Source of the DNA: Nostoc sp. GT001
GTDB taxonomy: Bacteria > Cyanobacteriota > Cyanobacteriia > Cyanobacteriales > Nostocaceae
Assembly: GCF_030382115.1 (NCBI RefSeq)
Contig: NZ_JAUDRJ010000003.1
Coordinates: 2,189,133 to 2,253,132 of the forward strand
DNA length: 64,000 nt
Reading direction: 5' to 3'
Shown here: positions 1-64,000 of the stretch, in pieces
Layout: every line of letters starts with the position of its first letter
How positions within the stretch are numbered: position 1 is the stretch's first letter
Made by a program: the position numbers and the translations under genes
The notes under the pieces: generated by a model
The model's input: only the letters and a program-made list of their open reading frames with translations
Told to the model about the DNA's origin: nothing
Database searches by the model: none

Positions 1-1377
1 AGCATTCCTGGGTTATATGGCTATAGCTGTTTTTCTTACGTTCCCACACCCTTAACTCCTATTAATCAAGTGTTTGCAGTGACGGCGGGAACTGAATTAG
101 TTTGGCAGAGCGATCGCCAATCAGGTAAGCTGCAAACACCTGAATCTAAAAAAATCCACTCGTGGCGGGAAGCACCAGAACAGTTAACAGATGAAGCTAC
201 AGCAATTACTGAATTGCAAACTCTCCTGAAAGACTCCATTGAGCGACAGATTGCCGATTTAAAAGATGAGCCTGTTGGGGTGTTTCTCTCTGGTGGACTC
301 GATTCGTCAGTGGTGGCGGCGCTGCTGGTACAAGCAGGGGTGAAAGTCCGCGCCTATACTTTAGATTTTGGTGACACAGGGATTTCAGAGTATGGATATT
401 CTGAACAAGTCGCCCAGTTTCTCAAAATTCCGCTTGTTAAAGTTGCAGCAAACCCAAATTCAATCAAAAATGCCCTAATTCCGACTGTAAAAGCATTAGA
501 TTTACCCTTTGGAGATGGTGTGTGTGTGCCGTTGTATCTCCTGTCTGAGAGAGCGAGTCAGGAAACTCAGGTAATTTTTAATGGCGAAGGTGGAGATCAA
601 TTATTTGCTGGTTGGACGAATAAACCTTTAATAGCCGCAGGTGTTTATCAAGCAGAAAATCCCGCCGGAGAGGAAACTTTTATCCAGCAATATTTCCGCA
701 CCTTTCACCGTCTTGGAGGATACGAATCTCAAGTTTATCAGCCAGATATCTATGCACAGATCCAAAATTTGCATCCCGAAGATTGGCTGTTGGCGGCTTT
801 AGATCGCAATGAATGTCCATCTTTGCTGCATCGCCTCCGCCGTGCTAGTTTGATGCTCAAAGGAGCGCAGAATATCCATCCTCGTGCAACTGCATTGGGG
901 TTTGCTCATGGGTTGTGGGTGCGATCGCCTTTTTGTGATTTACCTCTAGCAGAATGGACATTTAGCCTATCTGGAGAACTGTGTTTGCAAGGAGCTTGTG
1001 AAAAATATATCCTCAAACGGGCTGTAGAAAATTGGCTTCCACCCGAAATTGTCTGGCGACAAAAGCGGGGGATGGGGGTTCCTTTAACTTCTTGGTGTTT
1101 AAATGATTTTTGGCATCAGCTGGGCATCTGGCTCAATCCTGAGATACTTCGCGCCAACAATCACTTTTATCCTCATATTGCAGCCCAAATTGTTGAAGGC
1201 AAACTAGGAGCAGCTATTCAAGGGCGTCGAATTGGTGAAACACTCTGGTTACTAATTATGTGGCAACTTTGGCGATCGCAGGTTTTAAATGAAAAACTAA
1301 GTAAACAATCTTGGGATCATCCCTTTTGGTTACATCGTTGGTTATGGAGAAACTACAAAATAATTCGTAATTCGTAA
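1..1377 (+). CDS. Asparagine synthase-like amidotransferase (N-terminus outside window)
   Basis: The frame is open from base 1, so the gene is cut by the window edge; 458 residues are visible. The first 30 or so look like the end of a class II glutaminase domain. The rest is the ATP-pyrophosphatase synthetase domain, with the PP-loop motif SGGLDSS (near base 293) and the downstream NGEGGDQLF motif. By family knowledge it forms an amide or amide-like bond after adenylating a carboxylate. It is followed 39 bases later by a decarboxylase-fold gene on the same strand, so the two may form an operon for a small molecule or modified peptide; that is inference. The last codons (IIRNS) run into a tandem repeat, so the native C-terminus may have been altered. 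A free asparagine synthetase cannot be told apart from a biosynthetic-cluster homologue here. Confidence 0.85.
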   Translation, partial: SIPGLYGYSCFSYVPTPLTPINQVFAVTAGTELVWQSDRQSGKLQTPESKKIHSWREAPEQLTDEATAITELQTLLKDSIERQIADLKDEPVGVFLSGGLDSSVVAALLVQAGVKVRAYTLDFGDTGISEYGYSEQVAQFLKIPLVKVAANPNSIKNALIPTVKALDLPFGDGVCVPLYLLSERASQETQVIFNGEGGDQLFAGWTNKPLIAAGVYQAENPAGEETFIQQYFRTFHRLGGYESQVYQPDIYAQIQNLHPEDWLLAALDRNECPSLLHRLRRASLMLKGAQNIHPRATALGFAHGLWVRSPFCDLPLAEWTFSLSGELCLQGACEKYILKRAVENWLPPEIVWRQKRGMGVPLTSWCLNDFWHQLGIWLNPEILRANNHFYPHIAAQIVEGKLGAAIQGRRIGETLWLLIMWQLWRSQVLNEKLSKQSWDHPFWLHRWLWRNYKIIRNS

Positions 1378-1388
1378 TTCGTAATTCG
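1361..1388. repeat. Heptanucleotide tandem repeat (TAATTCG)4
   Basis: Four perfect copies of TAATTCG lie in tandem, followed by a partial fifth copy. The stop codon of the asparagine synthase-like gene lies inside the array. Short heptameric repeats of this kind are characteristic of Nostoc/Anabaena genomes. Confidence 0.9.
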
Positions 1389-1416
1389 TAATTTACTGTA
1401 TCAGTATTTTTGGTAA

Positions 1417-2658
1417 ATGGTATCAAATAATTTGACTCAAAATCGTCTTAATCCCCCATTCTCCAAGGAACTTGCCGAGGAGTTACTGAATAACTACGGT
1501 TCTCCGCTTTATGTTTATAATGGCGATCGCTTGGGCGAAACTATTAAGCGGATTAGCAAAGCAGTCAGTTATCCGCGCACGCAATTTCGCTTTGCTAGTG
1601 TTACTAATGGCAACATTGCGCTGTTAAAAATTTTTCGCTCCTTTGGGTGGGGACTTCACGCCAATACCCCAGGAGATATTTATCTGGGATTGCAAGCTGG
1701 TTTCGATCCTAGTGAGATTGTTTATAGCGGTAGTAATTTGAATCGGGCTGAGATGCTACAAGTCCTGAATTGGGGAGTTACAACTCTCAATCTGGATAGT
1801 CTTGCTCAATTGCAATTGTGCTGCGAAGTTAGACGCAGAGAGAAAAATATTCGTCTGGGTTTACGCCTCAATTTGCCAGAAATTACCGGGGATAGCCGCA
1901 TTGGGGTGCGTCCTGAAGAATTTGGTGATGCGATCGCTTTAACTGCTGAGTTTGGATTAAAGCTGAGTGGTTTACATTTTTATCGAGGGACGGGAACTAA
2001 CGCTACAGTTGCATTCACCCAGGTGATTGATACAGTCATCGCCACAGCCCAACAGTTACCAGACTGGGAATATCTAGATTTTGGTGGCGGCTTTGGCTAC
2101 CCTTATCATCACAACAAAGCAGCCTTTGACTGGGAAATATTTGGGGCTGAATTAACCGAGAGAATTACTCGGTTAGGACGGGAAATTGATTTGGTGATTG
2201 AACCGGGACGAAGTGCGATCGCAGGATGTGCAACTTTGCTTGCTCAAGTTGTTTCTGTGAAATGGCAAAGAGAAAAACAGATTGTTGGAGTTGATACCAC
2301 TGTTGCAAATCTTTCAGTACCATCAGTACACGGCGGCTACCGAGAAATCGTCACCTGGAAGCAAGCAGACAATCCCCACTCCCTATTCACAACTGATATT
2401 TGTGGTAACACCACCTATTCACGAGATTATCTGGGGAAAAATTGCCAACTTCCGGCATTAGAAATTGGCGATATCGTTGCCATTTTAGATGTCGGTGCTT
2501 ATGGTTATGCAATGTCTTCTCACTTTTTACACCGTCCCAAACCGACGGAAGTCTTGCTAGAAAATGACAAACATCGCTTGATTCGCCAACGAGAAGACTA
2601 CAGTGTTTTACTAACAAATCAGATCCTTGATAGTTCCCCCCTTTTTAAGGGGGGTTAG
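1417..2658 (+). CDS. Orn/DAP/Arg decarboxylase-fold protein lacking the PLP lysine
   Basis: The 413-residue protein has the fold-type III PLP decarboxylase layout (alanine racemase-like barrel followed by a C-terminal beta domain). Visible family motifs are the GGGFG phosphate loop near residue 224, EPGRS near residue 262, a CGN motif near residue 329 and GAYGYAM near residue 358. In diaminopimelate decarboxylases the PLP lysine sits in a Y-A-x-K-A-N motif. The matching stretch here reads FASVTN, with valine at residue 62 in place of lysine, so ordinary PLP Schiff-base chemistry is not expected. The last residues (SSPLFKGG) are encoded by a dispersed palindromic repeat, so the original stop was probably earlier. 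It lies 39 bases behind the asparagine synthase-like gene and probably shares its transcript. Its substrate is unknown. Confidence 0.7.
   Translation: MVSNNLTQNRLNPPFSKELAEELLNNYGSPLYVYNGDRLGETIKRISKAVSYPRTQFRFASVTNGNIALLKIFRSFGWGLHANTPGDIYLGLQAGFDPSEIVYSGSNLNRAEMLQVLNWGVTTLNLDSLAQLQLCCEVRRREKNIRLGLRLNLPEITGDSRIGVRPEEFGDAIALTAEFGLKLSGLHFYRGTGTNATVAFTQVIDTVIATAQQLPDWEYLDFGGGFGYPYHHNKAAFDWEIFGAELTERITRLGREIDLVIEPGRSAIAGCATLLAQVVSVKWQREKQIVGVDTTVANLSVPSVHGGYREIVTWKQADNPHSLFTTDICGNTTYSRDYLGKNCQLPALEIGDIVAILDVGAYGYAMSSHFLHRPKPTEVLLENDKHRLIRQREDYSVLLTNQILDSSPLFKGG
2636..2654. repeat. G/C-run palindrome at the gene end
   Basis: A CCCCCCTT / AAGGGGGG inverted repeat with a 3-base loop, followed by further G runs. 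This is a common dispersed cyanobacterial palindrome. It supplies the last codons and the stop of the preceding gene and could act as a weak transcription terminator. Confidence 0.7.
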
Positions 2659-2722
2659 GGGGGATCAAGCCCAATCTCAACCGTATTGACTAACAATTAA
2701 TAACTAACATAAAACAACCATT

Positions 2723-4000
2723 ATGAAGTGTATTAACTGCGGAACTGACAATAGACTAAAAGACCGGATAGCAAATCAAGGTCGGTGTATAAAATGCAAT
2801 CATCTCTTTGCCTTTGAACCGACTAGTATGAGTAATGTTCAGATTACCGACCCTTTTTTTGCAAAGGCGATCGCTGATATTTCTGCAAATAATACCTTAT
2901 TTTTTACACCCAAACAACTGCTGTATTTTCTAGATAATCGTCTAAGGTCAAAGTCAAAGTCAATTTCACGATTTAGTTGGCTATTTCTCTATTTGTTTCT
3001 TAATTTATTTACGTCAATATTTATTGTCGTACCACTGATAATAAATTTTATATTTATTTGGAAGTTTTGTAATAATACCATATCAAGTAAACTCAACATT
3101 ACGAATCGCAAAGACAATGCTAGAAATTTACAAATTATAGGAGGTATTCTTCTTTGTATAGGAATTATCTTCAGTTTCACGCTCAGTCTGAGTTCGAGAA
3201 CAGTTATTCTCTTTGTTACTATTCTTATTACAGGACTATTCTCGTTATATTTAGGAACTCGACAATTAGGTCGAATTAAATTTTTAACACAAGAATTTTT
3301 ACTTTCACAATCTCAGTTTCAAGATTGGCTAGCTCGCTGGCAGCAAATAAATGGTTCCATTCTCAAAATTCTTCCTTCACCAAAGCAGGAAAATACACCA
3401 GCCACGATTAATCCTGATGTAACTGCTTACAGTTTTGATAGATTAGTCGTTTGTGATACTGCCAGTATTGCTCAATTATTAATTGCTAATAATTTTCACT
3501 TTGAAAATAACTGTGCAATCCTCAGCATTACTGGATATCCTCAAAGCATTTTTGACACCACAATGCAAATGCTGCGCCGCAATCCCGATTTGAAAGTCTA
3601 TGCAATACATGATTGCAATCCACGAGGAATTGCTTTAGTTCATAATTTGAGAACCAACGCTAATTGGTTTCTCAATAGCGAGATTGCGATTATTGATATT
3701 GGACTAACGCCACGTCAAATTATCGCTACTAAGCGCGGAATGTTCATTCAATCCTCCCCAGAGTCAACGCAAGCAGCTAAACAATTGCCTGAAGAAATAC
3801 GTCAAAGTTTATCTGCTGAAGAATTAGCATGGTTAGAATCTGGAAAATTTGTAGAATTGGAATCTTTCACTCCCCAAAGAATAATTAAAGTTCTGCAAAA
3901 GGGTATTGCTGGTAGCCAAACTTTAGAAAGTGATGACAGTAGCTTGCTTTTAGTCGGCAATACAGGAAATGATATGTACGTTGTTGAAAGTTTTGGTTAG
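2723..4000 (+). CDS. Zinc-ribbon membrane protein with C-terminal Toprim-like segment
   Basis: The 425-residue protein starts with a CxxC...CxxC zinc ribbon (residues 3 to 26). Hydrophobic segments follow between about residues 85 and 175 (three to four membrane spans). A soluble C-terminal half contains a region resembling the acidic loop of Toprim/topoisomerase VI-A domains (HDCNPRG near residue 297). The zinc ribbon and the soluble domain probably face the cytoplasm. No function is recognised. It stands alone between the decarboxylase-like gene and the split DUF4351 gene. The base composition is A+T rich, like its host-gene neighbours. Confidence 0.6.
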   Translation: MKCINCGTDNRLKDRIANQGRCIKCNHLFAFEPTSMSNVQITDPFFAKAIADISANNTLFFTPKQLLYFLDNRLRSKSKSISRFSWLFLYLFLNLFTSIFIVVPLIINFIFIWKFCNNTISSKLNITNRKDNARNLQIIGGILLCIGIIFSFTLSLSSRTVILFVTILITGLFSLYLGTRQLGRIKFLTQEFLLSQSQFQDWLARWQQINGSILKILPSPKQENTPATINPDVTAYSFDRLVVCDTASIAQLLIANNFHFENNCAILSITGYPQSIFDTTMQMLRRNPDLKVYAIHDCNPRGIALVHNLRTNANWFLNSEIAIIDIGLTPRQIIATKRGMFIQSSPESTQAAKQLPEEIRQSLSAEELAWLESGKFVELESFTPQRIIKVLQKGIAGSQTLESDDSSLLLVGNTGNDMYVVESFG

Positions 4001-4098
4001 TATTCTTATTTCAATTGTAGGGGTAATTCATAACTTGCCCCTACACGAATAAAGCTTAGTTTTACATAAAATTTATTTAATTGATTTACAGATTAGAT

Positions 4099-4465
4099 TT
4101 ATTCAATTTGTTGATTTAACCAAGCTTCTAAATCAGAAATATCTAAGAAGTCTAACAAAGCCTCTCCTAATGCCTCCAATTGTTCAATAGATAATCCTTG
4201 AACTCGCTCAATAGTAGATGAATCAATCTCACCAAAACGGCGATTTAGTTGACGTATAATTAAACGTTCTTCGCCTTGCTTATTTCCTTCTTGTATAGCT
4301 TGTTCTCGGTCTTGCTGATAAAGTGGTTTTAATCGCATAATTAACTCCCGATCGTCTTCTTCTGAATTTTGATTAACTTGTAAGTTTTGTCGCAAGTTAT
4401 AAAGTAATTCTAGCGTTGCTCTGCGAAATGGATGATTTGATGGTAATGCTTCTAATTCATCTATT
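4099..4465 (-). pseudogene. C-terminal half of a DUF4351-type gene split by the integrated element
   Basis: This frame carries the DUF4351-like tail common in cyanobacterial Rpn/PD-(D/E)XK-type proteins, including the segment LNRRFGEI and the end LEAWLNQQIE. It has no convincing start; the only nearby candidate is a TTG at 4395. The coding frame is clear up to the 16-bp att core at 4450-4465 and then reaches a stop in element DNA at about 4477. The N-terminal half lies 18.7 kb away at 23184-23729 on the same strand, and both halves read the core in the same phase as IDELE. Joining them at the core gives one continuous protein of about 298 residues. In its present state the gene is interrupted and probably inactive unless the element excises. 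Confidence 0.85.
4450..4465. other. attL core (16-bp direct repeat)
   Basis: This is the left copy of the 16-bp core, identical to 23184-23199. It encodes IDELE on the minus strand in the frame of the split gene, and sequence identity to the right copy stops on both sides of it. Confidence 0.85.
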
Positions 4466-4501
4466 ACACCCCTAATTTACAGCAGGTCTAGACATTAATT
4501 A

Positions 4502-4519
4502 AGTAGCATTTTGAGTAGC
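4502..4519. repeat. Left arm-type repeat (AGTAGC...GAGTAGC)
   Basis: The sequence AGTAGCATTTTGAGTAGC lies 36 bases inside attL and overlaps the integrase stop codon. It differs by a single inserted T, apart from its first base, from the two 18-bp repeats inside the right end. The neighbouring GCTAAAAATC is also repeated at the right end (near 23088). These are probably binding sites for the arm-binding domain of the recombinase. Confidence 0.6.
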
Positions 4520-5688
4520 TAAAAATCTGGACACTCTACAGATGAAACCGCAGGGTGACAATAATATTTGAGTACTGTGTTGACGTTATCGCCTATCCAA
4601 TAGGCTACTTTGTCAGGAGTGTAGCCAGATGCGATCGCCCACGTGGCGAAAGTGTGCCGGGTCGCGTACCCATTCAAGTAAGGGATATCTCCCCGATCAG
4701 CCAAATCCAAAACCACACCACTTTTTACGCCGTAAGATGTAGTTTGCTTATTCCATACGTGAAACAAGGTGTGAGTTCGCATCGGACAGCCAGTTTTTGA
4801 AGTAAAAATCAATTTGTTAGGCTCTGGAGTTTTAGGTTTTATTGATAGCAGCAGTTCTTGAATCTTTGTTCCCTGCTTACAAGGGAAAACTCTACGTTTC
4901 CCATTTTTTGTCCCTTTATTAATCATGTAGCTATTGCAGGATTTGCTAATTGTAATTCGGCTGCAATCCTCGTTTAAATCCGCCCATGTAAGAGCAAACG
5001 CTTCTCCATGTCGGCAACCTGTCCAAAACAGAAACTTGATCAGCGTGGTGTAGTGATTGTAAGCAGGATGTTGCTCAAAAGCAGCAATAATTAAATCTCG
5101 TTGAGCGAGAGTAAAAGCTCGAAAATCTTCCTCAGCGTCACTTCTGCGTTTTGGCTTTGGAATTTGAATTTTAGCAAATGGATTATTCACAATTAATTTT
5201 GATTCACTAGACCACTGGCAGCACCTGGAGAAATATGCCAGTGTTTCATATGCTGTAAAGTGCGAGTAATGCTTTAAAAGCCAGTCCCTTATTTCTGGAG
5301 CATCTTCTAGCGATTGAGTGGGAATTTTGCTGATGATGGAGCCAATTGCTGTGTATTTTCCTAAAATCGTAGTCTCAGCCAACTGAGTTGATTGAAAACC
5401 CCTAAATCTCTCCCACAACTCCCCTAGTGATATTGTGTTAATTTCTGGCTGAACAACTTCTGAACTTTTAGTTTTGAACTGATAGCTAGCAAGCTTTGGG
5501 TCGAAGCGTTCTAGCGCGATGTCATTTGCGATCGCATCTCTCTTGCTCCTCACAATCTCACGGTTGCGCTTGGTATCCTTAAGTCCGGTGCTGATAAAAA
5601 ATTGTTTGGGGAATCCCTTTACCCAAAAACGAATTACTAGTTTTGTTGTCCGGGAGTCGGTGGTAATCCACTTATCTTCAGTGTCCAT
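4519..5688 (-). CDS. Tyrosine recombinase (phage-type integrase)
   Basis: The 389-residue protein has an N-terminal arm-binding domain (about residues 1-80, DUF3596-like), a core-binding helical domain (about 85-185) and the catalytic domain. Catalytic residues visible are Arg226 in TGCRHGEA, Arg344-His345 in YATRHTFATW, and the nucleophile Tyr376 in KYYCH, with a lysine in the hairpin near 261. The usual first histidine of the HxxR box is Tyr341 here. It would catalyse strand exchange at the 16-bp core and drive integration and, with a directionality factor, excision. The start lies 3 bases after the stop of the zinc-ribbon gene, so the two are probably co-transcribed. The stop falls in an arm-type repeat near attL, a placement typical of element integrases. 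Confidence 0.92.
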   Translation of the reverse strand: MDTEDKWITTDSRTTKLVIRFWVKGFPKQFFISTGLKDTKRNREIVRSKRDAIANDIALERFDPKLASYQFKTKSSEVVQPEINTISLGELWERFRGFQSTQLAETTILGKYTAIGSIISKIPTQSLEDAPEIRDWLLKHYSHFTAYETLAYFSRCCQWSSESKLIVNNPFAKIQIPKPKRRSDAEEDFRAFTLAQRDLIIAAFEQHPAYNHYTTLIKFLFWTGCRHGEAFALTWADLNEDCSRITISKSCNSYMINKGTKNGKRRVFPCKQGTKIQELLLSIKPKTPEPNKLIFTSKTGCPMRTHTLFHVWNKQTTSYGVKSGVVLDLADRGDIPYLNGYATRHTFATWAIASGYTPDKVAYWIGDNVNTVLKYYCHPAVSSVECPDF

Positions 5689-5691
5689 TAC

Positions 5692-5970
5692 CTATATGCT
5701 CCCAGTCCCGCCGCATTCAGGACAGCAGAGCAATTCGCCTTCCTCCTGAATTAATCCGCCGCCGTTACAGCTACTACACAGGGTTGCGTTGTCAGCCGCT
5801 GCCGCAAGATAGAACCTGAAGCTTTCCTTGTCAATCTTAGTGTCGTCGTAGTCTGGATCGTCAGCATCCCGCGCCCAAGCCTGACCACAGTCTAAACATT
5901 CCCAATAACCATAATTTTCTTGGTATTGCAGCGTCGTGCAATTGCATTTTGGGCATGTTTCATTAGTCAT
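5692..5970 (-). CDS. Small zinc-ribbon/DnaJ-type Cys-rich protein
   Basis: The start at 5970 (MTNET) is preceded by GGGGAG at a good distance, so it is preferred to the upstream TTG at 5985. The 92-residue protein has two CxxC pairs in the first 35 residues (CPKCN, CLDCG) and a second module CSSCNGGG...CCPECGGTG resembling the DnaJ zinc-finger repeat. It is encoded directly before the integrase in the same operon. That position suggests, without proof, a recombination directionality or regulatory role. Confidence 0.65.
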   Translation of the reverse strand: MTNETCPKCNCTTLQYQENYGYWECLDCGQAWARDADDPDYDDTKIDKESFRFYLAAAADNATLCSSCNGGGLIQEEGELLCCPECGGTGSI

Positions 5971-5992
5971 TTTCTTTCTCCCCAAAGTTCTC

Positions 5993-6487
5993 TTACAAAT
6001 ATCCAGTGCCTTTGCATGTTGAGCATTTTGTTGGGCTGATGCTTATGCCGTCGTAAATTTTCCCTGTACCCCAACAATCCCAGCAGGAAACAGAATTCTC
6101 ATACGCGTCTAGTTCTTCCTGTGTTAGCGGCTCACTTTGTTCGTCAATCTTTTGATCAAACCTTTGAAGCTGTATTTTGTTAGCTAGCTCTTGGATTTTT
6201 TCTATTCTTTGGTTGATTGTTATTCGTGAGATATACTGCTCGCTCAGTATGTGAAAGGACAAGCCTCTTGCTTCTTTCGCCGATGGTGTTTCACAAACAT
6301 TGAGCGCAAATCGCCGGATCAAGCGTAGTAAAAGCTCTAATTCCTCGGTAGGGTTTATATTCCCCATCTCGCTAATTATTTCTTCTAGGGATTTTTCATT
6401 TATTGGCAGGATATTCCAGCCATCGCAAATATTATTTGAATGACTGTCGTCGGGAATTGAGTCTCCATCAATATCAATTTTGCTCAT
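5993..6487 (-). CDS. Hypothetical protein with C-terminal DnaJ-like zinc finger
   Basis: This 164-residue protein has an acidic N-terminus, a central helical region and a C-terminal pair of CxxCxGxG motifs (CWDCWGTG and CSTCKGTG) that should bind one zinc ion. Its last module resembles that of the next gene, so the two may be related in function. The gene follows the 307-base iteron-like region and starts the short leftward operon that ends in the integrase. The promoter and any control by the upstream GTAGAC repeats would therefore also set integrase expression. Confidence 0.6.
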   Translation of the reverse strand: MSKIDIDGDSIPDDSHSNNICDGWNILPINEKSLEEIISEMGNINPTEELELLLRLIRRFALNVCETPSAKEARGLSFHILSEQYISRITINQRIEKIQELANKIQLQRFDQKIDEQSEPLTQEELDAYENSVSCWDCWGTGKIYDGISISPTKCSTCKGTGYL

Positions 6488-6794
6488 GATCGCAAGTTAA
6501 ATTAATTGGACAATCTGTCATTGCAGATTTAAAAATTGTTCAAATTTTTTAAGTTTTTTAAACCCCAAAAATTTTGTCTACAATCGCTAAAATCCTATCT
6601 GGGGCAGGATTTCGCCGTCTACAGCCGAATTTTCGGGGCAAAAAAATTGTAGACGGTGTAGACGGACTGTTGATGGATTTGCAGTGAGGTATTGAGCGAT
6701 CGCACTTCCACCCAAGTACTGGTTAATTAATAGGTAAATTGCCTATAAAGCTTTGCCTACAGTCCGTCTACAGGCTGTAGGCAAACTGTAGACA
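6488..6794. promoter_or_regulatory. Iteron-like region with repeated GTCTAC/GTAGAC motifs
   Basis: No gene is seen in these 307 bases. The motif TGTAGAC or its complement occurs at about 6574, 6617, 6648, 6657, 6766 and 6787, with a variant (TGTAGGC) at 6776. The copies sit in two clusters (6574-6663 and 6757-6793) around an A+T-rich stretch containing TTAATTAATAGG. Such an arrangement suits an origin of replication with iterons, or operators controlling the leftward integrase operon. The choice between these is inference. Confidence 0.5.
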
Positions 6795-8045
6795 TTACTT
6801 TGACCACCTCCAGCCGAGGCGATCGCCATTTCCTTCAACTTCCCCCAATCCCCTATCAGCCATAGAAGCAAAGATGATTCGTACCTCGTCTGGCTGCATT
6901 CTCTCAAACAAGCGGCTAGCTTGCAGCAGGATTCTGGCTTTTAAAACCTCACCTGGGTGCTGTTGACCCCAATCAAGAATGAATTGCTCAAATTCATTCA
7001 TGGCTTTGGCTTGCGATTGCACCTCCTCACTTTCCCCGCCGGAGGTTTCTGGTGTTGCGATCGCAGTTGTTCCCCAATTACTCAGGTCAAGCTCACAAGG
7101 GCAGTCATCGACCATAAACCGCCTTTTACCACCAGCTTTCAACCACTGCTCTAGCTGAGGATCTTTGAGTTTAGTCCTGGCGTAGTCGCGCCCAAACTGC
7201 CCTAATCTCACTAAACAGAAGCAGCTTGAAAGGGTGTCTTTGTCTCCTTGCAAGCCGTAATTCTCAGCCGTGTCATTCTGGGCTAAGGCACAAATGAACT
7301 GTTTGTACCTTCTCCCGCGCTTGGCGTGTCGCTTGATCCAAGTGGTGGCATTGTCGCATTCGTCTACCAAAATGGGAAATTCCTCCGCGATCATGAACCG
7401 TTCTCGACCAGCGATCGCGTTATCTCCTCCTTCACCCCTAAGCTGAACTAGGTCTTCAAGGATTTCTAAGTCTTTACCCATAGCGGTGTCGATGGCTTTG
7501 AAGTTTCCTTTTCTACCAATGACATCAGCTTGATCAATCCACGACCAATCATCCGGTTTAGCGTCGCTGTCGTAGACGATAACGCGACCGCCGATTTTAG
7601 ACGATAGATACTGGGTAAAGGTTGACTTCCCGTCCCCGGTACCGCCAACCAGGGCAACGTGTTTCTGTTTCTTCTGGATGTACTCAACTGGATCGGTGAT
7701 TAAGTTCTCTGGTTTCCAGTTGGCATCGATGGAGCCTACAGTCAGCGCTAGCTGTGCTGTGGGTTGGGTGTTAGCCCTAGCCCACGCTTGGAAGTTGACC
7801 CGTGATGCTCGGTCGATATCGCCTAGCGATTCTTGCAGGAGTTTGGCTGTTTGGCGATGTCTGCGACCGACTTCTAGGCTACCAACGGAGGCCGCTAATA
7901 TCCACGGCTTAGACTCTGGCTTTTGAGTTGCCCCCAGGAATAATAAGCCACCGCTGACAATTAAACTACCCCAGAATGACCACTTGGCACAGGCGTACAT
8001 CTGCAAGTGTTGGTGTAACTGGGAGGGATGTAAATCACTGCTCAT
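6795..8045 (-). CDS. Membrane-anchored FtsK/HerA-like P-loop ATPase
   Basis: The start at 8045 overlaps the upstream stop as ATGA, which favours it over the longer frame; this gives 416 residues. A hydrophobic segment lies near residues 24-40. The P-loop is GGTGDGKST (134-142), followed by an acidic VYDSD strand, and the Walker B is FPILVDECD (223-231). A downstream region of about 80 residues after 340 looks like a winged-helix tail. By family knowledge such ATPases pump DNA, as conjugation coupling proteins, viral packaging ATPases of the A32/FtsK type, or filamentous-phage assembly (Zot-like) proteins. It closes an operon of very small membrane proteins, which fits a membrane-embedded DNA translocation machine. 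Which of the three roles applies is unknown. Confidence 0.7.
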   Translation of the reverse strand: MSSDLHPSQLHQHLQMYACAKWSFWGSLIVSGGLLFLGATQKPESKPWILAASVGSLEVGRRHRQTAKLLQESLGDIDRASRVNFQAWARANTQPTAQLALTVGSIDANWKPENLITDPVEYIQKKQKHVALVGGTGDGKSTFTQYLSSKIGGRVIVYDSDAKPDDWSWIDQADVIGRKGNFKAIDTAMGKDLEILEDLVQLRGEGGDNAIAGRERFMIAEEFPILVDECDNATTWIKRHAKRGRRYKQFICALAQNDTAENYGLQGDKDTLSSCFCLVRLGQFGRDYARTKLKDPQLEQWLKAGGKRRFMVDDCPCELDLSNWGTTAIATPETSGGESEEVQSQAKAMNEFEQFILDWGQQHPGEVLKARILLQASRLFERMQPDEVRIIFASMADRGLGEVEGNGDRLGWRWSK

Positions 8046-8404
8046 ATCCCTAACAGAACCCCCACAGCAACTAACCCAACACGGAGCAAAAGAATATCTT
8101 TGACCTCTGGCACGGCTTGCCGCAAGTAAAGTGTGAGAATTCCAGCGATCGCCAATACTCCCAATACCCCCAAGCGGATAAACCAAGGGATGGGTACACT
8201 TACCCAGCAGCTACTCAATAAAGCGGGAATCGCCACGCTGGAGACAAGGGTATAAGCCAAATCTGGCAGATTGTCTGGGAGGGCAATCGCGTCCCTCCAC
8301 CCCTTTTTAAATTCCTCCAGTTTGGATAACTGGGGGTTAGGGACTGGGGAGTAGTGACCGCTGCTGCTCGGAACCTCTACGACTATTTTTTGCTCATCTG
8401 CCAT
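8042..8404 (-). CDS. Small integral membrane protein
   Basis: The start MADEQ at 8404 is used because the 36-residue upstream frame ends just inside it. The 120-residue protein has a hydrophilic N-terminal half and two or three hydrophobic segments in the second half (about residues 48-68, 72-90 and 103-120). It overlaps the ATPase gene by four bases, indicating translational coupling and possibly a direct partnership with the ATPase in the membrane. No family is recognised. Confidence 0.55.
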   Translation of the reverse strand: MADEQKIVVEVPSSSGHYSPVPNPQLSKLEEFKKGWRDAIALPDNLPDLAYTLVSSVAIPALLSSCWVSVPIPWFIRLGVLGVLAIAGILTLYLRQAVPEVKDILLLRVGLVAVGVLLGI

Positions 8405-8504
8405 ACTGCACCTCGATTTTGAGGTAAAAGGGGCGATTGCTTTCCTGTTTGCACAGGGATGCGATCGCAATTACCAGAGCCGCTATGGTGCAAATTAATA
8501 TCAT
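8394..8504 (-). CDS. 36-residue single-span membrane peptide
   Basis: A GGAG ribosome binding site lies ten bases before the ATG at 8504. The frame encodes a hydrophobic helix over residues 1-18 (MILICTIAALVIAIASLC) and then a basic tail of 18 residues. Its stop overlaps the start of the next gene by 11 bases, and its ribosome binding site overlaps the previous stop. It belongs to the tiny-gene operon leading to the ATPase. It could be a small membrane or coat-like component; this is not established. Confidence 0.5.
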   Translation of the reverse strand: MILICTIAALVIAIASLCKQESNRPFYLKIEVQYGR

Positions 8505-8512
8505 TGCTTGAT

Positions 8513-8695
8513 TCACTCCTGCTCCTTCTTTGCGATCTGGGCATTCAGGTCAACCATCGCCTGGTAAGCGTCACCGAGTGTTGCGTCTGCTTCATACCCC
8601 TCAGTCTCTATTTTTTGATAATCAGGGTGGTTGTATATTTCAGAGATTTGTTTTGAGGTTTCAACAACCAGGTCAGCAAGATTTTTGTCAGTCAT
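8513..8695 (-). CDS. Small helical hypothetical protein
   Basis: The internal start MTDKN at 8695 is used because it overlaps the preceding stop by eight bases (ATGACTGA). The 60-residue product is acidic and helical, ends in a charged tail (KKEQE) and has no membrane span. It is part of the overlapping leftward operon that runs to the ATPase. Function unknown. Confidence 0.5.
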   Translation of the reverse strand: MTDKNLADLVVETSKQISEIYNHPDYQKIETEGYEADATLGDAYQAMVDLNAQIAKKEQE

Positions 8696-8918
8696 TGCTG
8701 TTCCCCCAGGTGCTGTACTTGCCATATCCGCTAGTTTCGGTGAGTCGGTCGTTGATTCGATTGATAACTTCGTTATCACTGATGGGCAGTGGCTTTCCTT
8801 GGAGATAAGCGGCTGAGATTTCGGCGCACTCCTGGGCATTTGCACCATTGCCTAGTAGCTGCCCCTCTGGGAAGCCAACATGGTGAATTTCGTTACTGGG
8901 ATTTGGTCGTTGAGTCAT
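8688..8918 (-). CDS. Small hypothetical phage-type protein
   Basis: This 76-residue protein starts at an ATG at 8918 and overlaps the next gene. It is hydrophilic, with a central segment rich in Ala and Gly and no membrane span or cysteine cluster. It is the first gene of the tightly overlapping operon ending in the membrane ATPase. No family recognised. Confidence 0.45.
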   Translation of the reverse strand: MTQRPNPSNEIHHVGFPEGQLLGNGANAQECAEISAAYLQGKPLPISDNEVINRINDRLTETSGYGKYSTWGNSND

Positions 8919-9005
8919 ATAATTTGGATGATGTTTAGTTTTCGCAGCGGCGGGGCTACATCGTATTGGTGGGCGATCGCGGATCTGTGCGGATGGCGAT
9001 CGCCT

Positions 9006-9371
9006 TTAAAAATCGGTTTTACTTGCACTGGTCGAGTTGAAGTTGGTTACAACCCAAACCTGTGTAGAGTTGCGGATTGATGGCTTAAACTCGATTGGAC
9101 GCCGGGTATCTAAACAGATAGCGCGACCATCATTTAGTTTGACGTGTAAGTTCTTCCCATTTTTGGAACGGGAGAAGAGTTGACCGACTTCGAGCAATGC
9201 CCAGGTAATCGGCGAGTTACCCACTACATAGTCGGCTTGATGGCTTTCGTACCCTTCCGAGAGTGGGTCTATAGTTAAGTCTTTCCACTCCTTCTTTCTG
9301 CCTTTTCGGCTGTTAACGGTGCTTGGCAGTCGCCCGTTAAGGGGTTTATCTGTCGTCTGTTGGTCGGTCAT
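9006..9371 (-). CDS. Hypothetical protein of the element
   Basis: The 121-residue protein has a basic N-terminal third (RKGRKKEWKD) and a C-terminal part rich in beta-type sequence. It starts 6 bases after the 9378-9731 gene, so the two are co-transcribed leftward. No motif or family is recognised; a nucleic-acid-binding role would fit the basic stretch but is inference. Confidence 0.5.
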   Translation of the reverse strand: MTDQQTTDKPLNGRLPSTVNSRKGRKKEWKDLTIDPLSEGYESHQADYVVGNSPITWALLEVGQLFSRSKNGKNLHVKLNDGRAICLDTRRPIEFKPSIRNSTQVWVVTNFNSTSASKTDF

Positions 9372-9377
9372 AGTGCG

Positions 9378-9731
9378 TTAATAGTCGCTCAATAAAGTGG
9401 GTTGTTTTTGTGGCTCAATTCCTTGCACTGTGGGTCTTTTAGCTTTTTGCGCATCTCTGGAATCGGTGACAAGTTCCTCTAGTAAGCCTGCTGCAATGTC
9501 GGCTCCCAGTTCAATCAGGTCGTTTTCTTCGAGAGAATCGCACCAAACGATAATTTGTTGGGGTATATCCTCAAATCCCCATTCTTTCTTCTGGTAGGCA
9601 ATGGTGGTTTGTTCCCGCAGCGCAAGGAAGATTAGGCAATTTAGCCCAGTGTTTTGAGCGCGGTTGAAGCTCCCCATGATATGGGCGAGGATGTCTAGTC
9701 GGTTGATTTCTGTTACATTCATTTCGTCCAC
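9378..9731 (-). CDS. Hypothetical helical protein of the element
   Basis: This 117-residue, acidic, mainly helical protein has a hydrophobic stretch near residues 32-42 but no clear membrane span. Starts at 9731 or 9722 (MNVTE) are both possible; neither has a strong ribosome binding site. It leads the two-gene leftward unit with 9006-9371. No family recognised. Confidence 0.5.
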   Translation of the reverse strand: MDEMNVTEINRLDILAHIMGSFNRAQNTGLNCLIFLALREQTTIAYQKKEWGFEDIPQQIIVWCDSLEENDLIELGADIAAGLLEELVTDSRDAQKAKRPTVQGIEPQKQPTLLSDY

Positions 9732-9866
9732 TCTTTCAATGTTTTTTTTGAACCGACCGAGTTTAGGATATCCAGGGCACTTTGCTCTGGATTTTTAATG
9801 GCTGCTAACCCTGCGATCGCTACGACTTACGGGTGAATGCAGTTGTCCGTTGTCCGTTGTCACTTG

Positions 9867-9910
9867 CCCCTAGCAGGTCTTTGGTATTTGCTCAGTGCTG
9901 GCAGGCTGCT
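9867..9910. repeat. 44-bp direct repeat, copy 1
   Basis: Forty-four bases starting CCCCTAGCAGG and ending GCAGGCTGCT are identical to 10161-10204. The copies flank the 71-residue gene at 9910-10125, so a unit of about 294 bp is bounded by direct repeats. Confidence 0.85.
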
Positions 9911-10125
9911 TATCTCTTCTGGGTAAGGCTTAAGGCTGCAATCAAAGCATCCGAGATTTCAACTGCACGGGTTATTTGTAACTCCCAACTGAAATTGTTG
10001 GGATTCGCCAGCAATCCCTGCAATGCCATCGCTGCAAATAGCTCACGCTTATTCAGTCCATCTTCAGTCAGTTGCTCGTCTTGGTTCCACGCAATGGGAA
10101 AGGCGTTGTGCTCACCAATGGTCAT
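9910..10125 (-). CDS. Small phage-type protein (LNKRELFAAMALQGLLANP family)
   Basis: The 71-residue protein contains a short motif pattern I associate with a small protein often found in prophages: a KRE-F-AAMALQGLLANP stretch followed by an AVEISDALI helix. Its role is not known. It lies between two identical 44-bp repeats and ends at the edge of the first. The upstream 10254-10340 region with inverted and direct motifs may hold its promoter. Confidence 0.6.
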   Translation of the reverse strand: MTIGEHNAFPIAWNQDEQLTEDGLNKRELFAAMALQGLLANPNNFSWELQITRAVEISDALIAALSLTQKR

Positions 10126-10160
10126 AGGTACTCCGTCTAAAAGGTGTTGGTTGTCAGCTT

Positions 10161-10204
10161 CCCCTAGCAGGTCTTTGGTATTTGCTCAGTGCTGGCAGGC
10201 TGCT
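10161..10204. repeat. 44-bp direct repeat, copy 2
   Basis: This copy is identical to 9867-9910 and in the same orientation; identity stops at both ends. It lies 36 bases upstream of the start of the 71-residue leftward gene. Confidence 0.85.
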
Positions 10205-10253
10205 ATCTCTGCCTGGTTTGGGGTGGGTGAGATTTGTTGTGTTCGCTTGCAAA

Positions 10254-10340
10254 TTTAGTTGTTTGCGCGTACAACTAAATATAGTCTAGTACTACACGCA
10301 ATAAATGTAAAGATAGTGTGCGTATACAATAAGGAGTAGT
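10254..10340. promoter_or_regulatory. Divergent promoter/operator region before the ribbon-helix-helix gene
   Basis: Three related sites of the form TTGCGYGTA-AC are seen: TTTGCGCGTACAAC at about 10262, an inverted copy around TAGTACTACACGCAA at about 10287, and GTGCGTATACAAT at about 10319. They lie between a leftward and a rightward gene and just before an AAGGAG ribosome binding site at 10331. They are good candidates for operators of the regulator encoded at 10343. Confidence 0.5.
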
Positions 10341-10342
10341 GC

Positions 10343-10693
10343 ATGGGTACAACCAAAGATGAGAAAACCGTTACATGGACAGAGGAAGCAAAACTTGAAT
10401 CTGTCAGTCTCTCCAGAGGCCGTGGCGTTGCTGGAGGAAAAAGCGAATCTATTAGGAATCAGCAAAAGCGAAATAATCGAGCGCATAGCTCGCAATCAAG
10501 TATCTTCAGCCCCGGAACAGCAATTACTGGGGGAGTCCTTGACAACCTGATCGATGAATATTGCGATCAGGTAGCAAATAAAGAGAGTGAAATTCAGCGC
10601 CTTGTTGACGAAGTAAACCGCCTTAAATCAAGGGTTCAAGAGTTTAAAGTACTTCGAGACGAACTACAAAAACAATTTCAAGAAGCTTCATAA
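10343..10693 (+). pseudogene. Ribbon-helix-helix regulator with compensating frameshifts
   Basis: AAGGAG at 10331 supports the ATG at 10343, whose frame is open to 10693 (116 residues). In that frame the N-terminus and a C-terminal coiled coil (about residues 65-116) look natural, but the middle does not. In the +1 frame, 10359-10550, the sequence reads as a clear ribbon-helix-helix domain (NLNLSVSPEAV...GISKSEIIERI). One extra base near 10392 and one lost G in the GGGGG run near 10530 would explain this. The ancestral protein was probably an RHH DNA-binding domain fused to a coiled coil that autoregulates through the upstream sites. The present protein either lacks DNA binding or is made from the inner ATG at 10359, which has no good ribosome binding site. 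Confidence 0.6.
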
Positions 10694-10694
10694 T

Positions 10695-10728
10695 AGCCGT
10701 CCTGCCTACTCTGGCAAGGACGGCTTTT
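10695..10728 (+). terminator. Rho-independent terminator after the regulator
   Basis: AGCCGTCC...GGACGGCT forms a strong stem (12-13 bp with one bulge) followed by TTTT, starting just after the stop at 10693. Confidence 0.85.
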
Positions 10729-10737
10729 CATGGATAT

Positions 10738-10761
10738 GTCGCCTACTCAATAGCAGGCGAC
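10738..10761. terminator. Hairpin between convergent genes
   Basis: GTCGCCT and AGGCGAC form a 7-bp stem around a 10-base loop. It lies ahead of the stop of the leftward KGK gene and could help end transcription from that side; there is no long T-run. Confidence 0.45.
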
Positions 10762-10771
10762 GCATCTGTGA

Positions 10772-11098
10772 CTATTCGGGGTTGAGTTGCGATCTTAGAT
10801 CGTCTAAAGGAGATTCCAGACCAGGCACTTTGTCGGGAGTGAATTCCACACGATAACTAATAACTAACTTGAGCCTCCCCTTCTGCCAATCTTTTCCCGG
10901 TTGGAGAACCTCAGCACTAACGCCGTCGCATCCCTCAAGTTCAGCAGTCCAAACCCTGTAATTAGGAAAATTCGACTTTATCGCTTTTTTAATTTGTGTG
11001 TCGATCTGCTGAAACTTGACAAGTTCAGCATTTATGAAACTCAGATTTTTATCCAAGCTGATTATTTCATTGCCACTCAAAATCACTACGTCACTCAT
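10772..11098 (-). CDS. KGK-domain protein
   Basis: The start MSDVV at 11098 is chosen because KGK-family proteins begin this way. The 108-residue protein has an acidic N-terminal beta region, a helical centre, and the family signature DWQKGRLKL followed by VEFTPDK and a DDLR motif near the end. Pfam KGK proteins are small, widespread in cyanobacteria and of unknown function. Its presence in a mobile element next to a regulator suggests it is accessory cargo. It is transcribed leftward, convergent with the regulator. Confidence 0.7.
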   Translation of the reverse strand: MSDVVILSGNEIISLDKNLSFINAELVKFQQIDTQIKKAIKSNFPNYRVWTAELEGCDGVSAEVLQPGKDWQKGRLKLVISYRVEFTPDKVPGLESPLDDLRSQLNPE

Positions 11099-11195
11099 TT
11101 TGACTTTCTCTTTCGGTAAACAAAATGGCGGATCAAGCGCCAACTCGATCCGCCTTCCCTAATCTTTCCCCACTGACCACCAAGGAATAAAACCA

Positions 11196-11424
11196 ATGAT
11201 CAGAGCTAAATTTACCTGTCAACAAAATACTTTCAACCACGAAACCCAGACAGCAACAGTCATCCTTCACCCAGTCACCACCAACCCGCCCAGTGAAGAA
11301 AACCTGACCTTCTGGAAAGCGACACCAGCTAGGTCGAATTGAACTCCAAATTACCAACCCAGAGGCAGCCTCTCAGTTTTATGTAGGGTATGACCTTTAC
11401 GTTGACTTTACCCCTGCTAGATAG
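11196..11424 (+). pseudogene. Frameshifted copy of the small YVDFTPA phage-type protein
   Basis: From an ATG with an AAGGAA ribosome binding site the frame reads MIRAKFTC...FWKATPA and then reaches a stop at about 11338. One base later the sequence continues in another frame as LGRIELQITNPEAA...YVDFTPAR. This matches the intact 71-residue gene at 22579-22794 end to end, so a single extra base near 11330 has broken this copy. The family is, to my knowledge, common in phages. Confidence 0.8.
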
Positions 11425-11456
11425 TGCGATCGTTGTTCCCCAACGACCAATGCCCA

Positions 11457-11672
11457 ATGACAGACCAAAAAACCCAAGGACAAAGACTCGAAGACCTCAT
11501 GACCAAGATAGATACCGAGATGCAGCGCCTGGGCTGGACGGTAGAACAAGGTCGAGAGCATTTGATTAAATATTACGGAAAGCGATCGCGCCTCCTGTTG
11601 ACCGAAGAGGAGCTAGACAACTTTCTGCTTTACTTGCAACTTACCGATTCCCCAACACCCAATAACCAATGA
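11457..11672 (+). CDS. Small hypothetical protein of the replication operon
   Basis: The product is 71 residues from MTDQK (a GTG at 11424 would give 82). It is helical and hydrophilic, with a Trp-containing central helix (RLGWTVEQ) and a leucine-rich end, which would suit a small DNA- or protein-binding adaptor. Its stop overlaps the next start (ATGA). It begins an operon of three small genes and leads toward the primase gene. Confidence 0.5.
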   Translation: MTDQKTQGQRLEDLMTKIDTEMQRLGWTVEQGREHLIKYYGKRSRLLLTEEELDNFLLYLQLTDSPTPNNQ

Positions 11673-11947
11673 GTACAGAAGAACAGATAAAAGCTGCGAT
11701 CGTCGTCTTCCCTGAAGCGATCGGCATAGCTTCCCCAGAACTGAACAATGCGATTGAGATTGCTTGCGAACAGCTAAACAAATTCGTCGATTACCTCCAA
11801 ACCCTAGACCCAGAGCTAGAACGGCACGAGGCAACCATCTTGGGAGGCGCTATCTTGCAGGGATTGCCAATGCTTTTTGAAGACAACCCAGAGATCATTG
11901 CTGGCATCAAAGCCGACTGCCAAAAGATAAGAGCTAATCGCCAATGA
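11669..11947 (+). CDS. Small hypothetical protein
   Basis: The gene encodes 92 residues, acidic and mostly helical, with a short hydrophobic patch (GGAILQGLPMLF) but no membrane span. It overlaps both neighbours by four bases, so it is translationally coupled. No family recognised. Confidence 0.5.
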   Translation: MSTEEQIKAAIVVFPEAIGIASPELNNAIEIACEQLNKFVDYLQTLDPELERHEATILGGAILQGLPMLFEDNPEIIAGIKADCQKIRANRQ

Positions 11948-12285
11948 GTGACGAAATTATCGAAGTAACTATCTACAAGCCAAAGCGAATACCTGATATT
12001 TATCGCCCACCACTGGGACTGCCTCTGAACTGGCAGGATGAAGCATCAGGAAAATTGCGATCGGCGGTCTTCAAGTTTTTTAGCTATCAAACACTTTCCC
12101 CCAATGAAATCAGCCTTATCGCCGAATACTGCCAGCATTACATCAACGCCCCTTGCTGGGATGCTACAGGGGAATTTCCTAATGAGCTAGCAGCGTTAAG
12201 GCAATCGGCTGCAACACTATCTACCGTTGATGAAATTGGACAGTGGATTAATGGCTGCCTTGAAATTGCGATCGACCCTTTCTAA
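11944..12285 (+). CDS. Small hypothetical protein
   Basis: The gene encodes 113 residues with mixed helix and strand. A basic, Pro-rich N-terminus (YKPKRIPDIYRPP) precedes a helical domain with several aromatic residues. It is the last of three overlapping genes and lies 130 bases ahead of the primase. The gap contains an A-rich run and no obvious terminator. No family recognised. Confidence 0.5.
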   Translation: MSDEIIEVTIYKPKRIPDIYRPPLGLPLNWQDEASGKLRSAVFKFFSYQTLSPNEISLIAEYCQHYINAPCWDATGEFPNELAALRQSAATLSTVDEIGQWINGCLEIAIDPF

Positions 12286-12417
12286 CAACAAAAAAAAAGA
12301 CCCCAGCTATTAACTAGAGCCAAAAAGGTTTTTATGTATGAATAAATACTTTCAAAGGAAGATTAAGGAATCTTTCTTTATTAACGCCAACTATAACATT
12401 AATTGGAGGGTAGAGCA

Positions 12418-14802
12418 ATGATTTTACCTACCCTTGATGGTGTTGAAACAATTGCTACCACTCACTGGAATGAATGGAAGGGTAGCGCTGTTGATGATGA
12501 GATAATCAATCGAAACGTGCGAACAATTTGTGACTCCAGAGAGATTGATAAAATTTTAAATCGCAACACAAAAAGCCGTCATAAACACTCAGATAACCTA
12601 GTACCTGCATGGTGTGTTTCCGGCATAGATCCTTTAACAGGAGAAAACACACTAGAGGGTGTACAAGTAAAACCAGACACATCCCCGCTTGATAAAAGGG
12701 GTAAACCTCAAAAATATCTCGGTGCATCTGGAGCTAATGCTGTACCGCTATTCTTAAACACAGGAATTCCCGGATACTGGGGAGAAATCCTCAAAGATAA
12801 AAGCATCCCCATCCTCATCACTGAAGGAGCCAAAAAAGCTGCTGCTGCTTTATCTCTGCTCATAGCAGCTATTAGTATCCCCGGCGTTAGCACCTGTAGA
12901 AAAAACGGCAGACTACATTATTGGTTGGAATCATTTGCAGGTTTTGGACGTACTTTTTACTTAGCTTTTGACGCTGATGTCTTAGATAAAAGACCAGTTC
13001 AAAATGCACTAATATCATTAGCACGTGATTTGTCCGCCACTGGTTCCAAAGTGATGATTGTCACACTACCTTCTATTCAATTAAAAGGAATTGATGACTT
13101 TATTGCAGCCAAAGGTGAAGACGAATTCAGAAAGCTGATTGACGAAGCGCTCACTATAGAGGAGTGGAAAAAAGACTTGGATGAAAAACGCAAAGAACAA
13201 GAATTTGATTTTGAGGATGGAGAGGAAAAATCAAAACTTTATCGTGCTTACAAAATTATTAGGCAAGGATGGGGCGATTCTATTCGATTAAACCAGCTAA
13301 AACAACACGTTGAGATGGATGAATCGAATATAGATTTAGACCTTTTAAGGTTCTACATTGCTCAGGAATTTCGTATGGACATTTCAAAAGAAGATGCACA
13401 TTTAATAGTCATGGTATTAGCAAAACAAAACGCTTATAGTCCCGTCGTTGAATATCTTGATTCGCTAGCAGCGAGATACCCTAACCCAGACTTGTCAATC
13501 CTGGATAATTTCGCCTTTAAATACTTTGGGACGACCGACCCGCTACACAACACGTACATCAAAAAGTCACTCATCGCCGCAGTGGCTAGAGCTAGAAGAC
13601 CAGGAGAAAAAGCAGAAGATATTTGTGTTTTGGTTGGTGGGCAAGGACTTCGCAAAAGCACCTTTTGGAAGGAATTATTCGGCGCTGACTGGTTCACGGA
13701 TGAATTTACCGCCAGTGGAGAGAGAGACGAACTCATGAAGCTTCATCGCTTTTGGGGCATCGAACTGGGCGAAATCGAACATATATATAAGAAGGCAGAC
13801 GTTAGCTCGATTAAGAAATTCCTCAGCAACACAGTTGATCCATACCGCATTCCCTACGACCGAGAAATCAAAGAACATCCCAGAGCTTGCCTGCTAGTGG
13901 GCACATCAAACGAGCAAGAATTACTCCACGACCCCACAGGCAACCGCCGATTCTTCATCATCCCAGTTACTAAAATGATTCCCACCGAGGAATTAATCCG
14001 CGATCGCGATTTGATTTGGGCGGCCGCCAATCACCTTTATCAACAGGGGCATCTCTGGTATCTCACTCATGCTGAAAAGGCGTTGCAATCTGAAGCCAAT
14101 AAGGAGTACCAATCGTCAGACCCGTGGGAAGAAGTGATATCACTGTACGTCAAAAACAAGGAAGGGATTACCACCCATGACATTCTCCTTAATGCCCTGC
14201 AAATAGAAACAGGCCGCCAAGACAAGGTTGCAGAAAGAAGAGTTTCAGCCGTTATGAGACAAAACGGCTGGCAGCAGCAGAGAAAGTGGGTCAGCGGTCA
14301 TGCGTTACGTTGTTGGTTCAGAAAAGTTGAGAAAACATCTGGATCATCTGGATCATCTGGATCAACCCAGGCGCAGCAAGGGTTTGAACATGATCCAGAT
14401 AGTTTTCCACATCTGGATCATCTGGATCAGTATTCTCAGCTTTCACTGATTGAAACGACACATACCACAGTCAGTGATCCAGATGATCCAGATACCCAAA
14501 AACATCTGGATCATCCAGAACCCGCTCACAGCAAGCTTGATCCAGATGATCCAGATGATCCAGATGTTTTTCCCAACTTTTCCGAAAATAATGTTGAACA
14601 CAATAACCAAGTCGCCAGCACTACTGTTACTCGCCCGCCAAAGTGCCGCTACTACCAAATAGTCGAAGTCAGACCCTTCGTCTTTAAAATCGAAACAGAT
14701 TTCGGGACAGTCAGCGTCAGCGCTGAACCCTATCACCTAGGTTTGGAACTGGTGATAGCAAAATCTGGTTTGAATTCCAAACTCCCGAAGGGCAGACACT
14801 AA
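12418..14802 (+). CDS. Primase-helicase (DUF3854 Toprim-like plus VirE-type ATPase)
   Basis: GGAGGG 7 bases before the ATG fixes the start at 12418 (794 residues). An N-terminal Toprim-like primase domain is visible, with ITEGAKKA (residues 134-141) and AFDADV (183-188). After a linker comes a VirE-type P-loop ATPase (GGQGLRKST near 406), followed by an acidic strand, a DPTGNRRF sensor motif near 500 and a winged-helix tail. By family knowledge such proteins start and drive replication of phages, plasmids and satellites. From about residue 640 to 717 the protein is low complexity (SGS and DPD repeats) because of a 9-bp repeat array. The end of the frame may be shortened by a frameshift: the next frame continues a plausible C-terminus from about 14751. 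Confidence 0.85.
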   Translation: MILPTLDGVETIATTHWNEWKGSAVDDEIINRNVRTICDSREIDKILNRNTKSRHKHSDNLVPAWCVSGIDPLTGENTLEGVQVKPDTSPLDKRGKPQKYLGASGANAVPLFLNTGIPGYWGEILKDKSIPILITEGAKKAAAALSLLIAAISIPGVSTCRKNGRLHYWLESFAGFGRTFYLAFDADVLDKRPVQNALISLARDLSATGSKVMIVTLPSIQLKGIDDFIAAKGEDEFRKLIDEALTIEEWKKDLDEKRKEQEFDFEDGEEKSKLYRAYKIIRQGWGDSIRLNQLKQHVEMDESNIDLDLLRFYIAQEFRMDISKEDAHLIVMVLAKQNAYSPVVEYLDSLAARYPNPDLSILDNFAFKYFGTTDPLHNTYIKKSLIAAVARARRPGEKAEDICVLVGGQGLRKSTFWKELFGADWFTDEFTASGERDELMKLHRFWGIELGEIEHIYKKADVSSIKKFLSNTVDPYRIPYDREIKEHPRACLLVGTSNEQELLHDPTGNRRFFIIPVTKMIPTEELIRDRDLIWAAANHLYQQGHLWYLTHAEKALQSEANKEYQSSDPWEEVISLYVKNKEGITTHDILLNALQIETGRQDKVAERRVSAVMRQNGWQQQRKWVSGHALRCWFRKVEKTSGSSGSSGSTQAQQGFEHDPDSFPHLDHLDQYSQLSLIETTHTTVSDPDDPDTQKHLDHPEPAHSKLDPDDPDDPDVFPNFSENNVEHNNQVASTTVTRPPKCRYYQIVEVRPFVFKIETDFGTVSVSAEPYHLGLELVIAKSGLNSKLPKGRH
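14336..14566. repeat. Symmetric array of 9-bp CATCTGGAT / ATCCAGATG units
   Basis: Inside the primase gene, 9-bp units occur as 3 forward (14336-14362), 1 reverse (14393-14401), 2 forward (14410-14427), 2 reverse (14477-14494), 1 forward (14503-14511) and 3 reverse (14540-14566). The order is its own reverse complement, with pairs centred within a base of 14451.5. Forward units encode SGS and reverse units DPD. Confidence 0.85.
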
Positions 14803-15083
14803 CCAAGAGTATCAAGGGAGATCCAGATGAAAGAGTGCTGCCCAGATTAGCCAAAGAATGTGGTGTGATTCAGCAGTGGCAGGAGAGGCGAAGAAAAGAC
14901 TTCAGTTCCAAAATTGAAACTTGCAAGTTCAAAGTAAGAATTTTAGGAGAGGAGGATTACGAGTGGATTGGTGATTGTACTCTTCAATGTGTACCCAATT
15001 CGCCATCTAGCACCCACTTCATTTTCAAAACTCCCAAGAACACAGTCGTCACTGCTTACTTTGGGGAGTTTGAGGAGACGTAA
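14751..15083 (+). pseudogene. Out-of-frame C-terminal continuation of the primase
   Basis: From 14751 a frame one base off that of the primase reads GDSKIWFEFQTPEG and continues to a stop at 15083. It overlaps the last 50 bases of the primase frame and has no ATG; only a GTG at 14835 could start it. One lost base near 14750 in the primase gene would join the two into a longer protein. It could instead be a separate small gene from the GTG. Confidence 0.45.
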
Positions 15084-15465
15084 AAAAAATGAAACGCGAT
15101 CGCCCTTCTACCTTACAAGTCGAAGCGATCGCGCAGTTGCAATTCATATTTCCCAAGGTATTCGCCTTAGAGGGTTAAGGCAAGTGCGATCCTTTTTAAA
15201 GATTGTATAAATTCTTTTACTGTCAAATTCAGTACAGATACTTATGATATCTGCCTTGTATTTTAGTTGAGTTCCTGTTTTACCTGTTTCTAGGGTTAAA
15301 TAGGTATATTTTTTATCGTCAGAATAATCAATATCTCTGTAACTTAATCGCAGCAACACATACGGTAAGTGAAACTACTTCCTCTTTTACATAAAAGTGG
15401 AACATTTACGATTTTTTTAAACTTGCATAAAACAGGATGGTAACTATTTATAAATAAGATTCAAA
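15084..15465. other. Intergenic region between replication and structural gene clusters
   Basis: No gene is supported in these 382 bases. There are two GCGATCGC octamers. A leftward 71-codon frame (15144-15359) has a fairly protein-like sequence but no ribosome binding site. The A+T-rich end before 15466 probably holds the promoter of the structural cluster. Confidence 0.5.
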
Positions 15466-15771
15466 ATGACAGCACTTAATATATCGACAGATATTCCATC
15501 TCAAATCGATACCGTAGAAAAACTTGCAGCGTGGTGTGGGATGGTATTGTTTGCTACCAACCCTACATTAACCGTAATTGAAGGTGTCGGATACACGGAA
15601 CGCGCAACGCAATCTAACAATTTCTGGGTTGCTGCTGACGCAAAAACACGAAATATTACAAGACTATCGCTCGAAGTGTCAGCAGATCACTTATCCGGTA
15701 GCGGCAAGCCGTGGACATTCATCCAGCCGTTGAGCAATACCCCTATTCCTGCTGCTTTTAAGGCTAATTGA
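15466..15771 (+). CDS. Small hypothetical protein, first gene of the structural-type cluster
   Basis: The 101-residue protein has no membrane span and looks beta-rich in its second half. It ends one base before the 895-residue gene, so the two are surely co-transcribed. No family recognised; the position suggests a virion or appendage component. Confidence 0.6.
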   Translation: MTALNISTDIPSQIDTVEKLAAWCGMVLFATNPTLTVIEGVGYTERATQSNNFWVAADAKTRNITRLSLEVSADHLSGSGKPWTFIQPLSNTPIPAAFKAN

Positions 15772-15772
15772 T

Positions 15773-18460
15773 ATGACGGACGCTATTAATCCCCGTCAAT
15801 TTGCATCTTTAGACTACGCTGACGCGGATATGTATGGGGCATTACTAGAGCGTCCAGCAACGGGTACGCCTTTGGAGCGACCTCAGCCTATTGTGCTTAC
15901 TGGGCGTGAAAATGCCAGCGAGAGACAGATGGAAAAGCGCCTGTGGGATGAGGAGTGGAAACGAACGGAAGCAGCGCGAACGGCACGGAAAAACGCTGAA
16001 GCAGCTAGAGAAGCCGAAATACTAGGCAGAAATGCATCCCAACGTCAGGCGATTGCTAACCGTGTAAAGGGAACCGATGCACCGGAATTACTGCCACCAA
16101 AGTCGGAATCACCACTCGCGCAATTACAGCGATCGACGCCGGAACGCCAGCCATTACCATCCACGGGTAGCCCACCTCCCACGATCGGCGGTACATCAGT
16201 CCGTGCTGACGCTCTTGTAGAACCCACAGCAACACCACGACCAGCGGCGATACGTGAAGCGATCGGCAATACCGTTGGTGGCATTGGTCAATCGCTACCG
16301 AAGTCCTTACCCCAGGCGGCGGGAAGACTCATTGTTCCTGGTGTCGGCGCTGGCTTGACGTTCGCAGGTGCTTTAATTGCTGGGCAGTCCGTTCAGCAAG
16401 CTGCTGCAACTGCCGCAGTCGTAACAGCAGGCAGTGTTGCGGGCGGACTTGTTGGTACTGCTGTTGGTGGGCTAATTGGCGGATACGTTGGTTCAATGAT
16501 CGGCGGTTTCGCTGGTGGTTATCTCGCGAATGCACTTTTCCCACAGCAATTACCATCGACAGCAGCAAAGCACGAACAATACACGCCAAACTATCAACCT
16601 TACATAGGAGGGCAGGGGATCGGCATATCGTATTACGTATTCTGGTCGATGAAATTGGGTAATGGAACTGTCAGTAATTTCCAGTCAGCGCCAATTAGCG
16701 GGGCTATTACCGCTTTTAAAACCACACGATTAAGCGATGGACGTTGGCAAGTAGAGATTTTCTCCAATGATGTAAGCACGGGTGCGTCAGTCGTTGGGAA
16801 TGCAACAACCAGTGAACCTTATGTGACCTCTATTTCCCGTGCAGACGGTCAACGGGATACCGCACCGGATAGACGCGGGTACAACCCAGCGCCAGCGGAC
16901 AATACGCCACCGCAATACAGTTATTCGCCAATCGGCGGCGACAACACCATACCATCGGGTTTACCGACAGCGGGTTTAAATAAAGGCAAAGATAAGCAGA
17001 TTGCTCCATCCATGCCGTCAAACAATACGCCGAATGGAGCGCCCGGCTTTGTTGGTCATGGTGGACTTGCGCCGTCGTACCTACCCAATCCAGAACACCA
17101 GCCGTCCAACGGTGGGGGTATGTTGCCGCAAATGCAGCCGTTGCCACAGCGTCAACCACTGCCGTTTGCTGAACCGGAAGATATCGCTGTACCACGCATT
17201 ACACCCATGCTTTCAAGCGGTGAAGCATCCACAGCAACAAATCCGTCAACTTTCGCCCATCCGGCATACGTGCCAGAAACAGCGAAACCTATACCGATTA
17301 GTGATGCTCTATCGCCCGTGCCAAAGGCAAAGTCAGCACCGATTGCAAAAACGCCAACAGAAACGGCACTAGATCAGCAGAAGAAAGATTTTGAGGAACA
17401 GATTGGACGCATCACAGCAATTGCAACTGCAATTGCGGCACTTACACCAGCGATTCAAGGGTTGCCAGATGCGATCGCAAGTAACCCGAATGTACGCGCC
17501 GCCAATAGAGACGACGTACAGGGTGCAGTCTGTGAGATATCTCAACCTACTGGATGTCTTGGTGCGCCCATCAAACAGGCAGAGGATGCAGCAAAGGCAA
17601 ACGGAACGAAACTTGACGAAATCAACGCAGCGCTGGGTGCTGGTAATGCTGGAGCCAATGCTGCACTCTTAGCAGGACAGCAAACTATTTTAGAAAGATT
17701 GGGCGATCAACTTCCTGGGGGAATTGGTGGGAAGTTATCCCGTTTTGCTGATTGGATGCATCTAGATCGGGTGCTAAATATTATGATTCTTGCCGCCACT
17801 GTTCACAATGCTTTGATGCTGTCCAATGATATAGGACAAACCCTTATAGGAGCAATTAACAATGTTCTTCAATTCATAGGATTAAAGAAAGAAGACGGGA
17901 GCGCATTTGATATTGGCTCAATCATCAGTGGCTCTATTGAAAACTTAATCAAAGGAGCCATAGGATCTGAAAATTATCAAGAGCTAACAACAGCTTGGGC
18001 TAAAGCCAATAGAATATACCAGGCAACAATTAATATTGCAAATTCATTTACAAATATCGGTCATACAATTACCAATGCTTTAGAGGTTGTTGGTGGGATG
18101 CAAGGGAAGATAGGAAATGCTCTAAGAATTTGGGGTGTAGTTGGAGAAAAGGCTTATCAATGGTTTAATCCACAACCAAATTATCACAGTCGAATGTTAA
18201 GTTTTTTTGAAAATGCTCAACAAGGTGCAAGCACGATTCAAATGGTTACTCAAGCACCAATAGACATTGTAAATGCTGTCACTGAATTTAATAATTCAAC
18301 TACAGAGTTAGCCAAAGCAGTTAAAGAAGATCCGGAAGTGTCTAATCGTGGTGTTGAGATACAAGACGCGCAACAAACAAAAGTTGCACAGGAAGAAATT
18401 AAAACTGTTTCTCAAGGTGTACTAACTGGCTTAAGCGATGTATTTAATGCAAATGAGTAA
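15773..18460 (+). CDS. Large structural-type protein with glycine-zipper membrane region
   Basis: This 895-residue protein is the largest in the cluster. Residues 1-120 are charged and helical. Residues about 182-258 form Gly/Ala-rich hydrophobic segments (such as GGLVGTAVGGLIGGYVGS) typical of glycine-zipper membrane insertion. A Pro-rich linker spans about 370-525. The last 270 residues are helical and amphipathic, and more A+T rich in base composition. It could be a membrane-penetrating or spike-base protein or a DNA-ejection protein. I do not see tape-measure repeats. It is followed 2 bases later by the 272-residue gene. The function is inferred only from architecture and context. Confidence 0.6.
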   Translation: MTDAINPRQFASLDYADADMYGALLERPATGTPLERPQPIVLTGRENASERQMEKRLWDEEWKRTEAARTARKNAEAAREAEILGRNASQRQAIANRVKGTDAPELLPPKSESPLAQLQRSTPERQPLPSTGSPPPTIGGTSVRADALVEPTATPRPAAIREAIGNTVGGIGQSLPKSLPQAAGRLIVPGVGAGLTFAGALIAGQSVQQAAATAAVVTAGSVAGGLVGTAVGGLIGGYVGSMIGGFAGGYLANALFPQQLPSTAAKHEQYTPNYQPYIGGQGIGISYYVFWSMKLGNGTVSNFQSAPISGAITAFKTTRLSDGRWQVEIFSNDVSTGASVVGNATTSEPYVTSISRADGQRDTAPDRRGYNPAPADNTPPQYSYSPIGGDNTIPSGLPTAGLNKGKDKQIAPSMPSNNTPNGAPGFVGHGGLAPSYLPNPEHQPSNGGGMLPQMQPLPQRQPLPFAEPEDIAVPRITPMLSSGEASTATNPSTFAHPAYVPETAKPIPISDALSPVPKAKSAPIAKTPTETALDQQKKDFEEQIGRITAIATAIAALTPAIQGLPDAIASNPNVRAANRDDVQGAVCEISQPTGCLGAPIKQAEDAAKANGTKLDEINAALGAGNAGANAALLAGQQTILERLGDQLPGGIGGKLSRFADWMHLDRVLNIMILAATVHNALMLSNDIGQTLIGAINNVLQFIGLKKEDGSAFDIGSIISGSIENLIKGAIGSENYQELTTAWAKANRIYQATINIANSFTNIGHTITNALEVVGGMQGKIGNALRIWGVVGEKAYQWFNPQPNYHSRMLSFFENAQQGASTIQMVTQAPIDIVNAVTEFNNSTTELAKAVKEDPEVSNRGVEIQDAQQTKVAQEEIKTVSQGVLTGLSDVFNANE

Positions 18461-18462
18461 CT

Positions 18463-19281
18463 ATGGCACTACCTGAAAACCTTGGCAGTTTTGAGCATTT
18501 ACAGAATGTCTATCGTCAACAATTTAATCGTCAGGTTTCAGAATATTTCAAAGATTTGGGAGACACTTGGGAACCAGAAATTAACACCTCACGCGGTTCA
18601 CTGCGAACAGCTTGCACAATGACTGATGAAGATAGCGCCCCAGTCATGGCAATGAGGCACAAACTTCTATACGACGTATTAGGCTATGGTCGGTCAAACT
18701 TGGCTGTTTTATATGGTAGAAATGAAAGTCAAGATATCCCAGTTACAGGACATCCTAAAGTCTGGTTTTACTTCTCTCAGGATGCTGCATCTGTAGCAGA
18801 AGGTACATCAAAATTAGATGCAGAATGCAGTTTTCGATTAATGGATGAGACACAATCAACTATCACAGAGTCGAAAGCAAGAACACTAGCAACAGAAATT
18901 AAAAATTTATTTGTTGTTGCTAAAGAAGGAATCATCCTAACCAAAGGTAAAAATCAATATTTGTATTTTCATAAAGAGAAAGGTTACAGGTTAAGAGTTT
19001 ACGGCAACACAGAAGCTGATGCTGTAGATGTAATAAAAAAGTTGCTTCAGCTAACCAATACTACTTACGATCAAGAGCGTCTGACTATCGCAGTGCCCAA
19101 AAGATCCAATACGTCTGCACCAGAGACACAAATTGTTTACGGACAGTCCACTAAAAAGAAGCGATTCCGCCCAACAGCTAATGTGAGGTTTCGGTACGCC
19201 TATCTCGAAATTCCGGGTAGAGCTAATCCTGTTTTTTTGGTTGACACCACATATCGTTATGGTGGTTTAGTTGCAGTATAG
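18463..19281 (+). CDS. Hypothetical 272-residue protein, candidate virion component
   Basis: The protein has a helical N-terminal 60 residues and then an alternating alpha/beta body. Two beta-rich parts (about residues 85-165 and 190-270) end in an aromatic strand (YLEIPGRANPVFLVDTTYRYG). It lacks membrane spans and known motifs. The length is in the range of double-jelly-roll capsid proteins of tailless viruses, but nothing in the primary sequence proves this. It is coupled to the 895-residue gene and followed by a 113-base gap with an imperfect hairpin near 19316-19340. Confidence 0.5.
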   Translation: MALPENLGSFEHLQNVYRQQFNRQVSEYFKDLGDTWEPEINTSRGSLRTACTMTDEDSAPVMAMRHKLLYDVLGYGRSNLAVLYGRNESQDIPVTGHPKVWFYFSQDAASVAEGTSKLDAECSFRLMDETQSTITESKARTLATEIKNLFVVAKEGIILTKGKNQYLYFHKEKGYRLRVYGNTEADAVDVIKKLLQLTNTTYDQERLTIAVPKRSNTSAPETQIVYGQSTKKKRFRPTANVRFRYAYLEIPGRANPVFLVDTTYRYGGLVAV

Positions 19282-19394
19282 ATTAAAACCACAAAATCAC
19301 TCCATGATCCAAGGAAACTTTAGAAGTTTCCGAAAGCCTAGAACCTCTTTTTTGCTTGCTATAAAAGATTTGCAGGCATTACTGAGTATTTTTT

Positions 19395-19751
19395 ATGGCA
19401 TCACGAGTTAAAGGTGTTGAAAACGCGCCTCATGTCATTGGCACAGGAGAGAATAGGGTTCTACTGGTTTTGCCAGATGTCTACGATGGAATTGGCACTA
19501 ACTTAGGAGTTGTCAAACTTGTTGGAGATCCTCCTGCTGGGGTTCCCTCTACAACCGTTGGCCGCGCGATCGCCGAAGGGTTGATTCGCAAGATAAAAGT
19601 CAGTTATATGGACGGAACAAAACGTAAGACTGCCACTTTAGTAGTAGCTGGAGACAAAGCAGGTCAGGCGCGGGCAACTCTTACAGGAAAAACTTACCGA
19701 ACCAAACTAATCAAAACTGCCTATTACCCCACTAGCATCACCTTGGGTTAA
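19395..19751 (+). CDS. Small beta-rich protein, paralogue of the next gene
   Basis: The 118-residue protein ends in an alternating beta pattern (IRKIKVSY...KRKTATLVVAGDKAGQA). Its C-terminal 70 residues line up by eye with those of the 121-residue gene at 19802, including a shared G-(L/I)-(I/L)-R-(K/R) start, a K-R-T/K-x-T basic turn and an AxDK motif. No ribosome binding site is obvious. Two adjacent, similar small proteins in a structural cluster suggest capsid or fibre subunits; this is inference. Confidence 0.55.
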   Translation: MASRVKGVENAPHVIGTGENRVLLVLPDVYDGIGTNLGVVKLVGDPPAGVPSTTVGRAIAEGLIRKIKVSYMDGTKRKTATLVVAGDKAGQARATLTGKTYRTKLIKTAYYPTSITLG

Positions 19752-19801
19752 TTGCGGACAGTTCATTCTACTTACATTAATTACTTTTTTAGGATTTAAA
19801 A

Positions 19802-20167
19802 ATGCCAAAACTCAAAAGATTGGTCGCTACCATCGGAACTGCCAAATATCCTTTTAAGGGCACTGATGGATTATATGTTGGTGCAAATGCGACTTCAACC
19901 GGAATCGCTGTTTTAGATGAAGCTGATTTGGATTTGCCCGATTATCCAGTTAAAGAATTACTTCTTAAAGGTATCCTTCGCAGGGTAAGCGCAATTGTGC
20001 TAAATAGCAGCACGAATAAGCGAACTACAATCAAAATGCTCGTTGCAAAAGATAAGTTGGCTACAGCATTAGATGATTTGATTGACAACACAATTACAAT
20101 CCCTGGAGGAACATCTGGAGTTATCAAGTCGGTAGGCTTTGCTCGTCGTGTAACCTCCCGTGGGTAA
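19802..20167 (+). CDS. Small beta-rich protein, paralogue of the preceding gene
   Basis: This 121-residue basic protein has the same C-terminal layout as the 118-residue neighbour (GILRRVSAIV...RTTIKMLVAKDKLA). The N-terminal 50 residues differ, with a Gly-rich loop (FKGTDGLYVGANATS). It overlaps the next gene by eight bases. A duplicated subunit pair is the most economical reading. Confidence 0.55.
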   Translation: MPKLKRLVATIGTAKYPFKGTDGLYVGANATSTGIAVLDEADLDLPDYPVKELLLKGILRRVSAIVLNSSTNKRTTIKMLVAKDKLATALDDLIDNTITIPGGTSGVIKSVGFARRVTSRG

Positions 20168-20525
20168 TTGGGAATTGGTGGGGGAACTAACTGTTAGTAA
20201 CAACTGGCAATTATTCCCCAATGAGGTAATTTCAGAAATTTTCCGAATTACTACAACAATTCAAAATTTGGATGATTGGAATAAATGGAAATTTAGAAGC
20301 GCTGCTTATCTTCGCTTTTACTATGCTGATGGTAGCACCTCCCCTGCCTACTACATAAAAGTCAACAATACTGCAATTCTTCGTGAATTTACCATTCCAG
20401 AGCCTTTACTGACAGCAGGATATCACATCAGAACGCCTGCGATTATTAGAGCATCCAGGTATTTGCCAATTACACCTAATTTAAACTTTGCTCAGTGGAA
20501 TTTGAAGTTAGAAGCTTGGTATTAA
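20160..20525 (+). CDS. Hypothetical beta-sandwich-like protein
   Basis: A GTG at 20160 overlaps the previous stop, giving 121 residues. The protein is rich in aromatic residues and strands (LRFYYADGS, YYIKVNN) and has no membrane span. Such a composition is common in phage fibre or capsid accessory proteins. No family recognised. Confidence 0.5.
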   Translation: MGNWELVGELTVSNNWQLFPNEVISEIFRITTTIQNLDDWNKWKFRSAAYLRFYYADGSTSPAYYIKVNNTAILREFTIPEPLLTAGYHIRTPAIIRASRYLPITPNLNFAQWNLKLEAWY

Positions 20526-20529
20526 ATAA

Positions 20530-20844
20530 ATGATTAACAATCCAGCAAGTATTTCAATTCCTATTTTTGATACTTGCGTTCACGACGAAAAAGAGCTTAC
20601 GGCTAATGTCGCCTCAGTGATTCTCAAGCCTAATGGAGAAAGAAAGTATGCTGCTTTTATCAATAATTCCAAAATAGAAATTCTTTTGGTGTTGAGTGAA
20701 CTGAATAAAGTCACCAACAGCAAAGGATTACTTATTAAGCCCGGTGGCAGCTACGAAATCAACTTTAATAATCTTTACGTAGGAACAGTTTGCGCTGTTT
20801 CTAAATTTTCTTGCAAACTTTCTTTTGTGGAGTGTACTGAATAA
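20530..20844 (+). CDS. Small beta-rich protein, possibly related to the next gene
   Basis: The gene encodes 104 residues. A central pattern of L-K-P-N-G-E-R-K-Y-A-A-F-I-N-N-S and a later G-G-S-Y-E-I-N-F has the same order of elements as the next gene (N-S-N-R-K-G-A-T-V-W-N-E-S ... G-G-Y-Y-E-V-P-F). The two genes overlap by one base (TAATG). They are probably divergent copies of one phage-type fold. Confidence 0.55.
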   Translation: MINNPASISIPIFDTCVHDEKELTANVASVILKPNGERKYAAFINNSKIEILLVLSELNKVTNSKGLLIKPGGSYEINFNNLYVGTVCAVSKFSCKLSFVECTE

Positions 20845-21155
20845 TGGGTCTTGTTAATCCGGCAGTAGTAACAGTAACTGAATCAACTAGTGGCACATCA
20901 ACCCCAACCACTGTTGCTTCTAGCGCTACTAGTGTGACAATCTTGGCTGCCAATTCCAACCGCAAAGGTGCAACGGTTTGGAATGAAAGTACTGCTATCT
21001 TATTTATTGAATTTGGTGCTACAGCAACAACGAGCGCTTTTACCGCTAAATTATTTGCTGGCGGATATTATGAAGTGCCATTTAATTACACTGGCGTAAT
21101 TAGTGGGATTTGGTCTGCTGTCAACGGAAACGCTCTTGTTCGGGAGTTGACTTAA
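20844..21155 (+). CDS. Phage-type small beta protein (NRKGA...GGYYEVPF)
   Basis: The 103-residue protein resembles a protein type I know from phage structural regions: a Thr/Ser-rich start, a SVTILAANSNRKGATVWNES-like core, then FAGGYYEVP and a final IWSAVNG strand. Those proteins are usually annotated as hypothetical virion or tail-associated proteins. It is in a chain of closely spaced genes, with the next start 2 bases after its stop. This gene is the best single sign that the cluster is virus-derived. Confidence 0.6.
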   Translation: MGLVNPAVVTVTESTSGTSTPTTVASSATSVTILAANSNRKGATVWNESTAILFIEFGATATTSAFTAKLFAGGYYEVPFNYTGVISGIWSAVNGNALVRELT

Positions 21156-21157
21156 GA

Positions 21158-21604
21158 ATGCCTTTATTTCAATCAGCATTTATAAGTAATTCTCCTATTT
21201 ATTTTGAATATTTTCACGACCAGGCAAAGATATTGTCAGGCAGCGTTATCCAATCACCTTTAAGTTCTTCTTATAAGTATGGATTTATAGCCTTTCAAGA
21301 GCCACCAGCAATTGATAATAGCTGGGTTTTTTATCGCTCTCTACAACCTGGAAATTATCGCCTGTACTTTTTATGCAATGTTGGCAATCAGTTTGGAAAA
21401 CTCAAATTAGAAGTAGATAATTCTTTGGCATTTGACAACTTAGATTTCTATCAAAACGGAGTTAGTCTTCACCAAACATTAACCAAGGACATTGCTATTA
21501 CTGAAGATGGATTGCATGAATTCAAATTTACTATCTTCGAGAAAAACCCTTTGGCAACTGATTACTATTGCTCGATTACAAAAATATGGGCATTGCAAAT
21601 TTAA
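21158..21604 (+). CDS. Hypothetical beta-rich surface-type protein
   Basis: The start MPLFQ at 21158 lies 2 bases after the previous stop. The 148-residue protein is rich in aromatic and beta residues, and the patterns LQPGNYRLYF and GLHEFKFTIF recall carbohydrate-binding-type beta sandwiches. It has no signal peptide or membrane span. It may be a distal fibre or receptor-binding component; that is inference. Confidence 0.5.
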   Translation: MPLFQSAFISNSPIYFEYFHDQAKILSGSVIQSPLSSSYKYGFIAFQEPPAIDNSWVFYRSLQPGNYRLYFLCNVGNQFGKLKLEVDNSLAFDNLDFYQNGVSLHQTLTKDIAITEDGLHEFKFTIFEKNPLATDYYCSITKIWALQI

Positions 21605-21681
21605 ATTTAGCTGACCCAATAGAATAAGATGTCTTGGCAATCCTTGGGCACTTTCGAGATTACAAGTACATATCTTTACTC

Positions 21682-22047
21682 ATGAAGATTGACATTAACA
21701 ACGCGCTTACTATTATTCTTGGGCTGCTTACTTTGATAGGAGCTATTTACCGATTGGCACAGGTAGAAGCAAATATCAATGCCAAAATCAACAGAGTTGA
21801 AAATACTGTATTAGCAGCTGTTGATCACCTGAAGGATAATTTTGTTGATCGGTTGTACACAGTTGAGAAAAAGGTAGACGTGCATCTAACCGAATACAAC
21901 GAAAAGAAACTTTTTGTTGAGTATCGGCTTAATGGTATTGAAAACATGGTCAAGCACAAGTTTGACAGGCTTGCCAACTGGGTTAAGCAGATAGCTAGCT
22001 TCTTGAACAAGCAATCTAACTTTCAGATCCGCGATGACAAGTTCTAG
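21682..22047 (+). CDS. Membrane-anchored coiled-coil protein
   Basis: The start MKIDI at 21682 is preferred, giving 121 residues. A single membrane span lies at about residues 8-25 (LTIILGLLTLIGAIYRL), followed by a long helical coiled coil with charged heptads. This layout occurs in phage holin- or spanin-like proteins and in membrane tethers. It is the last rightward gene of the run before the leftward 22059-22412 gene. Confidence 0.55.
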   Translation: MKIDINNALTIILGLLTLIGAIYRLAQVEANINAKINRVENTVLAAVDHLKDNFVDRLYTVEKKVDVHLTEYNEKKLFVEYRLNGIENMVKHKFDRLANWVKQIASFLNKQSNFQIRDDKF

Positions 22048-22058
22048 TCACTGGGGAT

Positions 22059-22412
22059 TCACTCTAGTAAGTTAGGTTCTGGGGTAGTGGCAATGGACTG
22101 AATAATTAGGTCAAAATGACCGGAAATCGCCTCATCCCAAGTTGAGTAGAGACGTTTTTCACCATTACAACTGCCTCCAGTTACTAATGACTCGAAAATT
22201 TGGGGTTTTTCATTAGTCCCAAGGTTTATCCCAAGAAATATAGTTGAAACACTGATATAACCTTTAAGAACAGAAAGCAAAACCTGCGTGTTAGCTTCTG
22301 TCCTCCAGATTGCCCATTCTTCAAAGTTAACAGCAACAGGTGTATGGCCTTCTAACTTGTAGTATCGATCAAACATGATTAAGTAAAGGAATTCGTGATA
22401 TTTACTAGACAT
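22059..22412 (-). CDS. Phage-type hypothetical protein (RYY-GHTPV...YSTWDEA family)
   Basis: The 117-residue protein has the order of motifs seen in a small phage/prophage protein type: RYYKLEGHTPVAV near residue 17, EEW near 33, VSTIFLGIN near 58, F-ES-V-GG near 75 and YSTWDEAISGH near 90. Its function is unknown. The start at 22412 overlaps the stop of a possible 56-residue upstream gene; an inner ATG at 22376 would fit the family's usual start. It is transcribed against the structural cluster. Confidence 0.65.
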   Translation of the reverse strand: MSSKYHEFLYLIMFDRYYKLEGHTPVAVNFEEWAIWRTEANTQVLLSVLKGYISVSTIFLGINLGTNEKPQIFESLVTGGSCNGEKRLYSTWDEAISGHFDLIIQSIATTPEPNLLE

Positions 22413-22575
22413 GATTGAATACTACGTTCAGAATTGCAAACCAGAAGGCAAAGCCAAGGCACAGTATACCTATAAGCTGTATGCGTCCCCAGGGATACCC
22501 ATACAAATCATCGTAATAGGCTATAAAGGTCGATGGCAGGGAAATTAGCGATTCTAGTAACTCTTGGAGATCCAT
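22405..22575 (-). CDS. Possible 56-residue membrane protein
   Basis: From the ATG at 22575 the frame gives an acidic N-terminus, an aromatic middle and a hydrophobic helix (IQLIGILCLGFAFWFAILNVV). The stop overlaps the next start by eight bases. The other strand has a 45-residue frame (22411-22548) in the same place, without a ribosome binding site, so the choice is uncertain. Confidence 0.4.
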   Translation of the reverse strand: MDLQELLESLISLPSTFIAYYDDLYGYPWGRIQLIGILCLGFAFWFAILNVVFNHV

Positions 22576-22578
22576 ATA

Positions 22579-22794
22579 ATGAGAGCTAAATTTTTAGCAG
22601 AAAGCGTAACTAATCATGCCAGTGGTAACACAGTAGTTAACTTAGCTCCAGTCCTTAAAAGCACTGAAGAGAACAAATCCTTTTGGCAAGCGACACCTAG
22701 CGGCAAGCTAGAGATGTGTATCACCAATCCCAAGGCAACAGAATTTTTTAAAGCAGGTGTTGAATATTACGTTGACTTCACTCCGGCAACTTGA
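22579..22794 (+). CDS. Small phage-type protein (MRAKF...YYVDFTPA)
   Basis: The start at 22579 has TTGGAG 9 bases upstream. The 71-residue protein carries the features of a small phage protein family: MRAKF at the start, FWQATPSGKLEM in the middle and YYVDFTPA at the end. The function is unknown. A frameshifted second copy lies at 11196-11424. The gene is followed by a very strong terminator at 22823. Confidence 0.7.
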   Translation: MRAKFLAESVTNHASGNTVVNLAPVLKSTEENKSFWQATPSGKLEMCITNPKATEFFKAGVEYYVDFTPAT

Positions 22795-22822
22795 AGACAA
22801 CTTGGAGTTAAGTCAGAGATAA

Positions 22823-22867
22823 CTTACAGTCCAGTGGACACGATCACAGTGTCCACTGGACTGTAAG
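22823..22867 (+). terminator. Perfect 19-bp hairpin terminator
   Basis: The arms 22823-22841 and 22849-22867 are exact reverse complements (CTTACAGTCCAGTGGACAC and its complement) around a 7-base loop. They are followed by CGTTTTT. It closes the rightward structural-type transcription unit. Confidence 0.9.
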
Positions 22868-22993
22868 CGTTTTTATTCAAATTAGTCAAAGCTTTAGTGG
22901 CGTTTACCCTTGATAGACAAGACTTTCAGAGAAGAGCGTTGGCTTAATTTAGTCAAGATTTAGTCAAGGGCAAAATTTGGAGGCTGAAAGTAG

Positions 22994-23041
22994 TGGGTGA
23001 CGAGGGAATCGAACCCGCAACCAATAGATTAAGAGTCTATT
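22994..23041 (-). tRNA. 3' half of a tRNA-Lys(CUU) gene (fragment)
   Basis: On the minus strand the sequence holds an anticodon stem-loop (AATAGA, loop CTCTTAA, TCTATT), a T-arm (GCGGG TTCGATT CCCTC) and an acceptor 3' strand GTCACCC plus A. The matching 5' acceptor strand and D-arm are absent upstream, where element repeats begin. It is therefore a tRNA remnant of the type left by integration into a tRNA gene, not a working tRNA. Confidence 0.75.
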
Positions 23042-23050
23042 AGTCAAAAT

Positions 23051-23134
23051 GAGTAGCATTTGAGTAGCAAAATTCCTGCTTCGATCGCTAAAAATCAGCA
23101 GAAGAATGGGGCTTTTGAGTAGCATTTGAGTAGC
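23051..23134. repeat. Right arm-type repeats (two 18-bp GAGTAGCATTTGAGTAGC copies)
   Basis: Identical 18-bp repeats lie at 23051-23068 and 23117-23134, both in the orientation of the similar left-end copy. The right attachment core follows 49 bases later. They are probably recombinase arm-binding sites. TTAGTCAA-type repeats also lie nearby (about 22880, 22950, 22960 and 23040). Confidence 0.65.
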
Positions 23135-23183
23135 GAAAAGAAAGTATTGGCTCAAAGCCTTGCCAGCAGAAGGTACATAGAAG

Positions 23184-23199
23184 TTCTAATTCATCTATT
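23184..23199. other. attR core (16-bp direct repeat)
   Basis: This is identical to 4450-4465 and read in the same phase by the N-terminal half of the split gene. Confidence 0.85.
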
Positions 23200-23729
23200 G
23201 CTTGTTTTTGTACTGTTCCTCGACCCAAAATCCTTAACCACAGAGTTTCTTGGGTGCGTGGTAACTGGTGAATCGCAACGATCGCAGTCCGCAAATACTC
23301 TGCGATAAAATGTACTCCAGGTAGCCAGTCTACCTTTTGAGTAGCACCAAATCCTGACAAGAGTGTTGTAGATGCTGTTGGGGTGAGTATCCATAATTTA
23401 GGAAGTTCTAATTCTGGAATGGAAGTTTTATTACGATTTGCTTGACGTTGTAATCCACCCCTTACTTCTAATAATTTTAACAGGCAATCACAAATTTCTT
23501 CTTGTGATGCAGCGTTGCGGAAGGGTTCAAAAATGGCTGCTGTAGCGGCAAACCTTCCTAATAATCCTAGTGTTTCTAAATTCGTGCTTTGTTCTGTTAA
23601 AGGAGAAAATAAAACATCGATTTCTCGAACTTCTCCCGCCACACGGCTAGAACCTTGGACTTCTCCATAAGGTTTTAGTAATTCTTCCAAATAATCTTTT
23701 GCAAATTGATCATGGATAAATCTAGTCAT
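23184..23729 (-). pseudogene. N-terminal half of the split DUF4351-type gene
   Basis: The gene starts at MTRFI (23729). It encodes about 182 host residues of a PD-(D/E)XK-like (Rpn/transposase-associated) cyanobacterial protein, with EVREIDVLF as the likely catalytic strand and the usual LPKLWILTPTAS region. After the att core the frame continues for about 31 element-encoded residues and stops at 23088. The missing end lies at 4099-4449. Proteins of this family are many per genome in Nostocales and are thought to be nuclease- or mobile-element-related. In the integrated state a fusion protein without DUF4351 would be made. Confidence 0.85.
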
Positions 23730-23804
23730 TCAATCAAAAAAATTTATTTAGCTAATGAATTGGCGATCGCCCTATTTACCTTTACCAGATGTATACTTTG
23801 TAAT

Positions 23805-24089
23805 TTATCTTAAACCTCTTTCCATAAGCATTTGAGGTTCGACATTCTCAACATTAGCGATCGCTTCTAACTGAGAAATCCCAGTGATTGCATCAATAAT
23901 ATTACCTGATTTAGCACGCAACCAAGCGGTATGAGGCGCATAAGAAAGGCTTTGAGCTACTTCATAACCTGCTCGATTAATTACCTCGCGTTGCGATTCC
24001 ACATCAACGCCTTCAGCAAAGCGGATAAAAACCAGTCCAGTTGGTACTGCTAAGGAAGCATTGGATTCTAGCGTATAAACCGGACTCAA
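23805..24089 (-). CDS. Stand-alone protease propeptide-like protein
   Basis: The frame reads GLVFIRFAEGVDVESQREVI...NVENVEPQMLMERG, which lines up by eye with the N-terminal prodomain region of the protease encoded at 24400 (LFVKFDSEEESRVCQEVL...VELCHPELARES). There is no ATG; the frame opens at a TTG beside a MITE-like hairpin, so the N-terminus was probably cut by that insertion. It is about 94 residues and diverges from the protease gene. By analogy with I9-type propeptides it could inhibit or help fold a subtilisin; it may equally be a relic. Confidence 0.5.
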   Translation of the reverse strand: MSPVYTLESNASLAVPTGLVFIRFAEGVDVESQREVINRAGYEVAQSLSYAPHTAWLRAKSGNIIDAITGISQLEAIANVENVEPQMLMERGLR

Positions 24090-24090
24090 T

Positions 24091-24212
24091 AGACTTCTTG
24101 CATAAGTCGGGAAAAGGGTAAGGGGGAAGGGGAAAAGGTTCTGTATTGTCCCCTTCCCCTTTAACCTTTACCCTTTTCCCCCTCTTGCAAAAAGCACTTT
24201 TGCAAGAGGTCT
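24091..24212. mobile_element. MITE-like palindromic element
   Basis: The 122-bp block has ends AGACTTCTTGCA and TGCAAGAGGTCT as terminal inverted repeats. Inner arms (GGGAAAAGGGTAA... and ...TTACCCTTTTCCC) make the whole block nearly one hairpin. It has no coding capacity and lies directly at the truncated start of the propeptide-like gene. Confidence 0.65.
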
Positions 24213-24399
24213 AATATACCCTGTTCTGATTGATTGGGTTCGCCTGAAAAAACTGCGTAGGCGTAGCCCGCACTTCGGCTCATTTCGGCTACGCTCAGGA
24301 CAGGCTCAGTGACACCGTAGACATCGCACCGTCGTTAAAAGTAAGGCATAATACGGTTTTCCCAATTCCCCATTTTCAAAACATTTAGGAGATTAAACA
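24213..24399. other. Upstream region of the protease gene with dispersed repeat
   Basis: This stretch contains the cyanobacterial dispersed repeat GGCGTAGCCCGC...GGCTACGCTCAGGACAGGCTCAG around 24255-24310. TTTAGGAG lies 10 bases before the ATG at 24400. No gene is seen. Confidence 0.5.
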
Positions 24400-26388
24400 A
24401 TGGTTCAGGTTCGCTATGGTGGACAGAACGGCCAACAGTATGAATTTGCTATCAGTAACGAATACGTTGTAGTGCGTACCGAAAGCCGCAGCACTTTGGT
24501 TGGTGCAAGATCCTTTGAAGTCGCACCTGTATCACCCACGGCTCGTAGCATCCTTAATCAATTTGAGTTAAAAACACGGTTTCGGCAAGCGGGTGTAGAA
24601 ATTTTACAAGCGAAAGTTCCGAATCAGGGTGTCGCTCTGCGCGATCGCGCTCGTGAAATACTTAACAATGAGTCTGAAGTCCAATTTGCCGGACGTGTCT
24701 TAATCGATCCAGTATCTCAACAACCTGTAATTTACACTGAAAACCTTTTTGTTAAATTTGATAGCGAAGAAGAGTCAAGGGTCTGCCAAGAGGTTTTAAG
24801 ACGTTACAACTTAACAATTAAACGCCAACTTGAATATGCACGAAATGCTTACTTTGTCAGTGCCCCTGCAAATACTGGTATAGCCGTCTTTGACATCGCC
24901 GAGAGACTTCTAAATGAGGAATCAGTTGAACTATGCCATCCCGAACTAGCGCGTGAGTCACGCCAACGTCAGGTTTTCCCGCAGCAGTGGCACTTAAAGC
25001 AAACAACAATTAATGGTAAGACAATTAACGCCCATGCCAACGTTGAAGCAGCTTGGAAGTTGAGCAATGGCACTGGGATAATTATTGCAATTATCGACGA
25101 TGGTATGGATCTCGATCATGAAGAGTTCCGTTCTTCTGGTAAGATTGTTGCCCCACGAGATGTCACACGTAAAACGAACAATCCCAGACCGGGAAACGAT
25201 AATAACCACGGTACATCCTGTGCAGGAGTAGCGTGTGCAAACGGTAACTTTGGGGCATCTGGTGTAGCACCGGGGGCAAAACTCATGCCGATTCGTTTAG
25301 CTTCAGCGTTGGGATCGCAGGATGAAGCAGATGCTTTTATTTGGGCGGCTCAAAATGGTGCTGATGTTATTTCTTGCAGCTAGGGCCCAGCAGATGGTAC
25401 TTGGTTTGAGCCAGACGATCCTGTACACAACCAGAAAGTACCTTTGCCTGATTCCACACGGCTGGCTATAGACTTTGCAATCAATAAAGGGCGCAACGGC
25501 AAGGGCTGTGTAATTTTATTTGCAGCTGGCAATGGTAACGAAAGCGTCGATAACGACGGCTACGCCAGCTACCAAAAGGTGATTGCAGTGGCAGCTTGTA
25601 ACGACTACGGCACGAGAAGCGCTTACAGTGACTTTGGTCAGGCGGTTTGGTGCGCCTTCCCCAGCAACAATGGTGATATTTCTCAAACCACTGGAATTTG
25701 GACAACCGATCGCTCTGGTGTACTTGGCTATAATTCGGGTAATCGAAATCTGGGTGAGGCTTTAGGCAACTATACGAACGAATTTGGCGGAACTTCCAGT
25801 GCTTGTCCAGGTGCAGCAGGTGTAGCAGCCTTGATTCTTGCCAGAAATCCAAATCTGCGTTGGGATGAAGTACGAGACATTTTTAAACGCTCCTGCGATC
25901 GCATTGATTCAGCCGGAGGTAAATATGATGCCAATGGTCGCAGTCCTTTCTACGGTTACGGTCGAATCAATGCTCTGAAAGCTGTAGAATTGGCCAAGCC
26001 ACCGCAAACATCGCCCATCAGCAGATTCCAAGCAGTGCAAGATGTGCCAATTAACGACTTGCAAACATCAACATTATCGGTGGCGATCGCTAATACCACC
26101 CTCCTAAAATCCATCAAAGTTAATGTAGATATCGAGCATACTTATATTGGGGATCTGATAGTTACTCTCCTTCCCCCGGTGCAAACAGGCATACTTCCCA
26201 TAAATCTGCACGATCGCCAGGGCGGAGCTACAGATAATATTAAAACAACCTATGACGAGGTAAATACCCCAAAACTTGCTGCCTTTAAAGGTAAAAGTCC
26301 CCAAGGAACCTGGACTCTGGAAGTTGCAGATAAAGCTGAAGGAGATACAGGAAAAATTCGCAGTTTGACTATTGAAATGGGATTTTAG
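24400..26388 (+). pseudogene. Subtilisin-like serine protease with P-domain, interrupted by an amber codon
   Basis: One frame covers 662 codons with a single internal stop, TAG at 25381, in the motif ISCS-stop-GPADGTW where family members have Trp (TGG). A propeptide-like region (residues 1-190) comes first. The S8 domain follows, with Asp in IIDDGMDLDH, His in NNHGTSCAG and, after the stop, Ser in GGTSSACPGAAG. The last 120 residues form a P/proprotein-convertase domain. The truncated product lacks the catalytic serine and should be inactive unless the stop is read through. The single G-to-A change and otherwise intact reading frame point to a recent mutation or a sequencing error. Confidence 0.85.
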
Positions 26389-26617
26389 GGATTTCCAACT
26401 AAAAAAATATTCCATCGTTGTGTATGTAGAGGAAGCAGAGAAGAAAGAATCTGCCACGATGAAAATGGGATAATTTATTTTCTGGAAGTCCCTTAAACCA
26501 ATACGTTTGAGTTAGGGAGTGTGAGGGGATGAGGGGGATGAGGGAGATAAAGAGAAGTTGCTGCATTCTTTCCCCATACCCTATGCCCCATGTCCCATGC
26601 CCCATGCCCCGTTTCAA

Positions 26618-28088
<1,471 letters not shown>

Positions 28089-28172
28089 ATGGATGTAGTG
28101 TATCACCTTCGTTATATCTGGGAGCAAGGGTGTTAACAATTTATGAGGTAAAACAATTTTGGATTTTAGGGT

Positions 28173-29165
28173 TCACGCGCGAATTTCATTTGCACAAGGA
28201 CGACCCTGTTCAACATCGGTAATATTAGCAAAGGTTGTTTCTGCAATATTGTAGAGAGCTTCTGCTGTAAAAAAGGCTTGATGTCCGGTAATCAGTACAT
28301 TGGGGAACGTTGTCAGATGCTGGAAAATATCATCTTGAATAATTTCCCCAGACAAATCCTCAAAGAATAATTCCGATTCTTGTTCGTAGACATCTACAGC
28401 AAGATAGCCAATTTTACCAGACTTCAATCCCTCAATTACTGCTTGGGTATCAATCAGCGCTCCTCGGCTAGTATTAATTAGCATCACACCTGGCTTAATT
28501 TTTTCTATAGCCTCAGTATTAATTAAGTGATGGGTTTCAGGAGTTAGGGGGCAATGCAGGGAGATAATATCAGAATTGGCAAATAGCTCAGGTAGTTCTA
28601 CATACTTTCCACCTAGCGCCTCCAATTCGGGATTGCGATAAACATCATAGGCGAGTAGTTGACAGCCAAACCCTTTCATAATCTGTCCTAAAATCAGACC
28701 GATTTTGCCAGTGCCGACAATTCCCACTGTACGCTCATACAAATTAAATCCCAACAGTCCATCTAAAGAAAAATTGCCTTCTCGGACACGGTTGTAGGCA
28801 CGATGAATTTTGCGATTTAGGCTTAAAATCAATCCTACGGCGTGTTCTGCAACCCCATAAGGTGAATAGGCGGGAACACGCACAACGGTAATTCCTAAGT
28901 CTGCCGCGGCTTGTAAGTCTACATTGTTAAACCCTGCACAGCGAAGGACTACTAGACGAGTTCCCCGTGAGGCGAGAAGTTCTAAAGTTGGGGCATCAAC
29001 CTGATCGTGGACAAATACGCAAACCGCCGGAAATTCGGCAGCCAGGATAGCTGTATCTCGATTTAAACGGGGTTCAAAAAATACTAATTCGTGTTGGATA
29101 GGAGAATTTGCAGCTGACAAAAACTGCCGATCGTAGGCTTTTGTACTGAAAACTGCTACTTTCAT
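28173..29165 (-). CDS. D-lactate dehydrogenase-type 2-hydroxyacid dehydrogenase
   Basis: The 330-residue protein has the D-2-hydroxyacid dehydrogenase layout: a catalytic domain, the NAD fold with GTGKIG near residue 151, NTSRG with the catalytic Arg near 235, a DVYEQE Glu near 263 and the catalytic His in GHQAFF near 297. It reduces a 2-oxo acid, probably pyruvate, to the D-hydroxy acid with NADH. The strand and spacing suggest its own transcript. Closest in pattern to ldhA/ddh. Confidence 0.9.
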
Positions 29166-29646
29166 GCAAAACCTCAGATTTTATGTATGCTGCACGGTCG
29201 TTCGAGTACATAATACCTTGACCTTTAGAAAAGCGATGTCTACAACGAGCGTAGCTGGGACATTTTTAATTGCTATCTAGGGACGCAAGGCTTGGGTGAT
29301 TTACAAGAATAAATATACTGATGCCGTTGGTTTCGGCTACTTCGACTTACCTCGGCTCCGCTCGGCACGAGTCGCTCAGTACAAGTTCGCTCAACCAACT
29401 GATAGATCGAGAGTTGAGTGTACCCCTGCTCTTAAGCAAGCTACGCGTAGCGTCTCCAAGAGTTGTCAAAAGTCGCTAGGTATTTTCTTTGTTGAAAATT
29501 ACCTTGCGCCCCTACCGTACTGCTCCAAATTGCGATGTTTGCCGAATTACTACAGATATGGAATGCCGCACTTCGCTCATATTTCCATCACATTTATTTC
29601 TCATAATTTTACCAATCGGCTAATAGTCAATTTTGGCGGAAACAAA
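29166..29646. other. Intergenic region with dispersed repeats
   Basis: The frame of the downstream ATPase is open through part of this stretch (29296 on), but the encoded sequence derives from dispersed repeats (GGCTACTTCGACTTACCTCGG, AGCTACGCGTAGCG) and is not expected to be translated. No separate gene is seen. Confidence 0.6.
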
Positions 29647-32385
29647 ATGACAGTAACATCTGAAAAAATCATCCAGCCACGTGAATGGCACAATCTACCT
29701 GCATTAAAGGTAGCTCAACATTTAGAGGCAAATCTAGAAACAGGTTTAACTTCAGATGAGGTAGTAAAACGACAAGAACGTTTTGGTGCTAATGAACTTA
29801 AGGGCAAACGTGGAACCAGCCCAGTATTAAGATTTTTGTTGCAATTTAACCAACCGTTACTGTACATTTTGCTGATTGCGGGTGCAATTAAAGCCTTAAT
29901 TGGACAATGGGTAAATGCTTGGGTAATTTGGGGTGTAACCCTAATTAATGCGATTATCGGTTTTATTCAAGAATCGAAAGCTGAAAGTGCGATCGCAGCT
30001 TTAGCTTCTTCAGTACAAACTAATGCAACTATCCTTCGCAACGGCCAAAAGGTACAAGTTCCCTCAACGGAGTTAGTACCAGGGGATTTGGTACTACTTA
30101 CTTCTGGCGATAAAGTACCAGCGGATTTGCGTTTGATAAAATCCCGAAATCTACAAGTGAATGAATCATCGCTTACAGGTGAGTCAGTCGCTACTGAAAA
30201 AAATACACAGCCATTGAATACAGATACAGCCTTAGCTGAACGCCTCAATATGGCTTATGCTGGTAGCTTTGTAACTTTTGGTACTGGTAGTGGAATTGTG
30301 GTGGCCATTGGAGAAGCCACAGAAACCGGGCGCATTTCCCAACTCATCGAGCAAGGAACGAGTCTGAAAACTCCCTTAACTCGAAAATTTGATAAATTTA
30401 GCCGTACCTTGCTGTACATCATTCTCGGCATCGCGGCGTTGACATTTGCCGTCGGGTTGGGATACGGCAATACCTGGGCAGAAATGTTTGAAGCGGCTGT
30501 TGCTTTTGCTGTGAGTGCGATTCCTGAAGGATTGCCAGCTGTAGTAACTGTGACACTAGCAATCGGGGTTTCGCGGATGGCGCGGCGAAATGCGATCGTT
30601 CGGAAATTGCCAGCGGTGGAAACTCTTGGCGGTGCTACAGTCATCTGCTCTGACAAAACCGGGACGCTAACTGAAAACCAGATGACTGTACAAGCAATTT
30701 ATGTCGGTGGTGAACAATATACGGCTACTGGTACGGGATATGCACCAGAAGGAGAAATTTTATTAGATGAACAGCCAATAGATTGGCAGAATCTTCCCGC
30801 TTTAGCAGAATGTCTCAAAGCCGGTTTGTTATGTAATGACTCGTATTTAGAACAAAAGGAAGGACAATGGCAGGTTTTTGGCGATCCGACAGAGGGAGCA
30901 TTGATCGCTGTTGCTGATAAAGTTGGACTACATCGCAATAACTTAGAAGCCCAAATGCCCAGACTAGATGTTATCCCATTTGAGTCTGAGTTTCAATATA
31001 TGGCAACTTTGCATGAAGATGGGAGTAGAGAAAATTCTTCACGAGTTAAAACTATTTACGTTAAAGGTTCGGTAGAGGCAATTCTGAAACGTTGTCAGCA
31101 GATGTTAAATGCTGAGGGAAACCTTACCTCCGTAGATGCAGAAACCATACATCAAGAAGTTGATGTGATGGCGAATCTTGGTTTACGGGTGCTAGCTTTT
31201 GCGAATAAATCTGTATCCCATGCTCAAGATTCACTCGATCATGCAGATATCGAAAAGGATTTGGTTTTCTTGGGATTGCAAGGGATGATCGATCCGCCCA
31301 GAAGCGAGGCTATCAAGGCAGTAGAAGCCTGTCAAAATGCTGGGATTCAAGTCAAAATGATTACAGGCGATCATGCTGTGACTGCAAGAGCGATCGCTCA
31401 AAGTATGGGCTTTAATAAAAATGGTGAAGTTCTCGCTTTTACAGGCAGTGAACTGGCTCAAATGGATCAATCAGAACTGGCTACAGCGATAGAAGATGGG
31501 GCAGTATTCGCCCGTGTTGCACCAGAACAGAAACTCCGCATCGTTGAAGCCCTGCAAGCTAAAGGAGAGGTTGTTGCCATGACTGGGGATGGTGTTAATG
31601 ATGCACCAGCCTTGAAACAAGCAGATATTGGTATTGCAATGGGAGGTGCTGGTACAGAGGTAGCCAAAGAAGCCTCAGATATGATTTTAACTGATGATAA
31701 CTTTGCTTCAATAGAAGCCGCCGTCGAGGAAGGGCGGACTGTTTATCGAAATTTGCTCAAAGCGATCGCCTTTATCCTACCCGTTAATGGTGGCGAATCG
31801 ATGACAATTTTGATTAGTGTATTATTTGCCAGAGAATTACCAATTTTATCTTTACAAGTTTTGTGGCTGAATATGGTTAATTCCATTGCCATGACAGTAC
31901 CCTTAGCCTTTGAGCCAAAGTCTGAACGGGTAATGCAACAATCACCACGCAGCCCCCGCGAACCGTTACTTTCTAAAAGTTTAGTCAAGCGGATTCTGGC
32001 AATTTCTCTCTTCAACTGGATTTTGATTTTTGGTGTATTTGAATGGATACGACAAACTACAGGAAATATCGATTTAGCCCGAACAATGGCAATTCAGGCT
32101 TTAGTAGCCGGGAGAATTTTTTATCTTTTAAGTATTAGTCAATTAGGAATTGCTCTAGTTAATACGATTCGGGGAGTCAGACAGACATTTAGTGATGCCT
32201 CAGCAATGGGAATTGGTATCGCTACTACCATAGTTTTACAGATTGTTTTTAGTCAGTGGAACTTAATGAATAGCTTATTTTCTACTGCTCCCCTGAACTT
32301 GAATCAATGGTTAATTTGCTTCCTTATAGGATTGCCAATGATTGGAGTATCAATTATAGTAAATCGTTTCGATCCTCTCAACTGA
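29647..32385 (+). CDS. P-type (type II, Ca2+/cation) ATPase
   Basis: The ATG at 29647 gives 912 residues, the normal length for this family. Visible features are N-terminal cation ATPase motif [18 protein letters not shown], the membrane motif PEGLPA, the phosphorylation site DKTGTLT, the nucleotide-binding domain and the hinge [11 protein letters not shown]. Four C-terminal membrane spans follow. PEGLP and the domain order place it among bacterial PMR1/SERCA-like pumps; the ion (Ca2+, Na+ or other) cannot be fixed by eye. It would sit in the plasma membrane. Confidence 0.93.
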
Positions 32386-32607
32386 TTTACTCTCCTAACC
32401 TAATCCCAAATTTACAGCTACATTCTCAGGCACTACTCATAGATAAAGGGTTGTGCCGTTTACTCTAATTACTTGCTTTGCTTCTCACTTACCTATATCA
32501 AAGCTGTAGAAAACAATGTGAGTGCCAGGAAGAAATTGTTTTAATAATTGTTTATTTAACTTTGCTTTTAGCATGAAATATTGGAATATCTAATTTTTAT
32601 GATGGGT

Positions 32608-32909
32608 TATATCATGTCCGCATAATTAGTTATGATTCCCAGAGTCATTGCACCCCAACCCCCAGCCCCCTTTCTGGGGCAGGTTTTTTTGATTAGACAA
32701 ATTTTTGGGATTTTAAAACCAAAACCATTGTCTGAGAACTTAAAACTACGTTCAATAATTGAGAACATTCTCAACTATTTATCGAAAGCCTAAAAGCCTG
32801 CCCTTGAAAGCCCCCAGCCCCTCCCCGCTCTTCGGGAGGGGAGACAAAGCGCAGCTTTGGCGGGGTGGGGTTCTTGGGGTTTAGTAAGTAATCAAGCGGA
32901 CATGATATT
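32608..32909. mobile_element. MITE-like element with ATATCATGTCCGC terminal inverted repeats
   Basis: TATATCATGTCCGC at 32608-32621 and its complement GCGGACATGATAT at 32896-32908 bound 302 bp of non-coding sequence. The interior contains CCCCAGCCCC/GGGGAGGGG-type repeats. Its right end touches the stop codon of the 125-residue gene. No transposase is present. Confidence 0.55.
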
Positions 32910-33285
32910 ACAACGGCTGATAATCACAACAATTAATTGCTGCTTTTGTGAAAACCAGAGAAGGATTCACTGCACACTTGAGATAGCTGTTCTTTGAAAA
33001 AAAATGGCAATTTTGACAGGGAAAGTCATTTGAATTTTTTATGTCGTAAGTCTGACGCGACAGTTTTATCTTATGAAGAATAACTGTCCCACCCATTACT
33101 AACAATATAAAAGGAGCCAAAATTAGAGATGGATCTGAAGTTATGGCAGTAGTTGTATTCTCTCTAATTAAATTTTCGCTATCACCCTTTTCTGTACTCG
33201 ATATTTCTCTAGATATGTTTGTTGAACTTGAATAAAGTTTTAAGTCATCTGGTATATATATATTGAAATTTTTATTGGATTCCAT
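32908..33285 (-). CDS. Single-span membrane protein with Cys-rich tail
   Basis: The 125-residue protein has a hydrophilic N-terminus, one membrane span at about residues 53-71 (LILAPFILLVMGGTVIL), and a tail with CQNCHFF, LKCAVNP and NCCDY that recalls a cyanobacterial Cys motif probably binding metal. It stands alone between repeats. Function unknown. Confidence 0.6.
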   Translation of the reverse strand: MESNKNFNIYIPDDLKLYSSSTNISREISSTEKGDSENLIRENTTTAITSDPSLILAPFILLVMGGTVILHKIKLSRQTYDIKNSNDFPCQNCHFFSKNSYLKCAVNPSLVFTKAAINCCDYQPL

Positions 33286-33967
33286 GTTATTTACCTTTGA
33301 TATAAAATAATTTTTCTATATATCCTTTAAATAAATTTAAAGATAGTTGTGAATTAGTTTATTACTGAAACTTTCATACTAATTCTATTTACATTCAATC
33401 CTGCTAGGTTAAGAATTTTAAACTGGAATTTGGTTTGAGAAAAAGGTTACTGAGTTTGGGTTAAAGGTTTTTTCTTTCCCCAAAATCCGACAAGTATTGT
33501 ATTTACATTAAAAAATCTACAAAAAAAATGTGAGCAGAAAGTGACAGGAAGACAATAACTTTATTTTCACTTCGGGGAGAGGAATGGAAACGGGGGTTTT
33601 TAGTATACTTAATTATCTGCTTGTTTTCTTGGCGTTCTTCTCTAACGAGACGCTGCGCGTTGGCGGAAGCCTCTCGTAGAGATGGCGGTTCGGTAATTTT
33701 CACAACTCAAATAGGATTGCTGTATGCGATATGGTAAATTTGTATTGATTGATTTTTAATTACTAATACCAATTCTGTATTAAGATGCACATAACAAGCC
33801 TTCCCTGTAGTCCGCCCAAGCTAACGGTAAGACACAGGAGGAAATACAACAGGTTTCAAGGAAGGTAAAGAATACAACGATTCGTCTTAAAGACTGATAT
33901 GAAGTGTGTTTTACTCCTGAATTCTGCTGTATATACAGCTTCACAAAAAACAGTACAACTCAGAAAT
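33286..33967. other. 682-base region without a supported gene
   Basis: The stretch is A+T rich. It contains a dispersed repeat with TCTAACGAGACGCTGCGCG...CTCTCGTAGAGA (about 33640-33690). The promoters of the flanking genes are presumably here; no RNA gene was recognised. Confidence 0.5.
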
Positions 33968-34201
33968 ATGTTTATGAGTAGCTTAATCTTATTATTAATT
34001 GGTTTAGCAACTTTTTTCTTAGCTTTCAATACTAAAGACGAAATTAGTCGCATTACTGCTATGATCAGCGGGACAATTCTTCTAATTTGGGGTTTGGCTC
34101 TAGCTCCCTTGCAATTTCAATTACTAATTGAGATTGTCTCAGTTTTAGCATCTTTTTCTATTTGTATGCGTTGTTTAGGTTGTGGTTTTAAACGCGATTG
34201 A
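33968..34201 (+). CDS. Small two-span membrane protein
   Basis: ATG codons at 33968 and 33974 start a 77-residue protein with hydrophobic segments at about residues 3-18 and 33-60 and a Cys-containing end (CMRCLGCG). The last 85 bases overlap the end of the convergent gene at 34117. It resembles small cyanobacterial membrane proteins of unknown function. Confidence 0.5.
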   Translation: MFMSSLILLLIGLATFFLAFNTKDEISRITAMISGTILLIWGLALAPLQFQLLIEIVSVLASFSICMRCLGCGFKRD

Positions 34202-34776
34202 TTTTTCACTTGATAACTTATAAGTTTTCTGACATCTTCAAGAGATAAATTAAGTAATTGAGCAATCATGACTTCTAACATATTAACTTCAGTTATTGGC
34301 AGTGCAAAATTCAACTTTTTTAGAGGACTATTAGCCGTTCTAACCTCGACAAAGCTAAATCCTTGTTTTTTTTGAATTTCAGCTTTGATTGCTGTCAAAT
34401 TCAAGGGAATTTGTATTTGTATTTGTTGATTACGTTTTAGTTTTTTAATTTGAGGATACAATCCTAATTTTTGTGCGATCGCTACTTCGGTAAATTTTGA
34501 ATTAGGAATTTCTAGTTCTAACCTTTTAATGATGGAGTTTGCCGTTTTAATTTGAACTTGAGTAAAGTTTTGTTGTTCCTGTATCTTCAGATCAATTACT
34601 GTAAAATTAAGCTTGAGCAAAACCTGTAGTAGTTTATCAGCTTGCAATTTATCTGGCGTTCTGTAAGAGAAACTTAATAATTGCTTTGTTAGGAAATCAC
34701 TACCAGCCCAAAAGGCAATTCCTACTAATAACAAAGGTAGAAACAATAGTAAAATTTTTGGCCGTAAATCAGGCAT
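34117..34776 (-). CDS. Membrane-anchored hypothetical protein
   Basis: The 219-residue protein has one N-terminal membrane span (residues 8-27) and then a periplasmic-type region with two similar halves around LKLNFTVIDLKIQEQQ...VQIKTANSIIKRLEL and LNLTAIKAEIQKKQ...VEVRTANSPLKKLNF. It appears to be an internal duplication. The end overlaps the convergent small gene. No family recognised. Confidence 0.6.
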   Translation of the reverse strand: MPDLRPKILLLFLPLLLVGIAFWAGSDFLTKQLLSFSYRTPDKLQADKLLQVLLKLNFTVIDLKIQEQQNFTQVQIKTANSIIKRLELEIPNSKFTEVAIAQKLGLYPQIKKLKRNQQIQIQIPLNLTAIKAEIQKKQGFSFVEVRTANSPLKKLNFALPITEVNMLEVMIAQLLNLSLEDVRKLISYQVKNQSRLKPQPKQRIQIEKDAKTETISISN

Positions 34777-34988
34777 ATTTTGTAATTTTATAGATAACCT
34801 TAAATTTCAATAGTCACGAAGTATAGCATGGTTTGTAACTACCTGTTGACAGATATACTTTATTCCTGATGAAGAATAATCTGAAAGTTAAAATCTAAAA
34901 TTAGATAGAAGACATAGAGGTAATTAACATATCTAATTTTAAAAGAGAGTTAATAATTCTCTGGCAAGGCTTCATACCAAAAAGTTTT

Positions 34989-35663
34989 ATGCGGATTTTA
35001 CTAGTAGAAGATGACTTAGAACAATTAGAACCACTACAAGGTATTCTCTCCGAGGCAGGATATATTGTAGATGCCGCAGAAGACGGGGAAATTGCCCAAT
35101 GGCTGATTTCGCAAAAAGATTACGATCTATTAATTGTGGACTGGATGTTACCAACAATTAGTGGGTTGGCTTTGTGTCGCCAGTATCGTCTCTCTGGTAA
35201 AAATGCACCAGTATTGATGTTAACTGCTAAAGATACCACAGCCGACAAAGTTATGAGTTTAGACGCAGGAGCCGATGATTATTTAGTTAAACCTGCTGAC
35301 TTGGTAGAACTGTTAGCACGAGTACGTGCTTTGGGGCGAAGAGTTCCTAATTGGCAGGGATATAGTTTACGTATAGCAGATTTACAATTTCATTTAGCTG
35401 AATTAAGTGTAGAACGGAGTCAGGTAAAAGTAGAATTATCTCCACGTGAAGGACAATTACTAGAATACCTGATGCGTCATCCCAATCAGGTTTTAACTCG
35501 CAACCAGATTGAAGAAGCTTTGTGGGAGTACGGTATGGAACCAGAAAGCAATGCCCTAACTGTGCTAATACGCAAGTTGCGGCAGCGCTTGCAAGTATTG
35601 GGTGCAGAAGACTGGATTAGAACAGTTTATGGTATGGGTTATCGCTTAAATCCTCAAGAATAA
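34989..35663 (+). CDS. OmpR-family response regulator
   Basis: The 224-residue protein has an N-terminal receiver with acidic pair EDD (7-9), phospho-acceptor Asp51 in IVDWML, Thr79-Ala80 in LTAKD and Lys101 in LVKP. A C-terminal winged-helix domain follows, with LSPREGQLLEYL and YGMGYRL. It is partnered with the histidine kinase 45 bases downstream. The pair resembles cyanobacterial RppA/RppB (NrsR/NrsS) systems, which respond to redox or metals; that assignment is inference. Confidence 0.93.
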   Translation: MRILLVEDDLEQLEPLQGILSEAGYIVDAAEDGEIAQWLISQKDYDLLIVDWMLPTISGLALCRQYRLSGKNAPVLMLTAKDTTADKVMSLDAGADDYLVKPADLVELLARVRALGRRVPNWQGYSLRIADLQFHLAELSVERSQVKVELSPREGQLLEYLMRHPNQVLTRNQIEEALWEYGMEPESNALTVLIRKLRQRLQVLGAEDWIRTVYGMGYRLNPQE

Positions 35664-35708
35664 AAACTGGGAGACTGAGAAGAATAATAACATTACTAAC
35701 GATTACTT

Positions 35709-36971
35709 ATGTTTAATCGCAGCCGTCGCAATCTTGCAAGTTGGTTCACGCTAACAATGGGCAGTATTTTAATTGTGTTTGCGGCGGTAGTGTACTACTG
35801 GGAAGTCATAGATGAGTTGGAGGAACTAGATCGATTACTTTATAAAAAAACGAGTGTGATGGCAGCTAATGTCAAGTCGGAGCTGCATAATGGCCAGCGA
35901 CAGGTAGACTTGGAACATGTACCATTGTTGGGAAGTATGGTACAACCATTGCCGGATAGTCAACTAGTGTATGCAAGCTGGTACGATGAGCAAAAGCAGC
36001 TGGTACAATTTTTTGGTACGATTCCTAGCGATCGCCTTTCAATCTCAGGTGGGTTTGATACTATCAAGACTGATAGTAAAGTCTGGCTACGTCAGGTAAC
36101 GTTGCCTGTTTACCAAAATGGTTTATTAATTGGTTATTTGCAGGCAGCGATGCCGATGATAGCTACTGAAAGCGCTTTAGCTGAATTCCGTATGGTTTTG
36201 GCTATCTCAGCGCCTATAACTTTAGCTGTAGTTGCCCTCACAGGTTGGTGGTTGGGAGGGCTAGCAATGCAACCAATTCGCCACAATTACCATCATCTGC
36301 AAAGGTTTACAGCTGATGCTTCCCACGAATTGCGATCGCCTCTGACAGCAATTATTAGTAATGCTCAGTACGGCTTTTTATCTAAATCTACCGATTTGGA
36401 GATGCAACGTCAGCGCTTCCAAAAGATTTTTGATATCGCTAAGTCAATGAGTATTCTAGTAAATAATCTGCTGTTTCTGGCACGTTCTCAAGGACAATTA
36501 CCGACTGAATCATTACAAGTAATTGACTTAAATAATTTGCTTGCGCAGATAACAGATGATTATGCCACTCAACCAGATGCACAACATCTTAGTTTAGTTT
36601 GCAAACTACCAAATAATAATATAACGGTGCTTGGCGATGCCGACTTGCTCCGTCAAGTAGTTATAAATTTACTTAATAATGCTTGTAAATATACTCCTAC
36701 TGGTGGCCAAGTTCAATTGCAATTATTTACCCAATCACATTGGGGTGTAATTCAAATTATAGACAATGGTATTGGGATTCCTGAAGCTGATTTGCCATAT
36801 ATTTTTGAACGATTTTATCGAGTGGATAAAAAGCGATCGCGTCAAACTGGAGGATTTGGTTTAGGGTTAGCTATTGTCCAACAAATAGTTGAATCTCATG
36901 GTGGTAAAATTACTATTAAGAGTGTATTCCAAGAAGGTACAATTTTACAAATTGCTTTGCCTCTAAAGTAA
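35709..36971 (+). CDS. Membrane sensor histidine kinase
   Basis: The 420-residue protein has a membrane span at about residues 13-30, a sensor domain of about 130 residues and a second span near 164-186. The phospho-acceptor is His206 in ASHELRSPL. The ATPase boxes are N (NLLNNACKYT), G1 (DNGIGIP), F (FERFYR) and G2 (GGFGLGLAI). It should phosphorylate the regulator encoded just upstream. The periplasmic sensor resembles cyanobacterial RppB/NrsS-type kinases. Confidence 0.93.
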   Translation: MFNRSRRNLASWFTLTMGSILIVFAAVVYYWEVIDELEELDRLLYKKTSVMAANVKSELHNGQRQVDLEHVPLLGSMVQPLPDSQLVYASWYDEQKQLVQFFGTIPSDRLSISGGFDTIKTDSKVWLRQVTLPVYQNGLLIGYLQAAMPMIATESALAEFRMVLAISAPITLAVVALTGWWLGGLAMQPIRHNYHHLQRFTADASHELRSPLTAIISNAQYGFLSKSTDLEMQRQRFQKIFDIAKSMSILVNNLLFLARSQGQLPTESLQVIDLNNLLAQITDDYATQPDAQHLSLVCKLPNNNITVLGDADLLRQVVINLLNNACKYTPTGGQVQLQLFTQSHWGVIQIIDNGIGIPEADLPYIFERFYRVDKKRSRQTGGFGLGLAIVQQIVESHGGKITIKSVFQEGTILQIALPLK

Positions 36972-37025
36972 GATTTATAAATTCTGCTTCTATTGTTAAA
37001 AGAGAATTCAGAAGTCCAATGCCCC

Positions 37026-37637
37026 ATGCCCAATCATTACCGATATATTATTTTTTACAAACCCTATGGCGTTCTCAGCCAGTTTACAAAAGATGCCCCC
37101 ACACATAGCACCCTAAAAGATTATATTGATGTGTCTGATGTGTATCCTGTGGGACGCTTGGACTGGGATAGTGAAGGATTGCTGCTGTTAACAAATGATG
37201 GACAATTGCAACATCGCCTCGCCCATCCGCGTTTTGGTCATAAACGTACTTACTGGGTACAGGTAGAGCGAATTCCAGATGCAGAGGCTATCAAAAGGTT
37301 GCAAACAGGTGTGGAAATTCAAGATTACCGCACTCAACCAGCAGAAGTTGAGCTTCTATCAGAAGAACCACAGTTACCCGAACGCACTCCACCAATTAGA
37401 TTTCGTAAAAATGTACCGACAGCTTGGCTGGAAATGACTTTGACAGAGGGAAAAAACCGCCAAGTTCGGCGCATGACTGCGGCTGTCGGGTTTCCGACTT
37501 TGCGACTGGTTAGAGTTAGCATCGCTCACCTACAATTAGATGACCTACAATTGGGTCAATGGCGTGACCTCACCGCTTCTGAAATCCATAATTTTAGTAA
37601 ATCGAAAAGTTTTCCCTCAAAAGCCAATGCCCAATAA
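37026..37637 (+). CDS. rRNA pseudouridine synthase (RsuA/RluB/E family)
   Basis: The start MPNHYR at 37026 is chosen over an upstream TTG; 203 residues. The catalytic motif [17 protein letters not shown] holds the nucleophile Asp, and the later [10 protein letters not shown] motif is family-typical. There is no S4 domain, so the layout is RluE-like (23S rRNA large-subunit uridine modification). Confidence 0.9.
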
Positions 37638-37913
37638 CACAATACGCTTGGGTTAAGCCTAGCAGTCTTTGTCAAAGTCATTTTTTTTTACGAACCGCAG
37701 AGGCGCAGAGGACGCAGAGAAAAGAAAGAGAAGGAAAAAATTGCTTAGGGAACTTCAAGAAATAAATTATCCAATATTGTGGGGTGGGCATCTTGCCCGC
37801 CATATCAACTGGGCGGGCGAGACGCCCACCCCACAGGAGTTAATTGGATATTTTTTTATTTAGAAGTCCCTTAACAGGAAGTCGAGTTTCTACGTTGACT
37901 TGCCATTAATATG
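37638..37913. other. Intergenic region with palindromic repeats
   Basis: A dispersed repeat (GAACCGCAGAGGCGCAGAGG, near 37691) is followed by a large hairpin made of GGGGTGGGCATC...GCCCGCC and GGGCGGGC...GCCCACCCC (37780-37833). No gene is supported. Confidence 0.6.
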
Positions 37914-39527
37914 CTAAAGATTTCCAACATTACTAAATTTCTTTGTACCGCGAATTACCAGCCAAGTTCCTCCAGAGGAGATCAATAACAACGGTGTTAA
38001 CCAATCACCCCAACGCACATATAAAGTTTGTGTCTGTCGCCGATAAATTGTTTCAGCATGAGTTTCGTAGGTATTATATCCAGACATCCATAAGGTTCTG
38101 CCATGAGGATCTACAAAGGCTGAATATCCGGTATTAGTTGCCCGTGCTGACCATCTATCAGTTTCAATTGCCCGCATGATATCCTGTGCATGATGCTGGA
38201 ATGGCATGGATGCAGTGTAATGGGCATCGTTAGAAGAACTGAGAATAAACTGCCCACCCGCCGCCGCTTGATGGCGAAATTGTTTGGGAAAAGCTGATTC
38301 ATAACATATACTAGCGATCGCGCGACCAAAAGGAGTGTCAAATAGCTGATTTGCTGAGCCAGCAACTTGGTGTGCATCCAAAGGCGACAAGCGCTGAACT
38401 AGTCCACCTAAAATCCCTTCAAAGGGAATATATTCTCCCAGAGGTACTAGTTTGGACTTATCGTAGCGGCTGACAATTTCACCTTTACTGTTGAAAGTAA
38501 ACAAACTAATTGTATAACTATCTCCCCGTTCGCCAAAAGCCCCAATCCAAGCAACTACGCCTTTTTCTTTCACTGCTGCGACTAAAGCAGTTTGCATCAA
38601 GTTACGCTGGAAAATAGGTAAGGCTCCTTCTGGGGTCAGGACTGCATCTACACCTTGATTTGCTAAAGTTAGATATCCATTGGTGTAATTTTCTTGGGCG
38701 CGACGAAACCCTTCGGAACTTCGTAAAAGTCGGTTCGGGATATTACCCTGAACAATCCCCACTTTTAAAGCCGCTTCTGGGGGTTGAGCGATGGGGCGGC
38801 TGTATAAGATAAAACCAATCAAGTGTAAGGTAATTAATAGTCCTGTGGCGATAACCCAGTATTTATTAACGAACCGCAGAGGCGCGGAGGACACAGAGGA
38901 AATTCTCTCTGCCTCTCTGCGGTTCATCCATCCTTCAGCAATTAAACCATTAATGGCAACGATCGCTGCTGTCACAGTATTAGACCCAGACAGTTGACCC
39001 AGATGTACAATTACGAGATTATGCGGGCTTTGTGTGTACGCAAGAGAACTCCACCACAGAGGGCCAGCACTCCACAGACTTTCTAAACCGCACCAAACGG
39101 CTGTACCAATTAGTATACGTAGCCACGGTTTTTGTCCGGCTAGGCGAACCATCACAGCCGCCCAAATAGTAAGGAATACCCCTCCCAAGAAGCTGATAAA
39201 TCCCCAACAAAAAATCGTAATTGCCAAACTTGGCAACCAAGGAACGCCCAACCATGTCATCGGATGAATTCCGGTAATCCAGAATAGGGCGACACCGTGA
39301 AAACCAATACCCCATAGGAAAGCCGGGGGGAATTTGTTTTTACCTTTGGCTGAAGTGACAACTAGCACCCATAAGGGAACTATGGCAATCCAAGCCAAGA
39401 ACCATGCACCTACTGGGGCTACGGTTAGCCCCATTAAAATGCCGCTAGCGAATGCAATCAAATAGGGGAGTAAGGCGATTAACCTCTCCCCCTGCTTTTT
39501 ATTCTGCTTCTTCTGCATCGACAGCAT
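37914..39527 (-). CDS. lnt: Apolipoprotein N-acyltransferase
   Basis: The 537-residue protein has about six N-terminal membrane spans and a C-terminal nitrilase-type domain. The catalytic triad is visible as Glu in LTPEGALP, Lys in [12 protein letters not shown] and Cys in SICYES. It transfers a fatty acyl chain to the N-terminal Cys of lipoproteins at the periplasmic side of the inner membrane. The start overlaps the end of gyrA by about 29 bases (or 20 from the inner ATG), so the two genes are transcribed together. Confidence 0.93.
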
Positions 39528-42102
39528 CAGGTGGAACTATTGCTACTCCGGTAATAGCGTCATCTTCGTCTAAACGCTGCACTCTGACTCCAGTTGCCGA
39601 TCGCGATTGGATAGAAATCGCATTCACCGCTTGACGGATGATAATACCGCGATTTGTCACCATCATGATTTCATCATCATCGTTGTTCACAATGCGTAGG
39701 GTTGCCAACTTGTCCTTGGTTTTGCGGTTTTTGAACTTGGTTGCCATTAAACCCTGACCAGCACGATTTTGCAGCCTGAATTGAGCAACTGGTACGCGCT
39801 TACCATATCCACCCATTGTAATTACCAACACCCAAGGGCCAACTACGCCACTGCTAGGCACTTCTGCGGACTCTTCAGTAATTTCGGTAATTTCGATATC
39901 TTCTGTTTCGATTGTTTCGATATCTTCAATTTCTGCTTCTGTAACATCCAAAGTTTCCAGAATTGCTGCGGGCAGAATATCCATACCCACCAGCTCATCT
40001 TTATTCTTAAGTTTCATGGCTTTCACCCCACGAGTCGCCCTACTTAAAGGACGCAGTTGTTCGTGGTTGCACCGGAAGTTAATCGCCATCCCGTTACGAG
40101 AACCAATGATTACGCTGTCCTCAACTCTAGCGCGTCGCACCCAGCGGAGTTGGTCGCCTTCTTCTAAGGAAATGGCAATCAAGCCATTGGCGCGAATGTG
40201 ACTAAAGGCAGCCAATTCGGTTTTCTTGATATTGCCGCCCTTAGTGAGCATGACCAGATATTCTTCGCTGCTAAACTCGTCAACGGGTACAATTGAGGTG
40301 ATTTTTTCCTCTTTGGGAATCGGTAACATCTGGACGATTGGTGTGCCGCGACTGGTACGCGAACTCGCTGGGATTTGATAGGCTCTCAGGCAATAAACAA
40401 CACCACGCTCACTAAAGAATAAAATACTGTCGTGATCGCAGCAAGTTAAGAAATGCTCAATGGTATCATCATCTTTCACCTTGGCTGCGGCTTTGCCTCT
40501 GGTAGCACGGCTTTGGGCTTCAAAGGTGTTAACTGGCATTCGTTTGATGTAGCCTTGCTCTGTCACCAGAATTATCGCTTTTTCATTGGCAATCAGGTCG
40601 CGATCGTCTAATTCCCCTTCCCCTGGTAAAATTATCGTGCGGCGGGGTGTGGCGAAGTTAGTTTTGAGTTGCCCGACTTCAGTTTCAATGATTTCTAGCA
40701 CTCTCTCCCGACGTGCCAAAATATCTTGCAAGTCGGTAATCTTCGCTTGTAATTCCTCGTGTTCCAAACGAATTTTGTCTGCTTCTAAGGCAGTCAAGCG
40801 CCGCAATTGCATTTGCAAAATCGCATCTGCTTGCACTTCCGAGAGTCCGTAAGTTGTAATCAACTCACCTTTAGCTGTAGGTGCATCGGGAGCATGACGA
40901 ATCAAGACGATAATTGGATCTAACTGGGCTAAGGCAATTAATAACCCTTGCAATAGATGGTCGCGTTCTTCGGCTTTCCGCAGTTCGTAGCGGGTGCGTC
41001 TGGCAATGGATTCGATACGGAAATCCAAGAAGACGGTTAAAAACTGCTTGAGGGTGAGTACTTGGGGTTCGCTATTCACCAACGCCAGCATATTCGCGCC
41101 GAAGTTGGCTTGTAGCGGCGTTTGCTTGTAAAGGTTGTTTAAAACGACGCGAGGGTAAGCATCACGCTTGAGTTCGATGACAACTCTCATCCCGTCGCGA
41201 TCGCTTTCATCCCGGATATCTGCAATCCCTTCTAGACGCTTCTCGTTCACCATTTCGGCGATTTTTTCAATCAGCGCCGCTTTGTTGGTTTGATAGGGCA
41301 ATTCGGTGATGATAATTGCTTCTCTATCTGGGCGTCCCCGTTGTTCAACGGTTTCAATGTTGGCGACACCACGCATAGTGATGGAACCACGCCCGGTAGT
41401 ATAAGCTTCTCGAATGGCTGATGTTCCCAAAATCTGCGCCCCAGTCGGAAAGTCTGGGCCGTGGACATACTGCATTAATTCGAGATCGGTGATTTCTGGA
41501 TTGTGGATTACAGCCACCAAAGCATCGATCAATTCGCCCAAATTGTGGGGGGGAATGTTGGTGGCCATGCCCACGGCAATCCCAGAGGAACCGTTAAGTA
41601 GTAACTGGGGAATCCGTGCTGGTAAAACTGTGGGTTCTTGCTGGGAACCGTCGAAGTTATCGGCAAAGTCTACGGTTTCATACTCAATGTCGTGGAGTAA
41701 ACCAGCGCTAGTTAAAGCTTGCAAGCGGCATTCAGTGTACCGCATGGCGGCTGGCGGATCGTTGTCTACCGAACCAAAGTTACCATGTCCGTTAACTAGG
41801 GGCGATCGCATGGAAAAATCCTGTGCCATCCGCACCAAGGCATCATATACTGCTGTGTCACCGTGGGGGTGATATTTACCCAATACTTCACCCACTACAC
41901 GGGCGCATTTCTTAAAGGGGCGATCGTGGAGCAGACCTAGCTCGTGCATTGCGTAGAGAATGCGACGATGCACAGGTTTTAGACCATCCCTGGCATCTGG
42001 CAACGCCCGACCCACTATCACGCTCATGGCGTATTCCAGATAAGACTGCGACATTTCGGTTCGCAAGTCAATCGGGATAATCCTCTCCTGTGAGGTTGTC
42101 AT
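39499..42102 (-). CDS. gyrA: DNA gyrase subunit A
   Basis: The 867-residue protein introduces negative supercoils together with GyrB. The breakage-reunion domain includes [10 protein letters not shown] (78-87) and the catalytic Tyr122 in RYTECRL. The C-terminal pinwheel has several blades with GRGVKAM-type motifs and a Glu-rich insertion near residue 710-745. Residue 83 is Thr where E. coli has Ser. The gene is followed, with overlap, by lnt. Confidence 0.97.
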
Positions 42103-42254
42103 AACCTAAAAATCTCCAAAAATCGTAGATTTTAGCTTGTTTACTCAACAAAGCGCAAAATTATTCTAAATTGCTCTTGAATAATTGCTATAATTTGATA
42201 CAATCTTAGCATATATTGCTTTTTATTGCCTGGGCAGCTAACTCAGGCAATTGT

Positions 42255-43559
42255 TCAATCTGTAGCTTCTCTCTGGGATTTGAGTTGAGATGCGATCAGG
42301 GGAACTTTAGGGGCAAGAAAAAATCCCACCAAACTGGCAAAAAGGATTGGCGTAAAGGGACTTAAGTTAGTCAGTTTTGACAGTAGCAAAGTCGTACTTA
42401 TCGGTGTGCGCGTTACGGCTGCGTTGACAGCCGCCATTGTACAAATCATCGCAAGGGCAGGATCGAGTCCCGGAACTAAGATTGCTACTGCTTTACCAAT
42501 GCAAGCACCAGTGAAAAATAGGGGAATGATGAATCCACCGCGCCACCCACCTGTTACCGTAATGCTAATGGCAGCCATTTTCCCAAGAGCTAGAGTTAAG
42601 AGAAAAACAGCACCAAAGTTAGCAATCAAGACTGAATCTAACTCTTCATGTCCAAAATAACGGGTGAGGGGTAATAATACTGCTAAAATGCCAAGTCCCA
42701 CTCCTGCTAGTGTTGTACGTACATAAATGGGAACAGAAGTTGGTGAAACGGCTTGCCAAAAGGCATCGCAGCCGCGAAAAATGCCCATAAAAATCCATCC
42801 CGCTACAGCCCCGATAATTCCAAATGCGATCGCGATCGCAAAATCATCAATCCTTTCTAAGTGATACTGAGGAAAATGCCAAGTGGGGGCAATACCCAAA
42901 TGTGTAATTGCTGCAAACACCAGATAGCTAGCGCAACTTGAAACAATGGCTGGCATTAAGGCTTCGTAATATTCCACAATATGCTCGTGGTGCAAAATCT
43001 CCAAAGCGAACATCGCACCGCCAAGAGGTGCGCCAAATAAGGCAGTGAAGCCAGCCGCCATTGCTGCTAAACTCATGGTTCTGAGGTCTTCACCTTGGAG
43101 TTTTAAGCGATCGGCAATCCAAGTACCAAAAGAACCTGTTACCTGTACCAGTGGCGCTTCTGGCCCAGCACTACCGCCTGCCGAGATGCTGACTAAAGAA
43201 GCAAGAATCATGGAAGGATTTTTGCGAACATCTAGGCGTCCGCCACGGAAATGAATATTATCAACAATCACAGCGATTTCACCGGGATTTCCCAAAAAAT
43301 GAATCACCAGACCGATAAGTAAACCGCTAAGTGGCATCACTATCAGGAGGCTAAAACCCTCAAATCGCTGGAGTCTGTGAGTTAAAAACTCTAGAATATT
43401 CCAGTACAACGCTGCAAACAGACCACCAGCAGTCCCCACGACTATCCAGCGGATAACCCACTGCGAAATCATTAGGGGATTACGCTTTACCAGTCCAAAA
43501 AGTTGAGCAAATGTCCAACGTTGAGTTTGATTGTTGGCGGGGGGCTTGTTTGGTAACAC
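42255..43559 (-). CDS. ClC-type chloride channel/antiporter
   Basis: The 434-residue membrane protein has family signatures GSAGPEAP near residue 127 (the GSGIP/GxEGP-type filter region) and GGWRGGFIIPLFFTGA near 347. It has ten or more hydrophobic spans. It starts with GTG at 43559. It moves chloride, with or without proton exchange. A second ClC-type gene of a different subtype lies at 50996, so ion specificity probably differs. Confidence 0.9.
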   Translation of the reverse strand: MLPNKPPANNQTQRWTFAQLFGLVKRNPLMISQWVIRWIVVGTAGGLFAALYWNILEFLTHRLQRFEGFSLLIVMPLSGLLIGLVIHFLGNPGEIAVIVDNIHFRGGRLDVRKNPSMILASLVSISAGGSAGPEAPLVQVTGSFGTWIADRLKLQGEDLRTMSLAAMAAGFTALFGAPLGGAMFALEILHHEHIVEYYEALMPAIVSSCASYLVFAAITHLGIAPTWHFPQYHLERIDDFAIAIAFGIIGAVAGWIFMGIFRGCDAFWQAVSPTSVPIYVRTTLAGVGLGILAVLLPLTRYFGHEELDSVLIANFGAVFLLTLALGKMAAISITVTGGWRGGFIIPLFFTGACIGKAVAILVPGLDPALAMICTMAAVNAAVTRTPISTTLLLSKLTNLSPFTPILFASLVGFFLAPKVPLIASQLKSQREATD

Positions 43560-43875
43560 TGCTTATTTCCTATTTGTGAAACCTAGAGTACTGAATATTT
43601 ACGTTTTTTATGGTAAAGGCTATTTAGTTTAGTGAATCATTTTTGGTCTACAAAGAGCGATATTTTTGACGGGCTATAAAAAAGGGCGTACAGATAGATG
43701 TACGCCCCTAAAATATTTATCTGCTTAGGCGTAGCCCGCCCTTCTCTACGAGAGGCTGCACTTCGACTACGCTCAGTGACCACGCCTTCGACTACGCTTA
43801 GTGACCACGCCTTCGACTACGCGGTAGTTGAGCGCAGTCGAAACTCAGTACAAGTGACTAATGACAAATAACAAA
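43560..43875. repeat. Intergenic region with clustered dispersed repeats
   Basis: From about 43722 to 43850 the sequence carries repeated units TTCGACTACGC(T)CAGTGACCACGCC in tandem (three imperfect copies). Inverted pieces GAGGCTGCACTTCGACTACG and TAGTTGAGCGCAGTCGAAAC flank them. No gene is seen. Confidence 0.75.
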
Positions 43876-44745
43876 TTAATAAGCTTTTGTTGGCAGTTGT
43901 TGCTCTAATTTCAACAATGCTGCAACTCGCATTTCTGTAGCTGGGTGACTGGAAAATAAGTTACCCAAAAACTGTCCAGAGATGGAATTGATAATTAATA
44001 ACGGCTCATAAGCTGGATTAGCATTTAAAGGCATCTGCTTTGCTGAGGCTTCTAAGCGTTGCAATGCCCTAGCTAAGGCGCGGGGATTACCAGTTAATTT
44101 AGCAGAACCTGCATCAGCAGAGAATTCTCGTGTGCGCGAAATTGCTAGCTGAATGATTGTCGCAGCTATCGGCGCAAGCATGACTGTTAATAAAACTCCT
44201 AAAGGATTTCCACCTCTGTTGTCATCTCGCGAACCACCACCAAACCATAGGCTGTAACTAACCATTTGGGCTAGGAATGAGATCGCACCAGCCACAGTCG
44301 CAGCAACGGCTTGTGTGAGGGTGTCACGATTAATAATATGGGTTAGCTCGTGGGCGATAACACCTTCGAGTTCATCGTCTGGCAATATATTTAGAATACC
44401 TTCGGTGACAGCCACAGCAGCGTGTTCTGGATCGCGCCCTGTAGCGAAGGCGTTAGCGCCAAGGCTTGGAACGATGTAAACTCTAGGCATGGGAATGTTA
44501 GCGCGATCGCTCAATCTCTGCACCATCTGATAAAGTCCTGGTGCTTCCCTTTCACTTACTGGCTGTGCTTGGTATACTGCTAGGGCAATTTTATCTGATT
44601 GATACCAAGAAAACAGATTGGTTGCTGCTGCCAAGCCAATCCCGATAATCAAACCACTAGAACCACCAATTACCCAGTAACTAATTGCAATCAAAAGACC
44701 ACTTAGTGCAGCAAGCATTGCAGCCGTTTTTAATTGATTTGTCAT
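43876..44745 (-). CDS. htpX: M48-family zinc metalloprotease HtpX
   Basis: The 289-residue protein has two N-terminal membrane spans, the zinc motif HELTH (in VIAHELTHIINRD, about residue 129), two more hydrophobic segments, and the third ligand Glu in SREFSADAGSAKL. It degrades misfolded membrane proteins in the plasma membrane. Length and order match HtpX. Confidence 0.94.
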   Translation of the reverse strand: MTNQLKTAAMLAALSGLLIAISYWVIGGSSGLIIGIGLAAATNLFSWYQSDKIALAVYQAQPVSEREAPGLYQMVQRLSDRANIPMPRVYIVPSLGANAFATGRDPEHAAVAVTEGILNILPDDELEGVIAHELTHIINRDTLTQAVAATVAGAISFLAQMVSYSLWFGGGSRDDNRGGNPLGVLLTVMLAPIAATIIQLAISRTREFSADAGSAKLTGNPRALARALQRLEASAKQMPLNANPAYEPLLIINSISGQFLGNLFSSHPATEMRVAALLKLEQQLPTKAY

Positions 44746-45018
44746 ATTTTTGCTCTCCTGCTAATGCTGTGTAAATTTTTCAGAAAACAGCATTACTTCA
44801 GCTACATTTTGATTTTACCCAGCTAAACTTAGATATATGGTACAGAAAACCTATCAGATAAGTACGGTTTTCCTACTTAAGTTTTAGTCATATAATTAAT
44901 ATTTATAAATACTAAAAACGCATCTATCTATAGGAATAAATTATTTATCTAGGCAGAAATTACAAGGGCGATACTGAGGTGTTGCCTATGCCTATGCAAT
45001 TATTTAAGATCCATTTAC
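44746..45018. other. Intergenic region before htpX
   Basis: These 273 bases are A+T rich and hold the upstream region of htpX. No RNA, gene or strong repeat is seen. Confidence 0.5.
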
Positions 45019-45570
45019 TTATAAAGATTCTGAGTCTATTCCTTGTGCTTGATATATTTGTTGGGAAAATAGCTGAAAATCTAATTCGCACGCCTTCAAA
45101 GTTTCAGTGGCTTGTGAGTATTTTGGGGCATCAAACAAATCGCGATCGCGAATTTTTGGCAACCAAGAACGCAGTTTCGTTAGTTCCGCCTCATTCTCTT
45201 CTAATTCTGCAAAAGTGAGGTTATTTATTTTCCGTTCCTCGCTCAATTCGCTATGTAAATCTCGACATTGCCCCAAAAACTCTTGATATTCTTGGTCTGA
45301 CTGCTGTTGGAAGCGCTCTACCAACATAGCATTTTGCTCAGGTTCATCAATCCAAATGGTGAATAAATCTGCTTCACCGCCACCTGCTGTAATGTCCGCT
45401 TTCAATTCTTTTAAATGGCTCTGCAAGTCTTCTCGCTGTGGTAGCAAGCACACCGACTGCTGTAAATAAAGTGCGCCCAATCCCTTAAGTTTACGCCATA
45501 CATACACCCGCTGCGTCGAAGGCTGTGCAGGTACTTTGTACACCAATAGATTCCAAGATTGTCTATCCAT
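45019..45570 (-). CDS. ChrB-like (chromate resistance protein N-terminal domain) protein
   Basis: The 183-residue protein matches the N-terminal domain of ChrB by pattern: WNLLVYKVP-QPSTQRVYVWRKLKGLGALYLQ-SVCLLP, then a charged helical region with EFL-QC-DLH-E. ChrB proteins regulate chromate or sulfate-related export; free-standing N-terminal domains are common and of unclear role. It diverges from an MFS gene 82 bases away and may control it through repeated sites in the gap. Confidence 0.8.
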   Translation of the reverse strand: MDRQSWNLLVYKVPAQPSTQRVYVWRKLKGLGALYLQQSVCLLPQREDLQSHLKELKADITAGGGEADLFTIWIDEPEQNAMLVERFQQQSDQEYQEFLGQCRDLHSELSEERKINNLTFAELEENEAELTKLRSWLPKIRDRDLFDAPKYSQATETLKACELDFQLFSQQIYQAQGIDSESL

Positions 45571-45652
45571 AGAGATATTGTAACAAGTGTTGCATTGAAT
45601 TTAATTTATTGTTAGGTTAACTAATGAAACATTTGTTGCATTGCAAGTAAAT
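45571..45652. promoter_or_regulatory. Divergent promoter region with repeated GTTGCATTG sites
   Basis: ACAAGTGTTGCATTG at about 45580 and ACATTTGTTGCATTGCAA at about 45629 are similar in the same orientation, and the second contains the palindrome TTGCATTGCAA. Placed between the ChrB-like and MFS genes, they look like operators for both. Confidence 0.5.
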
Positions 45653-46864
45653 ATGCGGCTACAAAATAAATTTGTTCAGAAAATTCCTCAGACTGTTTGG
45701 GTTTTGGGGTTTGTCAGTTTACTGACAGATATTAGTTCCGAGATGATTAATTCTCTGTTGCCCTTATTTCTAGTGTCAGTTTTAGGGGCGAATATTTTGA
45801 CAGTGGGCATTATTGAAGGTATTGCAGAAGCAACAGCTTCAATTTTAAAAATCTTTTCGGGAGTATTGAGTGATTACTTAGGACATCGTAAAGGATTAGC
45901 GGTGTTTGGGTATGGATTGTCAACCTTTGTAAAACCTTTATTTGCTGTAGCTACCAGCCCAACTGGAGTATTAATAGCTCGATTTGGCGATCGCATTGGC
46001 AAAGGTATCCGGGTAGCACCCCGTGATGCCTTAGTTGCCGATTCCACTAATCCAGAAGTACGCGGTGCAGCTTATGGATTGCGTCAATCTCTCGATACTA
46101 TCGGAGCATTTTTAGGGCCTTTGGCAGCATTTGCTCTGATGGCTGCTTCCCAAAACAACTTCCGCCTGATTTTTTGGCTAGCACTCATCCCTGGATTCTT
46201 CGCAGTGGCTTTATTAGCAGTGGGAGTGAGTGAACCAAAAACAAGTGAAATTCAAGGGAACCGAAGCAACCCTTTGCAATGGGAAGCTTTACGCAGTTTG
46301 GGTAAAGGATACTGGGTACTTGTAGCAGTGGCGCTGCTATTCAATTTAGGCAACTCCAGTAATGCTTTTTTGTTGTTGCGAGCCGAGCAAACAGGTATTT
46401 CAGCCTCACTCATCCCATTGACATTAATGATGATGAACATCACCTACTCATTCAGTGCCTACCCAATAGGAATACTTTCCGATCGCGTGGGTAAATTTGG
46501 GTTACTAGTAGGCGGATTTCTCTTATACGCCCTGGTGTATCTGGGTTTTGCTTTCGTGCAGACATCTTGGCAAGTCTGGGGATTGTTTGCCCTTTATGGT
46601 TTGCATTTGGGTATGAGTAAAGGATTGCTATTGGCACTAGTGGCAAATAGTATCCCTGCAAATCTGCGCGGTACTGCTTTTGGATTCCTGAATTTGGCTG
46701 TAGGATTAGCGCTCTTACCCGCCAGTCTGCTAGCTGGTGGATTGTGGCAAACATTGGGAGCAGAGGCAACATTTATAACTGGAAGCTTATTTGCGATCGC
46801 TGCTGTCTTATTATTAGTAATTAATAGAAGAAAATATTTGCAAATCCAAGTAAGACTTACGTAA
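45653..46864 (+). CDS. MFS transporter
   Basis: The start MRLQNK at 45653 is preferred; 403 residues. Twelve hydrophobic segments are visible, with the MFS loop motif DYLGHRKGLAVFGYG after the second span and RFGDRIGKGIRVAPRD near residue 100. A strongly related inner repeat (SDRVGKFGLLVGG) follows the eighth span. The substrate is unknown; the divergent ChrB-like gene suggests a link with metal or oxyanion efflux. Confidence 0.88.
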   Translation: MRLQNKFVQKIPQTVWVLGFVSLLTDISSEMINSLLPLFLVSVLGANILTVGIIEGIAEATASILKIFSGVLSDYLGHRKGLAVFGYGLSTFVKPLFAVATSPTGVLIARFGDRIGKGIRVAPRDALVADSTNPEVRGAAYGLRQSLDTIGAFLGPLAAFALMAASQNNFRLIFWLALIPGFFAVALLAVGVSEPKTSEIQGNRSNPLQWEALRSLGKGYWVLVAVALLFNLGNSSNAFLLLRAEQTGISASLIPLTLMMMNITYSFSAYPIGILSDRVGKFGLLVGGFLLYALVYLGFAFVQTSWQVWGLFALYGLHLGMSKGLLLALVANSIPANLRGTAFGFLNLAVGLALLPASLLAGGLWQTLGAEATFITGSLFAIAAVLLLVINRRKYLQIQVRLT

Positions 46865-46931
46865 AATATCTTTCAAACTCTCATTTTTCTGTGTCCTCTG
46901 CGCCTCTGCGGTTCGTTATTCTAATAAGTTT

Positions 46932-49001
46932 TTAATTCTCAACGAATGATTTCAACCGGGCTGTAACTCTTAATTTACTAAGTCTTCTTACTAGTAAAAG
47001 AGCTTGTTGTTTATATAATGCTGTTGGTAGCAGTCCAGGCAAATTATGCATCAACTCTCTAGCAGTGCCGATGTTACATCCTGATATTATACTTATTTCA
47101 TTTGCACCATCAAAAATAGCATCTTGAGCTAAAACTTTCTCAATCTGTACTTGCCAATTTCGAGGAAACATTTCACCTCGTTCAATCCGCTGGAGGCTAT
47201 GACTATTTGCCAGAACAATCAGGCGATCGCCAACAGTCAGTTGTGTATGATCGGCAGGCATTAATTTAACAGGCGATCGCTTGAGGCTTTGATATAAAAT
47301 TGGTACAACTCCATAACCATAGGCAACCTCAGCCAATAGTAATCCATTCAGTGTATCTCCAGCTTCAATCATGTACTCTACTACCAAAATAGTTTGAGTA
47401 TCGAAGTTAAATAAGCTGAGAATATTTTCTCCAAAAGCCGCAGCAGCAAATACTTCTGCTGAAATAGCAGAGGTACAAATAACTTGAGCATAAGGAAACA
47501 ATCGTGCGACATTATCACGAAAGTATCGGTCGTAAGTCCGAATGACCACACGAGTTTTAGGACTTTTAGCATATGCCATCAAAGCTATTTCCAAATTTTC
47601 CATGTCATCATCCGTAACGACAACGACACTTTTACTATTAGCGAGATTTACCTTATCTAAAGCATCGGTAATATTATCAATAATCAGTGGTATTTTGTTG
47701 AGAAAATCGGCGTTAAGTGCTGTGCTACTAATACCCACCACAGGCTGCTTGAATTCTTGTAACAAAGCCGCGACTCGCTGACCGACTCGATTTAATCCAA
47801 TAAGTACAACATGGTCTTTTTGGGGGATTGATGGCTGGTAATTATTAAAAAACTGGAACCTTGAACTTAACAGAGTATCAGTTAGCAACGCATATAAAAC
47901 CCCAACAAAACCTATACCAGTTACAGTTAGCGCGAGGCTAAACAATCGCAACCATCCTGGCATATTTTCAGCTGGCTCTGGTGGCGTTTTAAAATTAACA
48001 CCACCAAAGACATCTCCATATCCTCCCAAAAGCAAGACAGCAATTGCATAAAATGCTTCTATTATGTTACTTTCAGGATAATTTAAGATATAAATAATTG
48101 TTCCAAAACACCAAAGAAAAAGTACTGTAATTCCACAAATAATTGCCACCCGCAAACTCTGATAACGAGAGAATGTCCGCGAGAGATATACTATTTTATT
48201 TTTTAAATTTTTCCAGGTTCTACCTAATACAATCTCTTGCCATAACTGCTGCCAGTTATGTTTACGCACAGTAGCAATTTGTTTTAAACTTTTAAGCTGC
48301 TCTGTAACTTCAATATAAATAATAGTATCACCTGGTTTTAATGTCGCTTCTGGTTCCCAATGATGAAATTCTTTAGGCAAAGGAGATGAATCATTAGCGT
48401 AATTTAAAACCCGACGATATAAAGTATTTAATTCATGTATATGCCATTTATTAGCCCAGTTATCACTTATTTTTATCTGACGCTTTACTACCCGAAATTG
48501 ACGTTCTTCCAGTTGGAAATATCCAAGATTGTCATCTCCAAGGGCTGCCAGAGCAAAGCCAGAAGCGGAAATTTGATTCGGCTCAAAAGCAATAAAATTA
48601 CCAAGGGTCTGACTTAACAGTTCATTGAGATTTTGTTTATCAGAACGTACAACCAGGCGAACTTGAGGATTTAAAAGCCTTGCCGCAAAGGCAGCTTCTA
48701 TATTTACCCGTTCATTGCTAGTGACTAAAAGTACAGTTCGACACCGAGAAATATTTGCCTGTTCTAAAACACTGCTCTGACGACAATCTCCGATGAATAA
48801 GTTTTCTAATAAACTTAATAAATTTGGTATTTCCAAATATTGGGGTTGTTCTTGATCAATAGCATTGACAACAGCACCATACTCTTTTAGGACTGCAACG
48901 CAATGCTGACCCAAACTTCCTAGCCCACAAACTAAAAACTGATCTAGTTTTGTCTGAGAATCTTCAACAGGCTGGTAATTACTTTCTGATGATGGCAGCA
49001 T
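46932..49001 (-). CDS. TrkA-N ion channel protein (two NAD-binding domains)
   Basis: The ATG at 49001 gives 689 residues. Residues 25-160 form a first Rossmann/TrkA-N domain (VCGLGSLGQH), and two membrane spans flank a pore-like loop with GGYGD near residue 334, as in potassium channels. A second RCK/TrkA-N domain (LIGLNRVGQRV) and a TrkA-C-like tail follow. The layout matches CASTOR/POLLUX-type or bacterial RCK channels. It probably gates K+ in the plasma membrane in response to nucleotide. Confidence 0.85.
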   Translation of the reverse strand: MLPSSESNYQPVEDSQTKLDQFLVCGLGSLGQHCVAVLKEYGAVVNAIDQEQPQYLEIPNLLSLLENLFIGDCRQSSVLEQANISRCRTVLLVTSNERVNIEAAFAARLLNPQVRLVVRSDKQNLNELLSQTLGNFIAFEPNQISASGFALAALGDDNLGYFQLEERQFRVVKRQIKISDNWANKWHIHELNTLYRRVLNYANDSSPLPKEFHHWEPEATLKPGDTIIYIEVTEQLKSLKQIATVRKHNWQQLWQEIVLGRTWKNLKNKIVYLSRTFSRYQSLRVAIICGITVLFLWCFGTIIYILNYPESNIIEAFYAIAVLLLGGYGDVFGGVNFKTPPEPAENMPGWLRLFSLALTVTGIGFVGVLYALLTDTLLSSRFQFFNNYQPSIPQKDHVVLIGLNRVGQRVAALLQEFKQPVVGISSTALNADFLNKIPLIIDNITDALDKVNLANSKSVVVVTDDDMENLEIALMAYAKSPKTRVVIRTYDRYFRDNVARLFPYAQVICTSAISAEVFAAAAFGENILSLFNFDTQTILVVEYMIEAGDTLNGLLLAEVAYGYGVVPILYQSLKRSPVKLMPADHTQLTVGDRLIVLANSHSLQRIERGEMFPRNWQVQIEKVLAQDAIFDGANEISIISGCNIGTARELMHNLPGLLPTALYKQQALLLVRRLSKLRVTARLKSFVEN

Positions 49002-49114
49002 ATAATACCGCCAATGATACACATTATTTAACTAATATTATTTATATCGTAGAATACCAAAGATATTGACTCACAGCAAAAATGGTATTATTAATTTAAT
49101 GAAAAACTATCAAT

Positions 49115-49186
49115 GGTGATGGAGCTCGCCAAAACCGCCTTTCCAAACGGATAAATTCTGATATGGAAGGCTGATGGCTCCTACTT
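49115..49186 (+). promoter_or_regulatory. Fluoride riboswitch
   Basis: The conserved fluoride (crcB) aptamer parts are in order: GGTGATGGAG, CTCGCC, AAAACCGCC, and GGCTGATGGCTCCTAC. The third stem has an enlarged loop. A downstream hairpin made by GGAGAGT (49202-49208) and ACTCTCC (49234-49240) can serve as the expression platform. It lies 100 bases ahead of the antiporter gene, which is followed by a CLC-F-like gene. Confidence 0.9.
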
Positions 49187-49285
49187 TCTTCGCTAACTGC
49201 GGGAGAGTAGGGCTTGGCTAAAAGCATTACCTGACTCTCCTGTAGAAAGTGTAAATCTACAAATCGCGCCTCAAGGAGTCATGGA

Positions 49286-50935
49286 ATGCTAGCCAGTGTA
49301 TTGTGGATTTTAATGATGGGCTTTTTTGTCGGTCAACTTGCCCGTCGTTTAGGCGCTCCGCCTTTAATTGGGATGATTTTAGTGGGGATTATTCTCGGCC
49401 CCCAAGTTCGGAATGTCATCAGTGAAGATGTGCTGGGTGCTGCTGATGAGTTAAGAACTTTGGCGGTAATGATTATTTTAATGAAAGCCGGACTGGGCTT
49501 AGATAGAGAAAAACTGGCTCAACAGGGAACTGTGGCGCTGCGCTTGGGATTTTTGCCAGCAGCAACAGAAGCGATCGCGATCGCAATTACCGCTATGATA
49601 ATTTTTAAATTTGACTTTCCCACCGGATTACTCTTGGGTTGTGTGATTGGCGCTGAATCTCCGGCTGTAATTGTCCCAGGAATGCTGAGGTTGAAAAGTT
49701 TAGGTTGGGGTGTCACAAAAGGAATTCCCGATGCAATTTTAACTGGTAGTGCTTTATCTGATGTGCTGCTATTACTAGTCTTCAGCTTACTGCTAAGTTT
49801 CTTAGGTGACGGAGGTGTTGAGCAGATTACCCTACCTGGGGGATTGACTTTGACTGCTCTCCAACTGCTGCCGTTCCAAATTATCATGCAAATATTGCTG
49901 GGAGTCTTGTTTGGCTATTTAGCAGCCCGTTTATTAGTTTTACTATTAACTAAACAAAACTGGACTCAAAATACCGTTCAAGATACTGTGATTGCTGCCA
50001 GTTTAGCTTTATTCTTGGTAATTAGCGCTCATGCTTTGCCTTACTTTTCTGGCTATTTAGCAGCAATGGCGATGGGGTTTTTCTTAATTGAATTAGATGC
50101 TCCCTTAGCCCGAAGATTACGCGGCGGTTTTGACAGTTTATGGATAGTCGCGGAGATTTTTTTGTTTGTCTTGTTAGGGGCAACTATTCAACTACAAGTA
50201 TTAGAAAAGATTCTGTTACCTGGCATTATAATTCTGGCAATCGGTTTACTAATTGGTCGAATGCTGGGCTGGTATCTTTCAACCTTGGGTAGTAATTGGA
50301 ATTGGCGAGAAAGATTATTTCTGCTACCAGGAAACTCAGCAAAAGCTACAGTCCAAGCTGCCATTGGGGCAATACCCCTCTCCCAAGGAATTGCCGGAGG
50401 TGAGATAATTTTAGCGATCGCAGCTCTATCAATTTTAATCACAGCACCATTAGGCGCGTGGGCAACTATGACCTTTGCGCCGAAATTGCTTACCAAAGGC
50501 GAAGTTGACCCCACCAAGGTAACAGTTGCTACTCGTACAGTATTGCTGGCAGCCGTAGATACATCGAGTTTAGCCACAGAAGTTTTAACCAAAGTCGCAG
50601 ATTTAGCACGCCGCAGTAATGGGGAAGCGATCGTTTTGCATGTAGTTAACACTTCAAACCAGCAAGATATAGAACAAATAAAAGAACAAAGCAAACAGTT
50701 GTTATCTGATATCAGGTATGAATTTTTGACTGTTACAGGCGCGATTCCAGAAGAGATTATTCGCATTGCCGAGGAGTATCGTGTCACTGCGATCGTGATG
50801 GGAAAACGCGGACATCAACCTTGGGAAAAAGTGCTTATTGGCTCAGTATCACAAGCAGTCTTAGAAGCCAGCCCAATACCTGTAATCTTGCTAGAAAATC
50901 GTCAGCATAATGAAATTTTGGATTTTAGATTTTAG
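49286..50935 (+). CDS. Cation/proton antiporter with C-terminal universal stress domain
   Basis: AGGAG lies 7 bases before ATG 49286 and fixes the start. The 549-residue protein has about 12 hydrophobic spans of the CPA family (residues 1-390). A C-terminal cytoplasmic Usp-like domain follows (GKRGHQPWEKVLIGSVSQAVLE near residue 508). It is directly controlled by the fluoride riboswitch. Antiporters of this type are known from other fluoride-riboswitch operons, where they help in ion balance under fluoride. Confidence 0.9.
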   Translation: MLASVLWILMMGFFVGQLARRLGAPPLIGMILVGIILGPQVRNVISEDVLGAADELRTLAVMIILMKAGLGLDREKLAQQGTVALRLGFLPAATEAIAIAITAMIIFKFDFPTGLLLGCVIGAESPAVIVPGMLRLKSLGWGVTKGIPDAILTGSALSDVLLLLVFSLLLSFLGDGGVEQITLPGGLTLTALQLLPFQIIMQILLGVLFGYLAARLLVLLLTKQNWTQNTVQDTVIAASLALFLVISAHALPYFSGYLAAMAMGFFLIELDAPLARRLRGGFDSLWIVAEIFLFVLLGATIQLQVLEKILLPGIIILAIGLLIGRMLGWYLSTLGSNWNWRERLFLLPGNSAKATVQAAIGAIPLSQGIAGGEIILAIAALSILITAPLGAWATMTFAPKLLTKGEVDPTKVTVATRTVLLAAVDTSSLATEVLTKVADLARRSNGEAIVLHVVNTSNQQDIEQIKEQSKQLLSDIRYEFLTVTGAIPEEIIRIAEEYRVTAIVMGKRGHQPWEKVLIGSVSQAVLEASPIPVILLENRQHNEILDFRF

Positions 50936-50995
50936 ATTGAAAGATAAATCTAAAATAAAGTAATTTCGGGATTCTACTTTAATTACGATTTTTTT

Positions 50996-52324
50996 ATGAA
51001 AAAACTACGTCAATTTGAACCTTTTATTGCCTTACCCCACCTAATCAAATGGCTGCCAATTTCTGCTGTAGTTGGCATTCTGGCTGGAACTGCTTCTGCG
51101 GCTCTTTTAGCATCATTGGAATGGGCAACTGATTGGCGAGAATCACATCGCTGGATTATCGCCTTCCTTCCCCTTGGCGGCTTCTTAAGTGGTTGGATTT
51201 ATCATCGATTTGGTCGGACTGTAGAAGCTGGAAATAACCTTTTACTTGAAGAAATTCATAATCCCAAAAAAGTTATTCCCTTCCGCATGGCTCCTCTTGT
51301 GTTACTAGGAACAGACCTCACCCATTTTTTTGGTGGTTCAGTCGGTCGTGAAGGTACAGCATTACAAATGGGTGCTTCTTTGGCAGATCAGGTAACTAAA
51401 ATACTGCATTTTAAAGGGGCTAATCGGCGAATTTTATTAACAGCAGGTATAAGTGGAGGATTCGCTTCAGTGTTCGGTACTCCCTTAGCTGGAACCGTAT
51501 TTGGTCTGGAAGTTTTAGCAATTGGTAGGATTCATTATGATGCTCTTTTTCCTTCTTTGATTGCTGCGATCGTTGGTAATCAAGTCACCTTACTATTGGG
51601 TTTACATCATACCGCATACCGACACGCTCCGTTAATACCGACGCTCACAATTTGGGGACTAATTTCTGCAATTATTGCAGGTGTAATCTTTGGAATTGTA
51701 GCGAGATTTTTTGCTAAAGTAACTCACAAAATCAGCCATTTGTTTAAAACCAAGATATCTTATCCTCCAATGCGTCCTTTTATAGGCGGTGCGATAATAG
51801 CAGCAATTGTTGGGTTGAGTGGAACAACCAAATACATTGGGCTTGGTATTCCAACAATCGTTGATTCCTTCTATACTCAGCTACCTCCTTGGGATTTTGC
51901 AGCCAAACTAGGCTTGACTGCTTTAACTTTAGGTGCAGGTTTTAAGGGTGGAGAAGTGACACCTTTGTTTTTTATTGGTGCAACTTTAGGTAATGCTTTG
52001 TCGTTGCTTTTAGCATTACCTGCACCACTGTTAGCAGGAATGGGATTTGTGGGTGTGTTTGCGGGTGCAGCAAATACACCTTTAGCATCAACCTTAATGG
52101 GAATTGAATTATTTGGTCTGGAATCGGGGGTATTTATTGCTATTGGCTGTGTAGTGAGCTATTTATTTTCCGGTCATTCTGGAATTTATTCTGCACAGCG
52201 TATTGGGTTGAGCAAATACTCTGCTGTATATTTAGAAGAAGGGGTGACTTTGGCTAATTATGGGCAACCGAAAATTGATTTACCTGATGATAGTGAAGAA
52301 GGAGGAAGTAATGCTCAGGAATAA
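50996..52324 (+). CDS. CLC-F-like transporter (probable fluoride/proton antiporter)
   Basis: The 442-residue ClC-family membrane protein carries the motif GGSVGREGTALQMG near residue 112. Where typical ClC channels have GSGIP and GxEGP, this type is seen in the CLC-F group. The motif KGGEVTPLFFIGA follows near 322. It lies 60 bases downstream of the antiporter in the fluoride-riboswitch unit. The shared transcript and the filter sequence support fluoride export rather than chloride transport. Confidence 0.82.
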   Translation: MKKLRQFEPFIALPHLIKWLPISAVVGILAGTASAALLASLEWATDWRESHRWIIAFLPLGGFLSGWIYHRFGRTVEAGNNLLLEEIHNPKKVIPFRMAPLVLLGTDLTHFFGGSVGREGTALQMGASLADQVTKILHFKGANRRILLTAGISGGFASVFGTPLAGTVFGLEVLAIGRIHYDALFPSLIAAIVGNQVTLLLGLHHTAYRHAPLIPTLTIWGLISAIIAGVIFGIVARFFAKVTHKISHLFKTKISYPPMRPFIGGAIIAAIVGLSGTTKYIGLGIPTIVDSFYTQLPPWDFAAKLGLTALTLGAGFKGGEVTPLFFIGATLGNALSLLLALPAPLLAGMGFVGVFAGAANTPLASTLMGIELFGLESGVFIAIGCVVSYLFSGHSGIYSAQRIGLSKYSAVYLEEGVTLANYGQPKIDLPDDSEEGGSNAQE

Positions 52325-52482
52325 TTTATTGATGCATGAATGGATAATTGGGAAAGTGTATAGTTTACCGTTGTAGGCATCGCATAGTCAGAGTAGTCAT
52401 ATTTTATGTGCGATAACCGCTATGCTTAACTTATATATTTGCGATCGTTTCACAAATATGCTGTTTAGGATAAAAAGTTACT
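52325..52482. other. Short intergenic region before the AAA ATPase pair
   Basis: No gene is seen. It holds the promoter region of the defence-type pair, with CATATAT-type A+T stretches. No terminator hairpin is evident. Confidence 0.4.
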
Positions 52483-53733
52483 ATGCTCATAGAGTTTAGT
52501 ATTGGCAATTACCGATCTTTTAAGGATAAAGTTACCTTTAGTATGGTGGCTGCCAATATTGTTGCCAAAGAAAAAGAACTTGATGAAAACAATGTTTTTG
52601 CGATAGATGATGATCTAAAATTACTCAAAAGTGCTGCAATTTATGGTGCTAATGCTAGTGGCAAAAGTAATCTTGCGAAAGCTTTGAGCTTCATGAAGTG
52701 GTTTATGATTAATTCCTCTAAGGAAACTCAAAGTACAGAAAAAATAGGAGTTGAGCCATTTGAGCTAAGTACAGAAACTGAAGCACAACCATCTTTTTTT
52801 GAAATTGTGTTTTTATTAGATGCTATCAAGTATAGATATGGGTTTGAAGCTAATCAAAAAAGAGTTATTTCTGAATGGTTATCTTACGTTCCTAACACAA
52901 GAAAAACTCCTCTTTTTGAGCGAGTTTCTGAAGGAAATTCGCGTAAGCTAAAATATCTATCTAAAAAGTTTAAAGCTCAGGGTATTTACCCAAAAACTAG
53001 GAGTAATGCACTTTTTCTATCAGTAGCTGCTCAATTTAATGTTGAAATAGCTGAGAGAATACTAGATTGGCTTACAAAAAAAGTAAATATAGTTTCAGGT
53101 TTAGATGATCAAGAGCATTTGATTCATACAGTAAGTTATTTAGCCAGAAATAATGATAATAAATCAGAAATCATTCAGTTAATTAAACAACTAGATTTAG
53201 GCATTAAACAAATAAGAATAAAGCAAGCAGAAATTATCCCTATAGAACAAAGCTCTTATCATTTCAAAACAGAAAATTTAATTAAGACAGGGCATCAAAA
53301 ATTTGACAAAAAAGGTAATTATGTTTCTATAAAATTCTTCGATTTAGAAAATCAAGAATCGGAGGGAACTAAAAAAATAATTTCTATTGCTGGACTTTTG
53401 GTAGATACTCTTAAATATGGCAAAGTTTTAATATTTGATGAATTGGATGCGAGACTTCACCCGCTAATCAGCAAAGCAATTGTTGAATTATTTAATTCAA
53501 TAAAGACAAATTCTAATAATGCACAACTAATATTTATGACTGATGACACCAATTTGCTCAGTAATAAAATATTTCGGAGAGATCAGATTTGGTTTACTGA
53601 GAAAAACAAATATGGTGCTACAGATTTATATTCCTTAGTTGAATATAAAATACGGAATGATGCCTCTTTTGAAAGTGACTATCTTAAAGGCAGATATGGT
53701 GCTATTCCATTTATTGGTGAGCCTAATGCCTAG
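52483..53733 (+). CDS. AAA_15/21-family ATPase of a two-gene defence-type operon
   Basis: The 416-residue protein has an SMC/OLD-like ATPase layout with Walker A GANASGKS (55-62) near the N-terminus, a long middle insertion, a signature-like ESEGTKK near residue 295 and Walker B VLIFDELDARLHP near 312. It overlaps the RloB gene by eight bases (ATGCCTAG), so the two are made together. By family knowledge, AAA ATPase plus RloB forms abortive-infection systems (AbiL, and related RloAB). The ATPase is expected to sense phage and control the partner. Confidence 0.85.
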   Translation: MLIEFSIGNYRSFKDKVTFSMVAANIVAKEKELDENNVFAIDDDLKLLKSAAIYGANASGKSNLAKALSFMKWFMINSSKETQSTEKIGVEPFELSTETEAQPSFFEIVFLLDAIKYRYGFEANQKRVISEWLSYVPNTRKTPLFERVSEGNSRKLKYLSKKFKAQGIYPKTRSNALFLSVAAQFNVEIAERILDWLTKKVNIVSGLDDQEHLIHTVSYLARNNDNKSEIIQLIKQLDLGIKQIRIKQAEIIPIEQSSYHFKTENLIKTGHQKFDKKGNYVSIKFFDLENQESEGTKKIISIAGLLVDTLKYGKVLIFDELDARLHPLISKAIVELFNSIKTNSNNAQLIFMTDDTNLLSNKIFRRDQIWFTEKNKYGATDLYSLVEYKIRNDASFESDYLKGRYGAIPFIGEPNA

Positions 53734-54340
53734 AAATAATTCAAGGAGATCATCATCTCGTGGATATACCGATAGAAAAGTTGAAACAAGAGAGCTTAGG
53801 CAAATATTTTTAATTATTTGTGAAGGTGAAAAAACCGAGCCAAATTACTTCATGAGCTTTCGCGTTTCCACAACTGTGAAAAAGATTGATGTTAGAGGAT
53901 TTGGATACAATCCAAGTAAACTAGTACAAGAAGCTAAAGAATTAAAAGCTCAAGGAGATTACGATCAAATTTGGTGCGTATTTGATAGGGATGATGAGCC
54001 TAAGCAAGATTTTAACAACGCCATTGCAAACGCTGAAAGAGAAGGATTTCAAGTTGCTTATTCTAATGAAGCTTTTGAATTATGGTATGTATTGCATTTT
54101 GAGTTTTTAAATACTGGACTTCCTCGCAAGGATTATATCGATAAATTAGAGAAATTACTTGGATACAAATATAAAAAAAATAGTGCAACCATCTATGAAG
54201 AAATAGAAAATCGTCAATCTACTGCCATCAAACACGCTAAAAGTCTTCTGAAGCAATATAATCATCCCAATCCAGTAAATGATAATCCTTCAACAACAGT
54301 ACATCTTTTAATTGAGGAGCTAAACAAATTCATTCGATAA
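53726..54340 (+). CDS. RloB-family (Toprim-like) effector
   Basis: The 204-residue protein starts at ATG 53726, overlapping the ATPase stop. It has a basic N-terminus, the IFLIICEGEKTEPNYF motif with the Toprim Glu, and WCVFDRDD with the paired acidic residues. A later EAFELW motif is typical of RloB proteins. It is probably a metal-dependent nuclease effector of the ATPase. The A+T-rich composition and isolation from other genes suggest horizontal acquisition. Confidence 0.85.
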   Translation: MPRNNSRRSSSRGYTDRKVETRELRQIFLIICEGEKTEPNYFMSFRVSTTVKKIDVRGFGYNPSKLVQEAKELKAQGDYDQIWCVFDRDDEPKQDFNNAIANAEREGFQVAYSNEAFELWYVLHFEFLNTGLPRKDYIDKLEKLLGYKYKKNSATIYEEIENRQSTAIKHAKSLLKQYNHPNPVNDNPSTTVHLLIEELNKFIR

Positions 54341-54402
54341 TTCTTATCTTTTAGATTACATCAATTATTGTTTACACCATCCAGTGGCTACTTTATTATT
54401 TA

Positions 54403-55068
54403 CTAAATCATCGCTTCCAATTCTTCCAAAGCTTGAAAACTTCCTACTTGCCAACTACGTTCCACCGCAGCAGGGATAATCTCAGTAATAGCTATATCTG
54501 CAAAATTAGGACTGGTATTAGATTTTATGTATTTCCCATCTCTCAGCAAATAAATAGAAAGGTTTCCGTTATCGTAAACCCATAATTCTGGGACTTTAAT
54601 GGCTTCATAAGCATCAAGAGTAGTTTTCGATGTGACATCAGTCTCAATCGCTAAATCTGGCGGCGGATCATCAAGCTGCAAGCGGCGATGACCAATCATT
54701 TGTTGATAATTCTGAATATAAAAGCAAGCATCAGGTTCAACTCCTGCTACACCTTGCCGTTTAAAGGTGGTGGAACCAAAAGGTTGATATCTGATATCTT
54801 TAGCTTTCAGCAATATTTTGACAATATCAGAAATTAAATCTTTGGGAATTTCATGTTCTGGTAAAGGAGCCATAATTTCTAAAGTACCCTGGCTGTAGGC
54901 AATTCGGGTGGTTCTTTTTTCTCCTAATTCTTCTAAAATAGATTCAAATTCTTGCCAGCTAACATCAGGAATTGTCACCGTGCTACCAGGTGCTAATTGC
55001 ATCTGGCTAACAGCTTTGAAAACGGGGATAGCAGCAGTCACATCGCTTCGCTCCAATTCAAAATTCAA
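54403..55068 (-). CDS. Uma2-family (DUF820) PD-(D/E)XK protein
   Basis: The 221-residue protein shows the Uma2 pattern: SWQEFESILEELGEKR near residue 42, EPDACFYI near 112, DLAIETDVTSKTTLDAYE near 139 and ELWVYD near 162. These are predicted nuclease-fold proteins, highly expanded in cyanobacteria, of unclear role. The order E-x-D and E-x-x-x-T is as in the fold's catalytic core. Confidence 0.88.
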   Translation of the reverse strand: MNFELERSDVTAAIPVFKAVSQMQLAPGSTVTIPDVSWQEFESILEELGEKRTTRIAYSQGTLEIMAPLPEHEIPKDLISDIVKILLKAKDIRYQPFGSTTFKRQGVAGVEPDACFYIQNYQQMIGHRRLQLDDPPPDLAIETDVTSKTTLDAYEAIKVPELWVYDNGNLSIYLLRDGKYIKSNTSPNFADIAITEIIPAAVERSWQVGSFQALEELEAMI

Positions 55069-55154
55069 AATTCAAAATCTATCAGGTTGCGGTGGATAAT
55101 ACAGCCCACCGTAACCTTTAGACTAATAGAATGAGTTTAACAAAAGCGATCGCT

Positions 55155-56388
55155 CTACACCTTAAACTTCTCTGTAATCCGCTTCATCGCCTCTTCGACA
55201 TTCTCCCGGCTGTTAAACGCCGAAATCCGGAAGTAACCTTCACCCGCAGCACCAAAGCCAGAACCGGGTGTTCCTACAACGTTCACGGTTTGCAGCAACT
55301 TATCAAAGAATTCCCAACTGGATAAACCATTAGGCGTTTTCACCCAAACGTAAGGTGCATTCACGCCACCATAAACTGATAATCCGGCGGCTGTGAGTTT
55401 CTCGCGGATAATTTTGGCGTTTTCTAGATAGAAATTCACCAATCCTTTGATTTGCGCTTGTCCTTCTTCGGAGTAAACCGCTTCGGCTCCTCGTTGGATG
55501 ATATAAGAAACGCCGTTGAATTTGGTAGACTGGCGACGATTCCACAGTTTCCACAGTTCGACATCGGAACCATCGGCGGCTTTTGCTGTGAGTGTCTTCG
55601 GTACTACGGTTAACGCGCAACGGGTTCCTGTAAAACCTGCGTTCTTGGAAAAAGACCGAAATTCGATCGCAACATCTCTTGCACCTTCAATTTCATAAAT
55701 TGAGTGGGGAATTGACGGATCAGTAATGTAAGCTTCGTAGGCTGCATCAAAGAAAATAATCGAGTTATTAGCTTTGGCATAGTCTACCCATGCTTTGAGA
55801 TATTCCTTAGTAGCAGTTGCGCCAGTGGGGTTATTGGGAAAGCAGAGATAAATTAAATCGACTTTCTTTGAGGGAATCTCGGCGGTGAAGTTGTTATCAG
55901 CCGTAATTGGTAGATAAACTAAACCCTCAAATTCGCCTTTATCGTTGGCATCCCCAGTATTTCCCACCATAACGTTAGTGTCTACATACACAGGGTAAAC
56001 TGGGTCAGTTACGGCAATTATGTTGTCATGACCAAAGATTTCTAGAATGTTGCTTGGTGTCGCACTTGGAACCATCGGAGATAAAGATTTCGGAAGCATC
56101 TATATTGGCTCCCCGTGCTTGGAAATCGTGAGTAGCAATTTTCTCCCGTAACCAAGCGTAGCCTTGCTCTGGGCCGTAGCCTTTGAAGGTATTGCGATCG
56201 CCCATTTCTTCCACAGCTTTAATCATCGCTGTACGGCAAGCCTCTGGCAGAGGTTCAGTAACATCGCCAATGCCCAGCCGAATGATTTTAGCATCAGGAT
56301 TCGCTTCTGCAAAGACATTCACCCGCCGAGCAATTTCTGGAAACAGATAACCCGCTTTCAGTTTCAGGTAGTTGTCGTTAATGGTTGC
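55155..56388 (-). pseudogene. dapL: LL-diaminopimelate aminotransferase with a frameshift
   Basis: The frame from ATG 56388 (MATINDN) reads to a stop after SDGSKCDT, while the rest of the enzyme (from SNILEIFGH to the end, stop at 55155) is in another frame. One extra base at about 56062 would restore a protein of about 411 residues. The second part has the PLP lysine in [12 protein letters not shown]. DapL converts tetrahydrodipicolinate to LL-diaminopimelate in the short lysine/peptidoglycan pathway. As this step is essential in cyanobacteria, a sequencing error or a second gene copy is more likely than real loss. Confidence 0.88.
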
Positions 56389-56473
56389 CATAGTAAATAC
56401 AAAAAACGCCCTCAAATAGCTTACTGCTAATTTATGAGGGCGATAACTTTGTTGTGGGGAGTTAGAAGTGGAG

Positions 56474-56543
56474 AGTTAGGAGTTAGGAGTTAGGAGTTAG
56501 GAGTTAGGAGTTAGGAGTTAGGAGTTAGGAGTTAGGAGTTAGG
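56474..56543. repeat. Heptanucleotide tandem repeat (AGTTAGG)10
   Basis: Ten copies of AGTTAGG in tandem. The last codons and the stop of the NDH-2 frame lie within it, followed on that gene's side by repeated TGCCCAA units. It is a typical heterocystous-cyanobacterial short repeat. Confidence 0.9.
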
Positions 56544-57959
56544 AGTTATAAGAATTCTTTCTCCCATGCCCAATGCCCAATGCCCAATGCCCAATTCCCA
56601 ATTTAGACATTTACTAAGCTGTTTATTATCGGCTGAATAATTGTTGCGATCGCTAATTACAAACTCCGTAATTGATTCTTTACCTGTAATCAATCTTGCT
56701 CCGCGATTACGAGTAAAGTAATTCCACGCCCACTGAATCATTACTACTAATTTGTTGTCAAATTCAATTAGGAAGTAGATGTGAATCACTAGCCAAAACA
56801 GCCATGCAAAGAAACCTTTCAGCTTCATAAAGCCCAAATCTACCACAGCAGAATTGTGCCCAATCATTGCTAAACTACCATGATCCTTATAAGCAAAGGG
56901 TGGCAAACTTTTACCTGCAAGCCGCTGTTGAACTAATGTTGCTACATATTCACCTTCTTGCTTCGCTACAGGTGCAACACCAGGTAGGGGTTTACCATTT
57001 TGATGAGAAAAATTTGCTAAGTCACCAACTACAAAAATATTGGGATGTCCCTTAATACTCAAGTCAGGTTCAACAATAATCCGTCCAGCGCGATCGCACT
57101 CTGCACCAGTGTGTTCTGCTAACACTTTTCCCATTGCGGAAGCTTTCACACCTGCTGCCCATAATACCGTTTTTGAGGCAATTTCTTTAACTTCATCGCC
57201 TTGTTTGAGGGTAACAACATCATTTTCAATATTTGTTACCAATGTTTTTGTCTGCACAACCACACCCAAGCGCGTCAGGGATGCTTCCGCTTCTTGTGAT
57301 AACTCTGGTGCAAAAGGTGGCAAAACTCGATCCAAACCTTCTAATAGCAAAATCTTGGCTTCTGATGTGTCGATGTTGCGGAAGTCTTCTTTGAGGGTTT
57401 GATTTGCTAATTCTGCGATCGCACCAGCTAACTCTACACCTATTGGGCCACCACCCACAATTACAAAAGTTAACCAAGCCCGGCGTTTTTCTGGATCGGT
57501 TTCTTTTTCTGCGGCTTCAAAGGCCGAAAAAATCCGGCGACGCATTTCTATCGCATCTTCTACAGTTTTCAAGCCTGGGGCGAATTCTTCCCAGTTATCT
57601 TTGCCAAAGTAGGAATGCTTCGCACCTGTGGCGACAATTAACGTATCGTAAGGAATTGCTTCGTCGCCTACAATAACTTTTTGCGCTTGTGAATCAATAT
57701 TATTCACCTCTCCCAGCAGCACTGTCGTATTCTTGCTCTTGCTGAGGACAGAACGCAACGGCGAAGAAATATCAGCCGGAGACAGCGCACCTGTAGCGAC
57801 TTGGTATAAGAGAGGTTGAAATAGATGAAAGTTACGTTTATCAATCAGAGTAACGTTTACTGCCGCTTTGGCGAGTGTTTTTGCTGCATAAAGTCCACCG
57901 AAACCACCACCAACGATTACAACTTGATGGGGTGGATTATTGTCAAGTGAATTTACCAT
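56532..57959 (-). CDS. Type II NADH dehydrogenase (NDH-2)
   Basis: The 475-residue flavoprotein has the FAD motif VGGGFGGLYAAKTL at residues 17-30 and the second nucleotide-binding motif VGGGPIGVELAGAI near 167. It also has a VVGDLA FAD-contact motif near 316 and a membrane-touching C-terminal helix (FAWLFWLVIHIYFLIEF). It transfers electrons from NADH to quinone without pumping protons. The last 25 residues are encoded by repeat DNA, so the ancestral stop was earlier. Confidence 0.92.
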   Translation of the reverse strand: MVNSLDNNPPHQVVIVGGGFGGLYAAKTLAKAAVNVTLIDKRNFHLFQPLLYQVATGALSPADISSPLRSVLSKSKNTTVLLGEVNNIDSQAQKVIVGDEAIPYDTLIVATGAKHSYFGKDNWEEFAPGLKTVEDAIEMRRRIFSAFEAAEKETDPEKRRAWLTFVIVGGGPIGVELAGAIAELANQTLKEDFRNIDTSEAKILLLEGLDRVLPPFAPELSQEAEASLTRLGVVVQTKTLVTNIENDVVTLKQGDEVKEIASKTVLWAAGVKASAMGKVLAEHTGAECDRAGRIIVEPDLSIKGHPNIFVVGDLANFSHQNGKPLPGVAPVAKQEGEYVATLVQQRLAGKSLPPFAYKDHGSLAMIGHNSAVVDLGFMKLKGFFAWLFWLVIHIYFLIEFDNKLVVMIQWAWNYFTRNRGARLITGKESITEFVISDRNNYSADNKQLSKCLNWELGIGHWALGMGERILITPNS

Positions 57960-58193
57960 AAGAAATATTATCCGGGATGCCGACTATTGTAACTATTCTT
58001 AACAAATTTGTATCAAACTTGTCATCATATATTTTGTATTGCCCTTTACATTTAAAGAATGATTAAAGTAATCAAAACTACAGGATAAGCAGAACTTTTC
58101 AAGAGAGAGGCGCAGACAATCATAGTTGGGAATACTTGAATCGCTTTTTACTTGTGTAAATTTATCAAAGGTAGATGTAAGATTTATGCAAGT
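57960..58193. other. Short intergenic region
   Basis: These 234 bases are A+T rich, with no gene or RNA recognised. Confidence 0.4.
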
Positions 58194-59120
58194 TTACTCA
58201 GAGCTAGTTGATTCTGGTGTTTGTGTCAAACGTGGTGAATGAGTTCGCCGCCAACGGTTAAAGCCATAGATAAGAGCAACAAAAATTAACAAATAGGGAC
58301 TGTAAACAATTAACCAAATACCCAGCTTGAGTAAGCCAACAGAAAATGCACTCAAAGAGTGGGTAGAGTTGTTCCAAGTTTCTTGAACTTGCAAACCCAA
58401 GGCAGGTTGGGGACTGGTACTAGAAACTGCGGCTTCTAGGTTCAGCGTAATGGTGGAATAAGCAACTTGATTTTGTAGGCTTTTCAATTGGGCATTGATT
58501 TGTTCTATGGTTTGTCTGACATTACTTAATTCTTGGGCAACACTAAGCACATCTCTGACAGAACCAGCCCGATCCATAATTTTTTGTAAATTGGCTTCAG
58601 TTTTCTGCAAATTGGTTAATCTGGCTTGGAAATCTACAAGGCGATCGCCTACATCTTCGGCAGTGATATTACGACTCTCAACAGTGCCCAATTTAGCTAG
58701 TTGTTCTAAGGTAGGTTCCAACAGGTTCTCTGCTACCCGTAATTGTATTGTTGCTGTGTAACGTGGGTTGTCACTTTTGGGTTGTTGTTGTTTCAACCCG
58801 ATTAAATCCCCTTGCTGTTTATTGATAATTTGTGAAACAGCATCAACAGTCTGATCTACAGAGTTGACAGTCAAAGAGATTGCTGCCTTTTTGATGAGTT
58901 GGGGACGAGAACGCGCTATTGGTGAAGCTTGCGCCTTTTGGGAAATACTGCTTTCACCAGCAGGTGCAGATGCTCGATTTGCCATCCCATCGGCGGCCAT
59001 TTGAGGTAAAGCCGAATTGGTTGAGCGTTCAGAAGAAGCGCAACTAGTGAAAATCACCCCTCCCAATAACGCACTTAAAAATAAAGCAGATGTGCGCGGT
59101 AATTTAGTCGAAGCGTACAT
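58194..59120 (-). CDS. DUF4349-domain lipoprotein
   Basis: The 308-residue protein has a lipobox-type signal (LGGVIFTSC, lipidation at Cys27). The DUF4349 region follows, with KKAAISLTVNSVDQTV near 76 and VESRNITAEDVGDRLVDFQARLTNLQ near 150, then a coiled coil and a C-terminal membrane span (about residues 262-285). It is probably a dimeric envelope protein of unknown role. Confidence 0.85.
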   Translation of the reverse strand: MYASTKLPRTSALFLSALLGGVIFTSCASSERSTNSALPQMAADGMANRASAPAGESSISQKAQASPIARSRPQLIKKAAISLTVNSVDQTVDAVSQIINKQQGDLIGLKQQQPKSDNPRYTATIQLRVAENLLEPTLEQLAKLGTVESRNITAEDVGDRLVDFQARLTNLQKTEANLQKIMDRAGSVRDVLSVAQELSNVRQTIEQINAQLKSLQNQVAYSTITLNLEAAVSSTSPQPALGLQVQETWNNSTHSLSAFSVGLLKLGIWLIVYSPYLLIFVALIYGFNRWRRTHSPRLTQTPESTSSE

Positions 59121-59369
59121 AATCTACCCCCAGATAGATGAAGTTAACCCCAGTATTACTGAAGTAAAACTCAAAGCCTGTATTGTTGCGATTTATGTAA
59201 CAGATTTGTCATTAGTCATTGGTCATTGGGCAATGATTAATAGTTTTTCTTCCCCTGCTTCCTCATCTCCCCAGTCCCTAATCCCCAATCCCCAGAGATA
59301 AATTGCATGATTGATAATTCATCTGTGTTACTCAATTTGAGGTAAAATCGTAAGTCTGCCAATTAATGA

Positions 59370-60392
<1,023 letters not shown>

Positions 60393-60504
60393 GCAAAAAA
60401 ATAACATCAGACATCTCCAAAAAAAGAATGTAGAGACATAGCAGTGCTACGTCTCTACAAGAGTAATGGTTAGAGCATATTTAATTTCTGGAGATGTCTA
60501 AACA

Positions 60505-60987
60505 TCATTTGCTTTGAGTTTTGAGATAATCTGCAATGTACTCCTCGTAAGTATCACGCAACATTTGTTCGCGGAATTTGAATCCTAATGTTTTCCCTCG
60601 ACAAGATAAAGATCCGCACAAGCATCGAGAAACAGCAATTGATTCATATTCAGTGGTTTCGTAGTCCCAGGTAATTTCCTCACCTGCTTCTATATCGCCC
60701 AAAGCAACAAAGTCATATCCTCCAAACTGATTATTTCTTACCCCAGTATTTGGATCACAAGAATGGTTAATGACGACAGCAGGCTCGTCTAGGTTGACAT
60801 ACAAATTAAAATCTATCTGAAAGGAATAAATTGTTCGTTCAGGAACTTCTTCAATGGGGATACCCACCACGACAGTTTCTCCTTGGGCAAATTTTTTGCT
60901 AGCAAAAACTCCTCGTCCTTTTGCTGTTTTTTGAATCGTGATATGGGAATTGATCTTTGCAGCTGAAATCGACTCTAGTATATTCAT
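60505..60987 (-). CDS. SET-domain methyltransferase-like protein
   Basis: The 160-residue protein has SET motifs KGRGVFASK near residue 23, VINHSCDPNTG near 73 and GEEITWDYE near 101. A post-SET-like Cys cluster CLCGSLSCRG follows near 120. Such small proteins are candidate protein-lysine methyltransferases; the substrate is unknown. It is transcribed away from ilvC. Confidence 0.85.
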   Translation of the reverse strand: MNILESISAAKINSHITIQKTAKGRGVFASKKFAQGETVVVGIPIEEVPERTIYSFQIDFNLYVNLDEPAVVINHSCDPNTGVRNNQFGGYDFVALGDIEAGEEITWDYETTEYESIAVSRCLCGSLSCRGKTLGFKFREQMLRDTYEEYIADYLKTQSK

Positions 60988-61366
60988 AGATAAAGACCCA
61001 GTGGATTTAAATTGATTGGGATTTAAAACTTTAAAAATTGGCTTAGTTGCAGTTCACCTGACTAAAAATAGCTCTTTCAAGGTGGATAAAAATTTTCGCA
61101 AATAGATTCGTCTTTAACCTCTTATTTCTGTATTCTCTGTGCTTCTGTGATTAAATAAATAAGTGTACTGAGCGCTTCAGACGCAGAGATAACAGAGAAA
61201 AAAGAGATTTTATCAGTCACCTTGAAATGGGTATTTATTAGAACTTACACATTGATAGGAAATTGAGTATGTGTATTCAAACACTCGTTGTTTAAAGTGT
61301 TCCAAAATAAAGTTACAAGCCACTTGAAGAGACAAATTTCTGGTCTACTGACAGTATTCCCTTTAG
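60988..61366. other. 379-base region without a gene
   Basis: The stretch contains A+T-rich sequence and pieces of the dispersed TCTGTG...CGCAGAG repeat near 61130-61205. No RNA was recognised. Confidence 0.5.
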
Positions 61367-62086
61367 TTAACCGTAAAGAGGTTGACTAGAGTAAGAAATA
61401 TCAATATTTATTGTTTCATCATCAGCGTAGGTCAAGATTAGGTTAGTTCGCTTGACTTCTTCCGAAAGAGGCAAAACTCGATGAACAGATTGGTTCGTTT
61501 TCATAAAGTAGCAATCTCCAACATGATGCCCAACCCGTTTAGCTAATGATGTATCGAGATCGCTAATTTCCATACTGTGGGGAACAAATTCTAGGCATCC
61601 TCCAGCTTTTTTTGGCGGGGTTTCAATAAAAATAGCAAAAGCAAAAGCGTAGGTATCGAGATGTCCCCCATGAACATCTCCAATTTTGTCAAGCCTATGG
61701 ATTACATGCCTATCAAAAGGATCTGGTACTAAGTGAACTTGAGTTCCCGCAATACCACAGAGAAACTCAATTAGGTGAGAATCACGGTACAAAGCCGGAA
61801 TAAGTTGTGAGTGTTCAGCAACAGCAACTCCCGAAACAGTACTAAGATGTCTAGGAGTATTTTGCTCATGTTTCATGTTGAAGTCTCTTCTTCGAGAATG
61901 CTGCTCAAATATTCTGAGAACTTCTGTTTTCAAAATTGCAAATGAATCATCATTGAAAAACAACGGCAATTTTACATAACAGTTGAGAGCAAACTCTTTG
62001 TGTAATAAGGCTCCAGCTTCTCGGCTCAGACGAGAATATTTAGTAGCATTGAAAAAATTGGCAGTGTTATGATACACAATATTCAC
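61367..62086 (-). CDS. 2OG-Fe(II) oxygenase-like protein
   Basis: The 239-residue protein has an iron-binding triad pattern HGGHLDTYAF (H...D, about residue 141) and the distal HRVLPL with His near 205, followed by KRTNLILTYA with Arg for 2-oxoglutarate. The N-terminal part is a helical cap. It could hydroxylate or halogenate a small molecule; the substrate is unknown. It shows no obvious operon partner. Confidence 0.75.
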   Translation of the reverse strand: MNIVYHNTANFFNATKYSRLSREAGALLHKEFALNCYVKLPLFFNDDSFAILKTEVLRIFEQHSRRRDFNMKHEQNTPRHLSTVSGVAVAEHSQLIPALYRDSHLIEFLCGIAGTQVHLVPDPFDRHVIHRLDKIGDVHGGHLDTYAFAFAIFIETPPKKAGGCLEFVPHSMEISDLDTSLAKRVGHHVGDCYFMKTNQSVHRVLPLSEEVKRTNLILTYADDETINIDISYSSQPLYG

Positions 62087-62488
62087 TACAAAATCATGAT
62101 AAATTTAAGCATCAAAATTATTTATTTAAGTAATAGCATTGATGCTTGGGTTCAATGTAAAATCAAGATTTTAGCTAATTCAATTACTCCAAAGCTTGGC
62201 TAATTCAATTAGTAAACTGCATATCAAATATCTTTTATGTAAGTAGTAAGATGTTTTTAACAGTTCAAATCTTTTATCTATTATCTAATAACTAACTGAA
62301 AGAAGTCAAGCACGTTTTCATAATATTTATCAGGAATTACGTATTGACAAATGCATGATTATGTTTGTCAATTCCCTGTTTAGCTAACTTTAAACGGGAG
62401 CATCCAAGTTTTATTCTTCCGATAAATATAAATTAGATGTGAGATGGTGAAGGAATAATCACAGCAATCATTATTTACCAGAACTACT
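62087..62488. other. 402-base region without a gene
   Basis: The stretch holds two copies of GCTAATTCAATTA (62174 and 62199) and an ATTGACAAA / TTTGTCAAT inverted repeat (62343-62372) that could be an operator. No gene is supported. Confidence 0.4.
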
Positions 62489-62599
62489 ATGACTGAAGAA
62501 GAAAACTAACTTTTGTTTGAATATGCTCGTGCGATCGCTAAAATACTCTACAAAAATGCTCCAGTTGAGGAACCAACAAGCTTAGGCAAGATTGAATAA
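62489..62599 (+). pseudogene. Remnant of a transposase-associated gene (possibly ISKra4 N-terminus)
   Basis: From ATG 62489 the frame reads MTEEEN, a stop, then LLFEYARAIAKILYK...PTSLGKIE and another stop. It recalls the N-terminus of ISKra4-type transposases (EEQ...IA-ILY...TL-GIE). The internal stop and early end mark a decayed copy. The family link is tentative. Confidence 0.4.
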
Positions 62600-62939
62600 G
62601 TAGTAAATATGGATTAATCTAATCTTTGCTCGCTAAGTAAGTCGGCGGAAATAAACAAAGTTATGTTGACAAACATAAACAAGCTTAAAACCCTTACAAA
62701 TGATTAATACTTCTCTGCGTTCGCGCAGCGTGTCGCAGACAGAGGCTACGCCCGAAGCGAAGCTATGCCGCAGGCTTTACGACCTACGCGGTAGTTGAAT
62801 CTCGACTTCGCTCGATTACCGCGCAGTCGAAACTCAGTACAAGTGACAAATGACAAATGATGGACTTCACTAGTTAGCTTTAATTGCGCCGACTTACCTA
62901 AATAAAAAGTGGGATACACCTAGCTTAAACAGCTAACCG
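62600..62939. repeat. Intergenic region with dispersed repeats
   Basis: From 62711 to 62865 the sequence holds the dispersed cyanobacterial repeat (GCGTTCGCGCAGCGTGTC, GAGGCTACGCC, CTTCGCTCGATTACCGCGC, AGTCGAAACTCAGTACAAG). The last unit also occurs near 43840. No gene is seen. Confidence 0.7.
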
Positions 62940-63824
62940 TTAACTGCTCTGTACCTCAACTTTTGCTTCCGGCTCAATCTTTTGAGGGCTTTGACTTAGA
63001 ACCAAAGCAACTAACACAAGAATCGCGCCAATTAGACCGCGTATTCCCAGATGTTCTCCAAGTAGCCAAAACGAAAAAATTGTGGCGAACAATGGCTCAA
63101 GTGTAAAAAGTAAAGCAGCTTCGTCAGAAGAAACCCATTGCTGTGCTATTGTTTGAAGCCAGATGACAGCAGCCGTCGCCAACAACCCTAAGTAAAGAAT
63201 TGCTCCCCAGTGCTGGCGAATTACCTCAAATTGGTTAATAATTTGTGTGTTACTCCAGAGTACCCCTATCGTTGCAATGAACAAAAGTTGAACGCTAGTG
63301 AGCGTTAAAGTGGGGTGACGGGAGGCGACTCGCTCTAGGAAAAGTATGTAGGCTGCATAGACAAAAGCATCAACGAACATTAATAGATCGCCGATTCCTA
63401 GTTCTCCCCCTTCCCAAAACATCACGCCAATACCGATGACAGCGACTCCAGCGGCTAGGAAAGTTTTCAACGGTACGCGCTGACTCATCAGCCATCCCAG
63501 CAGCGGGACAATCAAGGCATTCAAACTGCCAATGAATGCCGCCCGGTTTGCTGGTATAGTCTTGAGCGCAATTGTTTCTATCGCTAAGAAAAAGAAAAGC
63601 AAAAGTCCTAGTAATATACCATCACGAACTAAAAGTTTGTTAAGATTACGTAAATTTAGGGTAAAAACTGCTGCGGCTATGACAAAGCGTGTAGCAATCA
63701 ATGCACTTGGTGAAAGGCTACCAACGATGTCTTTGGTCAATGGAAAAGTTGTAGAACCAATTATATTAACAAAAATAAGCAGTATTATGCCCTTGAAACG
63801 CAAGTTATTTTCAGTCTGCATCAA
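62940..63824 (-). CDS. EamA/DMT-family membrane transporter
   Basis: The 294-residue protein has ten hydrophobic spans in two EamA repeats, with the usual ALIATRFVIAA motif near residue 41 and a second repeat ending ALLFTLEPLFATIFSFWLLGE near 236-255. It is probably an exporter of small metabolites in the plasma membrane. The substrate is unknown. Confidence 0.9.
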   Translation of the reverse strand: MMQTENNLRFKGIILLIFVNIIGSTTFPLTKDIVGSLSPSALIATRFVIAAAVFTLNLRNLNKLLVRDGILLGLLLFFFLAIETIALKTIPANRAAFIGSLNALIVPLLGWLMSQRVPLKTFLAAGVAVIGIGVMFWEGGELGIGDLLMFVDAFVYAAYILFLERVASRHPTLTLTSVQLLFIATIGVLWSNTQIINQFEVIRQHWGAILYLGLLATAAVIWLQTIAQQWVSSDEAALLFTLEPLFATIFSFWLLGEHLGIRGLIGAILVLVALVLSQSPQKIEPEAKVEVQSS

Positions 63825-64000
63825 AATAATTGATTGAATAATGTTTCTTTACATCCATAGAGAATGCGATCGCATAAATAATATTAGTTTTTTTGCGTCC
63901 AGTTAGCGCCTTCTGAATTTAAGATTTTTATTTGGAAAAGTTCTACTAATCGGATTTTCATAATCTCATGTCTTTTTCCACATACCAATTAAAAGATAAA

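Follow-up and report, generated by a model that had tools for sequence, protein, structure and literature searches.

An 18.7-kb element, which we assign to a family of integrative elements widespread in Nostocaceae, sits at a precise point in the middle of a gene in the window (the whole 64,000-nt stretch of Nostoc sp. GT001 DNA analysed here), and its departure would rejoin that gene. The explanation we consider quite probable is that the element was inserted by its own integrase into the interior of a DUF4351 gene and that no developmental programme is needed. The sequence itself shows the repeat, the empty sites, the integrase gene, the element family and a sister element. The proposed mechanism is simple: the tyrosine integrase of the element would act at a 16-bp attB inside the DUF4351 gene, integration would split the gene and excision by the same integrase would rejoin it, as is always the case in conservative site-specific recombination. 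The insertion is probably recent. The features of the split gene are as follows.

4099..4465, minus strand: 3′ half of the split gene (from the ORF list and the joining of the halves)
4099..4338, minus strand: candidate internal ORF, 79 aa, RpnS-like, starting at gene codon 220 (from sequence alone)
4117..4293, minus strand: DUF4351 domain (PF14261) in the 3′ half (orthologue residues 235-293 converted to window positions)
4345..4349, minus strand: Shine-Dalgarno-like GGGAG, 6 nt 5′ of the internal ATG
4450..4465, no strand: left att core copy, 16 bp, exact repeat
23184..23199, no strand: right att core copy, 16 bp, exact repeat
23088..23729, minus strand: 5′ half of the split gene, as a 213-aa ORF whose end is element-encoded (native gene down to 23184)

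The core, TTCTAATTCATCTATT, forms a 16-bp direct repeat at exactly 4450-4465 and 23184-23199 with no further copy in the window, and only these two copies, at the two element ends, are found in the whole genome. It is longer than the longest exact match (14) obtained in 2000 shuffles of the 400-bp stretches around both ends. When joined, the gene halves share one frame and encode a protein of 298 aa in which the core occupies codons 177-182. The preliminary description, which had proposed this core at both positions, a common phase leading to a protein of about 298 residues and a recombinase gene beside the left core, is borne out: the 3′ end of the integrase gene lies 53 bp inside the left core. 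Its interpretation of the element was retained in part. Precise insertion in a single gene, in the same phase and with restoration expected on excision, stands, but the suggestion of programmed excision does not.

Closely related strains provide the uninterrupted state. Orthologues of 298 aa without a stop are present in the congeners G034 and G028 (97% and 96% identity respectively), and in seven congeners (G034, G028, G020, G010, G036, G019 and G002; loci L015-L018, L020, L030 and L031) the DNA flanking the core aligns across it without a break. These empty sites stand in synteny with the window locus; six of the seven carry the exact core, and G036 has one mismatch. An uninterrupted orthologue, which had been proposed as a check in relatives, thus exists in G034 and G028, the junction aligns at all seven empty sites, and the outcomes that would have refuted the original observation did not occur. 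Five of eight close orthologues are broken by a frameshift and/or a stop without any element, and the target gene is probably an accessory gene which is often lost. Neither half in the window is damaged, and both were under purifying selection (dN/dS 0.107-0.121, about 0.11; 17 synonymous against 4 nonsynonymous lineage-specific changes), so that continued restoration of the gene in some cells remains compatible with the data.

The element itself includes the following features.

4466..23183, no strand: integrative element body (empty site in seven congeners)
4501..4519, plus strand: repeat aagtagcattttgagtagc, candidate arm-type site (inferred role)
4519..5688, minus strand: tyrosine integrase, 389 aa (Pfam Phage_integrase 4.3e-15 and Arm-DNA-bind_2 1.1e-5; phrog_1)
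6795..8186, minus strand: P-loop ATPase (weak HerA/terminase-like matches, below cut-off; PHROG match 0.006)
12403..14802, plus strand: VapE-like and DUF3854 primase-helicase (PF05272 1e-68, PF12965 7.7e-30)
15773..18460, plus strand: 895-aa conserved protein (weak tape-measure-like match, phrog_167 9e-5)
18463..19281, plus strand: 272-aa conserved family marker (83/217 family genomes)
19395..19751, plus strand: 118-aa conserved protein
22994..23041, minus strand: 3′ half of tRNA-Lys(CTT) (full tRNA-Lys elsewhere in the genome)
23051..23068, plus strand: repeat gagtagcatttgagtagc, candidate arm-type site (inferred role)
23117..23134, plus strand: repeat gagtagcatttgagtagc, candidate arm-type site (inferred role)

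The integrase ORF is open and includes R, RH and YY motifs, as tyrosine recombinases should. The enzyme is presumably active, and the 16-mer would be its dedicated site; its kin put related elements at many other sites. In the integrase tree it forms a long branch, and the fork that joins it to other clades has weak support. Its highest identity (62%) is to the clade of molybdopterin-gene integrases, and a target switch from these is not claimed. The tRNA-Lys(CTT) 3′ half is probably the relic of a former site. Searches for virion and packaging genes returned weak PHROG matches only, those of the ATPase and the 895-aa protein. Among nine element proteins submitted to PADLOC, the best match was that of a 97-aa zinc-ribbon-like protein with PDC-S64 (1.1e-6), the others being 7e-4 or weaker.

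The 272-aa marker is carried by 83 of 217 family genomes and the gene order is conserved in related elements (24 proteins compared with 42 loci). A sister element in the same genome, inserted in tRNA-Phe and with another integrase, shares 91.5% DNA identity over 5.9 kb, and the same backbone is found at different integration sites. Related genes are also present on two circular plasmids. Clear terminal repeats (17-208 bp) were identified in 12 of 20 relatives examined, and in 10 of these 12 (the eight without a clear att repeat being left out of the count) integration is at a gene end which is preserved, whereas the window element is in mid-gene. The mid-gene site is therefore unusual for the family. 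A scan of genome contigs with the 118-aa alignment identified 10 loci in Nostoc, Tolypothrix and Desmonostoc, while the same scan with the integrase found none. In IMG/VR, neither the 118-aa alignment nor the integrase or ATPase found a relative, and the 272-aa protein had no match in the phage collection. Together these elements point to a large Nostocaceae family in which similar backbones are combined with different integrases and sites. Neither this family nor an insertion into a DUF4351 or Rpn gene was found reported in the largely open-access literature searched.

Integration by the element's own integrase is favoured by the exact repeat, the empty sites, the integrase gene 53 bp inside the core, the sister element and the family gene order, together with the distribution of the marker (83/217), the repeats in relatives (12/20), the broken orthologues (5/8) and the two plasmids. 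Against it can be set the unusual mid-gene site and the undamaged, selected halves, which fit restoration in some cells. The preliminary description had likened the arrangement to the nifD, fdxN and hupL elements. On such a reading the element would leave in heterocysts, or in another cell type, and the protein would be restored there. The anatomy is indeed the same, the genome is of the heterocyst type with its own nifD in two pieces, and the halves are undamaged with a low dN/dS. We nevertheless judge such a programme very improbable. Any conservative site-specific integrase would leave an equal anatomy, and in-frame restoration is therefore no evidence of a programme; the gene has no known heterocyst role and five of its eight close orthologues are broken without the element. 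Moreover, BLASTP (E<=1) returned no match between the window integrase and the 433-aa recombinase-like ORF beside the interrupted nifD, a comparison confined to this ORF. Its place and a sub-threshold Pfam match suggest that this ORF is XisA. We infer that no developmental programme is involved. A further possibility, that excision has been lost, leaving the gene as a split pseudogene, is distinctly unlikely: the assembly holds the integrated form only, with neither a rejoined (empty) site nor a circle form, but the integrase ORF is open with its R, RH and YY motifs, the cores are identical and the element genes are open.

The target gene resembles an Rpn toxin-antitoxin gene, a likeness which is new here. 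This raises a further reading, in which attB lies in an Rpn-type anti-phage gene and integration is disarming: the long toxic protein would be broken, the antitoxin-like ORF kept and the host re-armed on exit. It adds a purpose to the explanation by integrase-mediated insertion, and both can hold together; we regard it as tentative and, at present, rather unlikely. It draws on Rpn biology as described in PMC10327210, including DUF4351 as a small-protein domain in some species. In agreement with it, the C-terminal DUF4351 was detected in 35 of 37 proteins, and the spacer before it varies by four-residue steps (58 of 59 pattern-fitting spacers are multiples of four), although 61 of 120 homologues deviated from the pattern and are outside the 59 counted. 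The internal methionine is invariant (37/37). An SD-like motif precedes its ATG in 27 of 28 rows, compared with 495 of 5130 control positions that have one, and rare codons are kept around this start; codon conservation is, however, high throughout the gene (11 of 32 two-fold columns fixed), which weakens the internal-start signal. The core is placed between the N-terminal domain and the internal start, so that insertion would interrupt the long protein while leaving the small antitoxin-like ORF whole. No terminator-like site was called on the ORF strand between the integrase stop and the internal ORF, which could possibly be read from the integrase transcript. Promoter-like sites are no commoner there than in shuffles, and no promoter is claimed for this ORF. 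Against a disarming role, Pfam, PDB profiles and hhalign gave no link between the N-terminal domain and the Rpn nucleases (PD-(D/E)XK), and the 12 other mapped elements all lie outside DUF4351/Rpn-like genes, leaving a single insertion. If true, this reading would mean that an element from a family absent from the phage and viral collections searched disarms host defence reversibly by its choice of attB. The developmental story would give way to a testable one of conflict, in which the element comes between the N-terminal domain and the antitoxin-like ORF of a defence-like gene. More generally, cyanobacterial DUF4351 genes are suggested as overlooked gene-within-a-gene toxin-antitoxin candidates.

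Like the heterocyst interruption elements (nifD, hupL, fdxN and others; PMC4874684), the window element has its own recombinase and short direct repeats and is located inside a coding gene. Element-interrupted genes beyond these three are known, with 22 ortholog groups described (Hilton et al. 2016, PMC4874684). DUF4351 does not occur among the groups listed there by name, which also include one hypothetical protein and two transposases. In contrast to the heterocyst elements, the target here is not a heterocyst gene and BLASTP does not connect the integrase with the recombinase-like ORF in the genome's own nifD element. Reversible interruption by a site-specific integrase is shared with SPbeta in spsM, phiSa3 in hlb and helper-embedded PICIs, but no recognised phage structural genes are present here and excision is predicted from the sequence. 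With tRNA-using tyrosine-integrase elements the link is direct, since the sister element lies in tRNA-Phe and parts of the two backbones are near-identical, whereas the window target is the interior of a protein gene. Compared to the Rpn toxin-antitoxin genes (PMC10327210), the N-terminal domain is unrecognised as an Rpn nuclease, while the DUF4351-kind C-terminus and the variable four-residue repeats are alike, as may be the candidate internal start upstream of the repeats.

The 16-bp direct repeat and the common reading phase of the two gene halves, together with a joined product of 298 residues, were proposed in the preliminary description and were borne out on re-checking the sequence. The main features are:

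4450-4465 and 23184-23199: 16-bp cores
4466-23183: element body
23184-23729 (-) and 4099-4465 (-): halves of the target gene
4519-5688 (-): tyrosine integrase with arm-binding domain, 389 aa
15773-18460 (+): 895-aa protein
18463-19281 (+): 272-aa protein, used as family marker
within the body: VapE/DUF3854 primase-helicase; P-loop ATPase (weak matches); run of proteins of unknown role
22823-22867: terminator-like stem-loop near the right end, 19 pairs, perfect-looking

The 16-mer occurs twice in the whole genome, at the two element ends, and both gene halves are undamaged. An integrative element has inserted precisely, and in principle reversibly; this is confirmed. The core lies in the true interior of the gene, 530 nt from its start and 348 nt from its stop, and occupies codons 177-182, with the N-terminal domain on one side and a putative internal start (codon 220) on the other.

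An uninterrupted orthologue, sought in related genomes, was found: flanking DNA aligns straight across the core in seven congeners (L015, L016, L017, L018, L020, L030 and L031), so that the uninterrupted state is real in close relatives. Matches to the joined protein at E<=1e-60, paralogues included, occur in 112 of the 148 genomes searched. Among eight near-orthologues with DNA identity of at least 90%, three are open (G034, G028, G020) and five are disrupted by frameshifts and/or stops (G036, G023, G010, G019, G002), in none of which is an element the cause of breakage. Pairwise dN/dS of the target gene against the three open orthologues is 0.107-0.121, and the substitutions specific to Nostoc sp. 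GT001 are 17 synonymous and 4 nonsynonymous; the gene was therefore under selection along most of this lineage. Such selection would fit a recent split, and the same data are compatible with the gene being restored in some cells, which may be ongoing.

Clear terminal repeats were present in 12 of 20 related elements examined. When the flanks were joined in silico across the repeat, the core fell at or near an ORF start or stop in 10 of the 12, at the 5' gene end in G037, G080 and G086b and at the 3' end in G086a, G014, G002, G148, G150, G151 and G012. Of these, G086a has the greatest distance to its gene end: after the exact part of the repeat, 109 nt remain to the stop, with more repeat pieces beyond. 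Across the core, the joined flanks of G016 and G020 contain no ORF of at least 90 aa; in G020 (L115) a 208-bp repeat that includes arm-like repeats and the 3' half of a tRNA-Lys is present in three copies around one element. In the integrase tree, clades largely track target types; at loci lacking a mapped repeat the target was judged by eye from printed flank sequence, and the gene names labelling it are those we take to apply.

DUF4351 is the sole Pfam domain seen in the target gene. In the account of Zhong et al. (PMC10327210), Rpn genes are toxin-antitoxin genes with an internal start from which a small C-terminal protein, carrying the DUF4351 annotation in some species, is produced; four-residue repeats of variable number begin 8-20 residues downstream of that start. 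These expectations were tested on natural DUF4351 genes. In 58 of 59 pattern-fitting proteins (61 of 120 did not fit) the length of the spacer ahead of the DUF4351 core is divisible by four, and the internal Met is present in all 89 proteins fitting the start pattern (31 of 120 did not); Met at position 220 is invariant in 37/37 aligned proteins. At the DNA level, 27 of 33 loci yielded 28 rows, with ATG as putative internal start codon in 26 and CTG and GTG in one each, and an appropriately spaced SD-like site in 27/28 versus 495/5130 upstream in-frame positions. Within this site Glu is encoded by GAG (27/27, versus 19% elsewhere in the same ORFs) and Arg by CGG or AGG (25/25 versus 16%). In a control set of 19 full-length genes there are 10 Glu columns, and that of the site alone is fixed on the rarer GAG, but 11 of the 32 conserved two-fold columns have a fixed codon in any case, which weakens the support from codon conservation. 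Since Pfam, PDB-profile and hhalign tests gave no link between the N-terminal domain and Rpn nucleases, we call the gene Rpn-like rather than Rpn. In cyanobacterial DUF4351 proteins (L102-type; L002, L015-L044) length varies in steps of four residues, and an internal ATG preceded by an SD-like site is conserved; DUF4351 genes beyond the window locus are candidate gene-within-a-gene systems.

The insertion would thus break the long protein and leave the 79-residue internal ORF whole. The SD-like site of this ORF lies ~100 bp outside the left core; the integrase gene reads toward it, and no terminator-like site was called between them on that strand. Because of its target gene, the case is of greater interest than the preliminary description supposed, for a reason other than programmed excision.

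Comparison of 24 element proteins with 42 fetched loci (tblastn) revealed a gene order largely common to many elements, several loci having just a few genes in common with it. Within the family Nostocaceae, integrase relatives (E<=1e-40) occur in 125 of 217 genomes and the 272-aa protein (E<=1e-10) in 83. No phage record searched encodes the latter; two plasmid records do. Relatives of the 895-aa and 272-aa genes lie on two circular plasmids from Nostocales HT-58-2, pHT582-2 (L125) and pHT582-1 (L126), so members of the wider element family can exist outside chromosomes. Both plasmids are annotated with ParB and an integrase, and one with ParA; they would represent a plasmid-like form. In G086 the 272-aa gene occurs three times on one chromosome, at widely separated loci (L121, L127, L128) that score equally, which suggests recent movement within one genome.

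A second element of Nostoc sp. GT001 (C3:417784-436569; L147/L139/L148) lies in tRNA-Phe and is flanked by an imperfect ~45-bp repeat. It shares 91.5% DNA identity with the window element over 5.9 kb and, among compared proteins, p111, p121a, p82, p92 and p113 are 99-100% identical. Its tyrosine integrase (380 aa, Pfam match below cut-off) differs, with short local similarity only; backbone and integration module have therefore been exchanged. Near the right end of the window element is a tRNA-Lys(CTT) 3' half (22994-23041) beside a doubled TTTAGTCAAG-type repeat (~22947-22967), with one mismatch to a complete tRNA-Lys gene ~156 kb away. Half and repeat are probably a relic att site of a former or other integration event.

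Programmed excision, as suggested in the preliminary description, is unsupported. The nifD gene of the same genome is in two pieces ~25.5 kb apart (C3:278228-279550 and C3:305091-305207; L189, L190), and a recombinase-like ORF of 433 aa lies near the second. BLASTP found no match between the window integrase and this ORF, and by this comparison the integrase is not XisA-like. The hupL-type matches in Nostoc sp. GT001 form one open frame.
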